Source: Mesorhizobium sp. B1-1-8
Lineage (GTDB): Bacteria; Pseudomonadota; Alphaproteobacteria; Rhizobiales; Rhizobiaceae
Length of the DNA stretch: 64,000 nt
Assembly: GCF_006442795.2 (NCBI RefSeq)
Contig: NZ_CP083956.1
Location: forward strand, 744,001-808,000
Reading direction: 5' to 3'
Positions 1 to 64,000 of this stretch are shown piece by piece. How positions within the stretch are numbered: the first letter of the stretch is position 1; every line of letters starts with the position of its first letter. A model generated the notes under the pieces. It was not told where the DNA came from and did no database searches. It saw only the letters and a program-made list of their open reading frames with translations. A program made the position numbers and the translations under genes.

Positions 1-1050
1 AGCTCCTCGTAAAGCACCCGTGCCGCCCAGCGCCCCGGCTTGAGTGACGTCACGATGAAGCGCGGATTGGCGCCCTGCGTCGTCCATTCGGCCTTGGCCA
101 CGACCCGCCTGCGGCGCGACCAGCTGTCTTTTGTCGACCACCTGAAGTCGCGGAAGACCCGGGCGGCCTGCCCGCTTGCCCGAGATGCCAGGCAGGCTTC
201 CTTCAAGGTCGGGGCGATCTTGGTTTCCAGCCGTTCATTGCGGGCGAGGCCGAAGACGTAGTCGACGCGATTGATCTCGCACCAGGCCATCAGTTCCTCG
301 CGCGCAAAGCCGGAATCAGCGCGCAGGATGATGTGGACCCTGGGCCAGGTTTTGCGGATCTGGGTCACGATCCGCTCAACCTCCTCGACCGCTCCTTTGC
401 TGGCATCGATGTTGGAACGCCTGAGCTTTGCCGCCAAAAGGTGCCGGCCGCAGAAGATGTAGAGCGGCAGGTAGCAGTAGCAGTTGTAGTAGCCGTGAAA
501 GAACCTGCCTTCCTGCCGGCCGTGCAGCGGATCATCGGTGGCGTCGAGATCGAGCACGATCTCGGCCGGCGGCTTGTCGTGGGCTTTTAGGAACAGGTCC
601 ACGAACAAGGCCTCCAACGCTAGCCTGTCGTAGCTGATCTTGTGATAGCGTCGTCGGCTCCCCGACCCGGCCATGCTCCAGCCGGTTGAGCGTCGACTTG
701 CCAGCAAGCACCGCACAATCGTCTCGCTTCGGCGTCAAGCGTTCCGACACAAGTGCGAGCACCGGGTCGTGGCGAAGCGTGTCGTGGTCGTCGATGTCCT
801 CGTATCCCAGCGCGATCGCTGCGATGCGTTGCCCGACCAACGTGCGGACGCTGTGAACCGTGAGATCCGGATCGCGGTAATCGACGAAGCACGAGGCCAC
901 CCGGTCGAACAGCCCGATGGCCCGATCAACGTGACGCAGAAGCAAGGCGCCCGCGTCTGAGGTAATGGCTCCGCCGTCGAAACCAGCCACAACTTTGTGG
1001 CCGTCGAAGCCTTCAAATTCAAGCTGCTCGGAAGTACAGTGTGTCTGCAT
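1..1050 (-). pseudogene. IS1380-type transposase, frameshifted, 3' end outside window
   Basis: The frame from 1050 downward begins MQTHCTSEQLEFEGFDGHKV and carries the AGFDGGAITSDAGALLLR segment typical of IS1380-type DDE transposases. Around base 651 the match jumps to another frame, which continues YHKISYD, then LDLDATDDPLHGRQEG, RADSGFARE and FVTSLKPGRWAARVLYEE to the window edge. One extra A on the coding strand explains the jump: removing it restores PTRYHKISYD. The DDE aspartates (LDLDATDD, RADSGF) are therefore present but out of frame with the start. The gene is either inactive or needs frameshifting; the family normally uses one frame, so a dead copy or a base-call error is likelier. 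The C-terminus lies outside the window. Confidence 0.85.
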
Positions 1051-1143
1051 CGGACCCCGTTCCTGAATCTGATAACTCTTTGTTGCAAAAGCAGTTTCTC
1101 AGATTCTCGGGGCCGATGCACTTCTTTTGGTGAGATATTCGGG
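1..1143 (-). mobile_element. IS1380-like insertion sequence, partial
   Basis: The non-coding stretch 1051-1143 upstream of the transposase start ends in CACCAAAAGAAG-type sequence leading to CCCGAATATCTCACC (coding-strand sense), which I take as the terminal inverted repeat. The other end is outside the window, so neither the partner repeat nor a target duplication can be checked. The border at about 1143 is inferred. Confidence 0.5.
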
Positions 1144-1332
1144 CTAAGCGTCTTGCTTGTGGCGGTGCTTGCCGCGGCCCTTTTCGGCGGGCGCCTCGCC
1201 GGAGCGAACCTGCTTGCCGTCCGCCTTGTCGCGGCGGGCGCCGGGTTGAACGGCGATCGGATGTGGGGGGATGCCCTCGCGGGCGGTCTTGGTTTCAAGT
1301 CGGCTGATGAAGATGTCGAAGCGATTGGGCAT
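1144..1332 (-). CDS. Small basic hypothetical protein, possibly truncated by the IS
   Basis: This 62-residue reading frame starts MPNRFDIFISRLETKTAREG and is rich in Lys, Arg and Gly towards the C-terminus (EKGRGKHRHKQDA). AGGAGG lies about 12 bases before the ATG, which supports translation. I do not recognise a family; no membrane segment or signal peptide is visible. The stop codon falls at the inferred border of the IS1380-type element, so the natural C-terminus may have been lost when the IS inserted. It is divergent from rsmI. Confidence 0.35.
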   Translation of the reverse strand: MPNRFDIFISRLETKTAREGIPPHPIAVQPGARRDKADGKQVRSGEAPAEKGRGKHRHKQDA

Positions 1333-1487
1333 CGTCCGGTCCTGCCTCCTCCCGGGAATCAGGGATGAAATTCACCGATGTCGGTCTGGTTCCTCACTGT
1401 GGCGAAGGCATGGCGATTTCCTTACATCGACCTCACGTTTTGCAACGAGGCGTGAGCCATGCCAAACAGGGGTAGGGAGGGCATTCG

Positions 1488-2384
1488 GTGACCGGCGAAA
1501 AACGCAGCTACCTGATCGGGCAGACCGAGATTCCGGCGCGGCCGCTCGAGCCGGCGCTCTATCTGGTGGCGACGCCGATCGGGAATCTGGCCGACATCAC
1601 TTTGCGCGCGCTGGAGACGCTGGCCGCCGCCGACGTCGTCGCCTGCGAGGACACGCGGGTTTCACGCGTGCTGCTCGAACGTTACGGCATCCGCCGCCGC
1701 ACCACCGCCTATCACGAGCACAATGCCGGCGAGGCCGGGCCGAAACTGATCGTGGCCTTGCAGGCCGGGCAGAGCGTGGCGCTGATCTCGGACGCCGGCA
1801 CGCCGCTCGTCTCCGATCCCGGTTACCGGCTGGTCGGCGAGGCGCTGGAGCATGGCATCCGCGTCGTGCCGATCCCCGGCCCGTCAGCGGCGCTTGCCGC
1901 GCTGACGGCTTCAGGGCTGCCCTCCGACGCATTTCTGTTCGCCGGCTTCCTGCCTGCGAAAAGCGGCCAGCGGCTGACGAAGCTGGAAAGTTTTCGATCG
2001 GTGCCGGCGACGCTGATCTTCTTCGAATCGCCGCGCCGGGTGGCCGAAACGCTCGGTGCCATGGTCGAGGCGCTGGGCGGGCAACGCAAGGCGGCGATCG
2101 GCCGCGAGCTTACCAAGACGTTCGAGGAGATGCGGATCGGCACGCTCGCCGAGCTTGCCGACCATTATGCGGCCGCCGACACGCCGAAGGGCGAAATCGT
2201 CATCTGCGTCGGCCCGCCGGAGGCGCATGAAGACCAGCCGGCCGACATCGACCGGCTGCTGTTGTCGCTCGCCGCCGAAATGCCGGCCTCCAAGGCGGCG
2301 GCGGAGGCGGCGAAAATGACCGGCGGCCAGAAGCAGGCACTCTACCGGCGGCTGCTCGACCTTAGGGAAGATGGCGGTGGCTGA
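1488..2384 (+). CDS. rsmI: 16S rRNA (cytidine(1402)-2'-O)-methyltransferase RsmI
   Basis: This 298-residue protein 2'-O-methylates C1402 of 16S rRNA, using S-adenosylmethionine, in the decoding centre. The N-terminal [20 protein letters not shown], then [34 protein letters not shown], the IPGPSA turn and FFESPRRV are hallmarks of the RsmI/tetrapyrrole methylase family. Length is normal. The start is a GTG with GGGAGG seven bases upstream. The downstream yraN gene overlaps by 14 bases, the usual rsmI-yraN arrangement, so the two are probably cotranscribed. Confidence 0.96.
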
Positions 2385-2754
2385 GCGCTCTGCCGCCAGC
2401 CGCCAAAAGGCCTATCGGCGCGGCCATCGCGGCGAATGGCTGGCCGCGGTGGCGCTGATGCTGAAGGGCTACCGCATCCTTGCCCGCCGCCACCGCACAA
2501 AATTCGGCGAGGTCGACCTGATCGCCCGGCGCGGCGACCTGGTGGCTTTCGTCGAGGTGAAGGCGCGCCGCACGCTGGTGGAGGCGATGGAGGCGATCGC
2601 CTACGAATCGGAGCGCCGCATCGAGGGCGCCGCCGATATCTGGCTGTCGCGCCAGCCCGACTATGGCCGGCTGTCGATACGCTTCGACATGGTGGCGGTG
2701 CTGCCCTGGCGCTGGCCGGTGCATGTCGAGAATGCGTTTTACGGGCGGAATTGA
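2371..2754 (+). CDS. yraN: YraN/UPF0102 family nuclease-fold protein
   Basis: A 127-residue UPF0102 protein. The family has an endonuclease-like fold, with an unproven role near DNA processing or recombination. Signature parts are [19 protein letters not shown], the acidic [12 protein letters not shown] and FVEVKARRT (E-x-D...E-x-K-like catalytic set), then FDMVAVLPW. It starts with ATG inside the end of rsmI, which implies translational coupling. gshB, which commonly follows in Rhizobiales, is missing; a palindromic repeat and an IS481-type element lie here instead. Confidence 0.93.
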
Positions 2755-2784
2755 AGGGCGATCCGGCGGGACGCTGGCGCGAGG

Positions 2785-2833
2785 CCCCCCTCTCTGCCCT
2801 GCCGGGCATCTCCCCCTCAAGGGGGGAGATCAG
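2785..2833. repeat. C-rich palindromic repeat, left half (split by IS)
   Basis: The motif CATCTCCCCCTCAAGGGG followed by GGAGAT forms a tight hairpin and matches the arm at 63621-63673 almost base for base, including the preceding GCGAGGCCCCCCTCTCTG. Its partner arm lies beyond the IS481-type element at 4230-4270, so the transposon split one repeat unit. Confidence 0.8.
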
Positions 2834-2840
2834 TCGTCAC

Positions 2841-4171
2841 TGTCCGAACCGGATAGATAGGTAACAGAATGGACCGATTAGATGGGTGACAGTTTTCTTG
2901 TCCGCCGGGAGGACCGGCGATGGTTTGGCGAGAGACTGGGCTCATGGATGAGCGGCTTCGTTTTGTTGCGGAATGCCTATCTGGCGAGGAGACGATGACG
3001 CAGCTTTGTGCTGCCTTCGAGATCTCGCGCAAGACCGGTTACAAATGGCTTGGACGTTACCGGGCGTTCGGGCCGGAAGGCCTGCACGACCAGCCGCGGG
3101 CGCCGCTCGAGCACGGCCGTGCCACGGCAGCGGAGCTGGTGGAGCGGATCGTGGCGCAGAAGGAAGCGCATCCGCTGTGGGGGCCGAAGAAGATCATGGC
3201 CCGGCTGAAGCGGGCGGAGCCCAGCTGCAGCTGCTGGCGGCGGTGTCGACAGCCGGCGAGATTCTGAAGCGGCATGGCCTTGTCGGGCGTCGGCGCGCGC
3301 GCTGGAGAGCGGCGGGCAACGGTCCATGGCCGGAGCCTGAGGCGGCGAACGCGCTGTGGACGGGAGATCACAAGGGCTGGTTCCGGACCGGCGACGGCTG
3401 GCGCTGCGAGCCGCTGACGGTGATGGATGGGGCGTGCCGCTACCTGTTGGCGCTGGCGGCGATCGGCTCGACGTCGGAGGGTGAAGCCTGGCCGGTGTTT
3501 GAACGGACATTCGAGGAGCATGGCCTGCCGGATCGGTTCAGAAGCGACAATGGGGCGCCGTTCGCGTCAGCCGGCGTCACCGGGCTGACGCCGCTTGCGG
3601 TGCGCTTCATCAAGCTCGGTATCGTGCTGGAGCGCATTCAGCCGGGCAAACCGCAGCAGAACGGATGCCATGAGCGCTTCCACCTGACCATGCTGCCGCT
3701 GGCCAAGGCGCCGGAGGCCGACAGGGCCGCCCAGGCTCGGGCTTTCGAGGCTTTCCGGCGCGAGTATAACGAGGAGCGCCCGCACGAGGCGCTGGGTATG
3801 GACACGCCGGCACAGCATTACCGCCCCTCGACCCGCGCCATGCCGAAGACGACACCAGAGCCGGACTATCCGGCCGAAGCTGCGGTGCGCAGCGTGCGCC
3901 AAAACGGCGAGATCAAGTGGAACGGCGACTTCATCTACGTCTCAAAAGCGCTGGCCGGTGAAGCGATTGCCGCAACCGAGACCGAGAATGGGGAATGGGC
4001 ACTCCACTTCTATGCCCATCCGCTCGGCTTCATTGACGGCCGACACAAGAAACTGGTCCGCCGCAGTGCCGTTCAACCCCGACCAGACGGCACTGCGGCG
4101 GACAGCAACTCAGGGAGAAAACTGTAACCCATGTATCCGGTTCAAAGTGTTACCCATCTATCGGCTGGACA
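2841..4171 (+). mobile_element. IS481-family insertion sequence, about 1.33 kb
   Basis: The ends are imperfect inverted repeats: TGTCCGAACCGGATAGATAG on the left and, on the opposite strand of the right end, TGTCCAGCCGATAGATGGGT. Each end carries two tandem copies of a motif like ACCGNWTAGATGGGTNACAG, a probable pair of transposase binding sites. TCAC flanks both sides (2837-2840 and 4172-4175), a plausible 4-bp target duplication. The single gene inside encodes an IS481-type transposase with a frameshift. Confidence 0.88.
2920..4127 (+). pseudogene. IS481-family transposase, one-base frameshift
   Basis: The N-terminal part (from MVWRETGLMDERLRFVAECL) contains the helix-turn-helix ISRKTGYKWLGRY. 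The C-terminal part holds the rve-type DDE core: WTGDHKGWF, VMDGACRYLLALA, FRSDNGAPFAS and the late glutamate in GCHERFHLTMLPLA, followed by YNEERPHEALGMDTPA. The two parts lie in different frames. After base 3222 one G seems to be missing: restoring it gives EPELQLLAAVSTAGEIL. SD GGGAGG precedes the ATG. Both catalytic halves look intact, so the loss is recent or is a sequencing error. Confidence 0.88.
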
Positions 4172-4227
4172 TCACCTACTGTTTTCGCCAATTATCAAGT
4201 TGAAGAAGAGGCGCCGGCGCTGAAGCT

Positions 4228-4272
4228 AATCTCCCCCTGGAGGGGAAATATCCGGCTGGACAGAGGGGGCGG
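4228..4272. repeat. C-rich palindromic repeat, right half
   Basis: TAATCTCCCCCTGGAGGGG, then AAATATCCGGCTGGACAGAG. This is the degenerate partner arm of the repeat at 2785-2833, separated from it by the IS481-type insertion. Confidence 0.65.
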
Positions 4273-4300
4273 CGAAGGAACTCCACGGAGCAGGTGCCCA

Positions 4301-5107
4301 TCACCCCCAGACCATCAGCGCCGCCAACCCGACGATACCGACCACGAGCCGCCACCAGCCGAACAGCGAATAGCCGTTGCGCGAGACGTAATCGAGCAGG
4401 AAACGGACGACGAACAGCGCGGTGACGAAGGCGGCGACGAAGCCGATGGCGATGATCGGCAGGTCGGCCGAGGTCAGCACGTTGCGGTTCTTGTAGAGGT
4501 CGAAGGCGAAGGCGCCGACCATGGTTGGAATGGCCAGGAAGAAAGAAAATTCCGCCGCCGAGCGCTTGTCGACGCCCAAGAGCAGCGCGCCGACGATGGT
4601 CGAGCCGGAGCGCGAGGTGCCGGGGATCAGCGACAGGCATTGGAACAGGCCGATCTGCAGATAAAGCCGGGTCGGGAAGCGCTCGACGTCTCGATAGAAC
4701 GGCTTCAGGTTCATGCGGTCGACGGCGAGCAGAATGACGCCGCCGATAATCAGCATGATGCAGATCAGCCGCGGCGATTCGAACAGGATGGTTTTGATGA
4801 AATCATGCGCCAGCGCGCCGATGATGGCGGCCGGCAGGAAGGCGATGAGGATGCCGATGACGAAATGCCGGGTCAGCCGGTCATAGGGCAATTCGAGCAG
4901 CATTTTCCACAGGCGGCGGAAATAGACGCTGAGGATCGCCAGGATGGCGCCGAGCTGGATCAGGATCTCGAAGGCCTTGCCGGTCGAGTGGAAGCCGAGG
5001 AAGTGGCCGGCAAGCAGGATATGGCCGGTGGACGAGACCGGAATGAACTCGGTCAGGCCCTCCAGCAGGCCGAGCAGCAGGGCTTCGACGACGGTCTGGC
5101 TTTCCAT
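4301..5107 (-). CDS. uppP: Undecaprenyl-diphosphatase UppP
   Basis: A 268-residue integral membrane enzyme that dephosphorylates undecaprenyl diphosphate, recycling the lipid carrier for peptidoglycan and polysaccharide export. Both family signatures are present: [14 protein letters not shown] near residue 16, with the catalytic glutamates, and [10 protein letters not shown] in the second half. Several hydrophobic helices are evident ([49 protein letters not shown]). I start at [11 protein letters not shown] because GAGG lies five bases upstream and the family begins there; the open frame extends 34 codons further without support. It is divergent from the GST gene. Confidence 0.95.
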
Positions 5108-5261
5108 GGCAACCTCGGGATCGGGGATTGAGAGAAGGGCTTGCTTGTCACGGCGCGGAAGTCCCCCTATAGGTCGCTGCACCGTGACGGGCCGGATACG
5201 GGCCGCCAAGACTTACCGGCGTAACCTGCGATTCGCCAGTGCGCCCTATCATCGCGGAACC

Positions 5262-5954
5262 ATGCTGACGCTTTTCCACCATCCGATGTTCGCCACTTGC
5301 CGGTTCGTCCGCCTCGCCTTCGGCGAGTATGGCGAGGAACTGGCCCTGATCGAGGAAAAGCCGTGGACGCGGCGCAAGGAGTTCCTGGCGCTGAACCCGG
5401 CCGGCACGCTGCCGATCCTGCTTGCCGAAGGCGACGTGCCGATCGTCGGCGCCACGGTGATCTCCGAATATCTAGACGAAACGCGCGGCGTCCTGAAGCG
5501 CGACAAGAGGCTGTTCGCCGAGGACCCGATGCAGCGCGCCGAAATCCGCCGGCTGATCGACTGGTACCTCAACAAGGCCGAAAGCGAGGTCACCCGTCAT
5601 TTGGTGCGCGAGCGCGTGCTGAAGCCGGTGATGCCGGAGGCGGCGGGCGGCGGCTCGCCCGATTCGGCGGCGATCCGCGCTGCGCGCGCCAACATCCGCC
5701 AGCACATGAAATACACCAACTGGCTGGCCGGCACCCGCCACTGGCTGGCCGGCTCGAGGGTCACCTATGCCGACCTCGCCGCCGCCGCAACGCTTTCGGT
5801 GCTCGATTATCTGGGTGAGATCGATTGGCGCGAGCACACGGCGGCGCGGGAGTGGTATACGCGGGTGAAATCGCGGCCTTCCTTCCGGCCGCTGCTGACC
5901 GACAGGGTGCGCGGCCTGTCGCCGGTGTCGCATTATGCGGACCTCGACTTCTAA
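5262..5954 (+). CDS. Glutathione S-transferase family protein
   Basis: A 230-residue protein of two-domain GST architecture. The N-terminal thioredoxin-like domain is [20 protein letters not shown], with [14 protein letters not shown] and the glutathione-contacting [17 protein letters not shown] segment (here [12 protein letters not shown]). The helical C-terminal domain ends with [20 protein letters not shown], typical of alphaproteobacterial GSTs. The Ser/Cys near residue 13 could serve glutathione; the substrate cannot be told. The 3' end overlaps queG by 20 bases, so they are probably cotranscribed. Confidence 0.9.
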
Positions 5955-7083
5955 AACGCTGCGCGCGCTGGTCGACGCGGAGGCGCGGCGCGCCGGTTTT
6001 GACGCCGTCGCGGTGACCACGCCGGATGCGATCCCGTTGGCGCCGGCGAGACTCGCTGAATTCGTCGCCGACGGCTTTCATGGCTCGATGGACTGGATTG
6101 CCGAAACGCTCGAACGCCGCGGCAAGCCTTCGACGCTGTGGCCCGAGGTACGCTCGATCGTCGTGCTGGCGATGAATTACGGCCCCGACCGCGATCCGCG
6201 CGACATTCTCGCAAGGCGCGACCGCGGCGCGATCTCGGCCTATGCGCAAAACCGCGACTATCACGAGGTGATGAAGGGACGGCTGAAGGAGATCGCCGGC
6301 AAGATCGTGGCGCGGGCAGGCGGCGACGTGAAGGTGTTTGTCGATACCGCGCCGGTGATGGAAAAGCCGCTGGCGGAAGCGGCTGGACTCGGCTGGCAGG
6401 GCAAGCACACCAATCTGGTCAGCCGCGACCACGGCTCCTGGCTGTTCCTCGGCACCATCTTCACCACGGCCGAGCTGGAGCCGGATAAGCCTGAGATCGA
6501 CCATTGCGGCTCCTGCCGCGCCTGTCTCGACGCCTGCCCGACCGACGCTTTCCCGGCGCCCTACCGGCTCGACGCGCGGCGCTGCATCTCCTATCTGACC
6601 ATCGAGAACAAGGGGCCGATCCCGCGCGAATTCCGCGAGGCGATCGGCAACCGAATCTATGGCTGCGACGATTGCCTGGCCGCCTGCCCGTGGAACAAGT
6701 TCGCCGCCGCGGCGTCCGAGGCCAAGCTGGCTGCCCGCGACGATCTGCGCGAGCCGGCGCTGGCCGACCTGCTGCGGCTCGACGATGCTGACTTCCGCAC
6801 GCTCTTCTCGGGCTCGCCGATCAAGCGCATCGGCCGCGACCGTTTCATCCGCAACGTGCTGATCGCCGCCGGCAATTCGGGCGATGCTTCGCTACTCGCC
6901 ACCGTGCGCCGCTTGCTCGACGACGCCTCGCCGCTGGTGCGGGGAGCCGCCGTATGGGCGCTGTCGCGGCTGATGCCCAAACGTGACTTTGCGGGATTGA
7001 CCGCCGATGCCCTGATGGCCGAAACGGACGCTTCGGTGCGCGACGAATGGCTGTCGGCGCAGCCGGATGAGGCCAATGCATGA
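5935..7083 (+). CDS. queG: Epoxyqueuosine reductase QueG
   Basis: This 382-residue enzyme makes the last step of queuosine synthesis, reducing epoxyqueuosine to queuosine in tRNA using cobalamin and two [4Fe-4S] clusters. Cluster ligands are visible: [13 protein letters not shown] (C191, C194, C197, C201) and C217 with [10 protein letters not shown] (C244, C247, C251). [19 protein letters not shown] holds the expected active-site aspartate (D137). The C-terminus has a HEAT-like helical extension ([15 protein letters not shown]). Length is normal. It overlaps the GST gene upstream and the SDR gene downstream (ATGA). Confidence 0.96.
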
Positions 7084-7985
7084 GCGAAAAGCGCGTCTTC
7101 ATTTTCGGCGCCGGCTATTCCGGCATGGCTTTCGCACGGGCCAATGCGCATGGCGCCAGGATCGTGGGAACCACGCGTTCGGCCGAAAAGTTCGAGGTGC
7201 TGCGGCAGGCCGGCATTGCGCCGCTGCGCTTCGAAGGTACGCTGACGCCGGAGATTGGCGATGCGCTTGCCGACAGGACGCATCTTGTCGTCTCGGTAGC
7301 GCCGGAAGAGTCCGGCGACCCGGTGCTGAATGCTGCCCGTGAAGCAATCAAGGCAAGAATGCCGGCGCTCGAATGGATCGGTTATCTCTCGACCGTCGGT
7401 GTCTATGGCGACCACCGCGGCGCCTGGGTGGACGAGACCACCGCATGCAAGCCGGTGTCGAAACGTTCGGTGATGCGGGTGGCGGCGGAAGAAGAGTGGC
7501 TTCGGCTCGGCCAGGAGATCGGCCGGCCGGTGGCAATCCTGCGGCTTTCCGGCATCTACGGACCGGGCCGCAACGCGCTGGTCAGTCTCGAGGACGGCAC
7601 CGCGCGGCGGCTGGTCAAGCCCGGCCAGGTGTTCAACCGCATCCATTGCGACGACATCGCCGGCGCGCTGTGGCATCTGGCGGCTAAAAATCTCGGCGGC
7701 ATCTTCAACGTCACCGACGACGAGCCGGCGCCGCCGCAGGATGTCGTCGCCTATGCCGCCGGGCTGATGGGCATCGAGCCGCCGCCGGAAATTCCGTTCG
7801 AGACCGCCCAGCTTTCGCCCATGGCGCGCTCCTTCTATAGCGAGAACAAGCGTGTCGCCAACAAGGCGATCAAGGCGGCCGGATATGGCTTTCGCTTCCC
7901 CAACTATCGCTCGGCGCTCGACCGGATGTGGGCCGACGGCAACTGGCGTAACGGCGCGGCGCGCAGCCCGATGAAGCGCTCGTGA
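7080..7985 (+). CDS. NAD(P)-binding SDR-type epimerase/reductase (YeeZ-like)
   Basis: A 301-residue extended short-chain dehydrogenase-like protein. The Rossmann motif is [16 protein letters not shown] (GxGxxG), then [20 protein letters not shown] and [14 protein letters not shown]. The usual YxxxK catalytic pair is not obvious, since [18 protein letters not shown] stands where it would fall, so the activity may be atypical, as in YeeZ. The late segment [20 protein letters not shown] is typical of epimerase-like members. The ATG overlaps the queG stop by four bases. Substrate unknown. Confidence 0.85.
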
Positions 7986-8081
7986 TCGAAGAGCCGCTCA
8001 TCGCGTGATATGATTCGCCTCTAATGCATCCCTGAGCCCGCGCTGCTGCAAACGGAGAGAACTGGAGAGGGACCCGGCCCG

Positions 8082-9161
8082 ATGACGTTGCGATCGCTGC
8101 CCGACAGGAGGCCGTTCCTGACCGCCGCGCTGGCGCTTGTTGCGCTGACGGCTCTGGCGGCGGCCGCGATTTCCGCCGAGCAGCGGGCAAAGGATCTGTT
8201 CGGCGCCAAGAAGCTGCCGGCCGTAGCACCCGCGCAGTCCTTCGGCTTCTACTCCAAGGGTTGCTTCACCGGCGGCGTGGCGCTGCCGATGGACGGACCG
8301 ACCTGGCAAGTGATGCGGCCTTCGCGCAACCGCCGCTGGGGCCACCCGGCAATGATCGGGCTGATCGAGAGGCTCGCGCGTGATGCTCACTCGGATGGCT
8401 GGCCCGGTTTGCTGATCGGCGACATCTCGCAGCCGCGCGGCGGCCCGATGCTGAGCGGCCACGCCTCGCACCAGATCGGCCTCGATGCCGACATCTGGCT
8501 GACGCCGATGCCGGCGCGCAGGCTGACGATGGCGCAGCGCGAGAGTATGAGCGCGACGCTGATGGTCGACGAGAAGACGCATCTGGTGAAGGACGCCCTG
8601 TGGACGCCGCGACATACTCAGTTGCTCAAGCGCGTGGCGAGCTATCCGGAGATCGAGCGCATCCTGGTCAACCCCGGCATCAAGAAGAAGCTCTGCGACA
8701 CCGTCACCGGCGATCGCTCCTGGCTGCGCAAGATCCGGCCGTTCTGGGGCCACGACTATCATTTCCACATGCGCATCGGCTGTCAGCCGGGCTCGCCCGG
8801 CTGCAAGGCACAGGAGGCGACGCCCGACGATGACGGCTGCGGCAAGCCGCTCGCCTGGTGGTTCACCGAGGAACCTTGGCGCCCCAACAAGAACCCGGAT
8901 GCGCCGAAGGCGCGCGACCTGATGACGATGGCCAATCTGCCGAAAGAGTGCCAGGCCGTGCTCGCCGCGCCGGACGCGCCTTCGTTGGAGGCGGTAACCT
9001 ATGACGGCGGCGCGGCAGCGGTGGCGGCGGCCAAGCCGGAGGCGACCGCGCCGGCGGAGACGATCTCCAGCGGGAATGCTGTGCTTCCCGCAGCAGCCAG
9101 CGCCTTCGCGCCCACCCCCTCGCTCGGCATTCCGCTGCCGCGGCCAAGGCCGGGGAACTGA
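8082..9161 (+). CDS. mepA: Penicillin-insensitive murein endopeptidase MepA
   Basis: A 359-residue peptidase M74 protein that cleaves D-Ala-meso-DAP cross-links in the periplasm. An N-terminal hydrophobic segment (FLTAALALVALTALAAAAISA) looks like a signal peptide. The zinc site motifs are GGPMLSGHASHQIGLDADIW (His and Asp) and FWGHDYHFHMRIGC (the paired histidines). Conserved cysteines in KGCFTGG, GCQPGSPGC and DGCGKPLAWWF fit the family's disulfides. An SD-like GGAGAGGG precedes the ATG. The C-terminal 60 residues are Ala/Pro-rich and low complexity, beyond the enzyme domain. Confidence 0.94.
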   Translation: MTLRSLPDRRPFLTAALALVALTALAAAAISAEQRAKDLFGAKKLPAVAPAQSFGFYSKGCFTGGVALPMDGPTWQVMRPSRNRRWGHPAMIGLIERLARDAHSDGWPGLLIGDISQPRGGPMLSGHASHQIGLDADIWLTPMPARRLTMAQRESMSATLMVDEKTHLVKDALWTPRHTQLLKRVASYPEIERILVNPGIKKKLCDTVTGDRSWLRKIRPFWGHDYHFHMRIGCQPGSPGCKAQEATPDDDGCGKPLAWWFTEEPWRPNKNPDAPKARDLMTMANLPKECQAVLAAPDAPSLEAVTYDGGAAAVAAAKPEATAPAETISSGNAVLPAAASAFAPTPSLGIPLPRPRPGN

Positions 9162-9209
9162 GCCCGAGGCCAATCGCCAGACGGGCCAATTGTCGAAGTT
9201 GGCGCTGCC

Positions 9210-9256
9210 GCTCCCCGTCACTCTACGGGGAGAGGATGCCGGCAGGCAGGTGAGGG
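9210..9256. repeat. Palindromic intergenic repeat (CTCCCCGTC type)
   Basis: CTCCCCGTCACTCTACGGGG, then AGAGGATGCC and AGGTGAGGGG. It resembles one arm of the repeats at 17591-17739 and 60210-60351. It sits in the gap between mepA and glk. The rest of that gap (9257-9375) shows only a weak remnant of the CATGATC-type repeat near 9330-9350. Confidence 0.5.
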
Positions 9257-9375
9257 GCAGCGCAAAGGCTGAAAGGGTGAGCAAGGGCGGCCCAGACGCC
9301 GAAGCAAATGACCTTGGGCCAAACCGGCTTTCCCTTTTCAAGGTCATGCGCTAGTCAACGAACAAACAGCGGCAC

Positions 9376-10419
9376 ATGTCCGGAACAGGGACAATCAACA
9401 CCATGGCAGACGACGACACAGCGCTGCGGTTTCCGGTCCTGATCGGCGACATTGGCGGCACCAATGCGCGGTTCTCGATCGTGCTCGACGCCAATTCCGA
9501 AGTGACCGAGCCGCAGATCGTCCAGACGGCCAATTTCGCGACCATCGACGAGGCGATCCAGGCGGCGGTGCTCGATCGCTCGTCGATCCGGCCGAATTCG
9601 GCGGTGCTGGCGGTGGCGGGGCCGGTCGACGGCGACGAGATCGACCTCACCAACTGCCCGTGGGTGGTGAAGCCCCGCCAGATGTTTGCCACCCTGGGTT
9701 TGAGCGACGTCGTCGTGCTCAACGATTTCGAGGCGCAGGCGCTGGCCGTCGTGGCGCTTGGCGAGGAGCATATGGAAAAGATCGGCGGTGGCACGCCGGA
9801 GCCCAATGCCAGCCGGGTGGTGCTCGGTCCGGGAACCGGGCTCGGCGTCGCCGGGCTGATCTATGCGCTTCGCCACTGGATACCGGTGCCAGGCGAGGGC
9901 GGGCATATGGACATCGGCCCGCGCACGCCGCGCGACTTCGAGGTTTTCCCGCATATCGAAAAGATCGAAGGCCGCATTTCGGGCGAGCAGATCCTGTGCG
10001 GCCGCGGGCTGGTCAATGTCTATCGCGCCGTCGCCAAGGCCGATGGCAGGCCGGCGCCCTTCACGACCCCGGCCGAGGTCACCGCCGCAGCGCTTTCCCA
10101 ATCCGATCCGGTGGCGGAGGAAGCGCTGGAACTTTTCGTCACCTGCCTCGGCCGCACGGCGGGCGATCTGGCGCTGGTGTTCATGGGCCGCGGCGGCGTG
10201 TTTTTGACCGGCGGCATCGCGCAAAAAATCGTGCCGGCGCTGAAAGCCGGCAATTTCCGCGCCGCCTTCGAGGACAAGGCGCCGCACAGCGCCCTTATGC
10301 GCGCAATGCCGGTCTATGTCATCACCCATCCGCTGGCGGCGCTTCTGGGCCTCGCCGCCTATGCCAGGACGCCGTCGCTGTTCGGCGTGCAGACAGCCGG
10401 ACGTCGCTGGCGGGCGTGA
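9376..10419 (+). CDS. glk: Glucokinase
   Basis: A 347-residue ATP-dependent glucokinase of the Glk/ROK-like hexokinase fold that phosphorylates glucose to glucose 6-phosphate. Visible parts are the phosphate-1 loop [16 protein letters not shown], the catalytic aspartate segment [10 protein letters not shown], the ATP-binding [14 protein letters not shown], substrate loop [14 protein letters not shown] and [14 protein letters not shown]. Two starts are possible, ATG at 9376 or at 9403 ([10 protein letters not shown]); neither has a strong SD, so the first 9 residues are uncertain. It appears to stand alone. Confidence 0.95.
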
Positions 10420-10569
10420 TCTTTTCGCTTCGGCTGATCTCTCCCGAACCACGCCCAAGGGCCATGCTCTGAGCCGCGACGAAGTTTCGCCATAGGCAAG
10501 CCGCGACCGGGACGTTAAGAGGGTGCCGAAACCAGTCTGGCCCTGCGAGAACCACGAAGCGCTCCCGAT

Positions 10570-12429
10570 TTGACAATTCAAAATCCACTCAAACTGAAAG
10601 TTCAGCCCGCTGAAGTCTCGGCGGTGCTGCGCCGCATCCTGGCTGAAAACGGCGATGAATACCGCTGGACCTATGTCGTTGCCATCGTCTGCCTGCTGAT
10701 TGTTGCCGGCACTACGGCCTTCACGGCATGGATCATGGCCCCGATGATCAACGGGATATTCGTCGAACGGCGCGGCGACATGATCGTCTGGATCTGCGCC
10801 GGTTTCCTGGGAGCCTCCCTGCTGCGCGGTTTCGCCGGTTACGGCCAGGCAGTCGCGTTGGCCAAGATCGGCAACAATCTGGTCGCGCGCTACCAGAAGC
10901 GCACCTTCGACCACCTGATGAAGCTCGGCGTCAACTTCTTCAACGACACGCGGTCCGGCCGTCTGGCGGCACAGGTCAACGAAAATGTCGGCGGCATTCG
11001 CGATCTCCTGTCGCTGACGCTGACCTCCATCAGCCGCGACGCGGTCTCGCTGGTTGGCCTCGTCGGCGTGATGATCTACCAGGATCCGGTGTTGTCGCTC
11101 AGCTCGCTGCTGATCGGGCCGCCGCTGATCTGGGCCGTCATCTACATCACCCGCCGACTGCGGCGTATCAACAGGGAATCCGTACTGATCAACTCGCGGC
11201 TAAACGGGTCGGTGCAGGAGGCCACCCAAGGCATCGCCATCGTCAAGGCCTTCACCCTGGAGCACGAGCTGGCGCGGCGCATCGGCATCATGGCCGATAC
11301 GGCCGAGCAGCGTAACAACAAGATCGCCCGGGTCTCGGAGCGACTGTCCCCGATTTCCGAGATTCTCGGCGGTCTCGCCGTCACCGCTGTCATCGCCTAT
11401 TCCGGCTATCGAGCGCTGGTGCTTGGGGAGCCGCCCGGCGCGGTGTTTTCCTTCATCACGGCGCTAATCTGGGCCTACGATCCGGCAAGACGCCTGGCGC
11501 GCACCCAGGTCGGCATGGAACGCGCGCTGGTCAATGCGCGCATGATCTACGAACTGCTCGACATCGAGCCGCAGCAGGGCGACGCGCCTGGCGCCATCGA
11601 GGCGAAGATCACCAGTGGCGAGGTGCGCTTCAACAATGTCACCTTCGGTTATACCGGAGACATGCCGGTGCTGCGCGATCTGAGCTTTACCGCCGCCGCC
11701 GGCAAGCTCACGGCCATCGTCGGCGCTTCCGGCGCCGGCAAGTCGACACTGGTGGCGCTGCTGCAGCGCTTCTACGACGTCGGCCGCGGCAGCATCGAGG
11801 TCGACGGCCAGGACATCTCCAAGGTGACCAAGCAGTCGCTCCGCGGTTCGATCGCCTATGTCTCGCAGGCACCCTATCTGTTCGAGGGCACGATCCGCGA
11901 CAACATCCGCTACGGCCGGCTCTCGGCGACCGATGCCGAGATCGAGGTTGCGGCAAGCCAGGCGGCTGCCGACGAGTTCATCCGCCAGCAGCCGCAGGGC
12001 TACGATACGCCGGTCGGCGAAGGCGGCTCGACCCTTTCCGGCGGCCAGCGCCAACGCGTGTCGATCGCCCGCGCCATAGTGCGCCAGGCGCCGATCCTGC
12101 TGCTCGACGAAGCCACCTCGGCGCTGGATAACGAGGCGGAAGCGCGCGTCCAGGAAGCGTTGACCCATGTCATGCAAGGCCGCACCACCATCGTCATCGC
12201 GCACCGGCTGTCGACGGTGGTCAATGCCGACCACATCATCGTGCTGGAAGAGGGCCGGCTGGTCGAGGAAGGCACGCATGCCGCGCTGATGGCCGACCCG
12301 CACAGCGTCTATGCCCGCTTCCACCGGGTGCAGGGCAAGCGGGGGCTGGGGCTTGTCGACGACGCCAAGCCGATCCAAACTCCGGTCACACGCAGCCGCG
12401 CGAGAAAGACGGTCGGGAGAGAAGCATGA
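10570..12429 (+). CDS. MsbA-like ABC transporter, permease/ATPase fusion
   Basis: A 619-residue half-transporter that works as a homodimer exporting lipids or other hydrophobic substrates. A six-helix membrane domain covers roughly residues 30-320 ([40 protein letters not shown]). The ATPase domain has Walker [10 protein letters not shown], the Q-loop [13 protein letters not shown], signature LSGGQRQRV, Walker [13 protein letters not shown] and the H-loop IAHRLST. The start is a TTG with no strong SD; no ATG precedes the first helix. The gene overlaps dapB by four bases. MsbA would fit lipid A export, but the substrate is not proven. Confidence 0.92.
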
Positions 12430-13247
12430 GCGAAGCGGGCGATATGGGCCTGGTGGTGGTCGGCGCCGCCGGCCGCATGGGGCAGACGCTGATCCGCGCC
12501 ATCCACACCATGCCCGGCGCGCGCGTCGCCGGCGCGGTCGAGCGCCCGGGCTCGCCCCATCTGGGCAAGGATGCCGGCGAGCTTGCCGGCCTCGGCATCA
12601 TCAACGTGCCGGTCGTCGACGACCCGCTGCCGGCCTTTGCCAAGGCCGACGGCGTGCTCGATTTCACGGCGCCCGGCGCAAGCGTCGAATTCGCCGGCTA
12701 TGCCGCGCAGGCACGGATCGTCCATGTCATCGGCACCACCGGCTGCTCGGCCGACGACAATGAAAAGATCGCCGCCGCGGCGCGCCACGCGACCATCGTC
12801 AAATCCGGCAATATGAGCCTCGGCGTCAACCTTTTGGCAGTGCTGGTGGAACAGGCCGCGCGTGCGCTCGAGGCCGATGATTTCGACATCGAGATCCTGG
12901 AAATGCACCATCGCCACAAGGTCGACGCGCCGTCCGGCACGGCGCTGCTGCTCGGCGAGGCGGCGGCGAAGGGGCGCGGGATCGCTTTGCAGGACAACAG
13001 CGTGCGGGTGCGCGACGGCCATACCGGCGTGCGCAAGCCAGGTGCGGTCGGCTTCGCCACCTTGCGCGGCGGCTCGGTGGTCGGCGACCACAGCGTGATC
13101 TTGGCCGGCACCGGCGAGCGCATCACGCTGTCCCACCAGGCCGAGGACCGGGCGATCTTCGCCCGCGGCGCCGTAAAGGCGGCGCTTTGGGCCCGCGGCA
13201 GGAAACCGGGCCTGTATTCAATGCGGGACGTGCTCGGCCTGAGCTGA
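12426..13247 (+). CDS. dapB: 4-hydroxy-tetrahydrodipicolinate reductase
   Basis: A 273-residue NAD(P)H enzyme of the diaminopimelate/lysine pathway. The nucleotide-binding [14 protein letters not shown] is at the N-terminus, [12 protein letters not shown] follows, and the catalytic signature [20 protein letters not shown] with the His pair and Lys is complete. [15 protein letters not shown] and [19 protein letters not shown] close the substrate-binding domain. The ATG overlaps the stop of the ABC transporter gene, and gpmA follows 34 bases on. Confidence 0.97.
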
Positions 13248-13281
13248 GGCGGTCCTTTCAACTCATCCCAGAGGAGCAAAC

Positions 13282-13902
13282 ATGTCGGGAACTCTCGTGC
13301 TCGTGCGCCATGGCCAGAGCGAATGGAACCTGAAGAACCTGTTCACCGGCTGGCGCGACGTCGACCTGACCGAGCAGGGCCGCGCCGAGGCCATTGCCGC
13401 CGGCGAAAAGCTCAAGGCGCGCGGCCTGAAATTCGACATCGCCTTCACCTCGGCGCTGATCCGGGCGCAGAAGACCTGCCAGCTTATCCTCGACGTGGTC
13501 GGCCAGAGCGATCTGAAAACAATCCGCGACCAGGCGCTCAACGAGCGCGACTATGGCGACCTCTCCGGCCTCAACAAGGACGATGCGCGCAAGAAATGGG
13601 GCGAGGAGCAGGTGCATATCTGGCGCCGCTCCTATGACGTCTCGCCGCCCGGCGGCGAAAGCCTGAAGGATACCGGCGCGCGGGTGTGGCCCTATTATCT
13701 GCACGATCTGCAGCCGCATGTGCTGCGCGGCGAGACGGTGCTGGTCGCCGCGCACGGCAACTCGCTGCGCGCGCTGATCATGGCGCTGGACGGCAAGAGC
13801 GGCGAAGAGATCGTCAAGCTGGAACTCGGCACCGGCGTGCCGGTGATCTACAAGCTCAACGCCGATTCCACCGTGGCGTCGAAGGACGTGCTGGAAGGGT
13901 GA
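13282..13902 (+). CDS. gpmA: 2,3-bisphosphoglycerate-dependent phosphoglycerate mutase
   Basis: A 206-residue glycolytic enzyme interconverting 3- and 2-phosphoglycerate. The phosphohistidine motif [12 protein letters not shown] is at residues 5-16, with [14 protein letters not shown], the [15 protein letters not shown] segment holding the acid-base glutamate, [17 protein letters not shown], and the second active-site histidine in [11 protein letters not shown]. The length fits the shorter alphaproteobacterial type. A strong SD (CAGAGGAG) precedes the ATG. Confidence 0.96.
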
Positions 13903-13933
13903 GCCGGCACGTCGGCGGTGGTTCTTGCTTGAA

Positions 13934-13976
13934 CATGATCTTTTCCGAAAACCGGTTCCCACTTTTCGGGATCATG
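13934..13976. repeat. CATGATCTTTTCC palindromic repeat
   Basis: CATGATCTTTTCCGAAAACC pairs with TTTTCGGGATCATG at the other end. The same unit recurs at 28661-28726. Such short interspersed palindromes are frequent in Rhizobiales genomes; this one lies between gpmA and the tRNA. Confidence 0.7.
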
Positions 13977-14030
13977 CTTGGAAAAGCGCGTTGACAGCAA
14001 TCGTTTGCCCGCTTACATGACCCCGCACCA

Positions 14031-14115
14031 GCCCAGATGGCGGAATTGGTAGACGCGCACGGTTCAGGTCCGTGTTCCGCAAGGAGTGGAGGTTCGAGTC
14101 CTCTTCTGGGCACCA
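14031..14115 (+). tRNA. tRNA-Leu (anticodon CAG)
   Basis: The acceptor stem GCCCAGA (14031-14037) pairs with TCTGGGC (14105-14111), followed by discriminator A and encoded CCA. The anticodon loop TTCAGGT (14063-14069) has anticodon CAG at 14065-14067, closed by CACGG/CCGTG. The long variable arm (TTCCGCAAGGAG region) marks a class II tRNA, and GGTTCGAGTCC is the T arm. It decodes CUG, the dominant leucine codon in this GC-rich genome. Confidence 0.97.
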
Positions 14116-14148
14116 AATTCCCGTTCAGACGTTCTGACGCGATGAGCA

Positions 14149-14176
14149 AAAAGCCCGGATTTTCCGGGCTTTTTTG
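14149..14176 (+). terminator. Rho-independent terminator after tRNA-Leu
   Basis: AAAAAGCCCGGATTTTCCGG followed by GCTTTTTTG: a strong stem AAGCCCGG/CCGGGCTT with an ATTTT-type loop and a T tract, 33 bases after the tRNA. Confidence 0.93.
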
Positions 14177-14237
14177 TGCCCTGCAACTCGTCTCGGGTTG
14201 AACCGTTCCTATCTTGTCGTTAACCCGAGGTTCCGTG

Positions 14238-14957
14238 ATGCCCAAGCCATTCAAGGAATGGAAGGTTCTGCCGCATGGCGGGCTCACTCCTGTCGACGAT
14301 AATATCTTGACGGTGACCGGCGACATACCGATGCCCGTCGGCAACATGAAACGGCGTATGACGGTGGTGCGATTGCGCGACCAACGGCTCGTCATCTTCA
14401 GCGCCATCGCGCTTGACGACGAACAGATGCGCGGGATCGAGGCCTTCGGCGAGCCGGCTTTCCTGATCGTCCCTAATGATCATCACCGGCTCGATGCAAA
14501 GCCATGGAAGAACCGCTATCCCGCTCTTCAGGTCATTGCACCGCCGGGCGCGCTTAGCAGCGTCGAGAAGGCGGTACATGTCGACGCGGCACGCGGCGAC
14601 TTTGGCGATCCCGACGTCAAGTTCATCACCGTCCCCGGAACCCGCGATCGCGAAGCGGCGCTGCAAGTTGACGGACCAAACGGCACGACGCTCGTTCTCA
14701 ATGATATCGTCGGCAACATCCGCGATGCGTCCGGCTTTGCAGGTTGGGCATTGCGCATGATGGGATTTGCCGGTGATGAGCCCCATATACCCTGGCCGGT
14801 CAGGCTGACGATGGTCGGCGACAAGGCGGCACTGGCAGCGCAATTGAGACGATGGGCGGAACAGCCGGCGCTCAAGCGCATCCTTGTCTCGCATGGCTCC
14901 GTCATTACCGATGATCCGCGGGGGGCGCTGCACAAGCTGGCGACGTCGCTCGGATAG
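14238..14957 (+). CDS. DUF4336-like metallo-hydrolase-fold protein
   Basis: A 239-residue protein resembling DUF4336 family members, related to metallo-beta-lactamase-like hydrolases. Recognisable segments are the N-terminal LPHGGLTPVDDNILTVTGDI and MTVVRLRDQRLVIFSAIALD. Near the middle are FLIVPNDHHRLDAKPWKNRYP (HHRLD, a possible metal-binding stretch) and VLNDIVGNI; SHGSVITDDPRGAL is near the end. I start at MPKPFKEW, where GAGG is 7-8 bases upstream. It lies just upstream of the cNMP/TrxR-like flavoprotein, but the two need not be functionally linked. Substrate unknown. Confidence 0.75.
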   Translation: MPKPFKEWKVLPHGGLTPVDDNILTVTGDIPMPVGNMKRRMTVVRLRDQRLVIFSAIALDDEQMRGIEAFGEPAFLIVPNDHHRLDAKPWKNRYPALQVIAPPGALSSVEKAVHVDAARGDFGDPDVKFITVPGTRDREAALQVDGPNGTTLVLNDIVGNIRDASGFAGWALRMMGFAGDEPHIPWPVRLTMVGDKAALAAQLRRWAEQPALKRILVSHGSVITDDPRGALHKLATSLG

Positions 14958-15083
14958 CGGTTGGAATTGCCGGTTACGCCCGAGGATGATGAAGCGCGGA
15001 GGGCCGTCAACCAACCTCCCCTTCCGGCCAGTTCGCGAACAAACCGCTTCAAACCGCGCGACCGCTTCGCTACGGTCGGCACC

Positions 15084-16769
15084 ATGGCACCCACCGTCAG
15101 CCCGACCATCGCCGCGCGTCGCGACCAGATGTTTCCCATCCTGGCCGATGCGGATATCGACCGCGTGCGCCGGTTCGGCGAGGCCAGCACCTATGCGGCG
15201 GGGGAGCGCATCTTCACCGCCGGCACTGTGGCGCCGGGCCTGGTCGTAGTGCTGTCGGGCAAGGTCGACATCACGCAGGATGGGCTCGGCCGGCGCGAGA
15301 CGATCATCACCTACGGTCCGGGCAATTTCATCGGCGAGCTGGCGCAGCTTTCGAACCGGCCGTCGCTGGTCAGCGCCGAGGCCGTCGAGCCGGTGGAGGC
15401 GATCGTCATTCCCTCGCAGCGGCTGCGCGACCTGATGGTGCAGGAGGCCAATCTCGGCGAGCGCGTCATGCGGGCGCTGATCCTGCGTCGCGTCGGGCTC
15501 CTGGAAAGCGGCATCAGCGGACCGATCATCATCGGGCCGCCCGACAATGGCGACGTGTTGCGGCTGCAGGGATTTCTCACCCGCAGCGGCCTGCCGCACC
15601 GGGCGCTCGATTCCGACACCGACCCGTGCGCGAAAACGCTGATCGAGCGTTTCCATGTCGATCCGCACCATTTGCCGATCGTGCTCTGCCCGAACGGCAA
15701 ACTGCAGCACAATCCGGGCGAGAACGAGCTTGCCCGCTGCGTCGGCCTGCTGCGGCCGGTCGATGCCGACAAGATCTATGACGTGGCCATTGTCGGCGCC
15801 GGGCCGGCGGGACTGGCGGCGGCCGTCTATGCCGCCTCCGAAGGGCTGTCGACGATTGTGCTCGACTGCCGCGCCTTCGGCGGCCAGGCCGGCGCGTCGG
15901 CGCGCATCGAGAACTATCTCGGCTTCCCGACCGGGATAACCGGCATGGCGCTGATGGCGCGCGCCTACAACCAGGCGCAGAAGTTCGGCGTCGAGATGGT
16001 GATTCCCGACGAAGCCAGGCTGCTCAGCGCCGCCAATGACGGGGCCGGCTACAGGCTCGATGTCGGCGACGGCGAGATGGTGCGGACGCGCACCGTGGTG
16101 ATCGCCAGCGGGGCGCGCTACCGGCGGCTCGATGTCCCCAACCTGGCGCAGTTCGAAGGCACATCCGTGCACTACTGGGCCTCGCCGATCGAAGCGCGGC
16201 TGTGCAGCGGCCAGGAAGTGGCGCTGGTCGGCGCCGGCAATTCGGCGGGACAGGCGGCGGTCTATCTGGCCAGCCAGGTGCGGAAAGTAACGCTTCTGGC
16301 GCGCGGCGGCAGCCTCAACGCGACCATGTCGCGCTATCTGGTCGATCGCATCATGGCACAGCCCAATGTCGAGGTGCTGACCGGGACGGAGGTCGAGGCG
16401 CTGGAAGGCCACGACGGCAATCTCGGTGAGGTGCGCTGGCGCAACCGGATAACCGGCCTGGAGACGACGCGCCCCATCCGCCATCTCTTCCTGTTCATCG
16501 GCGCCGACCCGAACACGGATTGGCTGGCGAAGTGCAATGTAGCGCTGGACGCCAAGGGTTTCGTGCGCACCGGGCCGGACGTCGCGCCGGGACATGGCCC
16601 GATGGAGACCAGCCGCAGCGGCGTGTTCGCCATCGGCGACGTGCGCTGCGGCTCGACCAAGCGGGTCGCGGCCGCCGTCGGCGAAGGCGCCCAGGTGGTG
16701 GCGGCACTGCATGCCTATCTTGCACAGAGCCGCGGCGCCGCTCAACCCGAATTGGCGAGGAGATCGTGA
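15084..16769 (+). CDS. cNMP-binding / TrxR-like FAD-NAD(P)H oxidoreductase without CxxC
   Basis: A 561-residue three-part protein. Residues about 15-140 form a cyclic-nucleotide-binding domain (FTAGTVAPGLVVVLSGKVDI, GPGNFIGELAQLSNRPS, VIPSQRLRDLM). Residues about 150-225 look like a thioredoxin-fold domain without a cysteine pair (DVLRLQGFLTRSGLPHRALD, LPIVLCPNGKLQHNPGENEL). The rest is thioredoxin-reductase-like: FAD loop VGAGPAGLAAAVYAASEG, NADPH loop VGAGNSAGQAAVYLASQV, FAIGDVRCGSTKRVAAAVGEG. Where TrxB has its redox CxxC this protein reads HYWASPIEARLC, so it cannot reduce thioredoxin by the normal route. An upstream TTG at 14961 is possible. It overlaps the UBP zinc-finger gene by one base. 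Confidence 0.88.
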   Translation: MAPTVSPTIAARRDQMFPILADADIDRVRRFGEASTYAAGERIFTAGTVAPGLVVVLSGKVDITQDGLGRRETIITYGPGNFIGELAQLSNRPSLVSAEAVEPVEAIVIPSQRLRDLMVQEANLGERVMRALILRRVGLLESGISGPIIIGPPDNGDVLRLQGFLTRSGLPHRALDSDTDPCAKTLIERFHVDPHHLPIVLCPNGKLQHNPGENELARCVGLLRPVDADKIYDVAIVGAGPAGLAAAVYAASEGLSTIVLDCRAFGGQAGASARIENYLGFPTGITGMALMARAYNQAQKFGVEMVIPDEARLLSAANDGAGYRLDVGDGEMVRTRTVVIASGARYRRLDVPNLAQFEGTSVHYWASPIEARLCSGQEVALVGAGNSAGQAAVYLASQVRKVTLLARGGSLNATMSRYLVDRIMAQPNVEVLTGTEVEALEGHDGNLGEVRWRNRITGLETTRPIRHLFLFIGADPNTDWLAKCNVALDAKGFVRTGPDVAPGHGPMETSRSGVFAIGDVRCGSTKRVAAAVGEGAQVVAALHAYLAQSRGAAQPELARRS

Positions 16770-17074
16770 TGGACGAATGCCGGCACACGCGCGACATCAA
16801 GGACGTGACGCCGAGCGCGCTCGGCTGCGAGGAATGCCTGAAGAGCGGATCGATGTGGGTGCATCTCAGGCTCTGCCGCAGCTGCGGCCACGTCGGCTGC
16901 TGCGACGACTCGCCCAACCGCCACGCCACCAAACATTTTCACGCCACCAAGCACCCGATCATCGAGGGCTACGATCCGCCGGAAGGCTGGGCCTGGTGCT
17001 ATGTCGACGAGGTGTTCATCGACCTCGGCGGCGATACGACGCCGCAGAACGGCCCGATCCCGAAGTTTGTTTGA
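16769..17074 (+). CDS. UBP-type zinc finger protein
   Basis: A 101-residue protein that is almost wholly one zf-UBP domain: C4, H6, C20, C23, C36, C39, C44 and several histidines (RHATKHFHATKH) give the expected zinc ligands. In eukaryotes this domain binds the ubiquitin C-terminus. Bacterial stand-alone versions have no settled role. The start overlaps the stop of the flavoprotein (TGATG), with GAGGAG as SD, so the two are translationally coupled and probably act together. Confidence 0.9.
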   Translation: MDECRHTRDIKDVTPSALGCEECLKSGSMWVHLRLCRSCGHVGCCDDSPNRHATKHFHATKHPIIEGYDPPEGWAWCYVDEVFIDLGGDTTPQNGPIPKFV

Positions 17075-17115
17075 GTTGGGATGGCGACGGACGGCAATGG
17101 CTGCCTACCACTTGC

Positions 17116-17295
17116 CTATTTCACCGAACTGGTGACGGTCCGGTCAACGCCGTCGGCAGCGGATTTGCGTTCGTTGCCGGCCAGCGCGCCTATGATCAGA
17201 AGGCTGACGACGACCGGCACAAACAGGATGGCGACGCGGGCCTGCACGTAAAATATGGCGCGCCATTCATTGCGCTTTTCGGGGCTGTCTTTCAT
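17116..17295 (-). CDS. Small single-span membrane protein
   Basis: A 59-residue protein starting MKDSPEKRNEWRAIFYVQAR with one clear membrane helix (VAILFVPVVVSLLIIGALAG) and a polar tail. GGAG lies nine bases before the ATG; a longer frame to 17352 lacks such support. No family recognised. Confidence 0.55.
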   Translation of the reverse strand: MKDSPEKRNEWRAIFYVQARVAILFVPVVVSLLIIGALAGNERKSAADGVDRTVTSSVK

Positions 17296-17398
17296 CGTGC
17301 TCGCTCCGTCTGCGCCTCCCAGGGCGGGAGATAAAGACGAAGCGTTAAACAACCTTTGCCGAATGGGTTAACGAGTTCCGATCTGCTATTGCGAGGTC

Positions 17399-17569
17399 AT
17401 GAAAAACGACCGCAAAGACGAGCTTCCCTCCTGGGAGACATTTACGAGCCGTATCGAGGTTCCGCTGGAGGTCTATGCGGAGTTCCTGGCGCTGCTCGAT
17501 GCACCGCCCAAATCCAACGAGAAATTGTCCAAGCTGATGAGCGCTCCGCTGCCTTGGGAGGGCAAGTGA
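17399..17569 (+). CDS. Short protein resembling the C-terminus of DUF1778/TacA antitoxins
   Basis: A 56-residue frame (MKNDRKDELPSWETFTSRIE...). Its second half, LEVYAEFLALLDAPPKSNEK followed by LSKLMSAPLPWE, resembles the C-terminal toxin-binding tail of DUF1778 antitoxins, which ends in a similar LDxPPxPNxxLxKLM pattern. The ribbon-helix-helix DNA-binding half is missing and no GNAT toxin gene follows, so this is a relic or a stand-alone small protein. A GAGG sits only two bases before the ATG, which is close for an SD. Confidence 0.5.
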   Translation: MKNDRKDELPSWETFTSRIEVPLEVYAEFLALLDAPPKSNEKLSKLMSAPLPWEGK

Positions 17570-17590
17570 CGCCGCAATAGGCAGCGCCAG

Positions 17591-17739
17591 CCCCCACTCC
17601 GGCCGCTGCGCGGCCACCTCTCCCCCATGTTCATGAGGAAACCCAAGCTTGCGAACGGCGCCGCCTCGGCGATTGGCGTTTCCTCTCCCTCCACGAATGT
17701 GGGGAGAGGTGGCTCGGCGAAGCCGAGACGGAGTGGGGG
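17591..17739. repeat. Long inverted repeat, CCCCCACTCC type
   Basis: The outer arms are CCCCCACTCCGGCC-like and GGAGTGGGGG. Inside, each arm folds again (CCGCTGCGCGG; CTCGGCGAAGCCGAG; CCTCTCCCC...GGGGAGAGG). This is a compound palindrome similar in style to 60210-60351 and 61784-61930. Confidence 0.75.
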
Positions 17740-17810
17740 AGCGCCCTATGCTATTGGATGCTGGATGTGCTTTCAGTTCTGACGACAGGCTGAAAGTCCG
17801 CCCTCGCCGA

Positions 17811-18626
17811 TCAGCGTGCCGGCAGCCCGAACAACCTGCCGCCCGCCTCCACGACGTCGCCGATGCCGGCAAGCCGCAGGCAATGCCAGGCCATGGAATG
17901 GTTCGAGGAGGTGACGGGAATGCCGATGCGCCGCTCCAACTCGGTCACCGCTTCGGCGACGCGCAGGCTGGTGCAGGAGATGAAAATCGCTTCGACGCCG
18001 GGCACGGCCGCCATCTTTTCGGCCGCCGCCTCGATCGAGGCGAGCGAGATGCGGGCGGCTTCGCGGTCGTCGCGGCGGTCGAAAGTGGCGACGGCGGCTA
18101 TGTCGAGGCCGCGGCCGCTGAAATAGGCGACGAGGCCTTCATTGATCTGCGGCGAATAGGGTGTCAGCAGGCCGATGCCCTTGACGCCGAGCGCCTTGAA
18201 GGCGGTGAGCGCGCCGGTGACCGGCGTGGTGCAGGCGACGCCCGGCCGCGCCTTGCGGATCTCCGCGAACACGGTTTCCTCGCCGAGCGTCATGGTCGCC
18301 GACGTGCAGCCGAAGCCGACGACGTCAAGCGGCATGCCGGGCAGGATGAGGTCGACGCAAGGCGCAAGCCGCGGGCCGATGGCGCGCAGCGTTTGCGGCG
18401 TGATGTCGTTGTCGTTGAAGACGCGCGCCTCGTAGAAGGCGACGCCCGGAATGCGGATCAGCGCGCGGAATTCGTGCTCCAGCGTCTGGTCGCTGGCCAA
18501 TATGGCAAGCCCGATCGCCGCCCGCGAGGCGAGGCCGCCGTCCAGTTCCGACGGCAGCACGCCGAGGTCGACCGGTTTGGGATCGACCGGAGCCGATGGC
18601 GCAAGAACGGCGGCGTTGGCAGGCAT
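17811..18626 (-). CDS. Asp/Glu racemase superfamily protein, maleate isomerase-like
   Basis: A 271-residue cofactor-independent racemase/isomerase. The two halves each present a cysteine in the expected place: VVGFGCTSATMTLGEE (C107) and IFISCTSLRVAEAV (C218). LGVLPSELDGGLASRAAIG at the N-terminus and ITPQTLRAIGPRLA fit the maleate isomerase/arylmalonate decarboxylase branch, which includes EutA-type ectoine-utilisation proteins. Substrate cannot be assigned. GGGA precedes the ATG. It is followed on the other side by dadA in the same direction, so a role in amino-acid conversion is possible. Confidence 0.8.
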   Translation of the reverse strand: MPANAAVLAPSAPVDPKPVDLGVLPSELDGGLASRAAIGLAILASDQTLEHEFRALIRIPGVAFYEARVFNDNDITPQTLRAIGPRLAPCVDLILPGMPLDVVGFGCTSATMTLGEETVFAEIRKARPGVACTTPVTGALTAFKALGVKGIGLLTPYSPQINEGLVAYFSGRGLDIAAVATFDRRDDREAARISLASIEAAAEKMAAVPGVEAIFISCTSLRVAEAVTELERRIGIPVTSSNHSMAWHCLRLAGIGDVVEAGGRLFGLPAR

Positions 18627-18671
18627 GGCGTTCCCTTTCTCGTTCGATCCAATTCCTGGCGGATCATACTC

Positions 18672-19913
18672 TCAGTTCAAAAGACCATCCATGGAAATGG
18701 CCGGCTGGCGGCCGGCGACCAGGTCGGCGGTGATGCGGGCGGAGCCGTGCGACATGGTCCAGCCGATATGGCCGTGCCCGGTGTTGAGGAAGAGGTTCTT
18801 GTAACGCCGGCGGCCGAACTCGGGCAGATTGTTGGGCGTCATCGGCCTCAGGCCCGCCCACATCTCGGCGCGGTCGTAATCCGCGCCCTCGGGATAGAGG
18901 TCCTCGGTGACGCCTTTCATGAAGGCGAAGTCGGCCGGCTTGTGGCTGGTGTCATAGCCGGCGAACTCGGCCGTCGCGGTGACGCGCAGCCGGTCGCCGA
19001 AGCGCGAGACGGCGACCAGATTGTGCTCGTCTATGCATGCGATCGTCGGCGGGTGCGGGCGGTTGCCGATCGGGATGGTCAGCGAATAGCCCTTGATCGG
19101 ATAGATCGGCAGGCTGATGCCGATCGTCCTGGCAATCAGCGGGCTGTAGGAGCCGAGCGCCAGCACATAGGCATCGCCCTTGAAGGCGCCCTTGTCGGTC
19201 GTCACCTGCGCGACGCCGTCGCCGGATGTCTCGATGCCGGTGATTGTGATGCCGGTGCGGATGTCGCCGCCGCGCTCGACGACCTTGGCGGCCAGCGCCC
19301 GGGTGAACTTCGCCGGGTCGCCGGTCTCGTCGGTCGGGCAATGAATGCCGCCGGCGATTTTTTCGCCGGTGGAAGCCAACGCCGGATCGAGCGCGACGAT
19401 TGCGTCCCGATCGAGCACCTTGATCAGTTGGCCGTCGGATTCCAGCAGCTTCATATGCTCGATGCCTTTGTCGAGCGCCTGCTGGCTGCGGTAGAAATAG
19501 AGAATGCCGCGATCGTTGCGGTCGTAGTCTATTCGCTCATCGGCGATGACCTCGTGCAGCACACTCTGCGAATAGACGGCGAGGCGATGCTTGAGCAGCG
19601 TGTTGCGCCTGGCCTTCTCGGCCGTGCATTCCATCAGGAAGAGCCACGACCAGCTGTAAAGCCTGGGATCGGCCGAAAGCTTGAAGCGCAGCGCCTGATC
19701 CTTCAAAAAAAGCGATTTCAACAGGATCAGCGGCGCGCGGGGCGACGACCAGACAAAGGAATGGCCGGGCGCGATCATGCCGGCATTGCCCCAGCTGGTC
19801 TCGGCAGCGACTTGCGGCTGGCGCTCGAGGATGACGACCTCGTGCCCGTCCTTCTGCAGCTGATAGGCTGTGGTGACGCCGACAACGCCGCCACCCAACA
19901 CGATCACGCGCAT
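18672..19913 (-). CDS. dadA: D-amino acid dehydrogenase small subunit-like (DadA)
   Basis: A 413-residue FAD enzyme of the DAO family that oxidises D-amino acids and passes electrons to the respiratory chain. The dinucleotide loop is MRVIVLGGGVVGVTTAYQL, followed by VVILERQPQVAAETSWGNAG, the typical DadA segment. ALGSYSPLIARTIGISLPIY and YPIKGYSLTIPI, then WAGLRPMTPNNLPEFGRR and NTGHGHIGWTMSHGSARI complete the signature. I start at MRVIVLGG, with GGAGG five bases upstream. The racemase-like gene lies downstream on the same strand with a 45-base gap. Confidence 0.93.
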   Translation of the reverse strand: MRVIVLGGGVVGVTTAYQLQKDGHEVVILERQPQVAAETSWGNAGMIAPGHSFVWSSPRAPLILLKSLFLKDQALRFKLSADPRLYSWSWLFLMECTAEKARRNTLLKHRLAVYSQSVLHEVIADERIDYDRNDRGILYFYRSQQALDKGIEHMKLLESDGQLIKVLDRDAIVALDPALASTGEKIAGGIHCPTDETGDPAKFTRALAAKVVERGGDIRTGITITGIETSGDGVAQVTTDKGAFKGDAYVLALGSYSPLIARTIGISLPIYPIKGYSLTIPIGNRPHPPTIACIDEHNLVAVSRFGDRLRVTATAEFAGYDTSHKPADFAFMKGVTEDLYPEGADYDRAEMWAGLRPMTPNNLPEFGRRRYKNLFLNTGHGHIGWTMSHGSARITADLVAGRQPAISMDGLLN

Positions 19914-20050
19914 GGCGCCTCCGGAGATCGCAAGACAGTGCACTTTAGGATCTAATCTGAAATTGCAAAGTCCGGACGTTTGGGCCACGGCTTGGAGGCT
20001 CAAGTTCTCTTCCGGGCGGCATTTATTCGACCGCCAACGCGCCAGCGACC

Positions 20051-20689
20051 TTACTCTGCTGAAAGTCCCGCCGCCGCCAGGACATCGGGATCTGGCGTCA
20101 CATGCGCGTGGGGCTTGCAATAATTTGGAATGATGGCTCGGTAGCCGAGCCAGCGCCCAAGCGGCTCGAGGATCGCGAGCGCCACCCGCTGGATGGCCGC
20201 CGGCGGCTGCGTGAACACGATGACGTCGGCAAACTCCCTGGCGATCACCGCCGCCTGAAGTGGGAAGGGCCTCCCCTTCCGGTCCACCCGGCCATCGTTG
20301 GCGAGGCCGAACAGCATGCCGATCAGCAGTTCGAAGCGATCCGGGTCGATGTGCTCAGCGCCCTTTGCCCGCTCGACCTCGACCAGCACATGCGCCTCGT
20401 CCGTCTTGCTGCCATTCCACCAATCGTGCGCTACCCCTGCCTCGACGGTAGCGGACTGTCCCGGTCCGAGCGACTGGATCTGGCCAGCAATCCGGGCATC
20501 GAGTCGACCTTTCAGGACGGTGAACTTCTCGACGATAAAGGGATGGAAATGCTCGCCCACGACCGCAGCTCCCGGCCGAGCCATAAGATGGGCAATGCCA
20601 GGTCCTTGGCCGCGATCCTCGGTGCCGCGCAGGATCACCGCATATTCGCCAGTGATCTTGTTTTCGTAGACGTCCCCGCACCGCGACAT
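20051..20689 (-). CDS. Cupin domain-containing protein
   Basis: A 212-residue protein with a cupin barrel in the first half: VVGEHFHPFIVEKFTVLKGR and VEAGVAHDWWNGS provide the two conserved motifs and His/Glu metal ligands. The second half is helical (PFPLQAAVIAREFADVIVFT, PLGRWLGYRAIIPNY). Catalytic or binding role unknown. The longer frame on the opposite strand (20102-20704) is a shadow of it. Confidence 0.8.
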   Translation of the reverse strand: MSRCGDVYENKITGEYAVILRGTEDRGQGPGIAHLMARPGAAVVGEHFHPFIVEKFTVLKGRLDARIAGQIQSLGPGQSATVEAGVAHDWWNGSKTDEAHVLVEVERAKGAEHIDPDRFELLIGMLFGLANDGRVDRKGRPFPLQAAVIAREFADVIVFTQPPAAIQRVALAILEPLGRWLGYRAIIPNYCKPHAHVTPDPDVLAAAGLSAE

Positions 20690-20760
20690 GAGATCAGCTC
20701 GTAGCGTCAGAGGCAGACAAGCTCAGCGGTCAATGCTGTTACATTAGCATGAAAGCAGCC

Positions 20761-20791
20761 CGTCGTGTATCGGCCCGGTCGATACACGACG
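20761..20791. promoter_or_regulatory. Perfect 12-bp inverted repeat
   Basis: CGTCGTGTATCG and CGATACACGACG around a 7-base loop, between the 3' end of the cystathionine gene and the start of the cupin gene. On the coding strand no T tract follows, so it is a weak terminator candidate; an operator for the cupin gene is the alternative. Confidence 0.55.
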
Positions 20792-20803
20792 AGGGCGAGC
20801 CGC

Positions 20804-21985
20804 TCAGAGCGCCAACGCCTGATCCAGATCAGCGATCAAATCATCGCCATCCTCGATGCCGGCCGACAGCCGCACCAGCGAATCGGAGATGCCGATGGCG
20901 CCGCGCTTTTCGGCGGGAATAGAACCATGCGTCATCAGTGCCGGGTGCTCAATCAGGCTTTCGACGCCGCCGAGGCTTTCGGCCAGCGTGAACAATTGCG
21001 TGCGTTCGAGGAAATGCTTGGTGCCGGCAAGGTCGCGGTCGAGGTCGACCGAGATCATGCCGCCGAAGGCATGCATCTGCTGAACGGCGACGGAATGCTG
21101 CGGGTGGCTGGCGAGGCCGGGATAGATGACACGGCGCACATCCCTGCGGGTCTCCAGCCATTGCGCGATCTTGAGGCCGTTGGCGGAGTGGCGCTCCATC
21201 CTCAGCGCCAGGGTCTTGATGCCGCGCAGCGCCAGAAAACTGTCGAAGGGCCCGGAAATGGCGCCAATGGCGTTTTGCAGGAATTTCAACCGGTCGGCGA
21301 GATCCTTGTTGTCGCCGACTATCGCCACGCCGCCGACCATGTCGGAATGGCCGTTGAGGTATTTCGTCGTCGAATGGACAACGATATCGATGCCGAGCTC
21401 CAGCGGCCGCTGGATATACGGACTGGCGAAAGTGTTGTCGGCGACAGAGACTAGGCCCTTGCGCCTGGCGAGCGCGGCAGCGCCTTCGAGGTCGACGATG
21501 CGCAGCAGCGGATTGGTCGGCGTCTCGACCCAGAGCAGTTTTGTTTCCGGGCGGATCGCGGCTTCGACGGCGGCCAGGTCGGTGAAGTCGGCGAAGCTGA
21601 CCTGCAGGCCCGCCGAGCGCTTGCGCACCCGCTCCATCAGCCGGAACGAGCCGCCATATATGTCGTCGGTGGCCACCACATGGGCGCCCGCGTCGAACAG
21701 CTCCAGCACGGTGCCGATCGCGGCCAGGCCGGAAGCGAAGGCGAAGGCTGCCGAGCCGCTTTCGAGGTCGGCTACTGCGCGCTCGAAGGCAAAGCGCGTC
21801 GGGTTCTGGCTGCGGGCGTATTCGAAACCCTTATGCACGCCGGGCGACTGCTGGCCATAGGTCGAGGTGGCGTAGATCGGCACCATCACCGCGCCGGTCA
21901 GCGGGTCGTGGCTTTGGCCGCCATGGATGGCGCGGGTGGAAAAGGCCAGGCGGTTCCTGCCGGATACCGGTGCGTTGACGGTCAT
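20804..21985 (-). CDS. Cystathionine gamma-lyase / gamma-synthase family PLP enzyme
   Basis: A 393-residue Cys/Met-metabolism PLP enzyme. STRAIHGGQSHDPLTGAVMV at the N-terminus, YARSQNPTRFAFERAVADLE, the PLP lysine in VVHSTTKYLNGHSD, and LAESLGGVESLIEHPALMTH are all present. Paired with cystathionine beta-synthase (4-base overlap) it most likely splits cystathionine into cysteine, 2-oxobutanoate and ammonia, giving reverse transsulfuration from methionine to cysteine. Sequence alone does not separate gamma-lyase from gamma-synthase; the operon context favours the lyase. Confidence 0.92.
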   Translation of the reverse strand: MTVNAPVSGRNRLAFSTRAIHGGQSHDPLTGAVMVPIYATSTYGQQSPGVHKGFEYARSQNPTRFAFERAVADLESGSAAFAFASGLAAIGTVLELFDAGAHVVATDDIYGGSFRLMERVRKRSAGLQVSFADFTDLAAVEAAIRPETKLLWVETPTNPLLRIVDLEGAAALARRKGLVSVADNTFASPYIQRPLELGIDIVVHSTTKYLNGHSDMVGGVAIVGDNKDLADRLKFLQNAIGAISGPFDSFLALRGIKTLALRMERHSANGLKIAQWLETRRDVRRVIYPGLASHPQHSVAVQQMHAFGGMISVDLDRDLAGTKHFLERTQLFTLAESLGGVESLIEHPALMTHGSIPAEKRGAIGISDSLVRLSAGIEDGDDLIADLDQALAL

Positions 21986-23409
21986 CTTGCGCGGCGCCTC
22001 AAATGGTTGATCAGATCGATGCGGGTTATCAGGCCGACGAACTCGTCGCCATCGAAAACGATAGCGACCTCGTTGCGGTCGAAGACCGGCAGCAGCGCAT
22101 CGAGCGTCTGGCTGGCCTGCAGCGTGTGCAAGGTGGAGGTCATGGCCGTGCGCACCGGCGCGTTGAAGCGCTCCCAGCGCCCGTCATAGGGGCCGTCGAC
22201 GCGAGCAAGAATATCGCTCTCGTCGACGATGCCGACCAGCTTGCCGTCGTCGAGCACCGGCAGCTGCGAGACGTCGGAGCGGCGCATTCGGCCATAGGCG
22301 TTGAGCAGGCTTTCGTCCGGCCCGACATAGACGATGTCGCCGGTGCGCGGCGAGCGCATGACGAGGTCACGCAGGTCGCCATGCTGCTCCTGGTCGGCGA
22401 GGCCTTGCTCGGCCAGCCAGATGTCGTCGAAGACTTTCGACAGATATTTGTTGCCGCTGTCGCAGACGAAGGTGACGACGCGCTTGGCGGACTGCTGCTC
22501 GCGGCAATAGCGGAGTGCGGCCGACAAAAGCGTGCCTGACGAGGAGCCGGCAAGAATGCCTTCACGGGACAGGAGATCGCGCACCGCCAGCATGCTCTGC
22601 TTGTCAGGAATGGAATAGGCTTTCTTCACCAGTGACAGATCGGCATTGGGCGGCACGAAATCCTCGCCGATGCCTTCGACAGTCCAGCTTCCAGCCTCTA
22701 CCATCTTGCCGGTCTTGATCAGCGGCGCCAGCACCGAGCCGACCGGATCGGCCAGCACCATCTCGGTCTTCGGCGAGGTTTTCGCGAAATAACGGCCGAG
22801 CCCGGTGAGCGTGCCGCCGGAGCCGACGCCGACCACGACCGCATCGATATCACCGTCAAGCTGCGCAAAAATCTCGGGGCCGGTGGTGGTCTCGTGCGCC
22901 AGCGGGTTGGCGGGGTTGGCGAACTGGTTGGCATAGAAGGCGCCGGGCAGTTCGGAAGCGAGCTTCTCGGCCATGTCCTGATAGTATTCGGGGTGGCCCT
23001 TGCCGACATCGGAGCGGGTCATGCGCACCTCGGCGCCGAGCGCGCGCAGATGCTGGATCTTTTCGCGCGACATCTTGTCGGGCACGACCAGGATGATGCG
23101 GTAGCCTTTCGGGATGCCGACCTGGGCGAGGCCGAGGCCGGTATTGCCGGCGGTGGCCTCGACGATGGCGCCGCCGGGCTTCAGCCTGCCGTCTTTCTCG
23201 GCGGCGGCGATCATCGACAAGGCGATGCGGTCCTTGATCGAGCCGCCGGGATTCTGGCTTTCGAGCTTGATGAACAGCCGGCATTTGCCGGTGTCGAATT
23301 TGGTCAGCTCGACGATGGGCGTCTGGCCGATCAGGTCGAGCACGGAGGCATAGGGCGGACGCAGGCGGGATGTTGCACTGTCGGGTGCGGCGTTTGTCTG
23401 CCCGCTCAT
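21982..23409 (-). CDS. Cystathionine beta-synthase
   Basis: A 475-residue PLP enzyme joining homocysteine and serine. The catalytic core is residues about 15-330: IKLESQNPGGSIKDRIALSM (PLP lysine), EATAGNTGLGLAQV, VGVGSGGTLTGLGRYF, GSSSGTLLSAAL. Two C-terminal CBS repeats follow (VMRSPRTGDIVYVGPDESLL, LPVLDDGKLVGIVDESDIL; then APVRTAMTSTLHTLQASQTL, IVFDGDEFVGLITRIDLI), the regulatory module. GGAG lies eight bases before the chosen ATG. Its stop overlaps the start of the gamma-lyase gene, so the pair forms one operon read leftward. Confidence 0.94.
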   Translation of the reverse strand: MSGQTNAAPDSATSRLRPPYASVLDLIGQTPIVELTKFDTGKCRLFIKLESQNPGGSIKDRIALSMIAAAEKDGRLKPGGAIVEATAGNTGLGLAQVGIPKGYRIILVVPDKMSREKIQHLRALGAEVRMTRSDVGKGHPEYYQDMAEKLASELPGAFYANQFANPANPLAHETTTGPEIFAQLDGDIDAVVVGVGSGGTLTGLGRYFAKTSPKTEMVLADPVGSVLAPLIKTGKMVEAGSWTVEGIGEDFVPPNADLSLVKKAYSIPDKQSMLAVRDLLSREGILAGSSSGTLLSAALRYCREQQSAKRVVTFVCDSGNKYLSKVFDDIWLAEQGLADQEQHGDLRDLVMRSPRTGDIVYVGPDESLLNAYGRMRRSDVSQLPVLDDGKLVGIVDESDILARVDGPYDGRWERFNAPVRTAMTSTLHTLQASQTLDALLPVFDRNEVAIVFDGDEFVGLITRIDLINHLRRRAR

Positions 23410-23541
23410 GTCAGATGCTCCATGGTCAAGCGACCGCCTGACGGCGGCAGCGTAGCCCCTTTTCCAGCCCTTTGCAGTCGGAAAGAAGATAGATCGTGCC
23501 AATCGACCGGCCAGATGGAGAATGGAATTTCGCGGGCGCCT

Positions 23542-23691
23542 AATCTCCCCCCTTGAGGGGGAGATGTCGCCGAAGGCGACAGAGGGGGTCGCCGCGCGTG
23601 AAGCGCCAACCCTCATCTTCAGCAGCAGGCCGAGCCCGGTCGAACCGACCCCCTCTGCCTGCCGGCCATCTCCCCCTCAAGGGGGGAGATT
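23542..23691. repeat. C-rich palindromic repeat pair
   Basis: AATCTCCCCCCTTGAGGGGG with GAGATGTCGCCGAAGGCGAC at the left, and GCCGGCCATCTCCCCCTCAA with GGGGGGAGATT at the right. They are inverted relative to each other, with a 60-base centre. It fills most of the 466-base gap between the CBS gene and the next gene on the plus strand; the remainder shows nothing I can name. Confidence 0.8.
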
Positions 23692-23875
23692 ACGCCTCAA
23701 CCGCTGCCTGCCCAGCCTTTCGACGGTCACTGTGTCCTCCTCAGATGGCGGCGGCACTTGCGATCGATCAGCACAGAGGGCCAATCAACGCACCATCTCG
23801 TGCGTTGCCGGCACTAATTATGCCATGCTAGCCGAATGCTGCGCGGGGCGAACAGCAATTGCCAAGGAACGGCCG

Positions 23876-24205
23876 ATGAAGATCCTTGCCTATGACAATT
23901 TCAAGCCCGGCGTCACCATCGACGATCTGAAACCTTATCTGCGCGACGAAGTCTCGAATGTCTGGCGGCTGTGGAAGGCAGGCATTGTGCGCGAGAACTA
24001 TGCGCGCGCCGATGTCGGCGGCGTCATCATCGTCTTCGAGCTGGATAGCGTCGAAGAGGCCCGGCGCTACACCGACGATTTTCCGCTGTCGAAGGCCGGG
24101 TTCCTGGAGTGGCACTTCATTGCCTTCGACGCGCCGCTGCCGCTCGAATATTTGTTCGATCCGATGGTCGACCTGGCAAAACCCTGGGATCGGACGGCCG
24201 CATGA
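23876..24205 (+). CDS. Hypothetical protein, dimeric alpha/beta-barrel-like
   Basis: A 109-residue protein (MKILAYDNFKPGVTIDDLKP...). Alternating short strands and helices (VIIVFELDSVEEARRYTDDF, GFLEWHFIAFDAPLP) recall the muconolactone isomerase/ferredoxin-like dimeric barrel group, but I cannot fix a family. Its stop overlaps the start of the isochorismatase-like gene by four bases, so the two are coupled. The function is probably tied to that partner. Confidence 0.65.
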   Translation: MKILAYDNFKPGVTIDDLKPYLRDEVSNVWRLWKAGIVRENYARADVGGVIIVFELDSVEEARRYTDDFPLSKAGFLEWHFIAFDAPLPLEYLFDPMVDLAKPWDRTAA

Positions 24206-24849
24206 TCCGGTCGAGCGAAGGGATCGAAATCCCGGCCAGCCTGGCGGAATGGTGCGACCCCCGCCGCATGGCGCTGGTCGTCTACGACATGCAGGTCGGC
24301 ATCTGCAGCCAGGTTGAAGGCGCCGCGGCAATCGTCGAGCGCACCGGCATCGTGCTCGAAGCGGCACGCTCGGCCGGCATGCGGGTGGCGTTCACGCGCC
24401 ATCTTTCCCTGCCCAGGAAATGGATGGGCGCGACGCAATTGCGCACCGCAATGGCCTGGCAGCGGCGCGACAGCCCCGACGCGGTCGAGCCCTGGTTCCT
24501 GCCGGACGCCGAAGCGACGCGGATCGTTCCAGACCTTGCCCCGCGCCTCGACGAGGCGGTGTTCGACAAGCTGACCATGTCGGCCTTCGATGCCACCGCG
24601 CTCGGCTTTGCCTTGCGCGACTGCGGCGTACGCGCGGTGGCGCTTGCCGGCATCGCGATGGAGATCGGCATCGAGCCGACAGTTCGCCAGGCGACCGACA
24701 ATGGGTTCACGGCCGTGCTGATCGAGGACGCCTGCGGCTTCGGCAGCCGGGAAGCGCGCGACCGCTCGATGGCGACGCTTCGCTTCCTCGGCGAGGCGAT
24801 CATTACCGATGTCGCGGCCTTCTGCGACGCGCTTGCCGGTGCGGCTTGA
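24202..24849 (+). CDS. Isochorismatase-family protein lacking the catalytic cysteine
   Basis: A 215-residue cysteine-hydrolase-fold protein. The triad aspartate is D29 (ALVVYDMQ) and the lysine K123 (VFDKLTMSAF). The nucleophile motif, normally GxxxxxCVExTAR, reads GIAMEIGIEPTVRQA, with Gly156 where Cys is expected. Hydrolysis by the normal cysteine mechanism therefore looks impossible; it may act like isochorismatases, which use other chemistry, or may only bind ligand. It overlaps the small upstream gene (ATGA) and faces an HxlR regulator gene. Confidence 0.85.
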   Translation: MIRSSEGIEIPASLAEWCDPRRMALVVYDMQVGICSQVEGAAAIVERTGIVLEAARSAGMRVAFTRHLSLPRKWMGATQLRTAMAWQRRDSPDAVEPWFLPDAEATRIVPDLAPRLDEAVFDKLTMSAFDATALGFALRDCGVRAVALAGIAMEIGIEPTVRQATDNGFTAVLIEDACGFGSREARDRSMATLRFLGEAIITDVAAFCDALAGAA

Positions 24850-24862
24850 AAGACTTGTGTTG

Positions 24863-25216
24863 TCAGGCGGCGGTGTCGACATCGGTGCGGAAGCGCACGC
24901 CCTCGGCGCGGCCATGCACGCTGCCCCAGTCGTAGAGCGCCTGGAGTGCTGCGGCGAGATCGTGGCCGCGCCCGGTCAAGGCGTAGCGCCCCTTGCCGTC
25001 GGGCGCGGTCTCCAGGGCGACAAAGCCAACCTCGACCAGATCGGCCAGGCGCTGCGTCAACATCTTGTCGGACAGCGATGGGATCATGCGGCGCAATTCG
25101 GAATAGCGCAGCGGCCGTTCCTTGATGCGCGCCAGGATCACCGTCTTCCATTTGCCGCCAAGCGCGTCGAGCGCGAACTCGACCGGGCAGCCATAAAGTC
25201 TTCCGCGTTGCGTCAT
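24863..25216 (-). CDS. HxlR-family transcriptional regulator
   Basis: A 117-residue winged-helix regulator. CPVEFALDALGGKWKTVILA is the family N-terminus including the redox-type Cys seen in many HxlR proteins; RYSELRRMIPSLSDKMLTQR is the recognition helix region, and KGRYALTGRGHDLAAAL the wing and C-terminal helix. I start at MTQRGRLYG; the frame extends 18 codons upstream without support. It is divergent from the DJ-1/PfpI gene, with the intergenic 25217-25326 likely holding the shared operator, so autoregulation and control of that gene are plausible. Confidence 0.9.
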   Translation of the reverse strand: MTQRGRLYGCPVEFALDALGGKWKTVILARIKERPLRYSELRRMIPSLSDKMLTQRLADLVEVGFVALETAPDGKGRYALTGRGHDLAAALQALYDWGSVHGRAEGVRFRTDVDTAA

Positions 25217-25326
25217 GCACGCATGGTAGGCAAGGCACCGCCGCCACGAAAGCGGAATTTGCCCGGCCATATGGCGAGGCGACGAGCCGAGGCATCCGGC
25301 CTAGACTTTGGACAGGAGGTACCAGG

Positions 25327-26097
25327 ATGAGCGTGCACGATCCCAATCCCGTCAATGCGCGAAAGCCGAAGCGCGTGGCGATCGTCATCGCCAATCCGGC
25401 GGTCTCGACCACGACCGGCTGGCCGGTCGGCTTCTGGTGGAGCGAACTCACCCACCCATGGTTCGCCTTCACCGAGCGCGGCTACGCGGTCGAGATTTTT
25501 TCGCCGGACGGCGGCAAATGCGAGGCCGACGCGCTGAGCGACCCGCGCGACCCGTCGGGCTATTCCGAGACCGACCTCATCTCGCTCGGCTTCATTTCAA
25601 GCCCGAAGCTGGCGGCCCTGATCGACGAGACGCGGGCGGCGGCGGAGATCAAGGTCGAGCGTTTCGATGCGATTGTGGTGGCCGGCGGCCAGTCGCCGAT
25701 GTTCACCTACGAGCGTGCAACCGATCTGCAGCGGACATTCGTCGCCTTCCACGAGGCCGGCAAGGTGGCCGCAGCGCTCTGCCACGGCACCGCGATCCTG
25801 CGCTACGCCAGGCGCGCCGACGGATCGCTGCTTGCCGCCGGCAAGACGGTGACGGGTTTTGCCAATGTCGAGGAAGACTTCGCCGACAACGCAACCTGGG
25901 AGATGGGCGCGCTGGAACGCGGCAAGCATCTGATGCCGTGGCGGATCGAGGACGAGCTGAAAGCAATCGGCGCCAACTATGTCCAGGCGGGGCTGTGGCG
26001 CGGCTTTGCCGTGCGCGACGGCAACCTCGTCACCGGCCAGCAGAATTTTTCCGGCGCCGAGACTGCGCGGGTGGTTTGCGAAGCGCTCGGCGGTTGA
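25327..26097 (+). CDS. DJ-1/PfpI family type 1 glutamine amidotransferase-like protein
   Basis: A 256-residue protein of the Hsp31/DJ-1 group, whose members act as glyoxalases or chaperones. Signs are IVIANPAVSTTTGWPVGFWW, the glutamate in FAFTERGYAVEIFSPDGGK, VVAGGQSPMFTYE, and the nucleophile elbow ALCHGTAIL with the catalytic cysteine and neighbouring histidine. AGGAGG precedes the ATG. Adjacent to a divergent HxlR regulator, an arrangement often seen for stress-responsive enzymes that handle reactive aldehydes. Confidence 0.9.
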   Translation: MSVHDPNPVNARKPKRVAIVIANPAVSTTTGWPVGFWWSELTHPWFAFTERGYAVEIFSPDGGKCEADALSDPRDPSGYSETDLISLGFISSPKLAALIDETRAAAEIKVERFDAIVVAGGQSPMFTYERATDLQRTFVAFHEAGKVAAALCHGTAILRYARRADGSLLAAGKTVTGFANVEEDFADNATWEMGALERGKHLMPWRIEDELKAIGANYVQAGLWRGFAVRDGNLVTGQQNFSGAETARVVCEALGG

Positions 26098-26107
26098 GAG
26101 CCAGCCC

Positions 26108-27448
26108 CTATCCAAGCAACTGCTTGCTGAGCTTCGCGCACTGGACGCGGATGTCGGGGATGGCGTCGATCTCGAAGAAGGTGCCGCGCGTCAGCGGCCC
26201 GACGGCGAGGATTTTCGATGAGACGGTGCCGTCGGCCGCGATCAGCTCGCATTTGGCCGATACGTCGAGGCCGAGCCGCAGCGGGTCCGGCCGCGCCAGC
26301 CCGCGCTCGACCAGCGAACGCACGACGCCGTTCGAGGTGGCGGCGATATCGCGGGCAATGCCGGTGCAATCGTAGATGCGAGCCACTGCAAGCGTTTCCA
26401 GCGCCTGCGTGCCGCGCGGCTGGATCCGCACGCTGAACCCGTCGCCAGGCTCGATGTCCACGACGCGCCCGGCGACGAGGCGGATACGGCCGGAACGCAC
26501 CGCCTCGGTGACGCGCTCATAAACTTCCGGCGCCATGCGGTGGCGGTGGATGTCCCACCAGGCCTTGGTGTGCTCGACGAAGCGGCGCTTGGCCGAGGAC
26601 GGCCAGTTTTGCCAGATCTTCTGGTTGAAGGGCCTGAGCCCATCGACCACGTCGCGCCAGTCGATGCCGGCCTTCTGGTTGTCGCGGATCAGGTCGCGGA
26701 ACCAGCCGACGAAATAGGAAAGCTGGGTGCCGAGCGGAATGTCGGCGACATCGAGCTTGATCGGATTGCCCTTGCGGTGCGGCGAAGGCAGCAGGCCGCG
26801 CCGCGATACCGCGACGATCTCACCGCGATGGCCGCGCTGCTCGAGCGAGAGAAAGGCGTCGACCATGCTCAGGCCGGTGCCCAGCACGAGGACCGTGGCT
26901 TCGGGGTCGAGCGCGGTGTCGGCCTCGGAGCCCATGCGCACCGCATGGCCCTGGCCGGCGCCCGGCTGTTCGTCATGGCCGGTGGCAAGCACGGCCAGAT
27001 GCGCGACGACGCTGGTGCCGTTGGCCAAGGCCACCTCGACGCCGGACGAGGTAGGGGTGATCGACAGGCTTTCCTCGCGGATCAGCCGCAGCCGGCCGCT
27101 CTCGCGCTCGCGCGCTTCGAGACCGTCGAGCAGTTCCTGCAGGTAGCGGGCATAAAGGCTGCGCGGCGCGTAGAACGGACCCTGATCGGGTTTGGCGAGG
27201 CCGCGTTCCAGCAGCCAGCGCGCGAAATTGCCGGGGTCGTCGGCATAGGCGCTCATGCCGGAGGCGCTGACGTTGAGCACATGCGCCGACAGCAGCGTCG
27301 AGTAGGCCATGCCCTGGCCGAAATGCGGACGCTTCTCGATCAGCGTGACGCGCAGATCCGGATTTGGCGATTTCAGGAGATGCGCGGCAAGCACGACGCC
27401 GCTGGCGCCGCCGCCGACAATGATGATGGAATTGCCGCGTCCAACCAT
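26108..27448 (-). CDS. FAD/NAD(P)-binding oxidoreductase (YdhS-like)
   Basis: A 446-residue flavoprotein of the NAD_binding_9/YdhS type. The FAD loop is SIIIVGGGASGVVLAAHLLK, then LIEKRPHFGQGMAYST and HVLNVSASGMSAYADDPGNF, both typical of this family. A second nucleotide loop is VLVLGTGLSMVDAFLSLEQR, followed by SRRGLLPSPHR. IYDCTGIARDIAATSN and KILAVGPLTRGTFFEIDAIP are near the end. The ATG at 27448 is chosen over a TTG five codons earlier. Substrate unknown. An operator-like palindrome and a 31-codon frame lie upstream. Confidence 0.87.
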   Translation of the reverse strand: MVGRGNSIIIVGGGASGVVLAAHLLKSPNPDLRVTLIEKRPHFGQGMAYSTLLSAHVLNVSASGMSAYADDPGNFARWLLERGLAKPDQGPFYAPRSLYARYLQELLDGLEARERESGRLRLIREESLSITPTSSGVEVALANGTSVVAHLAVLATGHDEQPGAGQGHAVRMGSEADTALDPEATVLVLGTGLSMVDAFLSLEQRGHRGEIVAVSRRGLLPSPHRKGNPIKLDVADIPLGTQLSYFVGWFRDLIRDNQKAGIDWRDVVDGLRPFNQKIWQNWPSSAKRRFVEHTKAWWDIHRHRMAPEVYERVTEAVRSGRIRLVAGRVVDIEPGDGFSVRIQPRGTQALETLAVARIYDCTGIARDIAATSNGVVRSLVERGLARPDPLRLGLDVSAKCELIAADGTVSSKILAVGPLTRGTFFEIDAIPDIRVQCAKLSKQLLG

Positions 27449-27482
27449 GACTGCGAGCCGCAAACCGTTGATGGTTTTGCGA

Positions 27483-27578
27483 TCAGGAGCGCCGAGGCTT
27501 CGGCAAGGCTGCCGGAGCCGTCGGCTTCCGGCCGGCGCCAGGAACGATTGCCGGAAAGCGGGTCTTGTGATCGCGCAT
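27483..27578 (-). CDS. Possible 31-residue upstream peptide
   Basis: ATG at 27578 preceded by AGGGAGAGAACG, a good SD, opens a 31-codon frame (MRDHKTRFPAIVPGAGRKPT...) that stops 34 bases before the flavoprotein start. It is basic and proline-rich. It may be a leader peptide or a chance frame; nothing else supports it. Confidence 0.3.
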   Translation of the reverse strand: MRDHKTRFPAIVPGAGRKPTAPAALPKPRRS

Positions 27579-27603
27579 CGTTCTCTCTCCCTAATGTTGA
27601 TAA

Positions 27604-27619
27604 GATTACTATACTAATC
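27604..27619. promoter_or_regulatory. Operator-like palindrome upstream of the flavoprotein gene
   Basis: GATTACTATACTAATC: arms GATTA/TAATC around a central TATA, in an AT-rich stretch unlike the surroundings. Size and form suit a TetR- or MarR-type site, and it lies about 25 bases before the small upstream frame. Confidence 0.45.
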
Positions 27620-27796
27620 CACCGGCACACGGAACGCGGTTTCAATTCCGCCGCCGTTTGAAGCACGGATTTACCAAGGCCGGGTGACATCTGGAATTTC
27701 GTTCGCGGCCGACGATCGCCAGGGCCCGATTGCAGGAACGGATGACCGGGCCAGGTGACACGACCGTGGCTGGCCGCCTCCATCGGGAAGCAGGCG

Positions 27797-27982
27797 TCAA
27801 ATGCGCGAGCGGGTCGCCCAGCGCAGTCCGACCAGACCGACCAGCATGGTGACAAGGCCGATGTAGAGCCATTGCTGCTGGCCGGTCATGAAGCTGCCCT
27901 GGACGATGCCAAGGCCCTGCAGCGACCACAGCACGCCGATAGCCAGCACGATCAGCGCCAGCAAAGTCCTGATCAATCGCAT
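27797..27982 (-). CDS. Small two-helix membrane protein
   Basis: A 61-residue protein (MRLIRTLLALIVLAIGVLWS...) with two hydrophobic helices (LLALIVLAIGVLWSLQGLGI and WLYIGLVTMLVGLVGLRW) joined by a short polar turn GSFMTGQQQ. GGGGGA lies about nine bases before the ATG. This pattern is common among uncharacterised small inner-membrane proteins of alphaproteobacteria. The gap 27983-28290 to the divergent rlpA-like gene has no visible gene and probably holds both promoters; 27449-27796 holds only the upstream peptide and palindrome. Confidence 0.7.
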   Translation of the reverse strand: MRLIRTLLALIVLAIGVLWSLQGLGIVQGSFMTGQQQWLYIGLVTMLVGLVGLRWATRSRI

Positions 27983-28290
27983 CAGCCAAATCCCCCGGAA
28001 AAGTCGATCGTTCACTGCAAACATACGCGCAACAAAGAAAGCAAAGGAAGCGAAGCAGTCGCCTCCTCTTCTACTTGCGTATTGACGGCCGACCCGATTC
28101 ACAACGTCCCGCAAATCGGCGCGATGTTCATAAACAATACCCCGGCGCGCTCCGGAAATGTCATGACAAACTGTTTCGCGGCGACTCCAAACGTGTGATG
28201 GTGCCATGGAACCGCCAAATCACTGCCGCATTTCCTGCCTCAATCGGCACTTAACCGCGGGCTATCTGTCAACGGAGCCATCCCCAAAAG

Positions 28291-28644
28291 ATGAAGAAAA
28301 CCAACCGGACCGCGCTTGTCGCGGTGACGATCTCTGCTGGCCTGATGGCTGGCGCCTCCACTGCGTCGGCCCAGTGCGGCCGCGCCTCCTGGTACGCGCT
28401 GCATTCCAGGACCGCCTCAGGCGAGCGCATGAACCCAGCGGCGTTGACCGCGGCGCATCGCACCTTGCCTTTCGGAACCAAGCTCAAGGTCACCAACCAG
28501 AACAACGGCCGCAGCGTCGTCGTGCGCATCAACGATCGCGGCCCGTTCATCAGGGGACGCGTGCTCGACCTGTCGAAGGGCGCCGCCGGCCAGCTCGGCT
28601 TCATCGGCTCCGGCCAGACCGCGGTCTGCATGGCGCGCGTCTGA
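28291..28644 (+). CDS. RlpA-like double-psi beta-barrel protein
   Basis: A 117-residue secreted protein: signal peptide ([21 protein letters not shown]) followed by a full DPBB_1 domain. [34 protein letters not shown] and [20 protein letters not shown] are the RlpA signatures; the catalytic-type aspartates in INDRGPF are present. RlpA proteins cleave naked glycan strands at the septum. This short form lacks the C-terminal SPOR domain, so septal targeting is not expected. Confidence 0.9.
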
Positions 28645-28660
28645 CGCAGTTATTTCCGGA

Positions 28661-28726
28661 CCATGATCTTTTCCGAAAACCGGAATCCGCTTTTCGCCGG
28701 CGCGGACCTCCGGTTCGGGATCATGG
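28661..28726. repeat. CATGATCTTTTCC palindromic repeat
   Basis: CCATGATCTTTTCCGAAAAC and TTCGGGATCATGG at the ends, with a GC-rich internal hairpin (CGCCGGCGCGG). It is a longer version of the unit at 13934-13976 and lies at the 3' side of the rlpA-like gene. Confidence 0.7.
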
Positions 28727-28944
28727 TCTGGTGTCCGGCAGAGGGAACGGACACAATTCTTTCACACTTCGGCAACGCACATTGAGCCGGCTTTGGCGTT
28801 CGGGGCGGATTTCCAACGCTTTGGACCAAAGAAGAGTTGATCACGCCAATTGACGTATTGCGCCGCAACAATAAGTTGTTAACTTCGCTACTAGACATTC
28901 AAGGTTCGGCGCTGCCCGTCGTCCCCTTGGCAGCGGAGTACCCG

Positions 28945-30222
28945 ATGTTCTACCAGCTCTATGAACTGAACCATGCGGCGCTGCTGCCCGCGCGCGTCTA
29001 TGCGGATGCGGTGCGGCTTTTCTACTCCAACCCGCTCAATCCGGTGTCGCACACGCCTTTCGGCCGTTCGGTGGCCGCGGCGGCGGAACTGTTCGAGCGC
29101 AGCACGCGCCGCTACGGCAAGCCTGAATTCGGCCTGACCAAGACGGTGGTCGACTGGAAGAGCGTCGAGGTCGCGCAAAAGACCGTCTGGTCGAAACCGT
29201 TCTGCAATCTCGTCCGCTTCGAACGCGCCGTGCCGGCCGGGCGCAAGCCCGACCCGAAGCTGCTGATCGTGGCGCCGATGTCCGGCCACTACGCGACGCT
29301 GCTGCGCGGCACGGTTGAGGCGATGCTGCCTTATGCCGACGTCCACATCACCGACTGGGTCGATGCCCGCATGGTGCCGCTGTCGAAGGGCAGCTTCGAT
29401 CTCGACGACTATATCGACTATGTCATCGCCATGTTCCACGCGCTCGGCCCGGATACGCATGTCATGGCGGTGTGCCAGCCTTCCGTGCCGGTGCTGGCGG
29501 CGGTGGCGCTGATGGAAAAGCGCGGCGACCCCTTCGTCCCGTCGACGATGACGCTTATGGGCGGACCGATCGACACGAGGCGCAATCCAACCGCAGTCAA
29601 TCTGCTTGCCGAGGAAAAGGGCAGCGCCTGGTTCCGCGACAACGTCATCATGCAGGCGCCTTGGCCGGTGCCGGGTTTCGGCCGCGAGGTCTATCCCGGC
29701 TTCCTGCAGCTTTCGGGCTTCATGAGCATGAATCTCGACCGCCACATCATCGCCCACAAGGACTTCTTCATGCATCTTGTGAAGCATGACGGAGACAGCG
29801 CCGAGAAGCACCGCGACTTCTACGACGAATATCTGGCGGTGATGGATCTGACGGCGGAATTCTACCTGCAGACGGTCGACACCGTGTTCGTGCGCCACGC
29901 TTTGCCGAAGGGCGAGATGACGCATCGCGGCGAAGCGGTCGACCCGCGGGCGATCCGCAACGTCGCGCTGTTCACGGTCGAAGGCGAGAACGACGACATT
30001 TCCGGCCTCGGCCAGACCGAGGCCGCGCATGACCTGTGCGTCAACATCCCGGCCGACAGGCATGCCCACTACATGCAGCCGGCCGTCGGCCATTACGGCG
30101 TCTTCAACGGCTCGCGCTTCCGTTCCGAAATCGTGCCGCGCATCGTCGACTTCATTTCCAGCTATGGCCGCCAGAGCCGTGTCGCGGTGAAGCCGAGGCT
30201 GGTGCGCACCGCCAAGAGCTGA
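28945..30222 (+). CDS. phaZ: Intracellular polyhydroxyalkanoate depolymerase
   Basis: A 425-residue PHB depolymerase that mobilises stored polyhydroxybutyrate. MFYQLYELNHAALLPARVYA is the conserved start; PLNPVSHTPFGRSVAAAAEL follows. The nucleophile elbow VMAVCQPSVPVLAAVALM carries C177, matching the catalytic cysteine known for the Ralstonia eutropha PhaZ1 type. Late FTVEGENDDISGLGQTEAAH and QPAVGHYGVFNGSRF supply the Asp and His. I start at ATG 28945 (CGGAG seven bases upstream); a TTG at 28837 would add 36 residues not typical of the family. Confidence 0.93.
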   Translation: MFYQLYELNHAALLPARVYADAVRLFYSNPLNPVSHTPFGRSVAAAAELFERSTRRYGKPEFGLTKTVVDWKSVEVAQKTVWSKPFCNLVRFERAVPAGRKPDPKLLIVAPMSGHYATLLRGTVEAMLPYADVHITDWVDARMVPLSKGSFDLDDYIDYVIAMFHALGPDTHVMAVCQPSVPVLAAVALMEKRGDPFVPSTMTLMGGPIDTRRNPTAVNLLAEEKGSAWFRDNVIMQAPWPVPGFGREVYPGFLQLSGFMSMNLDRHIIAHKDFFMHLVKHDGDSAEKHRDFYDEYLAVMDLTAEFYLQTVDTVFVRHALPKGEMTHRGEAVDPRAIRNVALFTVEGENDDISGLGQTEAAHDLCVNIPADRHAHYMQPAVGHYGVFNGSRFRSEIVPRIVDFISSYGRQSRVAVKPRLVRTAKS

Positions 30223-30392
30223 AGCGAAGCGCCGGCCTTGAGCCAGCCGCCACGCGGCGGCCAAGCATGGCGCCCTGCCCAGGCGCGTTCCCCGCCAAGT
30301 TCTGTTGCACAATCGCCGCTGTCGGGATCGCGCAGGTAACCATGCCGCCAAACTAGCCGTTGTCCCTAATTGACACGGAGTGTAAATCCCCT

Positions 30393-30407
30393 TTAACGTT
30401 TCGTTAA
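30393..30407 (+). promoter_or_regulatory. CtrA-type box TTAA-N7-TTAA
   Basis: TTAACGTTTCGTTAA is an exact match to the alphaproteobacterial CtrA consensus TTAA-N7-TTAA. It ends 22 bases before the ATG of the BTLCP gene. If CtrA activates from the -35 position, transcription would begin near the start codon; repression by occlusion is the alternative. Confidence 0.55.
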
Positions 30408-30429
30408 TAAACAGGGCGGACGGGGGACA

Positions 30430-31047
30430 ATGAACTCCTCACCGATTGAAGGGTTGCTGCGATTGTGCGCGGTCGCAGGGTTGGCGATCTCGGCTTGCGG
30501 GACGGCGCAGGCATGGGCGGCCGGCGCCATGGTCACCGGCGGCCTGACGTCGCAGCCGATCGGACATTACGATTTCTGCAAGACGCATGCGGACGAATGC
30601 TCGATCCGCCCGGCCGACCTTGCGCCGGCCAAAATGACGGATGGGCTTTGGCGCAAGCTCGCCAGCGTCACCGCCAGGGTCAACGCCGCCGTCAAGCCGA
30701 TGAGCGATTTAGAAATCTACGGCAAGGACGAGGTCTGGGCCTATCCGGACAAAGGCGTCGGCGACTGCGAGGACTATGTGCTGGAGAAGCGGCGCGAGCT
30801 GTACCGCATGGGCATGTCGCTCGCCGACCTTTTGATCACCGTCGTGCGCAAGCCGGACGGCGAAGGCCACGCGGTGCTGACGGTGCGCACCGACAGGGGC
30901 GACTATGTGCTCGACAATCTGACCGACAAGGTCAAGGCCTGGGACGCCACCGGCTATCGCTTCCTGAAGCGGCAGGCGATCGACAATACCGGCCGCTGGG
31001 TGTCGATCCGCGACGGCCAGCCGGTGCTGGTCGGGGCGGTGCAGTAG
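30430..31047 (+). CDS. Transglutaminase-like cysteine peptidase (BTLCP)
   Basis: A 205-residue periplasmic BTLCP protein. A signal peptide (LRLCAVAGLAISACGTAQAW) precedes the papain-like core. The catalytic triad is visible as GDCEDYVLEKRRELY (C113), GEGHAVLTVRTDRG (H147) and VLDNLTDKVKAW (D162). Family members process surface proteins and, in LapG-type systems, release adhesins. No lapD or large adhesin gene lies nearby, so the target is unknown. A CtrA-type box directly upstream suggests cell-cycle timing. Confidence 0.92.
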   Translation: MNSSPIEGLLRLCAVAGLAISACGTAQAWAAGAMVTGGLTSQPIGHYDFCKTHADECSIRPADLAPAKMTDGLWRKLASVTARVNAAVKPMSDLEIYGKDEVWAYPDKGVGDCEDYVLEKRRELYRMGMSLADLLITVVRKPDGEGHAVLTVRTDRGDYVLDNLTDKVKAWDATGYRFLKRQAIDNTGRWVSIRDGQPVLVGAVQ

Positions 31048-31068
31048 GCGCGGGTACGACTCACGCGG

Positions 31069-31232
31069 CTTCGTCATCCCAGGGCGAAGCAAGGAGCGTA
31101 GCGACGCAGCGCAGACCCTGGGATCCATTCCGTGACTGTCGAGTGGCCTCTACTTGTACAGAAATTCTGCTCCGCTGCGCCCTTCGGGGAGGTCACGGAA
31201 TGGATCCTCGGGTCAAGCCCGAGGATGACGAA
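31069..31232. repeat. MITE-like palindromic element 1 (no gene)
   Basis: Left arm CTTCGTCATCCCAGGGCGAA...CCCTGGGATCCATTCCGTGA, right arm GGTCACGGAATGGATCCTCG...GAGGATGACGAA. The core contains AGAAATTCTGCTCCGCTGCG. It shares ends with the GIY-YIG elements but has no coding capacity, and it separates the BTLCP gene from the XRE regulator gene. Confidence 0.8.
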
Positions 31233-31287
31233 CAGGGGCTTCGCTTTCTCGAAAAAGCTCGGCGTCCGTTGGCAACTATCCGGGCTT

Positions 31288-31650
31288 CTATCTGCGCAGC
31301 GCAGCCTTTACTGACGCGGTGATCTTCCGCAGCTCAGCCTCGTCCAGCTTCTCGATGCTCTCCGCCAGAAGATTGGCGAGCTCGGTGGCGGCGGGGGACA
31401 GGCCGGACGTATCGATCCTGACCCTCGGATGCGAGCTCTCGGCGAGGCGGGCGAGCTCCTCGGCATCGTCCCAAATGATGTTGAAATAGCCGATGATCTT
31501 CTGGATCAGCGTCCAGGTCGGCGCGCCGCGGCGGCCATGCTCGAGTGCCGACAGATAGGCGGCGCTGACGCCGATCGCCTCAGCCATCGCCTTCTGGCTG
31601 ACGCCGCGCTCGCTGCGCAAGGCCCGCAGCTTTTCGCCGAACGGTGTCAA
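31288..31650 (-). CDS. XRE-family helix-turn-helix regulator
   Basis: A 120-residue regulator. The N-terminal Cro/C1-type HTH is FGEKLRALRSERGVSQKAMA and IGVSAAYLSALEHGRRGAPT. The C-terminal half (LSPAATELANLLAESIEKLD...) is a helical tail found in a conserved alphaproteobacterial group next to mltA and smr. The only usable start is TTG at 31650, with GAGG eight bases upstream. It follows the Smr gene by 24 bases in the same direction, so it belongs to the timA-mltA-smr operon. Confidence 0.9.
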   Translation of the reverse strand: MTPFGEKLRALRSERGVSQKAMAEAIGVSAAYLSALEHGRRGAPTWTLIQKIIGYFNIIWDDAEELARLAESSHPRVRIDTSGLSPAATELANLLAESIEKLDEAELRKITASVKAALRR

Positions 31651-31674
31651 AAGCGCGGCCTCATAGTCGCCTCG

Positions 31675-32202
31675 TCATGGGCGCGTCCGCCTGAGCCGAA
31701 CGTAGAGCGCGCCCGAACCGCCATGGTTGCGGGCGGCGTGGTCATGGCTGGAGACGAGCGGGCGGAAGGCAGGCGTCGACAGCCAGGCCGGAACCGCGCG
31801 GCGCAGCACGCCGTCGCCGCCCGAGGAAGAGCCCTTGCCGGTGATGATCAGCACATAGCGGATGCCGCCGGCATGGGCCCGGTGCAGGAAGGCGAAGAGC
31901 AGCGAATAGGCTTCATCCTGCGTCATGCCATGCAGGTCGACGCGACCCTCGATCGGCAGCCGGCCCTTGGCAAGCTTGTCCAGCGTCTGATCGTCCAGCG
32001 CATGCGAGACATGCTGCGTCTTCGGCTTTGCGGTGACGGCCGGGACACCGTTGGCAGGCGTGGGTGCCGGCGCCGGCTTCGGCTCGACGCCGAGCTCCGG
32101 AATCTCCACCGCCTTCTTGCCCTTCAGCGGCCGTGCGCTCCGGGCGACCAGATTCCACAGGATGCGGTCATCCTCGCTGAGCCTGTTGTCGCGGCGCGTC
32201 AT
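31675..32202 (-). CDS. Smr/MutS2 C-terminal domain protein
   Basis: A 175-residue protein with an Smr domain, a nicking-endonuclease-like module. GRVDLHGMTQDEAYSLLFAF is the DLHG motif, YVLIITGKGSSSGGDGVLRR the ITGKG motif, and NHGGSGALYVRLRR the end. The first 85 residues form a charged, proline-rich linker. The ATG overlaps the mltA stop. Smr proteins act on branched DNA or on RNA in ribosome rescue; the role in this operon is not known. Confidence 0.93.
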   Translation of the reverse strand: MTRRDNRLSEDDRILWNLVARSARPLKGKKAVEIPELGVEPKPAPAPTPANGVPAVTAKPKTQHVSHALDDQTLDKLAKGRLPIEGRVDLHGMTQDEAYSLLFAFLHRAHAGGIRYVLIITGKGSSSGGDGVLRRAVPAWLSTPAFRPLVSSHDHAARNHGGSGALYVRLRRTRP

Positions 32203-33317
32203 CGGCGCCCTCCGCCGGCCAGCGCGCGCGGGATCAGCGCATAGAAATCGGCGGCGTTGCGGACGATGCCGGCGATCTCGCCGGCGGCATCGCCGGAGCC
32301 GACGAAAAGATCGCCGCGCGCGGGTCCGGTGATGGCCGAGCCGGTATCCTGCGCGATCATCAGCCGCCGGAACGGTTTCTGGTCGAAGGCGGTCAGCGTC
32401 GGCGCGTCGATATAGAACGGCGTGCCGAATGTGTGCAGCAAACGGTCGACAGCAACGGAGCGGCCGGGCGTCAGCGGCACTTTGGCGGCGGCGATCGGGC
32501 CAAGCGAAACGTCCTCGACCGCGGCTTCACGGAAGAAGATGTAGGAGCGGTTTTGCCACAGGATCTCGTCGATGCGGTCCGGATGCGCCTTGAACCAGGC
32601 GCGGATCGACTGCATTGTCACCTTTTCCAGCGGAATTTCCCCGAGCGCGCTCAAGATCTTGCCCGGGCCGGTGAAGCGCTGGCCGGACTTGGCGGCATAG
32701 GTGACGCGGCAGAGCCGGCCGTCCGTCATCATCAGCCGCGCCGCGCCCTGGACATGGATGAAGAAGGCATCGACCTTGTCGACAAGCCAGGCGATTTCGA
32801 GATTCCGGCCCGCCAAACCCTTGCCAGCGAGCGCGCCGCGCTCGATTTCGCCGCGGTCGAAATATTCGACAGGTCCGTCGGGCGTATTGCGCGCGAAAGC
32901 AAGGTAGGGGTCCATTCCGGCCGGCCGGTTGCCGTCATCGATGTCGATGAGATCGGCGGGGCGGGCGAGCAGCGGCACGCCAAACCGCTCCGTCCTGACC
33001 GGCGAGGCCTCGACCTCAGGTTCGTAGAAGCCGGTGACGAGGCCGGCGCCGCTTTCGGAAGTTACCAGCGCCGGCATGAAATGACGCTCGAAGAAAGCGC
33101 GCGCCTCGGACCGATTCGCAGGCGAAACGGAGCGCGCCTCGTCATAGGCATCGGCGAAGGCGTTGAAATCGATGCCGAGCGCGCCGGTGCGATAGGGCTT
33201 GGTCAGGACCTGGGAAGCGCAGCGGCGAAAGGCCGCGAAGGCGGCAAGATGATCGTCGTCGGCCCAGCCGGGGACGTCGTTGAAGGACGTTTCGCTGAAT
33301 GTGGACGATAGCGGCAC
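32199..33317 (-). CDS. mltA: Membrane-bound lytic murein transglycosylase A
   Basis: A 372-residue MltA-family enzyme that cuts glycan strands and leaves 1,6-anhydromuramic acid. PGWADDDHLAAFAAFRRCAS is the N-terminal signature; GLVTGFYEPEVEASPVRTER the substrate cleft; FIHVQGAARLMMTDGRLCRV follows. The 3D domain has MIAQDTGSAITGPARGDLFV and GSGDAAGEIAG with catalytic aspartates. I choose GTG at 33317, just before the family N-terminus. No signal peptide is visible, so the true start or the way it is exported remains unclear. Confidence 0.92.
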   Translation of the reverse strand: MPLSSTFSETSFNDVPGWADDDHLAAFAAFRRCASQVLTKPYRTGALGIDFNAFADAYDEARSVSPANRSEARAFFERHFMPALVTSESGAGLVTGFYEPEVEASPVRTERFGVPLLARPADLIDIDDGNRPAGMDPYLAFARNTPDGPVEYFDRGEIERGALAGKGLAGRNLEIAWLVDKVDAFFIHVQGAARLMMTDGRLCRVTYAAKSGQRFTGPGKILSALGEIPLEKVTMQSIRAWFKAHPDRIDEILWQNRSYIFFREAAVEDVSLGPIAAAKVPLTPGRSVAVDRLLHTFGTPFYIDAPTLTAFDQKPFRRLMIAQDTGSAITGPARGDLFVGSGDAAGEIAGIVRNAADFYALIPRALAGGGRR

Positions 33318-33339
33318 GACCGAGCCCCGCCGCCTGAAA

Positions 33340-34047
33340 TCAGTCTTCTTCTTCGGTGGCGACGAGCTTCCAGTTCGGATCGCGCGAGCGCGTGTCGCGG
33401 GCGAAAGTCCAGACATCCTTGACCTCGGCGACGGTTTCCGGATCGCCGTCGATGACGGTGCCGGCCTTGTCGCGCGTCGCCGAAATCAGCTCGCTGACGA
33501 CGCGCAGCGTGATATGCGCCTCCGAGCCCTTCATCTCGGCGGAGACGATATCGGCCTTGTCGATGCCGACGAAGGATGACTGGATCTTCTCCGACTTCGC
33601 CTCGCGCTCGCCGATCGCGGCGACGAAACCGTCATAGACCTCGCGCGACAGCAGGTTCTTCAGCGTCTTGCGGTCGCCATCGGCATAGGCCATGACGATC
33701 ATCTCATAGGCCATCTTGGCGCCGTCGACGAAGCCCTTCGGCTCGAAGGACGGATCATTGTCCTTGATCGAGCGCAGGCCCTTGTTGAGGTCGCTGCCGG
33801 GCTTGGCAAAGGCGTCGATCTCGGCATAGGTCTCCGCCGCCGGTTCTCCCGGCAGCCGCTTGCGCGGCAGCGACACCACGTTCTCGGATTTTTGCGCCGC
33901 ATCCTGGTCGCGCGAGCGGCTTGCCGAATATGGATCGAAGGGCGGACGCTCGCTGCCGGTGCGACGGCCCAGCACGTTGCGCAGCTGGAAAAAGATCACA
34001 ACCGCCGCAATCAAGAAGAAAATCGTGCCGAAGTCGAAGAAACCCAT
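33340..34047 (-). CDS. Tim44/TimA family protein
   Basis: A 235-residue protein of the bacterial Tim44-like family. An N-terminal membrane anchor (MGFFDFGTIFFLIAAVVIFF) is followed by a charged linker and the conserved C-terminal domain (MAYEMIVMAYADGDRKTLKN to DVWTFARDTRSRDPNWKLVA), related to the mitochondrial import protein Tim44. The bacterial role is thought to involve membrane protein handling and is not settled. A TTG four codons earlier is possible. It heads the leftward operon with mltA, smr and the XRE gene, divergent from fxsA-secB. Confidence 0.92.
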   Translation of the reverse strand: MGFFDFGTIFFLIAAVVIFFQLRNVLGRRTGSERPPFDPYSASRSRDQDAAQKSENVVSLPRKRLPGEPAAETYAEIDAFAKPGSDLNKGLRSIKDNDPSFEPKGFVDGAKMAYEMIVMAYADGDRKTLKNLLSREVYDGFVAAIGEREAKSEKIQSSFVGIDKADIVSAEMKGSEAHITLRVVSELISATRDKAGTVIDGDPETVAEVKDVWTFARDTRSRDPNWKLVATEEED

Positions 34048-34226
34048 ATTTTCCGCCAATTCGATCCCTGTCCGGCCGGACCGACGGCCGGAATGGAGCC
34101 GCGGGTCGCATAGCGTTCATTACTCAAAGCATATAGAACGGCGGGCGCAATCATTCAAATCAAAGGCAGCCATACCTATCTAAGAACGCCAGTGCCAGCG
34201 GCGATTGTCCGCAGGGCCTGCAAAAT

Positions 34227-34748
34227 ATGAAAGCGATCGGTCAAGACTTGCGCATTTCACTCTTTCCGCTGTTCCTGCTTGCGCTGCCGCTGCTGGAAAT
34301 CGCCGGTTTCGTCATTGTCGGCCGCGAAGTGGGCGCTTTGGCAACGGTCGGGCTGGTCATCCTTTCGACTGTCGCCGGCAGCCTGCTGCTCAGGCACCAG
34401 GGATTCGGTGTGATGGCGCGGGTGCGGGCGGAAATGGATGCCGGACGCGATCCCAGCCGGGAGCTGGCGCACGGCGCGATGATCGTGTTGGCGGCGATTT
34501 TGCTCATCATTCCGGGCTTCATCACCGACATTTTCGCCATCCTGCTTCTGCTGCCGCCGGTGCGCGATCTCGCCTGGCGTTTCCTGAAGAGCCGGATCGT
34601 GCTGGCGACCAGCTTCACCGGCGGCGGGTTCCGCGCCCGCGGCCGCGACAACGTGATCGACCTCGATGACAGCGATTTTTCGCGCGACGACGACTATTCG
34701 CGCGGGCCGGACCATAATTCGCCCTGGCGCCGCCTCAAGGACGATTGA
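34227..34748 (+). CDS. fxsA: FxsA family membrane protein
   Basis: A 173-residue FxsA-type protein. Four hydrophobic stretches occur (LFPLFLLALPLLEIAGFVIV, LATVGLVILSTVAGSLLL, MIVLAAILLIIPGFITDIFA, ILLLLPPVRDL) with the family RHQGFGVMARVRAEMDAGRD loop. The C-terminal tail is strongly acidic (DLDDSDFSRDDDYSRGPDHN). FxsA members are linked to phage exclusion in E. coli and are otherwise uncharacterised. It precedes secB on the same strand. Confidence 0.9.
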   Translation: MKAIGQDLRISLFPLFLLALPLLEIAGFVIVGREVGALATVGLVILSTVAGSLLLRHQGFGVMARVRAEMDAGRDPSRELAHGAMIVLAAILLIIPGFITDIFAILLLLPPVRDLAWRFLKSRIVLATSFTGGGFRARGRDNVIDLDDSDFSRDDDYSRGPDHNSPWRRLKDD

Positions 34749-34863
34749 TTCCGGCGGTCGGCTCCGTCGGCCGGTAAACCTTGTCATGTCCTGCCGACCA
34801 TGGTAGCGAACCCGCGATTTCAATCCGGTCAGCACGGCTGCCCAGGCAAAAAGGACAAGGCTC

Positions 34864-35361
34864 ATGGCCAACGAGGACGCGGCAGGCGGCGCCGCCAACG
34901 GCAACGGCAACCCATCGCAGCCTTCGCTCAACGTGCTTGCCCAGTATGTGAAGGACCTGTCCTTCGAAAGCCCCGGCGCGCCCAATTCGCTGCGCGGCCG
35001 CGATAAGGCTCCCGGCATCGCCATCAACGTCAACGTCAACGCCAATCCACTTTCGGACAAGCAGTTCGACGTCAATTTGACACTGAACGCCAAGGCCTCG
35101 TTCGACCAGGAAGTGCTGTTCAATGTCGAGCTGGTCTATGGCGGCGTCTTCGCCATCGGCGGCTTCCCGCAGGAGCACATGCTGCCGATCCTGTTCATCG
35201 AATGTCCGCGGCTCCTGTTCCCCTTCGCGCGCCAGATCATCGCCGATGCGACCCGCAATGGCGGCTTCCCGCCGCTGATGCTCGACCCGATCGACTTCGC
35301 GCAGATGTTCCAGCAGAAAATCGCCGAGGACCAGGCGGCGAGCAAGGTCCAGGTGAGCTGA
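34864..35361 (+). CDS. secB: Protein-export chaperone SecB
   Basis: A 165-residue homotetramer-forming chaperone that keeps preproteins unfolded and hands them to Sec[41 protein letters not shown] and [20 protein letters not shown] with [20 protein letters not shown] match the family well. The N-terminus carries an Asn/Gly-rich extension ([13 protein letters not shown]). SD AAGGACAAGG precedes the ATG. A strong terminator follows 30 bases after the stop. Confidence 0.97.
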
Positions 35362-35390
35362 GGGGCGGCGATACGCCCTATAGTTATCGA

Positions 35391-35417
35391 GAGCCCGGCT
35401 TCGCGCCGGGCTTTTTG
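35391..35417 (+). terminator. Rho-independent terminator of secB
   Basis: AGCCCGGCTTCGCGCCGGGC followed by TTTTTG: the stem AGCCCGGC/GCCGGGCT with a TTCGC loop. Confidence 0.93.
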
Positions 35418-35450
35418 TTCCACGTCGGAGATTAGCGATAACATCCGCGA

Positions 35451-35980
35451 CTTCGTCATCCTAGGGCGAAGCAAGGAGCGAAGCGACGCGCGCAGACCCT
35501 AGGATCCATGCCGTGACGCTGGTGCTATGCTCCGGCGGCGCAAAAAATCGGATGGAGCTACCATCCTGTTCCACGGAAAAGCTCGAACCATTCCGGGTTG
35601 GTCTTCTCGATCAACTCGATCTTCCATTGTCGCGGCCAGCGCTTCAGTGACTTCTCGCGTTGGATAGCGTCGGCAATGTCGAAATATTCTTGATACCAGA
35701 CCAGTCGCTGCACGCCGTACCGGCTGGTGAACCGTGAGCCGGTGCCCGCCTTATGCTCCGGCATGCGGCGGCCAAGGTCGTTGGTGACACCGATATAGAT
35801 CGTGCCGCGCTTCTGGCTTGCGGTCATATAGACGTAGCCGGTCATCGTTTTAGAATAGCCAGCGTCGATGCGCGTAGAAAGCCATTCCTGGTCCGTCGCA
35901 TTCTACGGCTAATGTCACGGCATGGATCCTAGGGTCTGCGCGCGTCGCTTCGCTCCTTGCTCCGCCCTAGGATGACGAAG
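35451..35980. mobile_element. GIY-YIG element A, 67-bp inverted arms
   Basis: The left arm 35451-35517 and the inverted right arm 35914-35980 are 66/67 identical (the one difference is GGGCGAAGC against GGGCGGAGC). Each arm starts CTTCGTCATCCTAGGG and ends CCATGCCGTGAC when read inward, and folds by itself through ATCCTAGGG/CCCTAGGAT. The only gene inside is the GIY-YIG nuclease. The unit sits just after the secB terminator. No clear target duplication is seen. Confidence 0.8.
35558..35845 (-). CDS. Single-domain GIY-YIG nuclease (copy A)
   Basis: A 95-residue protein that is a bare GIY-YIG endonuclease domain: GYVYMTAS holds the GIY position, TIYIGVTNDLGRR the YIG motif with Y17 and the catalytic arginines, then H31, the metal-binding glutamate E64 (IQREKSLKRW) and N83 (NPEWFELF). 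There is no DNA-binding module beyond the core. A near-identical copy lies at 53631-53912 between the same inverted arms. Stand-alone GIY-YIG proteins are common in alphaproteobacteria with no agreed function; here the flanking arms suggest a part in the spread or upkeep of the repeat. Confidence 0.93.
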   Translation of the reverse strand: MTGYVYMTASQKRGTIYIGVTNDLGRRMPEHKAGTGSRFTSRYGVQRLVWYQEYFDIADAIQREKSLKRWPRQWKIELIEKTNPEWFELFRGTGW

Positions 35981-36029
35981 TCGCGAAAGTTTCGGCTAAT
36001 CTCGACTGGCTACGTTTCGGCGCTCTGGT

Positions 36030-36734
36030 TCATCCCACCGCCACCTTCAGCCAAAGCGCCTTCTCTCCGAGCGTCGAGACCAGTCCCGCATGCGCGGCGC
36101 GGTCGGCTTCGGTCAGGCGCGGCGGCAGGGTGATCGGCCTGGCGCCGATCGTGATGTCGATGTCGGCGACCTCGCCGGCGCCATTCACCTGCACCGCCAC
36201 GGCGTCGAGAATGAGGGCTGCCTGCTTGCCGCCGATGAGCTCGATATAAACCTCGGCCAGCAATTCGGAATCGAGCAAGGCGCCGTGCTTGGTGCGGCGG
36301 GCATTGTCGATGCCGTAGCGCCGGCACAGCGCATCGAGCGAATTCGGCCCCATCGGATGCTTGCGGCGCGCCAGGGCGAGCGTGTCGACGATGCGGCCGG
36401 GATCGATCGCCGGATGGCCGAGGCGGCTGAATTCGAGATTGAGGAAGCCGATATCGAAGGTGGCGTTGTGGGCGATCAGCTTGGCGCCGTCGGTGAAGGC
36501 CAGCCATTCCTCGACGATCTCGGTGAAGCTCGGCTTGCCGACCAGATCGGCGGCGCTGATGCCGTGCACGGCCTGCGCCTCGGCATGGATCGCCCGGCCT
36601 TGCGGGTTGATGAATTTGTGGAAGGTGCGGCCGGTCGGAAAGCGGTTGACCAGCTCGACGCCGCCTAGCTCGATGATGCGGTCGTCGCGCAAATCGAGGC
36701 CGGTGGTTTCAGTATCGAAGATAATCTCACGCAT
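36030..36734 (-). CDS. dnaQ: DNA polymerase III epsilon subunit
   Basis: A 234-residue DEDDh 3'-5' exonuclease, the proofreading subunit of the replicase. ExoI is REIIFDTETTGLDLRDDRII with Asp and Glu; ExoII is LIAHNATFDIGFLNLEF; ExoIII is TKHGALLDSELLAEVYIELI with His and Asp. The C-terminal part contacting the alpha subunit is present. I start at MREIIFDTE. It lies with coaE, aroE and maf in a leftward cluster seen in many Rhizobiales next to the origin. Confidence 0.95.
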   Translation of the reverse strand: MREIIFDTETTGLDLRDDRIIELGGVELVNRFPTGRTFHKFINPQGRAIHAEAQAVHGISAADLVGKPSFTEIVEEWLAFTDGAKLIAHNATFDIGFLNLEFSRLGHPAIDPGRIVDTLALARRKHPMGPNSLDALCRRYGIDNARRTKHGALLDSELLAEVYIELIGGKQAALILDAVAVQVNGAGEVADIDITIGARPITLPPRLTEADRAAHAGLVSTLGEKALWLKVAVG

Positions 36735-36808
36735 TCGAATCAGTTCGCTCCGAGGAGCAGAATCATACACCGGAACAAAATGGCAATGGGCCATGCTGAC
36801 AACAAGCG

Positions 36809-37429
36809 TCAGGAGCGCGGCTTTGCCGGCTTATCCCCTGCCGGTTTGTGCCCTGCCAGTTCGGCGACAATTGCTTCGACTGAGCTTCGCGCAGCATCGA
36901 AGCCTTGCCCCGTGTCGACGATGAAATCGGCCTGGCGTCGCTTTTCGGCATCCGGCACCTGCCTGGCCAGGATCGAGGCGAATTTCTCCTCGCTCATGCC
37001 CGGCCGCGCCAGCACACGCGCGCGCTGGACCTCAGCCGGCGCGGTGACGACAACAATCTTGTCGACGCGGTCGCGGCCGCCGGTCTCGAACAGCAGCGGG
37101 ATGTCGAGCACCGCGAGCGGCGCGCCTGCGGCGCGATGTTTGGCCAGGAAGGCATCGGCGTCGGCGCGCACCAGCGGGTGGACGATTGCCTCCAGCGTCT
37201 TCAGCGCGGCGGGATCGGCCAGCACCCTCTCGGCCAGTCTGGCGCGATCGACCACGCCTGATTTCGTCGTGCCTGGAAAGGCTGCCTCGACCAGGGGAGC
37301 GGCTTTTCCGGCATAGAGGCGGTGCACGGTCTCGTCGGAATCATGCACCGGCACGCCAGCCTCGGCGAACATTTTGGCCGTCGTCGACTTGCCCATGCCG
37401 ATCGAGCCGGTGAGGCCGAGCACGATCAT
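36809..37429 (-). CDS. coaE: Dephospho-CoA kinase
   Basis: A 206-residue kinase for the last step of coenzyme A synthesis. The P-loop [17 protein letters not shown] is at residues 5-21, then [20 protein letters not shown] (substrate aspartate), [24 protein letters not shown] core (here [13 protein letters not shown]) and [21 protein letters not shown] short charged Lys/Pro tail ends the protein. The ATG overlaps the aroE stop by four bases. Confidence 0.96.
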
Positions 37430-38277
37430 CTTTTTGCCGTCTCACCTTCGATATCGGCGACGATCAGGCGCCGCAATTCGGGCGTCACCTGAGGCCTCAT
37501 GCCGAACCAGCGCTCGAAGCCGGGCACCGCCTGGTGCAAAAGCATGCCCAGCCCGTCGACCGTCTTCAGCCCGCGCGCCCGGGCAGCGGCGAGAAGCGGC
37601 GTCTCCAGCGGCACATAGACGATGTCGGTGACGATGGCATGGTCGGGCAGGCCGGCTGGATCGGCGGCCAACGAGGCATCGCCATGCATGCCGAGCGACG
37701 TGGTGTTTATGAGCAGGCCCGCGTCGGCGAGCAATTCTGCGGCCGCCTCTACACCATGCGCGGAGACGCAGGCGCCGAAACGGTGGCTCAATTCCTCGGC
37801 CCGCGCCAGCGTGCGGTTGACGATGCGGATATCTTTCACGCCGCGCTGTTTCAGCGCATGGATCACCGCACGCGAAGCACCGCCGGCGCCGAGCACCACG
37901 GCCGGGCCGTTGCCGGCCCAGCCCGGCGCATGCTCGTCGAGATTGCCGGCAAAGCCGAGCCAATCCGAATTGCCGCCCCACAGCGCGCCCTCTTCCAGCC
38001 ACAGCATGTTGACCGCGCCGGTCGTTTCGGCCGCCTCGTCGCGGCGATCGACCAGGGCGAAGGCTGCCTCCTTGTGCGGGATGGTGACGTTGCCGCCGCG
38101 ATAGCCGTTCTCGCCAAGCGATTTCAAAAACGTCGCGAAATCAGCCGGGGCGACGTCGATCGCCTGGTAGCTGCCGTCGATGCCGTATTTCGCCAGCCAG
38201 TAGCCGTGGATCTTCGGCGAGCGCGAATGCGCGATCGGATGGCCGGTGACGAAGGCCTTTCTCGCCGCCTCAGCCAT
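37426..38277 (-). CDS. aroE: Shikimate dehydrogenase
   Basis: A 283-residue NADPH enzyme of the shikimate pathway that reduces 3-dehydroshikimate. [20 protein letters not shown] binds substrate; [17 protein letters not shown] has the catalytic lysine; [13 protein letters not shown] follows, and [20 protein letters not shown] is the NADP loop with NRTLARA. The family ending [18 protein letters not shown] is present. The ATG lies inside the end of maf (8-base overlap); a GTG three codons earlier is possible. Confidence 0.96.
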
Positions 38278-38869
38278 CGATGGCACCCAGCGCGCGCAGT
38301 TCCTTCAGCAGCGGCAGCAGAGGCAGGCCGACAATGGTGAAATGGTCGCCCTCTATTTTCTCGAACAGCTGGATGCCCTCCCCTTCGATCTGGTAGGCGC
38401 CGACGCTGGCCAGGGCCTTGGCGCCGACATGCGCCAGATGGCGGCCGATGAAGGCCGGATCGAGCTTGCGCATGGTCATGCTGGCGATGCCGACATGACG
38501 CCACAGCACCGCGCCGTTGCGGCAGAGCACGGCGGCGCTGTTCAATTGATGCGTCTTGCCGGACAAAGCCAGGAGATGTCTCCGGGCGCCTTCCATGTCG
38601 GCTGGCTTATGGAACACCTCGTCGCCGAGCGACAGCGTCTGGTCGCAGCCGAGCACCAGCGCACCCGGCCTGCGCTCGCTGACTTCTGTTGCCTTGGCCT
38701 CGGCAAGGATCAGCGCGACGTCTTCAGGAGATACGCCGCTATCCTGCAACGGCGCCTCGAGCGCGCGCTCGTCGACTTGCGCCGGCACCGCCTCTACGTC
38801 GAGCCCGGCATTGACCAGCATCGACTTGCGGAAGGGGCTGCCGGAAGCGAGGATGATTTTCTCGGCCAT
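38270..38869 (-). CDS. maf: Maf-family nucleoside triphosphate pyrophosphatase
   Basis: A 199-residue Maf protein that hydrolyses modified or canonical nucleoside triphosphates. [20 protein letters not shown] is the SxSxRR-like start, [11 protein letters not shown] follows, then [19 protein letters not shown] with the catalytic aspartate, and [20 protein letters not shown] with [16 protein letters not shown]. The sequence resembles the YceF branch (7-methyl-GTP) more than the dTTP branch, but this is a guess. I start at [10 protein letters not shown]. Confidence 0.93.
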
Positions 38870-38960
38870 GGTTTTTCGCCCAACTAACTTCCTGACGCTG
38901 TTGACCCATCGTTTGTCTGGGGCCAGCACAAACTTTGGAGAATGGCCAAAGCCTTACGAA

Positions 38961-39148
38961 CTTCGTCATCCTAGGGCGAAGCAGGAGCGAAGCTCCGTCG
39001 CGGAGACCCTAGGATCCATTCCGTTCCCTCAATCGAAGAGCGCAGCGGAGCAGAATTCTGCGCCATCGCAACACTTCGGCGTCACGGCATGGATCCTAGG
39101 GTCTACGCTGCGTCGCTCCGCTCCTTGCTTCGCCCTAGGATGACGAAG
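38961..39148. repeat. MITE-like palindromic element 2 (no gene)
   Basis: Arms CTTCGTCATCCTAGGGCGAA and TTCGCCCTAGGATGACGAAG at the ends, with ACCCTAGGATCCATTCCG and CACGGCATGGATCCTAGGGT inside, and a core GCAGAATTCTGCGCC. It fills half of the 380-base gap between maf and ppsR; the remainder has no visible gene. Confidence 0.82.
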
Positions 39149-39249
39149 CGATGGACGTTTCGGCCAATCTCCGAGGCATGCGATCCGTCGTGACTTTTCG
39201 ATCTACTCGGCGGCGGTGGCAGGTCCACCTTCATCCGGCTTGCTATCCG

Positions 39250-40071
39250 TTACCGCGTCTTGCTCCGCAGGGCAACGATCGCCGCCGCCGTTTCCTCGAT
39301 CGAGCGGCGGCTGACATCGATCATCGGCCAGCCATGCCTGGTGCAGAGCTGGCGCGCATAGGCGAGCTCCTCATTGATGGCGGCGCGGTCGATGTAATCG
39401 TTCGGCACATAGATCGCGGTGTTGCCGAGGATGCGATTCTGGCGCACATGCGAAATCCGCTCGGCGGTGGCGACCAGGCCGACGACAAGTGGCGTCCTGG
39501 CAGCGATCAGGCTTTCCGGAAGCGGCACGCCGAGCACGATGGGGATGTTGGCGGTCTTGATGCCGCGATTGGCGAGATAGATGCTGGTCGGCGTCTTCGA
39601 GGTGCGCGAAATGCCGATCAGCACGACATCGGCATCGTCCATATTGGCAGGCAACTGGCCGTCATCATGCTCCATGGTGAAGTTCAGCGCATCGATGCGG
39701 CGGAAATATTCGGCGTCGAGCACGTGCTGGGCGCCGACGCGCCGGCCGGCCGGGGTGCCGAGATAGGACTGGAAGACGGTGAGCACCGGCTCCAGCACCG
39801 AAACGCAAGGCAGGCCCATGGCAGCGCAACGCTCGTCGATGCTGCGCGCCAGCTTCTGGTCGACCACTGTGTAAAGTACGATGCCCGGTTCCTCATCGAT
39901 ATCCTCGAACACCTTGGCGACCTGCTTTTCGGTGCGGATCAGCGGATAGATATGCTCGATGGCGCGCGCATCCTTGTATTGGGCGGACGCGGCGCGGCCG
40001 GCCGCGAGCAGCGTCTCGCCGGTGGCGTCGGAAATCAGATGCAGATGGAAGAAGCTCTGGGGTTTGTTCAC
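39250..40071 (-). CDS. Pyruvate, phosphate/water dikinase regulatory protein
   Basis: A 273-residue DUF299 bifunctional kinase/pyrophosphorylase that switches pyruvate phosphate dikinase or PEP synthase on and off by phosphorylating a threonine. [20 protein letters not shown] is the N-terminal signature and [20 protein letters not shown] the P-loop; [20 protein letters not shown] and [19 protein letters not shown] end it. GTG at 40071 is taken as the start because it lies just before the family N-terminus; the frame is open a further 12 codons. It is divergent from hemE across the proposed origin. Confidence 0.93.
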
Positions 40072-40460
40072 AAGCGGCGGTTCCAGACTGTGGGCAATTG
40101 TGGACAAGGCTGGATGGAGAAGCCTGGCCGATCAGAGCGACTGTATCAGATGGCCACTTGTCCACAATTCGCCCTGCTGTCGGCTTTGTCGGAGCGTTGG
40201 GGACAAAACCGGGGACCAACTTTTCCTGGCCGAATTCATCCACAGCCGGAAGCTCGATGGCCAAATGTCAAGCCGCTGACTCAAAAGCCTGAATCCGGCT
40301 CGTCCCCAATTCCCTCCAAATTGCGAAAGCGAGTGCGCGACAATATGCTGACTGGCCTTTCGGGGCCGCAGGCGGGACAGGTCGCAACCACCACAACCAA
40401 CAGACTCTTAGAATCAGAAGACTCTTTAAAAATAGATATTTGATTTTTAAGGAACCTGGA
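40072..40460. other. Proposed chromosomal replication origin (oriC)
   Basis: The 403-base gap between ppsR and hemE is the place where the origin lies in Caulobacter and Sinorhizobium meliloti (next to hemE). It contains TTNTNCACA-like DnaA boxes: TTGTTCACA (40064-40072, partly in ppsR), TGTGGGCAA (40089), TGTGGACAA (40099), TTGTCCACA (40158) and TCATCCACA (40236). Five GANTC CcrM sites follow (40278, 40291, 40403, 40411, 40420). A 26-base stretch at 40425-40450, with 24 A/T, lies next to hemE and could be the unwinding element. No experiment supports it. Confidence 0.7.
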
Positions 40461-40474
40461 GAGGTAAGCGCCGA

Positions 40475-41503
40475 ATGGCTCAGAGCCGGATCATGCTGGA
40501 GGTGCTCAAAGGCAAGACGGCCGCTCCGCCGCCACTCTGGATGATGCGCCAGGCAGGCCGCTATCTGCCGGAGTATCGGGAGACGCGGAAGCGGGCCGGT
40601 TCCTTTCTCGATCTCTGCTACAATCCGGATCTCGCCGTCGAGGTGACACTGCAGCCGATCGAACGCTTCGGTTTCGATGCCTCGATCCTGTTCTCCGATA
40701 TCCTTGTGGTGCCCAATGCGCTGGGACGACATGTCCGCTTCGAGGAAGGCCGCGGGCCGATCCTGACGCCGATCGCGGCGGCCGAGATTGCGGCTCTGAA
40801 CAGCGAAACGTTTCACGTGAATCTCGAACCGGTCTACGAAACGGTCCACCGGCTGCGCGCCAAACTGCCGGCCGAGACGACACTGATCGGCTTCTGCGGG
40901 GCGCCCTGGACGGTTGCGACCTATATGATTGCCGGCCATGGCACGCCGGATCAGGGACCGGCGCGGCTTTTCGCCTATCGCCAGCCGGAGGCCTTGGCGC
41001 GACTTCTGAAGATATTGGTCGATCATTCGGCCGCCTATCTCATTCGACAGATCGAGGCCGGCGCCGATGCGGTGCAGATCTTTGATTCGTGGTCCGGGGT
41101 TCTCGACGAGCCGTCGTTTCAAGCCTTCTGTGTCGAGCCGGTGGCCGAGATCGTCCGCCAGGTGAAAGCGGTGCATCCGGATGTTCCGGTGATCGGCTTT
41201 CCCAGAGGCGCGGGTGAGCGCTATCGCGATTACCGCAGGAAGACCGGCGTGACCGGGCTCGGCCTCGACTGGACCGTGCCGCTGTCGATGGCGAAAGAAC
41301 TGCAGGGCGAAGGCGCGGTGCAAGGCAATCTCGATCCGTTGCGATTGGTTGCCGGCGGCAAGGCTCTCGAGGATGGCGTCGGGGCGATCCTGAAGACGCT
41401 GGGTCGCGGGCCGCTGATCTTCAATCTCGGCCACGGCATCACCCCGGAGACGCCGGTGGCGCATGTCGAGGCGATGGTGAAAATGGTGAGGAGCCACCGG
41501 TGA
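40475..41503 (+). CDS. hemE: Uroporphyrinogen decarboxylase
   Basis: A 342-residue haem-pathway enzyme turning uroporphyrinogen III into coproporphyrinogen [23 protein letters not shown] is the substrate-binding N-terminus, then [20 protein letters not shown] with the catalytic aspartate, [28 protein letters not shown] and [24 protein letters not shown] precedes the ATG by 10 bases. It overlaps hemJ by four bases. A near-match to parS lies inside at 40809. Confidence 0.97.
40809..40824. promoter_or_regulatory. Near-parS sequence inside hemE
   Basis: CGTTTCACGTGAATCT matches the 14-base parS core GTTTCACGTGAAAC except for one base, and the change creates a GANTC site (40819-40823). It is about 360 bases from the AT-rich stretch of the proposed origin. 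Weak binding at best. Confidence 0.4.
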
Positions 41504-42036
41504 GCGATATCAGCAACGAGAACAGCACCGGCCAGGCGATGAAGCGCATGGCGATCGGCATTGCCGCTTTGGTGGTGCTGACGGCGCTCCTCTATTTCTT
41601 GGCGCCCGACAGTTTCTATCCCTGGGCCAAGGCGATCCACGTTATCGCCGTCATCTCCTGGATGGCCGGCATGCTCTATCTGCCGCGGCTCTTCGTCTAC
41701 CATGTCGATGCCGTGAAAGGCTCGGTGCAATCCGAGACGTTCAAGGTGATGGAGCGACGGCTGTTGAGGGGGATCATCAATCCGGCAATGATCGTCACCT
41801 GGATGTTCGGCCTCTGGCTGGCCTGGAAGGGCTTCGGATTCCAGGGCGGCTGGCTGCACGCCAAGATCGGCGCGGTGCTTCTGCTCTCGGCGCTGCACGG
41901 CTATCTCGCCGGCGCGGTGCGGAAATTTGCCGAGGATCGCAACGAAAAGCCCGCGAAGCACTGGCGGATCGTCAATGAAATCCCCACATTGCTGATGATC
42001 GTTATCGTCATCCTGGTCATCGTGAAGCCTTTCTGA
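41500..42036 (+). CDS. hemJ: Protoporphyrinogen oxidase HemJ
   Basis: A 178-residue membrane protein that oxidises protoporphyrinogen IX, the HemJ/UPF0093 type used by most alphaproteobacteria. [20 protein letters not shown] and [20 protein letters not shown] hold the conserved His and Arg; [20 protein letters not shown] and [20 protein letters not shown] the second His. At least four helices are visible. The start GTG overlaps the hemE stop; an ATG 13 codons later is possible. hemE-hemJ form one haem operon. Confidence 0.94.
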
Positions 42037-42056
42037 ACCTTCGCCGGACCCCGCAA

Positions 42057-42130
42057 AAGGCGGCTTGCTCTTTCAGACGACCGACGATAAAAGACGGGTC
42101 TTCCTTCCCGTCATGCGCCGCCCTTTTTTT
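42057..42130 (+). promoter_or_regulatory. Structured rho leader with terminator-like T tract
   Basis: An outer stem can form between AAGGCGGC (42057-42064) and GCCGCCCTT (42117-42125). An inner hairpin is GACGGG (42093-42098) with CCCGTC (42107-42112). T7 follows at 42124-42130. It may end hemE-hemJ transcripts or act as an attenuator in the rho leader. Confidence 0.5.
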
Positions 42131-42204
42131 CGCTTTCGGCCGCGCCCGGCATTTGTCGCATCCAGCCGATTTTTTCCTCCCAAAGCCTACCCAGAGTCCA
42201 TCTA

Positions 42205-43470
<1,266 letters not shown>

Positions 43471-43500
43471 TTGGGTTGAGAGCGGCAGTCCGCCCCTTTT

Positions 43501-43661
43501 CTTCGTCATTCTAGGGCGGAACAAGGAGCGGAGCGACGCGCGCAGACCCTAGAATCCATGCCGTTACTGTTGAGCTTTGCAGCGGTGCAGAATTCTGCGC
43601 CGCTGCTTTCTTCGGCGGGCGTCACGGCATGGATCCTCGGGTCAAGCCCGAGGATGACGAA
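43501..43661. repeat. MITE-like palindromic element 3, overlaps a gene end
   Basis: Left arm CTTCGTCATTCTAGGGCGGA with ACCCTAGAATCCATGCCG; right arm GTCACGGCATGGATCCTCGG with CAAGCCCGAGGATGACGAA. The core GCGGTGCAGAATTCTGCGCC is a strong palindrome. The right arm supplies the last codons and the stop of the yyaL-like gene on the other strand. Confidence 0.82.
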
Positions 43662-45682
43662 CTCCAGCTTCGCTGCAATAATTTCTCCAACTCATCAGGC
43701 TCCGTCACCGCCGGCAGGCACACCTGTCCGGTGCACAGCCAGGCGCCCGCCTTGTCCGTCGGCGGCAGAACGCCGCCCGGCAAGGTCGGCCGATTCGCTT
43801 CCGTACCGACCGGCACGACAATGTCGACCCGGCGCGGGTCCGGATTCCGATTCGCAACCGGAACAAGGCTTGGATTCTCTATGGAATCGACGAGCACCAG
43901 CTTCAACGGCTCGAGCGCCAGAGCGCAGGCGTTGACGATGCCGGCCTGGCCATAGGCCTGTTGCGCGGCGCGGCCCATCGCGTGCTCGGCTACAGCCCAG
44001 GCTTTTTCGCCGAGCTCGAGATCGCCGGTCGGCGATGATAACCGCACCAAAGCTTCGACAATCTGGCTGGTGGCCGATGGAATGGCTTCATCCACGTCAC
44101 CGCGGATGCGGATCGGAACGTCGGAGCTGTCGGAGGCCGTCAGATAGTAGCCGGTCTTGTCGCTGTCCTGGTGCCAGCTATCGAGTTGGCCGATGAAATG
44201 CGTAGCATGGGCCGCGTAGGTCGCATCGCCGCTCGCCTCGGATAGCGCGATCGCCGCATTCGCCATCGCCGCATAGTCGCTCGACAACGCCGGAAAGAGT
44301 TTCTTGGCGCCCAGCATGGAATGCGGCAGGCGCCCGTCCCGGCTTGCCTCGACAATGTGGTGAAAGGCCTTGGCCGCGGCGTCGATCCAGTCCTGTCGGC
44401 CGAGGGACCGGCCGGCCTCCGCGAGGGCGGCGATCATCAGGCCGTTCCAGTCGGTGAGCGCCTTCCTGTCGCGGCCAGGCCTGACGCGCTTTTCCCGGGC
44501 GGCCAGCAGCTTTGCCTTGAGCGGTACAAGCTGACTGTATTCCGAAATGCTTTGGGCCTGCTTCGCCTCGCCTTGGCGGATGATCGGCTTGCCTTCCCAT
44601 CCGTGCGGTGCCGCAAGCTCGAAGTGTTTGAAAAACAAAGCTGAATCATCACCGAGCGCTGCTTCGATCTCTCCATTGCTCCAGGTGTAGAACAGCCCCT
44701 CTTGGCCTTCGCTGTCGGCATCGAGACTGGCTGCAAAGGCACCGCCCTCGACGCGCATTTCGCGCAATAGCCAGGCGACCGTCTCTTCGATTCGTACCCG
44801 GAACAACTCATTGCCGGTCGCCGCATGGGCCCAGTTGCACATGCGGATGAGCTGGGCGTTGTCGTAGAGCATTTTTTCGAAATGCGGCACCAGCCATTCG
44901 GCGTCGGTCGAATAGCGGCTCAAGCCGCCACCGACATGATCGTAGATGCCGCCGGCGAGCATCTTTTCGAGGCTGAGCAGAACAGCGTCGCGATGCGAGG
45001 TCTCGCCGTCGCGCAGCCAGGACAGCCACAAGGTCTGCATGAACGGCGCATTGGGGAATTTCGGCGCGCCACGCAGGCCGCCGAGATCGCGATCGATCAT
45101 GCCTTCGACACGGCCAGCGAGATCGGCAAGCGTGCCGCGGTCGAGCACGGCTTTGCCCTGGCCGCCGGCCAACCGCTGTTCGACATGGGTAGTCAGGCTG
45201 TCGGCGCTTTCGGCAAGGCTTTGTTGCTTTTCACGCCAAGCCTTGTCGACAGCTTCAAGCACTTGAATAAAACCCGGCCGGCCATAACGCGCCTCGCGCG
45301 GAAAATAGGTGCCGCCCCAGAACGGCTTGCCGTCGGGGGTCAGGAACATGGTCAGCGGCCAGCCGCCCTGCTCGCCCATGGCATGGAGTGCTGCCATATA
45401 GATCTGGTCGATGTCCGGGCGCTCCTCGCGATCGACCTTGATATTGACGAAGAGCCGGTTCATGACTTCGGCAACGGCATCGTTCTCAAAGCTTTCATGC
45501 GCCATGACATGGCACCAATGGCAGGCGGCGTAGCCGATAGAGAGCAGGATCGGGCGGCCGCGTTCCTTCGCTTCGGCAAGGGTGGCAGGCGACCATGCCC
45601 GCCAGTGCACGGGATTGTCGCTGTGCTGCTGCAGATAAGGGCTCGCTTCATCGGCAAGCAGGTTTCGCGCTGGCAGGGTCAC
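43622..45682 (-). CDS. YyaL/DUF255 thioredoxin-domain protein
   Basis: A 686-residue protein of the DUF255/SSP411 type. A thioredoxin-like N-terminal domain (SPYLQQHSDNPVHWRAWSPA, SIGYAACHWCHVMAHESF with the CHWC motif, NIKVDREERPDIDQIYM) is followed by an (alpha/alpha)6 glycosidase-like toroid (GGIYDHVGGGLSRYSTDAEW, VPHFEKMLYDNAQLIRMCNW). The role is unsettled. The last 12 residues (RSWSSSSSGLTRGSMP) are encoded by the arm of the MITE-like repeat, so the natural C-terminus was replaced or extended by it. It is divergent from mnmE. Confidence 0.92.
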   Translation of the reverse strand: MTLPARNLLADEASPYLQQHSDNPVHWRAWSPATLAEAKERGRPILLSIGYAACHWCHVMAHESFENDAVAEVMNRLFVNIKVDREERPDIDQIYMAALHAMGEQGGWPLTMFLTPDGKPFWGGTYFPREARYGRPGFIQVLEAVDKAWREKQQSLAESADSLTTHVEQRLAGGQGKAVLDRGTLADLAGRVEGMIDRDLGGLRGAPKFPNAPFMQTLWLSWLRDGETSHRDAVLLSLEKMLAGGIYDHVGGGLSRYSTDAEWLVPHFEKMLYDNAQLIRMCNWAHAATGNELFRVRIEETVAWLLREMRVEGGAFAASLDADSEGQEGLFYTWSNGEIEAALGDDSALFFKHFELAAPHGWEGKPIIRQGEAKQAQSISEYSQLVPLKAKLLAAREKRVRPGRDRKALTDWNGLMIAALAEAGRSLGRQDWIDAAAKAFHHIVEASRDGRLPHSMLGAKKLFPALSSDYAAMANAAIALSEASGDATYAAHATHFIGQLDSWHQDSDKTGYYLTASDSSDVPIRIRGDVDEAIPSATSQIVEALVRLSSPTGDLELGEKAWAVAEHAMGRAAQQAYGQAGIVNACALALEPLKLVLVDSIENPSLVPVANRNPDPRRVDIVVPVGTEANRPTLPGGVLPPTDKAGAWLCTGQVCLPAVTEPDELEKLLQRSWSSSSSGLTRGSMP

Positions 45683-45812
45683 GATGGGCGGCTCGGCTTG
45701 GTGTCGGTGAGTGAAAGCAATTCAGCGAAAGCTGCGCAGCGGCTTTCTGTACGGAATTGCGTGGAAGAAGATACCTAGGGCGGTTCGGCAGGTCGGGCAA
45801 ATGGTTTCCCAG

Positions 45813-47123
45813 ATGGCTTCGAAGGATTCGATCGTGGCGCTTTCGAGCGGCCGCCTGCCTGCCGGCATCGCCGTTATCCGCATTTCAGGCCCGCAGACTC
45901 GATTCGTGGTCGAAACGATTGCCGGAGGCGCGGTTAAGGATCGCTTGGCGGCCTATCGCAAGTTCAAGGCAACAGATGGCTCTGTCATCGACCATGGCCT
46001 GGTGTTGTTTTTTCCCGGGCCCGGCAGCTTCACCGGCGAGGACGTCGCCGAGTTCCATGTCCATGGCAGCCGCGCCGTCGCGGCGAAGATGCTGGAGACG
46101 ATGACCGGCTTCGACAGCATCAGGCATGCCGAGGCCGGCGAGTTCACGCGCCGCGCCTTTCTCAATGGCAAGCTCGATCTGGTCGAGACCGAGGCGCTCG
46201 CCGATCTCGTCAATGCCGAGACCGAGGCGCAGCGCCGCTTTGCCCTGCGCAACGCCGAGGGTGCGCAGAGCGAACTCTATGCGAGTTGGCGCCGGCGGCT
46301 GATCCATGCCCGGGCTATGATCGAAGCCGAGATCGACTTTGCCGATGAGGACGATGTGCCGGGTTCGGTTGCGGATGCGGTCTGGCTCGATGTTGCGGCA
46401 ATGGTCGCTGAGAGCGAACAACACATCAAAGGATTCCACGCCGCCGAGATCATCCGCGACGGCTTCGAGGTGGTGATCCTCGGCGCCCCCAACGCCGGCA
46501 AGTCCAGCCTGTTCAATGCCCTGGCGCGGCGCGAGGCGGCGATCGTCACCGACGAGCCGGGCACGACGCGCGACCTTCTGGAAGTGGTGCTGGACCTTAA
46601 CGGGATGCGGGTGCGCGTCGTCGACACGGCCGGTTTGCGCGAGACGGCAGGCAAGGTCGAGACCATCGGCATAGAGAGGGCGCGGGCCAAGGCCGGCGGC
46701 GCGGATCTGGTCCTGTTGCTGGAGGACATGGTCGATCCGCTACCGGTTGGCGCTGTTCCGACGGATGTGCCCCTGCTAAGGATCGGCACCAAGGCCGATC
46801 TCGCCAAAGCGGCTTCGCGCGGCTACGACATGATTATCTCGTCGAGAGACGGAACCGGGTTGGCCGATTTGCTGGATGAGATCGGACGGCGCGCGGAGGT
46901 GGCGGTTGGCGACGTCGGTGATGTTCTGCCGTCGCGACTGCGCCATGTCGAGCTGTTGCAAGAGACGCGAAAATTTCTCGGGGCGGCGCTGTCCGGGCAT
47001 AGCCAGGAGTTGCGGGCAGAGGAATTGCGGCTTGCTGCGGACCGGCTGGGCAAAATTGTCGGAGCCGTCGATGTCGAGGACATGCTCGACGTCATCTTCT
47101 CGCAGTTCTGCATTGGCAAATGA
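45813..47123 (+). CDS. mnmE: tRNA uridine-5-carboxymethylaminomethyl modification GTPase MnmE
   Basis: A 436-residue GTPase that, with MnmG, modifies U34 of certain tRNAs. The N-terminal tetrahydrofolate-binding domain begins SIVALSSGRLPAGIAVIRIS, the G domain has GAPNAGKSSLFNALARREAA, DEPGTTRDLLEVVL and DTAGLRETAG, and the C-terminus ends with the functional FCIGK cysteine motif. Two ATGs compete, 45801 and 45813; the later one aligns with the family start. mnmG and rsmG follow. Three parS sites lie between mnmE and mnmG. Confidence 0.95.
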   Translation: MASKDSIVALSSGRLPAGIAVIRISGPQTRFVVETIAGGAVKDRLAAYRKFKATDGSVIDHGLVLFFPGPGSFTGEDVAEFHVHGSRAVAAKMLETMTGFDSIRHAEAGEFTRRAFLNGKLDLVETEALADLVNAETEAQRRFALRNAEGAQSELYASWRRRLIHARAMIEAEIDFADEDDVPGSVADAVWLDVAAMVAESEQHIKGFHAAEIIRDGFEVVILGAPNAGKSSLFNALARREAAIVTDEPGTTRDLLEVVLDLNGMRVRVVDTAGLRETAGKVETIGIERARAKAGGADLVLLLEDMVDPLPVGAVPTDVPLLRIGTKADLAKAASRGYDMIISSRDGTGLADLLDEIGRRAEVAVGDVGDVLPSRLRHVELLQETRKFLGAALSGHSQELRAEELRLAADRLGKIVGAVDVEDMLDVIFSQFCIGK

Positions 47124-47136
47124 TTCACGTGAAACG
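47121..47136. promoter_or_regulatory. parS site 1
   Basis: TGATTCACGTGAAACG, one base off the 14-base parS core GTTTCACGTGAAAC. It begins at the last base of the mnmE stop codon region. Confidence 0.85.
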
Positions 47137-47156
47137 ATGCAGCCGATGCCTGTCCA

Positions 47157-47172
47157 TGATTCACGTGAAACA
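47157..47172. promoter_or_regulatory. parS site 2
   Basis: TGATTCACGTGAAACA, one base off the core, 36 bases after site 1, in the mnmE-mnmG gap. Confidence 0.85.
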
Positions 47173-47195
47173 TCCCGGTTAGCGCGGCTGATTTT

Positions 47196-47211
47196 TGTTT
47201 CACGTGAAACG
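47196..47211. promoter_or_regulatory. parS site 3 (perfect core)
   Basis: TGTTTCACGTGAAACG contains the full GTTTCACGTGAAAC core recognised by chromosomal ParB, 39 bases after site 2. Confidence 0.92.
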
Positions 47212-47285
47212 ACTTCGGCCTGCATCCTTGACAGCGCAGGCTCGCAGGCACATGTGTCGGCCACTCTTGAAACTGGACTCTTGAA

Positions 47286-49160
47286 ATGAACGATCACTAT
47301 GATGTGGTTGTGGTGGGCGGCGGCCATGCTGGATGCGAGGCGGCCAGCGCTGCCGCGCGCGCCGGCGCCAGGACCGCGCTGGTGACGCTGCGCTTCGATA
47401 CGATCGGCGTCATGTCCTGCAACCCGGCGATCGGCGGTCTCGGCAAGGGCCATCTGGTGCGCGAGATCGACGCCATGGACGGGTTGATGGGCCGCGTGGC
47501 CGATGCGGCCGGCATTCAGTTCCGCCTGCTCAATCGCCGCAAGGGCCCTGCCGTGCGCGGGCCGCGCACCCAAGCCGACCGGAAACTCTATCGCCTTGCC
47601 ATGCAGGCATCGATTCGGGAACAGAACGATCTCGACGTGGTCGAGGGCGAGGTCCTGGATTTCGAGATCGAAAACGCGCGCGTCGTGGCGGTTCTCCTGG
47701 CCGATGGTCGCCGCCTGGCCTGCGGCGCCGTGGTGCTGACCACCGGCACCTTCCTGCGCGGGCTGATCCATATCGGCGAGAAGAAGATCGTCGCCGGGCG
47801 CATGAACGAGCAGGCGAGCATGGGATTGTCGGCGACGATGAGCCGCGCCGGCTTCAGGCTCGGGCGGTTGAAGACAGGAACGCCCCCTCGCCTCGACGGC
47901 CGCACCATCGACTGGGCATCGCTGGAGAGCCAGGCGGCGGATGAGGATCCGGTGCCCTTCTCGCTGATGACCGAGAGCATCGCCAATCCGCAAATCCACT
48001 GCGGTATCACGCGCACGACGCCGGCCACGCATGTGCTGATCCGCGCCAATCTCGGCCGCTCGGCCATGTATTCCGGCTCGATCGAAGGCGTGGGTCCGCG
48101 CTATTGCCCGTCGATCGAGGACAAGATCGTCAAGTTCGGAGACCGCGAAGGCCACCAGATTTTTCTCGAGCCGGAAGGCCTTGACGACGATACGGTCTAT
48201 CCGAACGGCATCTCGACCTCGTTGCCGGAAGACGTGCAGCTGGACATCCTGAAAACGATTCCTGGGCTCGAGCGCGCAACGATGCTGCAGCCCGGCTATG
48301 CCATCGAGTACGATCATGTCGATCCGCGCGAACTCAACCAGACGCTGGAGACGAAGCGCATCGCCGGGCTCTTCCTGGCCGGACAGATCAACGGCACGAC
48401 CGGCTATGAAGAGGCCGGCGCGCAAGGGCTGCTCGCCGGTATCAATGCTGCGCGCAAGGCTGGCGATAGCGAGCAGATCGTGCTCAGCCGCACCGAGGCC
48501 TATATCGGCGTCATGGTCGATGATTTGACCAGCCGCGGCATCGCCGAGCCCTACCGCATGTTCACCTCGCGGGCCGAGTTCCGGCTGTCGCTGCGCGCCG
48601 ACAATGCCGACGAGCGGCTGACGCCGCTGGCTGCCGGGCTGGGGATCGCCTCCACGGAACGCATGCAGCGATTCAATGATGTAATGCAAAGGCTCGAGCA
48701 GGCCCGGGCATTGGCGCAGGCCGTCACCTTCACCCCGAACGAGGCGGCGCGGCATGGGCTGGAGATCAACAAGGACGGCGTGCGCCGGTCCGCCTATGAC
48801 CTGCTGGCGCATCCAGGCGTCGACATCGCATGGCTGACGCGCGTCGAACCTCGGTTTGCAGCGGTCGATGCCAGGACGGCAGAGCGTCTCGAAACGGAAG
48901 CGAAATATTCCGTCTATCTGGAACGGCAGCAGGCCGACGTCGCCCAGGTCCGGCACGAGGAATCCCGGCTCATCCCCGACGCGATCGACTTCTCGAATGT
49001 GCCCGGCTTGTCCAACGAGTTGAAGCAGAAGATGCGGACGCGCCAGCCGCGCTCGATCGCCGACGCGCAGCGCATGGAAGGCATGACGCCGGCGGCGCTG
49101 GCGATCATCGTCGCGCATGTCCGCAATGCCGAGCTTGCCGCGCGAAGGGATGTTGCGTGA
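47286..49160 (+). CDS. mnmG: tRNA modification flavoprotein MnmG (GidA)
   Basis: A 624-residue FAD protein, partner of MnmE in U34 carboxymethylaminomethylation. [20 protein letters not shown] is the FAD loop; [20 protein letters not shown] and [20 protein letters not shown] are signature stretches, followed by GRCTIDWxS-like [12 protein letters not shown] and [20 protein letters not shown]. The C-terminal helical domain binding MnmE and tRNA ends at RDVA. The stop overlaps the rsmG GTG start. Confidence 0.97.
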
Positions 49161-49798
49161 GCGCTGAGGCGTGGGCGGATCTGCAAAAAGCCGCAGGCCC
49201 GGTTTCACGTGAAACATTCGATCGGCTGCAGGCCTTCGAGCAGATTTTCCTGAGATGGAATCGCAGCATCAATCTGGCAGCGCCGTCGACGCTGGATGAT
49301 GTCTGGCGGCGCCACATCCTGGACAGCGCCCAGCTTGCCCGAATCGCTCCCGCCGCGACGCGCTGGGTCGACCTCGGCTCGGGCGGCGGTTTCCCGGGTC
49401 TGGTGCTCGGTTTCCTGCTCTGCGAGCGCGACGGTGCTTCGATCGACCTCGTCGAAAGCAACCGCAAGAAAGCCTCGTTCCTGCAAGCCGTCGTCGGCCA
49501 GTTCAACCTGCCGGCGCGTGTCCTGGCAAGGCGTATCGACGACGTTTATGCCCTTGTTCCGGAACCGGAAATCGTGACCGCGCGGGCGCTGGCGGCGCTT
49601 CCGGATCTGCTCGATCTGGCGGCGCCCTGGCTGACAAAAGGGACGCGCGCGCTGTTCCACAAAGGCCGGGATTACCGCGCTGAGGTGGAAGAAAGCACTC
49701 ACCGCTGGGCCTTCGATCTGATAGAACATCCGAGCATGACCGACGCTTACGGCGTCATCCTCGAACTATCCGATCTGCGCCCGGCGAACCCGCAATGA
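49157..49798 (+). CDS. rsmG: 16S rRNA (guanine(527)-N7)-methyltransferase RsmG
   Basis: A 213-residue SAM-dependent methyltransferase. [20 protein letters not shown] leads to the SAM loop [20 protein letters not shown] and [19 protein letters not shown], then [20 protein letters not shown]. The start is a GTG overlapping the mnmG stop (GTGA). Codons 16-20 (VSRETF) are encoded by a parS site, a known arrangement in this gene family. parA follows with a four-base overlap. Confidence 0.95.
49201..49216. promoter_or_regulatory. parS site 4 (perfect core) inside rsmG
   Basis: GGTTTCACGTGAAACA holds the full GTTTCACGTGAAAC core within the rsmG reading frame, about 590 bases upstream of parA. Confidence 0.92.
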
Positions 49799-50613
49799 AT
49801 CACTGGCATAGACCCATGAAAACTGGACCGCGTATCATCACTGTCGCCAACCAGAAGGGCGGTGTCGGCAAGACGACGACGGCCATCAACCTGGCCACGG
49901 CCCTGGCCGCGATCGGCGAGCGCGTGCTGATCGTCGATCTCGATCCGCAGGGCAATGCCAGCACCGGCCTCGGCATCGACCGCAAGGACCGCACCGTCTC
50001 GTCCTACGACGTGCTGACCGGCGAGCTCGAACTGGAAGCGGCCGCGGTGCCGACGGCGGTGCCCGGGCTGTCGATCGTTCCCTCGACGCTCGATCTGCTC
50101 GGCATCGAAATGGAGATCGCCTCGGCGCCCGACCGGGTGCTCAGGCTGCGCAACGCGCTGCGCGCCGCGGCCGAACGTGCGGCGCCGTTCGGCTATGTGC
50201 TGCTCGACTGCCCGCCCTCGCTCAATCTTTTGACCTTGAATTCAATGGCCGCGGCCGATTCGGTTCTTGTGCCGCTGCAATGCGAATTCTTCGCGCTGGA
50301 GGGTCTCAGCCAACTGCTCGAGACCGTCGACCAGGTGCGCCGCACCATCAACCCGGAGCTGACGATCCAGGGCATCGTGCTCACTATGTATGATGGCCGC
50401 AACAATCTCGCCAACCAGGTGGTGCAGGACGTGCGCACACATATGGGCGACAAGGTCTACGAGACGATCATCCCGCGCAATGTGCGGGTTTCCGAAGCGC
50501 CGTCCTACGGCAAGCCGGCGATCCTTTACGATCTCAAATGCTCCGGCAGCCAGGCTTACCTGCAGCTTGCCTCCGAGGTGATCCGCCGCGAGCGCAAGCT
50601 GCGCGCCGCTTGA
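49795..50613 (+). CDS. parA: Chromosome partitioning ATPase ParA (Soj)
   Basis: A 272-residue deviant Walker A ATPase that positions origins with Par[21 protein letters not shown] is the KGGVGKTT motif; [15 protein letters not shown] the A' motif; [20 protein letters not shown]alker [21 protein letters not shown] the nucleoid-binding region. An alternative ATG seven codons on ([10 protein letters not shown]) is also good. The overlap with rsmG and the 52-base gap to parB fit one operon. Confidence 0.97.
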
Positions 50614-50665
50614 GCCATTCGCGGTTAATTAGCCGATTCGATTCCGAAACGATCTGGACAGACTA

Positions 50666-51553
<888 letters not shown>

Positions 51554-51637
51554 ACCTCTGGGGCCCAATGATATTCGGCTGATATATGACGTCGGAGATT
51601 AGGGAGGCATGTCTGATATATCGGTGATAGACAACTG

Positions 51638-51668
51638 GAAGGGCCGGCCGCTAAGCTGGCCCTTTTTT
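51638..51668 (+). terminator. Terminator of the parAB operon
   Basis: AAGGGCCGGCCGCTAAGCTG followed by GCCCTTTTTT: stem AAGGGCC/GGCCCTT and a T6 tract. Nearby CTGATATAT occurs twice (51581 and 51613), of unknown meaning. Confidence 0.88.
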
Positions 51669-51704
51669 GCGGGCGTTGGGGATTGGCGAAATCGGTGAAG
51701 CGAT

Positions 51705-51861
51705 TAATCTCCCCCCTTGAGGGGGAGATGGCCGGCAGGCCTGAAGGGGTCGTTCGACGTAAATCGCCAACATGGTCTGTCAACGTAAAAAGGCGCTGGC
51801 GCTCCACGCGCGGCGACCCCCTCTGTCGCCTCCGGCAACATCTCCCCTCGAGGGGGGAGAT
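51705..51861. repeat. C-rich palindromic repeat pair
   Basis: TAATCTCCCCCCTTGAGGGG at the left and CATCTCCCCTCGAGGGGGG at the right, inverted, with a 100-base centre. It takes up the first half of the 514-base gap between parB and the DUF1326 gene; a promoter-like stretch fills the rest. Confidence 0.78.
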
Positions 51862-51910
51862 CATCCGCGCTGCCCCCGCGCTTCCCTTCGCCAGCGTCGG
51901 CGCCTGTGGG

Positions 51911-51946
51911 TTGACAGTGCCCGGCAACGGCGTACCCTAAATTAGG
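51911..51946 (+). promoter_or_regulatory. Promoter and palindrome upstream of the DUF1326 gene
   Basis: TTGACA at 51911-51916 is a good -35 box. The palindrome CCTAAATTAGG (51936-51946) lies where a -10 or operator would be. Spacing to any -10 hexamer (16 to TACCCT, 21 to TAAATT) is not ideal. Confidence 0.4.
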
Positions 51947-52067
51947 TGCAGCTTAATTGCATGCCTGGTGTGCCGATCGGTCGTGGTGAGGCCATTCCTG
52001 CAATATTCGTGAAAGTGGCACCGCCAAAGCGATACGCCGACGCGCCCGACGCAAGTGGGAGGTGCAA

Positions 52068-52694
52068 ATGGCAGTCAGTTGGCAGTTGTCTGGAAGTTAC
52101 TTCGAAAATTGTAACTGCGATGTCGTATGTCCCTGCCTGTTATCCACCAACGCGCAGCTGACTTCGACGCCGACGAGAGGCGTCTGCGACGTCGGCCTCG
52201 TCTTTCATATCGACAAGGGCAATTACGGCGATGTTCGATTGGACAACCTCAGCGTCGCGATGGTCGCTCACGCGCCGGGTCCGATGGCGGACGGCAATTG
52301 GACCGCTGCCGCCTATATCGACGATCGAGCCGATGACGGGCAAGCAGAGGCGCTGGGCGCGATCTTCACCGGCGCCGCGGGTGGTCCGATGGCGGTGCTG
52401 GCACCCATGATCGGCACGAATCTCGGAGCCAGGAAGGTGCCGATAAGCTACCGGATAGAGGGCAAAAGGCGGTCGGCGGAGATAGCGGGCATCATGCATA
52501 TGGCGGTCGAACCGCTGCCGACAATGCGTGAGGACGGGCAGATGTGGGCGGCCACCGGCCATCCCGTCAATCCCGACTGGCTCGCTTTGGCGATGGGGTC
52601 AGAAGGCAGCACGTTCAGCGACCATGGCATGAGCTGGGATAATTCCCGCCGCAACGGACACTACGCTCCAATCAATTGGTCCGGCCAGCAGTAG
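52068..52694 (+). CDS. DUF1326 domain-containing protein
   Basis: A 208-residue DUF1326 protein. The N-terminus has a striking cysteine cluster FENCNCDVVCPCLLS (C15, C17, C21, C23), which could bind a metal, and the rest is the beta-rich core (GVCDVGLVFHIDKGNYGDVR, MAVLAPMIGTNLGARKVPIS). GGAGG lies five bases before ATG 52068. The function of DUF1326 is unknown. The next gene, DUF2182, overlaps or follows immediately, and the pair is often found together, so they likely form one metal-related unit. Confidence 0.9.
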   Translation: MAVSWQLSGSYFENCNCDVVCPCLLSTNAQLTSTPTRGVCDVGLVFHIDKGNYGDVRLDNLSVAMVAHAPGPMADGNWTAAAYIDDRADDGQAEALGAIFTGAAGGPMAVLAPMIGTNLGARKVPISYRIEGKRRSAEIAGIMHMAVEPLPTMREDGQMWAATGHPVNPDWLALAMGSEGSTFSDHGMSWDNSRRNGHYAPINWSGQQ

Positions 52695-52714
52695 CCGTTG
52701 GCGACATAGCCGGA

Positions 52715-53512
52715 ATGGATTCGACTATGGCGCTGACGTTGCAGCGAAACATCATTCTTGCGCTGCTGATCGCTATCGCCGCGGCGGCATGGAGCCTGCT
52801 TGCCTGGCAACAGATCGGGCCGGACGCGGCCATGCCCATGGGCATATCGCTCACCATGGGCATGAAGGCGCCGCTGTTTCTTGCCGTCTGGATGATCATG
52901 ATGATTGCCATGATGTTTCCAACGGCCGCACCCATGATCCTGACGTTCCACCAGGTCCAGGCCGGCAAACAGGGCCGCGGCGAGACCTTCGTCGCGACCT
53001 GGGTGTTCGTGGCCGGATATATGCTGGTCTGGGGCGCGATGGGCATTCTCGCCTTTGCCGGCGCGGCGGGTGCGGAGATGCTTGCCGGGCACGTGGGCTT
53101 GTCCGCGGCGACGGCCGCACGCATCGGCGGCGTGCTGCTGATGATAGGGGGTGCCTATCAACTCTCCCCGCTGAAGGATCTATGTCTGGGCAAATGCCGC
53201 ACGCCGATTGGTTTCATCCTGACGTCCTGGCGCGATGGTCAGTGGGGCGCGGTGCGCATGGGCCTCGAGCATGGGCTCTTTTGCCTGGGCTGCTGCTGGC
53301 TTTTGTTTCTCGCTCTTTTTCCCCTCGGGATCATGAACATCGCCGCAATGGCCGTGGTCACCTTGCTGATCTTTGCAGAAAAGACGCTCCGATCGGGAGA
53401 AAGGATAGCAAAGGTTTCGGGTGTCGCCCTGCTCCTTTACGGCGCGACGGTGCTGGTCGCTCCGCAGGCGCTACCAACCTTCCGGCCGATGGACGCCATG
53501 ATGATGAATTGA
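52715..53512 (+). CDS. DUF2182 metal-binding-type membrane protein
   Basis: A 265-residue DUF2182 protein, annotated in databases as a predicted metal-binding integral membrane protein. Methionine-rich helices (AAMPMGISLTMGMKAPLFLA, VWMIMMIAMMFPTAAPMILT) and the cysteine/histidine motifs LKDLCLGKCRTP and GLEHGLFCLGCCWLLF fit metal handling. About seven hydrophobic segments are visible. The start is uncertain (52715 or 52727). It follows the DUF1326 gene within 20 bases. Copper or another soft metal is a guess from Met/Cys content only. Confidence 0.9.
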   Translation: MDSTMALTLQRNIILALLIAIAAAAWSLLAWQQIGPDAAMPMGISLTMGMKAPLFLAVWMIMMIAMMFPTAAPMILTFHQVQAGKQGRGETFVATWVFVAGYMLVWGAMGILAFAGAAGAEMLAGHVGLSAATAARIGGVLLMIGGAYQLSPLKDLCLGKCRTPIGFILTSWRDGQWGAVRMGLEHGLFCLGCCWLLFLALFPLGIMNIAAMAVVTLLIFAEKTLRSGERIAKVSGVALLLYGATVLVAPQALPTFRPMDAMMMN

Positions 53513-53535
53513 GCAACGACAGGGCAGGATATATC

Positions 53536-54042
53536 CTTCGTCATTCTAGGGCGAAGCAAGGAGCGAAGCGACGCGCGCAGACCCTAGAATCCATGCCGTG
53601 ACGCCTGAGCGCAGCGACGGTTCAGGACATTCACCAGCCAATTCCGCGAAACAACTCGAACCATTCAGGATTGGACCTCTCGATCAATTCAACCTTCCAT
53701 TGGCGCGACCAGCGCTTCAATGACGTCTCTCGCTGGATGGCGTCGGTGAAATACTCCTCGTACCAGACCAGACGCTGCACGCCGTAACGTCTGGTGAAGC
53801 TGGAACCTTGGCCGGTCTTGTGCTCGGGCATCCGACGAGCCAGGTCATTGGTGACACCGATATAGATCGTGCCGCCTTTCTGGCTCGCGGTCATATAAAC
53901 ATAGCCGGTCATGTTGCGATCTTAGCTGGCGCTGTCGCCAACGGCTATTCTGGACGGCAGCAGTCTACGGCCAATGTCACGGCATGGATTCTAGGGTCTG
54001 CGCGCGTCGCTTCGCTCCTTGCTCCGCCCTAGAATGACGAAG
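53536..54042. mobile_element. GIY-YIG element B, 67-bp inverted arms
   Basis: The left arm 53536-53602 and inverted right arm 53976-54042 are 66/67 identical, with the mismatch at the same place as in element A. Here the stem reads ATTCTAGGG/CCCTAGAAT, a paired change from element A. The GIY-YIG gene is the only gene inside. It lies between the DUF2182 gene and holA. Confidence 0.8.
53631..53912 (-). CDS. Single-domain GIY-YIG nuclease (copy B)
   Basis: A 93-residue GIY-YIG core protein closely similar to copy A over its whole length (GYVYMTASQKGGTIYIGVTN, RYGVQRLVWYEEYF, IQRETSLKRWSRQW, NPEWFELFRG). Two residues are missing between EEYF and the DAIQRE helix. The GIY/YIG tyrosines, the arginine and the catalytic glutamate are all kept, so it could be active. 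The differences from copy A show that it was not copied very recently. Confidence 0.93.
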   Translation of the reverse strand: MTGYVYMTASQKGGTIYIGVTNDLARRMPEHKTGQGSSFTRRYGVQRLVWYEEYFTDAIQRETSLKRWSRQWKVELIERSNPEWFELFRGIGW

Positions 54043-54059
54043 GATGCGCTGGCGGGACA

Positions 54060-54107
54060 GCACTCCTTTGGCCTGCCTGCCATCTCCCTTACAAGGAGGA
54101 GATCAGC
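54060..54107. repeat. Degenerate C-rich palindromic repeat half
   Basis: CTGCCTGCCATCTCCCTTAC then AAGGAGGAGAT, a decayed arm of the repeat seen at 2785-2833, next to the holA stop. Confidence 0.5.
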
Positions 54108-54138
54108 TGTCGCCCCGGCCGTCGCCAATCGCCGGCGT

Positions 54139-55182
54139 TTACCTTTGCCCCAGCCTCGCACTCTCCACCGCGATGCCGAGCAGCGCCTGTCTTGCCAGCG
54201 CCTCGGACAAATCCGGCCGCTTGCGCGTCTGCAGCACGGCGGCCTGCAGACGGTTGAGCGCGCGGCCGAGCGCATCCGTGCTCCAGCGCTCCAGCACTTT
54301 TTCGACCAGCTTGCGCCGCGTGAAGAAGACCGGCGGACGGGCGGCGGCGACCACCGTCGCGGCATTGCGGCCGCCCGCCTCCATCTGGCCGCGCATGACC
54401 TGGATTTGCTGCAATTGCCGCATCGCCGAGGACAGCACCAGGAAGGGGTGGCCGCCGGACTGGCAGTGGCGGGTGAAGGCGATGTCGAAATCGCCGATCT
54501 TGCCGTCGAGCACGGCATCGACCGCATCGTCGAACGACGTTCCGGAGACGTCGCCGGACATGGCGTTGACATCGTCGAGGGTGATTTCCTTCCGGCCGTA
54601 GGCATAAAGCATCAGCTTCTCGATCTCGCCGCGCGAGGCCAGCCGGTCGCCGCCGAGATTGCGGCGCAGCGCCTGCCTGGCGTCGAGCGCCATCGACATG
54701 CCACCTTTGCGCAATTCGTCGTCGATGACGGTGTCGAGGTCCCGCGCCTCATCGGCGTAGCAGGGCAGGGCCATGGCGTTGCCGGCAGCCTCGACGACGG
54801 CACGCAGCCCGGCGCCCTTCTTCAGGTCGCCGGCTTCGATCAGGATCATGGCATCGCGCGCGGGCTCGGCCGTCAGCGCCTTGACGTCATCGGCCAGCGC
54901 CTTCTGGCCGCTGGCATTGCGTACCCACAGCAGCCGCCGATCGGAAAACATCGGCACGGTGCGCGCCTCGTCGAGCAGGCGGCCCTGGTCGCGGTCGACT
55001 TCCGCGCCGTCGAGCTTGACCACCGAGAACGGATCGTCGAGCGGAAGGCCGGTTTTCGCGGCGAAGGTTTTTGCCCGCTCGGCGACAAGGCCGCGGTCGG
55101 GACCGTAAAGCAGGACGATTCCCATGGCGGGATCGGGCTTCGCCAGCCACGAATCGACCTCGTATCCTTTCTTCTGTGCCAT
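54139..55182 (-). CDS. holA: DNA polymerase III delta subunit
   Basis: A 347-residue clamp-loader subunit that opens the beta clamp. VLLYGPDRGLVAERAKTFAA replaces a true P-loop as in the family, followed by LVEARTVPMFSDRRLLWVRN-like DEARTVPMFSDRRLLWVRNA, AILIEAGDLKKGAGLRAVVE-like stretches, and the C-terminal ALARQALLGIAVESARLGQR. In Rhizobiales it usually sits next to parB with lptE upstream; here the DUF pair and element B separate it from parB, and a secreted hypothetical gene replaces lptE. Confidence 0.94.
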   Translation of the reverse strand: MAQKKGYEVDSWLAKPDPAMGIVLLYGPDRGLVAERAKTFAAKTGLPLDDPFSVVKLDGAEVDRDQGRLLDEARTVPMFSDRRLLWVRNASGQKALADDVKALTAEPARDAMILIEAGDLKKGAGLRAVVEAAGNAMALPCYADEARDLDTVIDDELRKGGMSMALDARQALRRNLGGDRLASRGEIEKLMLYAYGRKEITLDDVNAMSGDVSGTSFDDAVDAVLDGKIGDFDIAFTRHCQSGGHPFLVLSSAMRQLQQIQVMRGQMEAGGRNAATVVAAARPPVFFTRRKLVEKVLERWSTDALGRALNRLQAAVLQTRKRPDLSEALARQALLGIAVESARLGQR

Positions 55183-55236
55183 AGCGGTTGGTTAGCATGG
55201 TGCGACCGCCGGGTGAACAAACCTCGGCGGCTGCAG

Positions 55237-56181
55237 CTATTTCTTGTCTTCGAGAGATTTGAGGAGCTTGTCAGGCTCAAGCAAGGCATCGGCAGCGCCT
55301 AAGCGTTCGTAATCCGTCAACACCGCATCAAGCGATCCGTCTTTCTTGACCGACCACAAACCCACTAGGGTCAAATAATTGGCAAAGGCGCTCTGCTCCC
55401 TTGTGAAAATAGCCGCCAAGTGAGGGTCGTTCTGGAAGAAGCGATTGAGTTCCTTTTTTACAGAAACGTCGTTCTTAGCTATCGACTGTAGGGCCCATAC
55501 AGCCGATGCGATCGTCAGCGAGCGCATCATATCCATCGATGGCTGATTCCTGGGGCAGCCATATTTCCTGCAAGCAGCGACAATCATGATGTTGGGGCGC
55601 CCTGGGGCCACCGCGCCCCCGAATTTCCCCATGATTAAACCTATTCGGATAGCGTCCGCCGCCATTCCGTCACGGCTGGTTCGCAGATTTTCAAGAATAC
55701 GATCTATGTGGGACAAGTCTCCCGTCGCCATATAGGCGCCCAGCAGCAAATCGTTGTCCAGCGGCACGGACACGGGTACCACCGTTTTCAGAGGCACGGC
55801 GCCTGGGGGTGTTGCATCTTCCAGTTTTCGGCTCGCCGCGAAACGCTGCGCTTCGTCCACGAGGCCAGCCTTGCGAAGAGCGGCCAGATAGGTGCTGGCC
55901 GCGCGATCGGAGGGTACGCCATCCAGCAGCTTTTGCCGCAGTTCCGGCGAACTGTCGAACAACGCCGCGAAGAAACCTATGAACGTTCCGTTCTCAACCC
56001 CGGGCGGAAGCTTATCCAGGCTGGCGATGAGGCGATTAAGGCAAGCAGCATCCTTCGTACGATAGAAGATGCTGATGCAATCGTTTGACTGGGCGTCCGA
56101 CTGGGCGAAAACAGGTCGACCTTGTCCGACCAGAAACATCGCAATCGTCAAAGCGGCGAAGGCCCGCGATCGTCGTTGCAT
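55237..56181 (-). CDS. Secreted hypothetical protein
   Basis: A 314-residue protein with a signal peptide (AFAALTIAMFLVGQGRPVFA). The mature part is helical with repeat-like hydrophobic segments (FIGFFAALFDSSPELRQKLL, SVPLDNDLLLGAYMATGDLS, MRSLTIASAVWALQSIAKND) and two cysteine pairs (DCISIFYRTKDAACLNRL, CRKYGCPRNQPS). I do not recognise a family. ATG 56181 has GGAG eight bases upstream. Base use seems slightly less GC-rich than its neighbours, which could mean transfer. The gap 56182-56518 to the bkd operon shows no convincing gene. Confidence 0.7.
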   Translation of the reverse strand: MQRRSRAFAALTIAMFLVGQGRPVFAQSDAQSNDCISIFYRTKDAACLNRLIASLDKLPPGVENGTFIGFFAALFDSSPELRQKLLDGVPSDRAASTYLAALRKAGLVDEAQRFAASRKLEDATPPGAVPLKTVVPVSVPLDNDLLLGAYMATGDLSHIDRILENLRTSRDGMAADAIRIGLIMGKFGGAVAPGRPNIMIVAACRKYGCPRNQPSMDMMRSLTIASAVWALQSIAKNDVSVKKELNRFFQNDPHLAAIFTREQSAFANYLTLVGLWSVKKDGSLDAVLTDYERLGAADALLEPDKLLKSLEDKK

Positions 56182-56464
56182 TGCCGCCTCTCCCACACGA
56201 TCCTGTTAGGATAGGGTTTTGCGAGCGGCGGGCGCAACCTGAATCACGGTGGAACGCGCCTCCTGCAGGGCAGGTGGATCTGACCCGATTTGCAGGACTT
56301 GCCGCATCTTGCGCCGAGACGCCTGTCAGCATTCGCCAAATTGCGCGGCGTCAACAAAGATCGACAAGAAACTTCGGCGCCATATCTGCATCTTGTCACC
56401 CGTGTGCCGCAGCAGCCTCCACGAAGTTGACGACCGCGAGGACGGCCGCCTTCTCGCCCGATGA

Positions 56465-57751
<1,287 letters not shown>

Positions 57752-57753
57752 CC

Positions 57754-58767
57754 ATGCCAAGAAGGACCATGATCGAGGCGATCCGCGACGCCATGGACGT
57801 GTCGATGGGGCGAGACAGCCAAGTCATCGTCTATGGCGAGGATGTCGGCTTCTTCGGCGGCGTCTTTCGCGCCACGCAAGGCCTGCAGGCCAAATACGGC
57901 AAGAGCCGCTGCTTCGACGCGCCGATCAGCGAATCCGGCATCGTCGGCTCGGCCATCGGCATGGCGGCCTATGGCCTGAAGCCCTGCGTCGAGGTGCAGT
58001 TTGCCGACTATGTCTATCCGGCTTACGACCAGATCGTCTCGGAGGCAGCGCGATTGCGTTATCGTTCGAACGGCGATTTCACCTGCCCGATCGTGGTGCG
58101 CATGCCGACCGGCGGCGGCATCTTCGGCGGTCAGACGCACAGCCAGAGCCCGGAAGCGCTGTTCACCCATGTCTCCGGCCTGAAGGTGATCGTGCCCTCC
58201 AATCCGCACGACGCCAAGGGATTGCTGATCGCGGCGATCGAGGACCCGGACCCGGTGATCTTCCTCGAGCCGAAGCGGCTCTACAACGGCCCGTTCGACG
58301 GCCATCACGACCGGCCGGTGACGCCCTGGTCGAAGCACGAGCTCGGCGAAGTCGCCGACGGGCACTACACCGTTCCGCTCGGCAAGGCGGCGGTCCGCCG
58401 GCAGGGCGCGGCGGTCACCGTGCTTGCCTACGGCACCATGATCTATGTCGCCGAGGCCGCGGCCGAGGAGACCGGCATCGATGCCGAGATCATCGATCTG
58501 AGGACGCTGCTGCCGCTCGACCTCGACGCCATCGTAACCTCGGTGAAGAAGACCGGTCGCTGCGTGGTGGTGCATGAGGCGACGCTGACCTCGGGCTTCG
58601 GCGCCGAGCTGGTATCGCTGGTGCAGGAGCACTGCTTCTACCACCTGGAGGCGCCGGTGGCCCGCGTCGCCGGCTGGGACACGCCCTATCCGCATGCGCA
58701 GGAATGGGAGTATTTCCCGGGACCGGCCCGCGTTGGCCGTGCCCTGATTGAAACCATGGGAGCCTGA
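57754..58767 (+). CDS. Branched-chain 2-oxoacid dehydrogenase E1 beta
   Basis: A 337-residue E1 beta subunit. YGEDVGFFGGVFRATQGLQA and FDAPISESGIVGSAIGMAAY are the signatures; EVQFADYVYPAYDQIVSEAA, VRMPTGGGIFGGQTHSQSPE (His for reductive acylation) and VVHEATLTSGFGAELVSLVQ follow. It starts two bases after the E1 alpha stop; the spacing and order support a single transcript. Confidence 0.96.
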   Translation: MPRRTMIEAIRDAMDVSMGRDSQVIVYGEDVGFFGGVFRATQGLQAKYGKSRCFDAPISESGIVGSAIGMAAYGLKPCVEVQFADYVYPAYDQIVSEAARLRYRSNGDFTCPIVVRMPTGGGIFGGQTHSQSPEALFTHVSGLKVIVPSNPHDAKGLLIAAIEDPDPVIFLEPKRLYNGPFDGHHDRPVTPWSKHELGEVADGHYTVPLGKAAVRRQGAAVTVLAYGTMIYVAEAAAEETGIDAEIIDLRTLLPLDLDAIVTSVKKTGRCVVVHEATLTSGFGAELVSLVQEHCFYHLEAPVARVAGWDTPYPHAQEWEYFPGPARVGRALIETMGA

Positions 58768-58768
58768 C

Positions 58769-60184
58769 ATGGGCGAGCACGTCATCAAATTGCCCGATGT
58801 CGGCGAAGGCGTCGCCGAGGCCGAGCTGGTCGAGTGGCATGTCAAGGTCGGCGATCTGGTGCGCGAGGACATGGTGCTGGCGGCGGTGATGACCGACAAG
58901 GCGACGGTGGAAATCCCCTCGCCGGTCGACGGCGAGATTCTGTGGCTGGGCGCGGAGATCGGCGACACGGTGGCGATCGGCTCGCCGATCGTGCGGCTGA
59001 AAGTGGCGGGCGAGGGCAATGTGAAGGCGGACTCGACGCTTGCAGACGTTACGGCGGAACGTACGCCTGACGATGCGGCGGCTCGCCCGTCCTCAGGCCT
59101 GGAGCCATCATCACCCAATTTAGCGCCGTCATCCTCGGGCTTGTCCCGAGGATCTGCCGTCCCACGCGGATATGACGCGCCCAGTTCCGGGAGGTCGGTA
59201 GATCCTCGGGACAAGCCCGAGGATGACGGCGTCAGGTCCAGGATCAGCAGCGCGCCACGCGACGGCGTCAGACCCAGGGCCAGCAGCGCCCCGCGCCCTG
59301 AAGGCGAGAAGCCGCTGGCCTCGCCGGCCGTGCGGCTGCGCGCCAAGGAAGCCGGCATCGATCTGCGCCAGGTTGCGGGCAGCGGGCCGGCCGGCCGCAT
59401 CGGCCATGAGGACATCGACGCCTTCCTGGCACGCGGGCCGCAGCTTGCCCGCGCGCCCGGCTTTGCACCCAAAGACGGCGTCGAGGACATCAGGGTCGTC
59501 GGCCTCAGGCGCAAGATCGCCGAAAAAATGTCGATCGCCAAATCGCGCATCCCGCACATCACCTATGTCGAGGAGATCGACGTCACGGCGCTCGAGGAGT
59601 TGCGCGCCGTGCTCAACAAGGAGAAGCGCGCCGCCAAAGGGGCAGAACGGCCAAAGCTGACGCTGCTGCCCTTCCTGATGCGGGCGATGGTCAAGGCGAT
59701 CGCCGACCAGCCCAACCTCAACGCGCTGTTCGACGACGAGGCCGGAATCATCCACCAGCATGAAGGCATCCATATCGGCATCGCCGCGCAGACGCCCACC
59801 GGGCTGGTGGTGCCGGTGGTGAAGCATGCCGAGGCGCGCGACATCTGGGATTGCGCGGCGGAGGTCAACCGGCTGGCCGAAGCGGCGAAATCCGGCACGG
59901 CGACGCGCGAGGAGCTCTCCGGCTCGACCATCACCATCACCTCGCTCGGCGCCATGGGCGGCGTGGCGACGACGCCGGTGATCAATTATCCGGAAGTGGC
60001 GATCGTCGGCGTCAACAAGATGATGGTGCGGCCGGTATGGGACGGCACCCGGTTCATTCCGCGCAAGATGATGAACCTGTCGTCGAGCTTCGACCATCGC
60101 GTCATCGACGGCTGGGATGCGGCGGTCTTCGTGCAGCGGATCAAGACGCTGCTGGAGACGCCGGCGCTGATTTTCGTGGAGTAG
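58769..60184 (+). CDS. Branched-chain 2-oxoacid dehydrogenase E2 (dihydrolipoyl acyltransferase)
   Basis: A 471-residue E2 core. The lipoyl domain (residues 3-80) bears lipoyl lysine K44 in MTDKATVEIPSP. A peripheral-subunit-binding domain is ASPAVRLRAKEAGIDLRQVA with GPAGRIGHEDID. The catalytic domain ends with SSFDHRVIDGWDAAVFVQRI (HxxxDG). The linker holds an in-frame palindrome at 59125-59230 (residues about 119-154: SSSGLSRGS to DPRDKPEDD) and a 36-base tandem duplication after it. Both lengthen the flexible linker and probably do no harm. Confidence 0.96.
   Translation: MGEHVIKLPDVGEGVAEAELVEWHVKVGDLVREDMVLAAVMTDKATVEIPSPVDGEILWLGAEIGDTVAIGSPIVRLKVAGEGNVKADSTLADVTAERTPDDAAARPSSGLEPSSPNLAPSSSGLSRGSAVPRGYDAPSSGRSVDPRDKPEDDGVRSRISSAPRDGVRPRASSAPRPEGEKPLASPAVRLRAKEAGIDLRQVAGSGPAGRIGHEDIDAFLARGPQLARAPGFAPKDGVEDIRVVGLRRKIAEKMSIAKSRIPHITYVEEIDVTALEELRAVLNKEKRAAKGAERPKLTLLPFLMRAMVKAIADQPNLNALFDDEAGIIHQHEGIHIGIAAQTPTGLVVPVVKHAEARDIWDCAAEVNRLAEAAKSGTATREELSGSTITITSLGAMGGVATTPVINYPEVAIVGVNKMMVRPVWDGTRFIPRKMMNLSSSFDHRVIDGWDAAVFVQRIKTLLETPALIFVE
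59125..59230. repeat. In-frame palindromic repeat in the E2 gene
   Basis: The arms 59125-59155 and 59200-59230 are a perfect 31-bp inverted repeat. Each arm is a hairpin: ATCCTCGGG, a 5-base loop, CCCGAGGAT. It carries the same CGTCATCCTCGGG end motif as the right arms of the MITE-like copies at 31069 and 43501. Confidence 0.88.
59225..59296 (+). repeat. 36-base tandem duplication in the E2 linker
   Basis: GACGGCGTCAGGTCCAGGAT... at 59225-59260 is repeated as GACGGCGTCAGACCCAGGGC... at 59261-59296, giving two 12-residue units DGVRSRISSAPR and DGVRPRASSAPR. Confidence 0.85.
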
Positions 60185-60209
60185 TGGGGATGGGGCGATC
60201 TCGAAAGCT

Positions 60210-60351
60210 CCCCCTCACCCGGATTGCCAACCGAATTGCGAAGGGCAATTCGGGGCAATCCGACCTCTCCCCGAGGGGAGAGGAGAGCGCCGGCGCCAGC
60301 CTCTTCTCCCCACCGGGGAGAAGGTGGCCGCGAAGCGGCCGGATGAGGGGG
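60210..60351. repeat. Palindromic intergenic repeat (CCCCTCACCCGG type)
   Basis: The ends are CCCCCTCACCCGG and CCGGATGAGGGGG, with CCTCTCCCCGAGGGGAGAGG in the middle and TCTCCCCACCGGGGAGA near the right. It fills the E2-lpd gap within the operon, so it is probably transcribed. Confidence 0.75.
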
Positions 60352-60376
60352 CCTTCGCCGAAAGGAAGCAGCTGAC

Positions 60377-61774
60377 ATGAAAGAAATCTCCTGCAAGCTG
60401 CTCGTCATCGGTGCCGGACCGGGCGGCTATGTCTGCGCCATCCGCGCCGGCCAGCTCGGCATCGACACGGTGATCGTCGAGTTCGGCAAGCCGGGCGGCA
60501 CCTGCCTCAATGTCGGCTGCATTCCGTCCAAGGCACTCATCCATGCGGCGGAGGAGTTCGAGAAGGTCGCGCATATGGCCGGCGGCAAGAGCCCGCTCGG
60601 CATTGCGGTCGCCGCGCCGACGCTCGACCTGGCCAAGACGGTCGCCTGGAAGGACGGTATCGTTAGCCGGCTGACGGGCGGCGTCGCCGGGCTGCTGAAG
60701 AAAGCCAGGGTCAAGACCGTGCATGGCTGGGCGACGTTTCGCGACGGCAAGACTGTCGCGGTCGAGACCGAGACCGGCGTGCAGGTCATTCGCGCCGAGA
60801 CGGTGGTGATCGCCACCGGCTCGGCGCCGGTCGAACTGCCTTTCCTGCCCTTCGGCGGCCCTGTCATCTCCTCGACGGAAGCACTGGCGCTGAGCGAAGT
60901 TCCAAAGACACTCGCGGTCGTCGGCGGCGGTTATATCGGGCTCGAACTCGGCATGGCCTTCGCCAGGATGGGGGGCAAGGTGAGCGTGGTCGAAGCGCTG
61001 CCGCGGGTGCTGGCGCAGTATGACGCGGAGCTGACAAGGCCTGTGCTGAAGCGGCTAGCCGAACTCGGCGTCGAGGTGATGACAGGCGCCAAGGCCAAGG
61101 GGCTGTCGACAAAGGGCGATGCGCTGCTGGTCGAGACTGCCGACGGCAAGAACGCCAAGGTTGCCGCCGACAGGATCCTGGTCACGGTCGGCCGCAGGCC
61201 GCTCACCGATGGCTGGGGCCTGGAGCAGATCGACCTCGACATGGCCGGCAAATTCATCCGCATCGACGACCAGTGCCGAACATCGATGCGCGGCATCTAC
61301 GCCATCGGCGACGTCACCGGCGAGCCGATGCTGGCGCATCGCGCCATGGCGCAGGGCGAGATGGTGGCCGAGATCGTCGCCGGCCATAAGCGCAGCTGGG
61401 ACAAGCGCGTCATTCCGGCAATCTGCTTCACCGATCCGGAACTGGTCACCGCCGGCCTGTCGCCGGAGGAGGCCAAGGCCCTGGGCGGCGAAATGAAGAT
61501 CGGGCTATTCCCCTTTGCCGCCAACGGCCGCGCCATGACCAAACAGGGCGAGGACGGTTTTGTGCGGGTCGTGGCGCGTGCGGATAACCATCTGGTGCTT
61601 GGCATCCAGGCGGTCGGGCAGAGTGTATCGGAACTATCGGCGGCGTTCGGCCTGGCGCTGGAAACGGGCGCGCGGCTGGAGGATATCGCGGGGACGATCC
61701 ATGCCCATCCGACGCAGGGCGAGGCGTTCCAGGAAGCGGCGCTGAAGGGCCTGGGGCACGCGCTGCATATTTGA
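60377..61774 (+). CDS. lpd: Dihydrolipoyl dehydrogenase (E3)
   Basis: A 465-residue flavoprotein that reoxidises the dihydrolipoyl arm with [23 protein letters not shown] is the FAD loop; the redox disulfide is [40 protein letters not shown] the NAD loop; [20 protein letters not shown] and the C-terminal [20 protein letters not shown] with the His-Glu pair. It is the last gene of the bkd operon. The repeat at 60210-60351 lies between it and E2. Confidence 0.97.
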
Positions 61775-61783
61775 GCGCTTCTT

Positions 61784-61930
61784 CCTTCTCCCCCTGTGGG
61801 AGAAGGTGGATCGGCGCGCAGCGCCGAGACGGATGAGGGGTGTTCCAGCGAAGTGAGGCGCTGGCTTTCCCTGGAGCACCCCTCATCCGTCGCCTTCGGC
61901 GACACCTTCCCCCACAAGGGGGAAGGGGGA
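61784..61930. repeat. Palindromic intergenic repeat after lpd
   Basis: CCTTCTCCCCCTGTGGGAGA with AGGTGGATCGGCGC at the left and CACCCCTCATCCGTCGCC then ACCTTCCCCCACAAGGGGGA at the right, inverted, with internal hairpins. It separates lpd from the convergent saccharopine-dehydrogenase-like gene and may act as a bidirectional transcript end. Confidence 0.75.
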
Positions 61931-61940
61931 GCCGCACCTC

Positions 61941-63044
61941 TCATCCCGCCAGCCGGCTTACCATCTCGTGCTGGGCGTAGGCGCGGCCGAAGCGGTTGGC
62001 GAGGAAGGCGTCGAGCGCGATGTCCTCCTGCTTGACGAAGCCGGTCGCCGGCAGCGAGCAGTCGGCCAGCATGTCGAGCACGGCGCAGATGCCGGAGGCG
62101 GTGGTGATCTGGATGGCGCTGCGCACGACGTCGCCGACGCGCTTGGAATAGATCTTGTTGGCGTAGGTCTCCTGCAGCAGACGTCCCTGTCTGCGGCCCG
62201 AAACGGTGACGAAGACGATGACCACGTCCTGCAGCGTCGCCGGCAGGGCGCTCTCGAAGATATCCTTCAGCACGTCGCGGCGATGGCGCAGGCCGAGATC
62301 GTTGAGCAGCGCCTTCATGATCGCGGCGTGGCCGGGGTAGCGGATGGTGCGGTAGTTCAGCGTACGCACCTTGCCCTTCAGCGTCTCGGCCAGAGTGCCC
62401 AGCCCGCCCGAGGTGTTGAAGGCCTCGTAGGTGACGCCGTCGAGCGAGAATTCCTCGCGCTCCTCCAGCGGCGGCACCTCGATCAGCTCGCCCTCGACGA
62501 TCGCCTCGCAGGGTTCGCAATATTCGTTGATGACGCCGTCCGTGCTCCAGGTGAGGTTGTAGTTCAACGCGTTCGACGGATATTGCGGCAGCGCGCCGAC
62601 GCGCATGCGCACGCTCTCCAGCGTGTCGAAGCGGCTGGCGAGATCGTTGGCGACGATCGAGATGAAGCCCGGCGCCAGCCCGCATTGCGGGATGAAAGCG
62701 CTCTTTCCGGAACGCGCCAGTTCCTTGACCCGGCGGGTGCTGACGACGTCCTCGGTGAGGTCGAGATAGTGCACGCCGATGGCGGCTGCGGCTTCGGCGA
62801 TGCGCGTGGTGAGATGGAAAGGTGCTGCGCTCAGCACCGCGAATTTGCCGGCAAGGGTTTTCTCCAGCGCACCGGGGGCGGCGATATCCAGCTCCAGCGT
62901 CTCGACGCCGGCCGGCAATTCGGCGGCGGTGAGCTGGGCCGCCGCGCGGTCGACGAGCGTGACGCGATAGTCACCCGTGGAGCTAAGCATTTCGGCAATG
63001 GTCGAGCCGATTTTGCCGGCGCCGACGACAACGATTTTCTTCAT
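61941..63044 (-). CDS. Saccharopine dehydrogenase family protein
   Basis: A 367-residue LYS9-type protein. KKIVVVGAGKIGSTIAEMLS is the NAD(P) loop; VLSAAPFHLTTRIAEAAAAI and GVHYLDLTEDVVSTRRVKEL are family signatures; IPQCGLAPGFISIVANDLAS and FNTSGGLGTLAETLKGKV follow. Family members interconvert saccharopine, lysine and glutamate semialdehydes or make carboxyspermidines. The Lrp regulator divergently placed suggests control by an amino acid, possibly lysine. The exact reaction is not shown. Confidence 0.92.
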   Translation of the reverse strand: MKKIVVVGAGKIGSTIAEMLSSTGDYRVTLVDRAAAQLTAAELPAGVETLELDIAAPGALEKTLAGKFAVLSAAPFHLTTRIAEAAAAIGVHYLDLTEDVVSTRRVKELARSGKSAFIPQCGLAPGFISIVANDLASRFDTLESVRMRVGALPQYPSNALNYNLTWSTDGVINEYCEPCEAIVEGELIEVPPLEEREEFSLDGVTYEAFNTSGGLGTLAETLKGKVRTLNYRTIRYPGHAAIMKALLNDLGLRHRRDVLKDIFESALPATLQDVVIVFVTVSGRRQGRLLQETYANKIYSKRVGDVVRSAIQITTASGICAVLDMLADCSLPATGFVKQEDIALDAFLANRFGRAYAQHEMVSRLAG

Positions 63045-63171
63045 GATCCGATCCCTCGCCTGAAGCTGATTTCTTGAGTCGCAAGAATCTCAGCTTGCCG
63101 GTCGAATGGAAGCGTGGAATCTATCGAAACGAAGCACCATTTTGCGCAATATGCCGATAAGGATCGTCGAA

Positions 63172-63600
63172 ATGATCAGCGAAGCCGAACAGGCGCTGCT
63201 TACGCTGTTGCGGGCCAACGCGCGCGCGTCGACCGCCGAGTTGGCGCGGCAGCTCGGCGTGTCGCGCACCACTGTGCAGAGCCGGATCGAGCGCCTGGAG
63301 CAGCGCGGCATCATCGCCGGCTATGGCGTGAGATTATCGCCGGACTATGAGCAGGGGTTGGTCAAGGCGCATGTGCTGCTCACGGTCACGCCAAAGCTCG
63401 CCGACAAGGTGGTGCGCAGCCTGCAGGCGCTGCCGCAGGTCCGCACGCTGCATTCGGTGAGCGGCAATTTCGACATGATCGTCATCGTCGACGCGCCATC
63501 GATCCGCGACCTCGACGCGCTGCTCGATAGGATCGGGGCGATGGATGGCGTAGAGCGGACGTCGTCGTCGATTATTCTGTCGACACGGGTGGATCGGTAG
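63172..63600 (+). CDS. Lrp/AsnC family transcriptional regulator
   Basis: A 142-residue regulator. ALLTLLRANARASTAELARQ and LGVSRTTVQSRIERLEQRGI form the HTH; GYGVRLSPDYEQGLVKAHVL and VRTLHSVSGNFDMIVIVDAP belong to the RAM domain that binds an amino acid. I start at MISEAEQALLTLL because AAGGA lies eight bases upstream; earlier ATGs at 63106 and 63151 exist. Divergent from the saccharopine-dehydrogenase-like gene, it probably controls that gene and itself from the gap 63045-63171. Confidence 0.92.
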   Translation: MISEAEQALLTLLRANARASTAELARQLGVSRTTVQSRIERLEQRGIIAGYGVRLSPDYEQGLVKAHVLLTVTPKLADKVVRSLQALPQVRTLHSVSGNFDMIVIVDAPSIRDLDALLDRIGAMDGVERTSSSIILSTRVDR

Positions 63601-63620
63601 GGGGCCTGAGATGCTGGCGC

Positions 63621-63787
63621 GAGGCCCCCCTCTCTGTCCTGCCGGACATCTCCCCCTCAAGGGGGGGAGATTGGCAGCTTCGACGCCGGCGCTTTTTCTG
63701 CAGCATTGGTGATTGGCGAAAGCCGGCGTGACATCTGATCTCCCCCCTTGAGGGGGAGATGCCCGGCAGGGCAGAGAGGGGGGCGAA
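63621..63787. repeat. C-rich palindromic repeat pair (complete unit)
   Basis: GAGGCCCCCCTCTCTG with GGACATCTCCCCCTCAAGG at the left, and GATCTCCCCCCTTGAGGGGG with GCCCGGCAGGGCAGAGAGGG at the right, inverted. It is the intact form of the unit that the IS481-type element split at 2833/4172. Confidence 0.88.
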
Positions 63788-63816
63788 GGAATGAGGCGTT
63801 TGTTTTTCCTCTCCGA

Positions 63817-64000
63817 TCAAGCCCGCCGCCGCTCCGGCCCCTCGTCCAACCACGCCAAATCCTCCGCCGACAGCGCAATATCCAGCGCCCTCAAGCTGTC
63901 GTCCAACTCATCCAGTGTCCGCGGGCCGATCAGCGGCACGGACGGGAAGGGCTGCGCCAGCACATAGGCCAGCGCGACATGGATCGGGCTTTTGCCGAGC
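63817..64000 (-). CDS. Aldo/keto reductase, C-terminal part only
   Basis: The visible 60 residues are the end of an aldo/keto reductase: SPIHVALAYVLAQPFPSVPL, IGPRTLDELDDSLRALDIAL, then SAEDLAWLDEGPERRRA. The IGPRT segment corresponds to the NADP-binding loop. The stop is at 63817-63819; the gene begins beyond the window. Substrate unknown. Confidence 0.88.
   Translation of the reverse strand, partial: LGKSPIHVALAYVLAQPFPSVPLIGPRTLDELDDSLRALDIALSAEDLAWLDEGPERRRA

Follow-up and report, generated by a model that had tools for sequence, protein, structure and literature searches.

A GIY-YIG nuclease gene bracketed by CGTC-tagged hairpin repeats in Mesorhizobium is a candidate partner enzyme of CGTC-REPs

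Introduction

GIY-YIG is a known homing-nuclease domain, and GIY-YIG nucleases also serve mobile elements, namely homing endonucleases and Penelope-like retroelements. An initial annotation of a 64,000-nucleotide stretch of Mesorhizobium sp. B1-1-8 (hereafter the window, meaning the whole stretch analysed) described two copies of a small GIY-YIG gene between inverted 67-bp arms, and proposed that they form an undescribed mobile unit analogous to RAYT with REP elements. The locus raises the question of what the arms are, and whether the nuclease is their partner.

Results

Two elements with one plan

The window carries two of the three GIY-YIG-bearing copies of this Mesorhizobium genome, elements A and B (Table 1). 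Coordinates and open reading frames bore out the plan proposed for both, an arm, a minus-strand GIY-YIG gene and an inverted arm, with the arms of each element matching at 66 of 67 positions and differing each time at arm position 19 alone. The neighbouring genes are indeed unrelated: those around A code for SecB and an RNase_T-type exonuclease, those around B for PpoB2 and a DNA polymerase III delta domain. The two proteins are close homologues, as had been stated (84–85% identity, with a two-residue gap), and both match Pfam PF01541 above the cut-off (E=3.8e-16 and 2.6e-15). Positions Y6, Y17, G19, R27, H31, E64 and N83 are invariant across 12 diverse members of the GIY-YIG subfamily, in agreement with the claim that catalytic residues, which we presume to be among them, are kept. 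The further claim, that no transposase or HUH protein is present, was checked for Y1_Tnp (PF01797), which has no match in the whole genome.

Two observations go beyond the initial annotation: the window also contains three gene-less arm pairs (D1 to D3), and every arm is a hairpin by itself. Each 67-bp arm has a CGTC foot, a stem starting with AT, a loop and a CCA tail, the latter seen as ATCCATG in the window arms; CTTCGTCAT stands outermost in the window arms and at the listed outer ends across the genome. Between A and B, the arm sequence changes at positions 10 and 53 only, two positions that pair within the hairpin. Energy z-scores of -0.14, 0.00 and -0.45 rule out an unusually stable DNA hairpin, and the evidence for the stem is covariation.

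Searches for known categories were also made. Rfam at the gathering threshold returned one tRNA only in the window, excluding an Rfam RNA family for the arms; PADLOC returned nothing, excluding a member of a known defence system; and a phage collection gave relatives at 28–36% identity only, ruling out a phage gene.

Table 1. Arms, GIY-YIG genes and gene-less arm pairs in the window
Feature	Position	Strand	Description
Gene-less doublet D1	31069..31233		Long-loop arm (+) and short-loop arm (-), the latter at C1:775201-775229
Element A, left arm	35451..35517	+	CGTC-REP-type hairpin: foot CGTC, stem ATCCTAGGG/CCCTAGGAT, tail CCA
Element A, GIY-YIG endonuclease gene	35558..35845	-	95 aa
Element A, right arm	35914..35980	-	Inverted copy, 66/67 identity to left arm
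Gene-less doublet D2	38961..39148		Two long-loop arms, inverted
Gene-less doublet D3	43501..43660		Long-loop arm (+) and short-loop arm (-)
Element B, left arm	53536..53602	+	Stem ATTCTAGGG/CCCTAGAAT, compensatory change relative to A
Element B, GIY-YIG endonuclease gene	53631..53912	-	93 aa
Element B, right arm	53976..54042	-	Inverted copy, 66/67 identity to left arm

The arms are dispersed and fit CGTC-tagged REPs

BLAST detected ten matches to the arm within the window. The arm repeats are not due to chance; the hairpin pattern matched 100 times in the whole genome, versus none with the pattern reversed. Hairpin arms occupy 64 loci, 29 with a plus arm followed by a minus arm, one in the opposite order and 34 with one exact arm. 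Paired bases fill 96% of the stem cells in 94 genome arms, and stem pairing reaches 95.9% in the 60 distinct arms versus 87.2% after shuffling, figures for which the search pattern itself fixes part of the stem and six chance-like matches were dropped. An A.A mismatch occupies stem position 5 in 28 genome arms. The gene-less doublets are built around a separate centre, absent from the gene element, which rules them out as plain internal deletions of it, and D3 is missing from the orthologous gap of a congener (G031).

CGTC-tagged REPs are described, in the sections of Di Nocera et al. (2013, PMC3733652) considered here, as having an unpaired CGTC (TGTC, CCTC) at one end, a stem of 8–9 bp with AT at its first and second positions, a loop of 4–5 bases (with other loops allowed in Bradyrhizobium CGTC-1) and an unpaired tail, mostly CCA. 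They are mostly inverted dimers of one order with spacers of 20–100 bp, show an alphaproteobacterial bias, have dRS3 as their Neisserial members, and 'apparently lack a dedicated transposase', being repeats without associated transposase genes. The Mesorhizobium arms share the foot, the 8–9 bp stem starting with AT, the CCA tail and the one-order inverted dimers. D1 and D3 each have a short-loop arm that fits the loop of 4–5 bases, whereas the long-loop arms of the window do not and are larger than families 1–4 in those sections. As far as these sections go, the window arms fit the described CGTC-REP super-family, so that what is undescribed in the proposed unit is not the repeat but its GIY-YIG partner; a full-text literature search found no report of a GIY-YIG/CGTC-REP association.

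Bracketing is specific to one GIY-YIG subfamily

The expectation that homologues are bracketed by arms held well for close homologues, both arms being found at 68 of 80 loci in a fixed arm-gene-arm geometry. Across the window and 35 congener regions picked independently of the gene, five pairs consist of a plus arm followed by a minus arm 370–400 bp away, and all five have GIY-YIG sequence between them. Members of this subfamily from other families, orders and classes are flanked by different stems that obey the same hairpin grammar. The picture at 89 distant loci was mixed, with strict hairpins on both flanks at 34 (versus 1 of 178 shifted windows), on at least one flank at 61, and 55 lacking the both-flank grammar. 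Inverted-repeat scores of at least 18 were obtained at 51 of the 89, versus 1 of 178 shifted windows; 14 of 400 mismatched locus pairs also reached this score, because lineages have stems in common. Loops of 4 or 5 bases were present in 74 of 97 distant-locus hairpins, and a CCA tail in 67, the finder demanding CC or CT. No inverted repeat rose above background at the homologue loci of Planktothrix, Photobacterium, Spirosoma, Subdoligranulum and R. tumorigenes.

Both-flank hairpins were found at none of 10 UvrC genes and none of 10 other small GIY-YIG genes (genes absent from the subfamily match lists at E<=1e-15), with flanks measured outward from the domain match, so that in longer frames they may fall inside the gene. 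Bracketing is therefore specific to this GIY-YIG subfamily. Single control loci showed an inverted-repeat score of 18 (L322) or a one-sided hairpin (L323 and the UvrC locus L325).

Stem types follow protein lineages, and sites are polymorphic

Left and right stems are the same in 44 of 59 elements, versus 17 expected. Protein distance is 0.083 within and 0.131 between stem types, a difference reached in none of 5000 permutations (42 elements), showing that stem type goes with protein lineage.

Sites orthologous to that of element A contain, in 27 congeners, the gene element in three, a degenerate one in one, a gene-less doublet in seven, a solo palindrome in one and no arm in 15, which demonstrates presence/absence polymorphism at orthologous sites. 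In Sphingobium plasmids, two carry a solo symmetrical palindrome exactly at the position of the gene element of three relatives, and three of the five gene-free plasmids are without any CGTC hairpin at this site. An internally deleted copy adjoins a full one in S. meliloti, and no dispersed copies of this derivative were found in the plasmid collection. The exact junction and any target duplication are unreadable, because even the nearest genomes have diverged too far in their intergenic flanks.

These polymorphic sites bear on homing, whereby a free-standing endonuclease would cut gene-less CGTC palindromes or doublets and gain a copy there through repair, while the repeats themselves would spread in another way. 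We regard this as unlikely, though not negligible: gene-less and gene-bearing states coexist at one orthologous site, the two Sphingobium solo palindromes stand where relatives have the gene element, one window protein weakly matches a homing endonuclease family in PHROGs (E=0.0008), and the domain is a known one of homing nucleases. However, the missing hairpins of the three Sphingobium plasmids and the 15 armless congener sites argue against it, as do the doublet centre foreign to the gene element and the scarcity of symmetrical solo palindromes relative to arms (16 vs 104 in the congener G042, and 0 vs 100 in the Mesorhizobium genome itself). Homing would also leave the tracking of protein lineage by stem type unexplained, unless arms were converted together with the gene.

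Selection and repeat number

The GIY-YIG protein is under strong purifying selection (median dN/dS of 0.06 over 73 genes). The gene is patchy in the genus (19 of 36 congeners), multicopy and also present as fragments. Arm numbers, taken as counts of the hairpin pattern and with partial gene matches included in the gene-positive class, had a median of 34 with the gene versus 12 without it in the genus (19 vs 17 genomes, p=0.008), and of 16 versus 3 in other families of the order (14 vs 10 genomes, p=0.013). In a phylum sample of 80 genomes, with sets unmatched for phylogeny, the medians were 25.5 and 11.5 (44 vs 36, p=7.5e-5); its positives were 44 of 58 (leaving out the genus and eight others), and its negatives 17 listed genomes plus 19 without a listed gene match. 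The idea that arms are commoner where the gene is present thus holds for the medians of three samples, but the counts of gene-positive and gene-negative genomes overlap and arms persist without the gene: 14 of the 17 congeners without a gene match at E<=1e-15 keep arms, and one (G026) has 73.

Strong purifying selection and the more frequent presence of the gene in repeat-richer genomes would also suit a host repair nuclease that takes care of hairpins, with arms beside the gene for autoregulation. Slx1 and SbcCD, which act on branched DNA, provide the model, and a small single-domain GIY-YIG protein without an added DNA-binding domain would suit structure-selective cutting. We nevertheless find such a role very unlikely, given the patchy, multicopy and fragmentary gene, its polymorphic position at one orthologous site, the fixed geometry of the bracketing arms and the match of protein lineage to stem type. 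It is equally improbable that an unlinked enzyme (RAYT or another transposase) moves the CGTC-REPs and trapped the gene by chance: many gene-free genomes do have arms, but this one subfamily has unrelated stems around it in many families and orders while other GIY-YIG genes are unbracketed, Y1_Tnp has no match in nine of 18 repeat-rich genomes as in the Mesorhizobium genome, none of 16 Y1_Tnp loci is bracketed on both flanks, and the considered sections of PMC3733652 find CGTC repeats without an associated transposase gene.

Discussion

The arms and the GIY-YIG gene are associated, and we consider it probable that CGTC-REPs have this nuclease as their missing enzyme, in a RAYT-like role, the unit in the window being the gene-bearing (autonomous) form. 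In this unit, a single-domain GIY-YIG gene lies between two inverted CGTC-tagged hairpins with their CGTC feet outward; the enzyme would recognize the folded arm, as a single-stranded hairpin or a cruciform, and cut at or near its foot. The stretch between the two outward-footed hairpins might then be freed or copied, and host replication or repair would insert it at new intergenic sites. Acting in trans, the enzyme would also move gene-less doublets, which could outlast loss of the gene. Solo symmetrical palindromes, made of the outer half of one arm and the outer half of the other, may be what excision or recombination between stems leaves behind. The nuclease would thereby act as RAYT does for GTAG-REPs, while being unrelated to it.

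More broadly, we lean slightly towards a second REP world, in which transposable elements with one GIY-YIG domain as their only enzyme act on folded CGTC hairpins and are the source of CGTC-REPs in several phyla, including the Neisseria dRS3/NIME arrays and rhizobial RIME-like repeats. Alphaproteobacteria have few short repeats commoner than CGTC-REPs, and the same goes for Neisseria, where they take the form of dRS3; the consulted part of PMC9778887 ties the NIMEs of this genus to numerous genome rearrangements. The 2013 survey in which CGTC-REPs were defined, in its sections cited above, left the moving enzyme open, and a bracketed, lineage-matched and selected nuclease is a direct candidate (PMC3733652). 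Its 95-residue protein is amenable to bench tests on hairpins and, if the proposal is true, an unrelated nuclease fold fills the role that HUH transposases have in GTAG-REPs.

Among known systems, homing endonucleases and Penelope-like retroelements differ in that GIY-YIG is joined to a reverse transcriptase or to a DNA-binding domain, and they are not known to use such bracketing hairpins. The CGTC-REPs of PMC3733652 are without associated transposase genes in its considered sections, whereas here a GIY-YIG gene lies between them. NIMEs (dRS3-RS-dRS3) figure as repeats and as targets of phages in the parts of PMC9778887 and PMC3898611 drawn on here, which name no partner nuclease; in N. gonorrhoeae, a GTCATTCCCGC...GCGGGAATC repeat array includes a GIY-YIG gene of this subfamily. 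The parallel first suggested, with RAYT and GTAG-REPs/REPIN, is supported by bracketing, gene-less doublets and lineage-matched stems. RAYT is an IS200/IS605-like HUH tyrosine transposase (Y1_Tnp) serving repeats with a GTAG foot, whereas the foot here is CGTC and the enzyme GIY-YIG only, without an HUH motif or a tyrosine transposase domain; yet both systems have one enzyme gene between inverted foot-tagged hairpins and many gene-less doublets elsewhere, and vertical persistence of the repeats after loss of the gene would be a further shared trait.

Elements in the window and their arms

Elements A and B follow one plan, as the initial annotation had it: a small minus-strand GIY-YIG gene lies between inverted arms of 67 bp that agree at 66 positions, with the mismatch at a position common to both elements, and the neighbouring genes are indeed unrelated. 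Each arm forms a hairpin, reading CGTC, then ATCCTAGGG, a loop, CCCTAGGAT and CCATG. Solely positions 10 and 53, partners in the hairpin, distinguish the arms of A from those of B, and alternative complete base pairs occur at stem positions 3, 5 and 6 among arms of the host genome. Across 60 distinct arms, 95.9% of stem cells were paired, compared with 87.2% with shuffled partners (2000 shuffles, maximum 90.4%); an A.A mismatch occupies stem position 5 in 28 arms of the genome, and arm folding energy alone was unremarkable. Loop size is variable, reaching about 100 bp at two loci (L119 and L132).

Coordinates of the arm-bearing features
Feature	Position	Gene	Context
Element A	35451-35980	GIY-YIG, minus strand	between secB and RNase_T-type exonuclease gene
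Element B	53536-54042	GIY-YIG, minus strand	between PpoB2 gene and DNA polymerase III delta gene
Gene-less arm pair D1	31069		includes short-loop arm
Gene-less arm pair D2	38961		
Gene-less arm pair D3	43501		includes short-loop arm
S. meliloti deleted copy	L290:1667-1842		Ak57 record CP090106.1

Inspection by eye revealed a GAGATTGGCCGAA-like motif about 20 bases beyond CTTCGTCAT, on both sides, at roughly half of the outer arm flanks of contig G000:C1 (for example, window positions 35420-35450 and 35981-36005); the motif could represent a target or an older outer repeat, or else form part of a mosaic.

Copies across the genome

The genome (G000), whose relatives place it in Mesorhizobium, contains three close GIY-YIG copies and one distant GIY-YIG match. 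A hairpin pattern search returned 100 matches, against none for the reversed control pattern, all on the 5.7-Mb contig and none on the second contig (G000:C2, about 494 kb). Removal of six chance-like matches left 94 arms grouped into 64 loci, oriented plus then minus at 29 and minus then plus at one; eight loci lie inside 120 kb around both gene copies of the window (scan p = 0.016). The claimed lack of a transposase or HUH protein extends to the whole genome as regards Y1_Tnp (PF01797), which had no match. By eye, an insertion sequence with an apparent DDE transposase sits inside an arm stem, with TAGG on both sides, at G000:C1:5027395-5028558 (locus L040).

Association of the gene with the hairpins

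Bracketing by arms proved general among close homologues: both arms, in standard geometry, flank the gene in 68 of the best 80 of 277 relatives from named genomes, the exceptions including contig edges, two arm-free loci (L170 and L172) and two of reversed geometry (L174 and L183). In the window and 35 regions from other Mesorhizobium genomes, chosen by synteny and not by gene, all five plus-minus arm pairs spaced 370-400 bp enclose GIY-YIG sequence. Conversely, in 11 repeat-rich genomes hairpins occurred on both flanks of 0/10 UvrC genes and 0/10 other small GIY-YIG genes, the latter being those absent from the subfamily match lists at E ≤ 1e-15, with flanks measured from the domain match and possibly inside longer genes. 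Y1_Tnp matches were present in nine of 18 repeat-rich genomes, and none of 16 Y1_Tnp loci was bracketed by arms.

Left and right arms are 94.1% identical inside one element versus 90.2% between elements, and the two stems are the same in 44 of 59 elements readable on both sides (17 expected). Protein distance was 0.083 where the arm stem type was shared and 0.131 otherwise, a difference reached in 0 of 5000 permutations (42 elements). Median dN/dS was 0.060 across 73 genes, indicating that the GIY-YIG gene is under strong purifying selection.

A phylum sample, with the gene in 58 of 249 genomes, and other families of the order supplied more distant homologues. Those about 45-60% identical are flanked by hairpins with quite different stems and the same grammar of foot, stem, loop and tail, such as TCGTCATTCCGGCGAAAGCCGGAATCCAG and GTCATACCGACGCAAGTCGGTATCCAG. 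An inverted-repeat score of at least 18 was found at 51/89 distant loci versus 1/178 shifted windows, and foot-stem-tail hairpins on both flanks at 34/89 versus 1/178 (on at least one flank, 61/89). The score of 18 was also reached by 14 of 400 mismatched locus pairs, because lineages have stems in common. Among 97 hairpins at distant loci, the loop measures 4 or 5 in 74, and the tail is CCA in 67; the two arms of one element show compensatory differences at L212, L225 and L226. No flanking repeat signal was found at distant homologues of Planktothrix, Photobacterium, Spirosoma, Subdoligranulum and R. tumorigenes. One GIY-YIG subfamily is almost certainly associated with CGTC hairpins.

Gene presence and repeat number

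The initial annotation had asked whether arms are equally numerous without the gene. Medians were higher with it, between groups unmatched for phylogeny: 34 generic-pattern matches versus 12 in other Mesorhizobium genomes (19 vs 17 genomes, p = 0.008), 16 versus 3 in other families of the order (14 vs 10, p = 0.013), and 25.5 versus 11.5 in the phylum sample (44 vs 36, p = 7.5e-5), where 15/44 genomes with the gene and 0/36 without it held at least 50 copies. However, the overlap is real, since 14 of the 17 Mesorhizobium genomes lacking a gene match still contain arms, with 73 in G026.

Genome G050 has 28 pattern matches and no gene match, its doublets being two different hairpins at fixed spacing. 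On contigs C1 and C2 of genome G099, CGTCATTTTAATGGATTGATGATTATCCA occurs about fifteen times with feet and hardly a stem (no gene match at E ≤ 1e-15). The control of a symmetric pattern, CAGTARGN{10,40}CYTACTG, gave 0-27 matches per strand within the genus; outside it there were 0-1. These counts suggest a further palindromic repeat family in Mesorhizobium.

Sites with and without arms

The secB-dnaQ gap that holds element A was readable in 27 of 35 other Mesorhizobium genomes: three contain gene elements, one a degenerate gene, seven gene-less doublets and one a solo palindrome. The remaining 15 lack an arm. Likewise, doublet D3 is absent from the same gap in G031, and at one gap on Sphingobium plasmids the gene element is present in the three gene-bearing records examined; of the gene-free plasmids, two have a solo symmetrical palindrome there and three lack any CGTC hairpin. 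Neither an exact insertion junction nor a target duplication was readable at the compared sites. In six of the genomes (L264, L265, L274, L276, L277 and L288), the secB-dnaQ gap contains an unrelated, roughly 180-bp repeat (CAGCGCCCCCCTCTG ... CTCCCCC/GGGGGGAG).

In S. meliloti, whose repeat we take to be RIME, an internally deleted copy that keeps the 3' end of the gene between two arms adjoins a full copy; no dispersed copies of this form were found in the plasmid collection. Its record is labelled pSymB yet contains gltA and lpxB, and may be chromosome.

The best explanation is that the GIY-YIG nuclease is probably the enzyme that moves the CGTC hairpins.

Comparison with known repeats

CGTC-tagged REPs were defined by Di Nocera et al. 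2013 (PMC3733652) by a CGTC end and an 8-9 bp stem starting AT, with loops mostly of 4-5, CCA tails and inverted dimers. The arms fit this definition, save for the long loop of the window-type arm. The same survey counts neisserial dRS3 among these repeats and concludes that a dedicated transposase is apparently lacking; NIMEs are described as RS elements with dRS3 on either side (PMC9778887). In N. gonorrhoeae, we found a GIY-YIG gene of this subfamily within an array of CGTC-type repeats.

The open full-text literature, a scope outside which lie subscription papers and preprints, yielded no link of GIY-YIG with REPs, RAYT, dRS3 or CGTC repeats and, consistent with the initial annotation, no description of such a system, candidate papers being assessed from their titles apart from three. 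Passages of PMC12306157 and PMC6006769 contain no such link, and those of PMC9465073 list RAYT and a GIY-YIG gene as separate items.

RAYT with REPs is characterized by an HUH transposase and a GTAG foot. The GIY-YIG/CGTC unit falls outside that family because it has neither, so that the analogy first drawn does not amount to membership; RAYT/REP nevertheless stands as its closest analogue.
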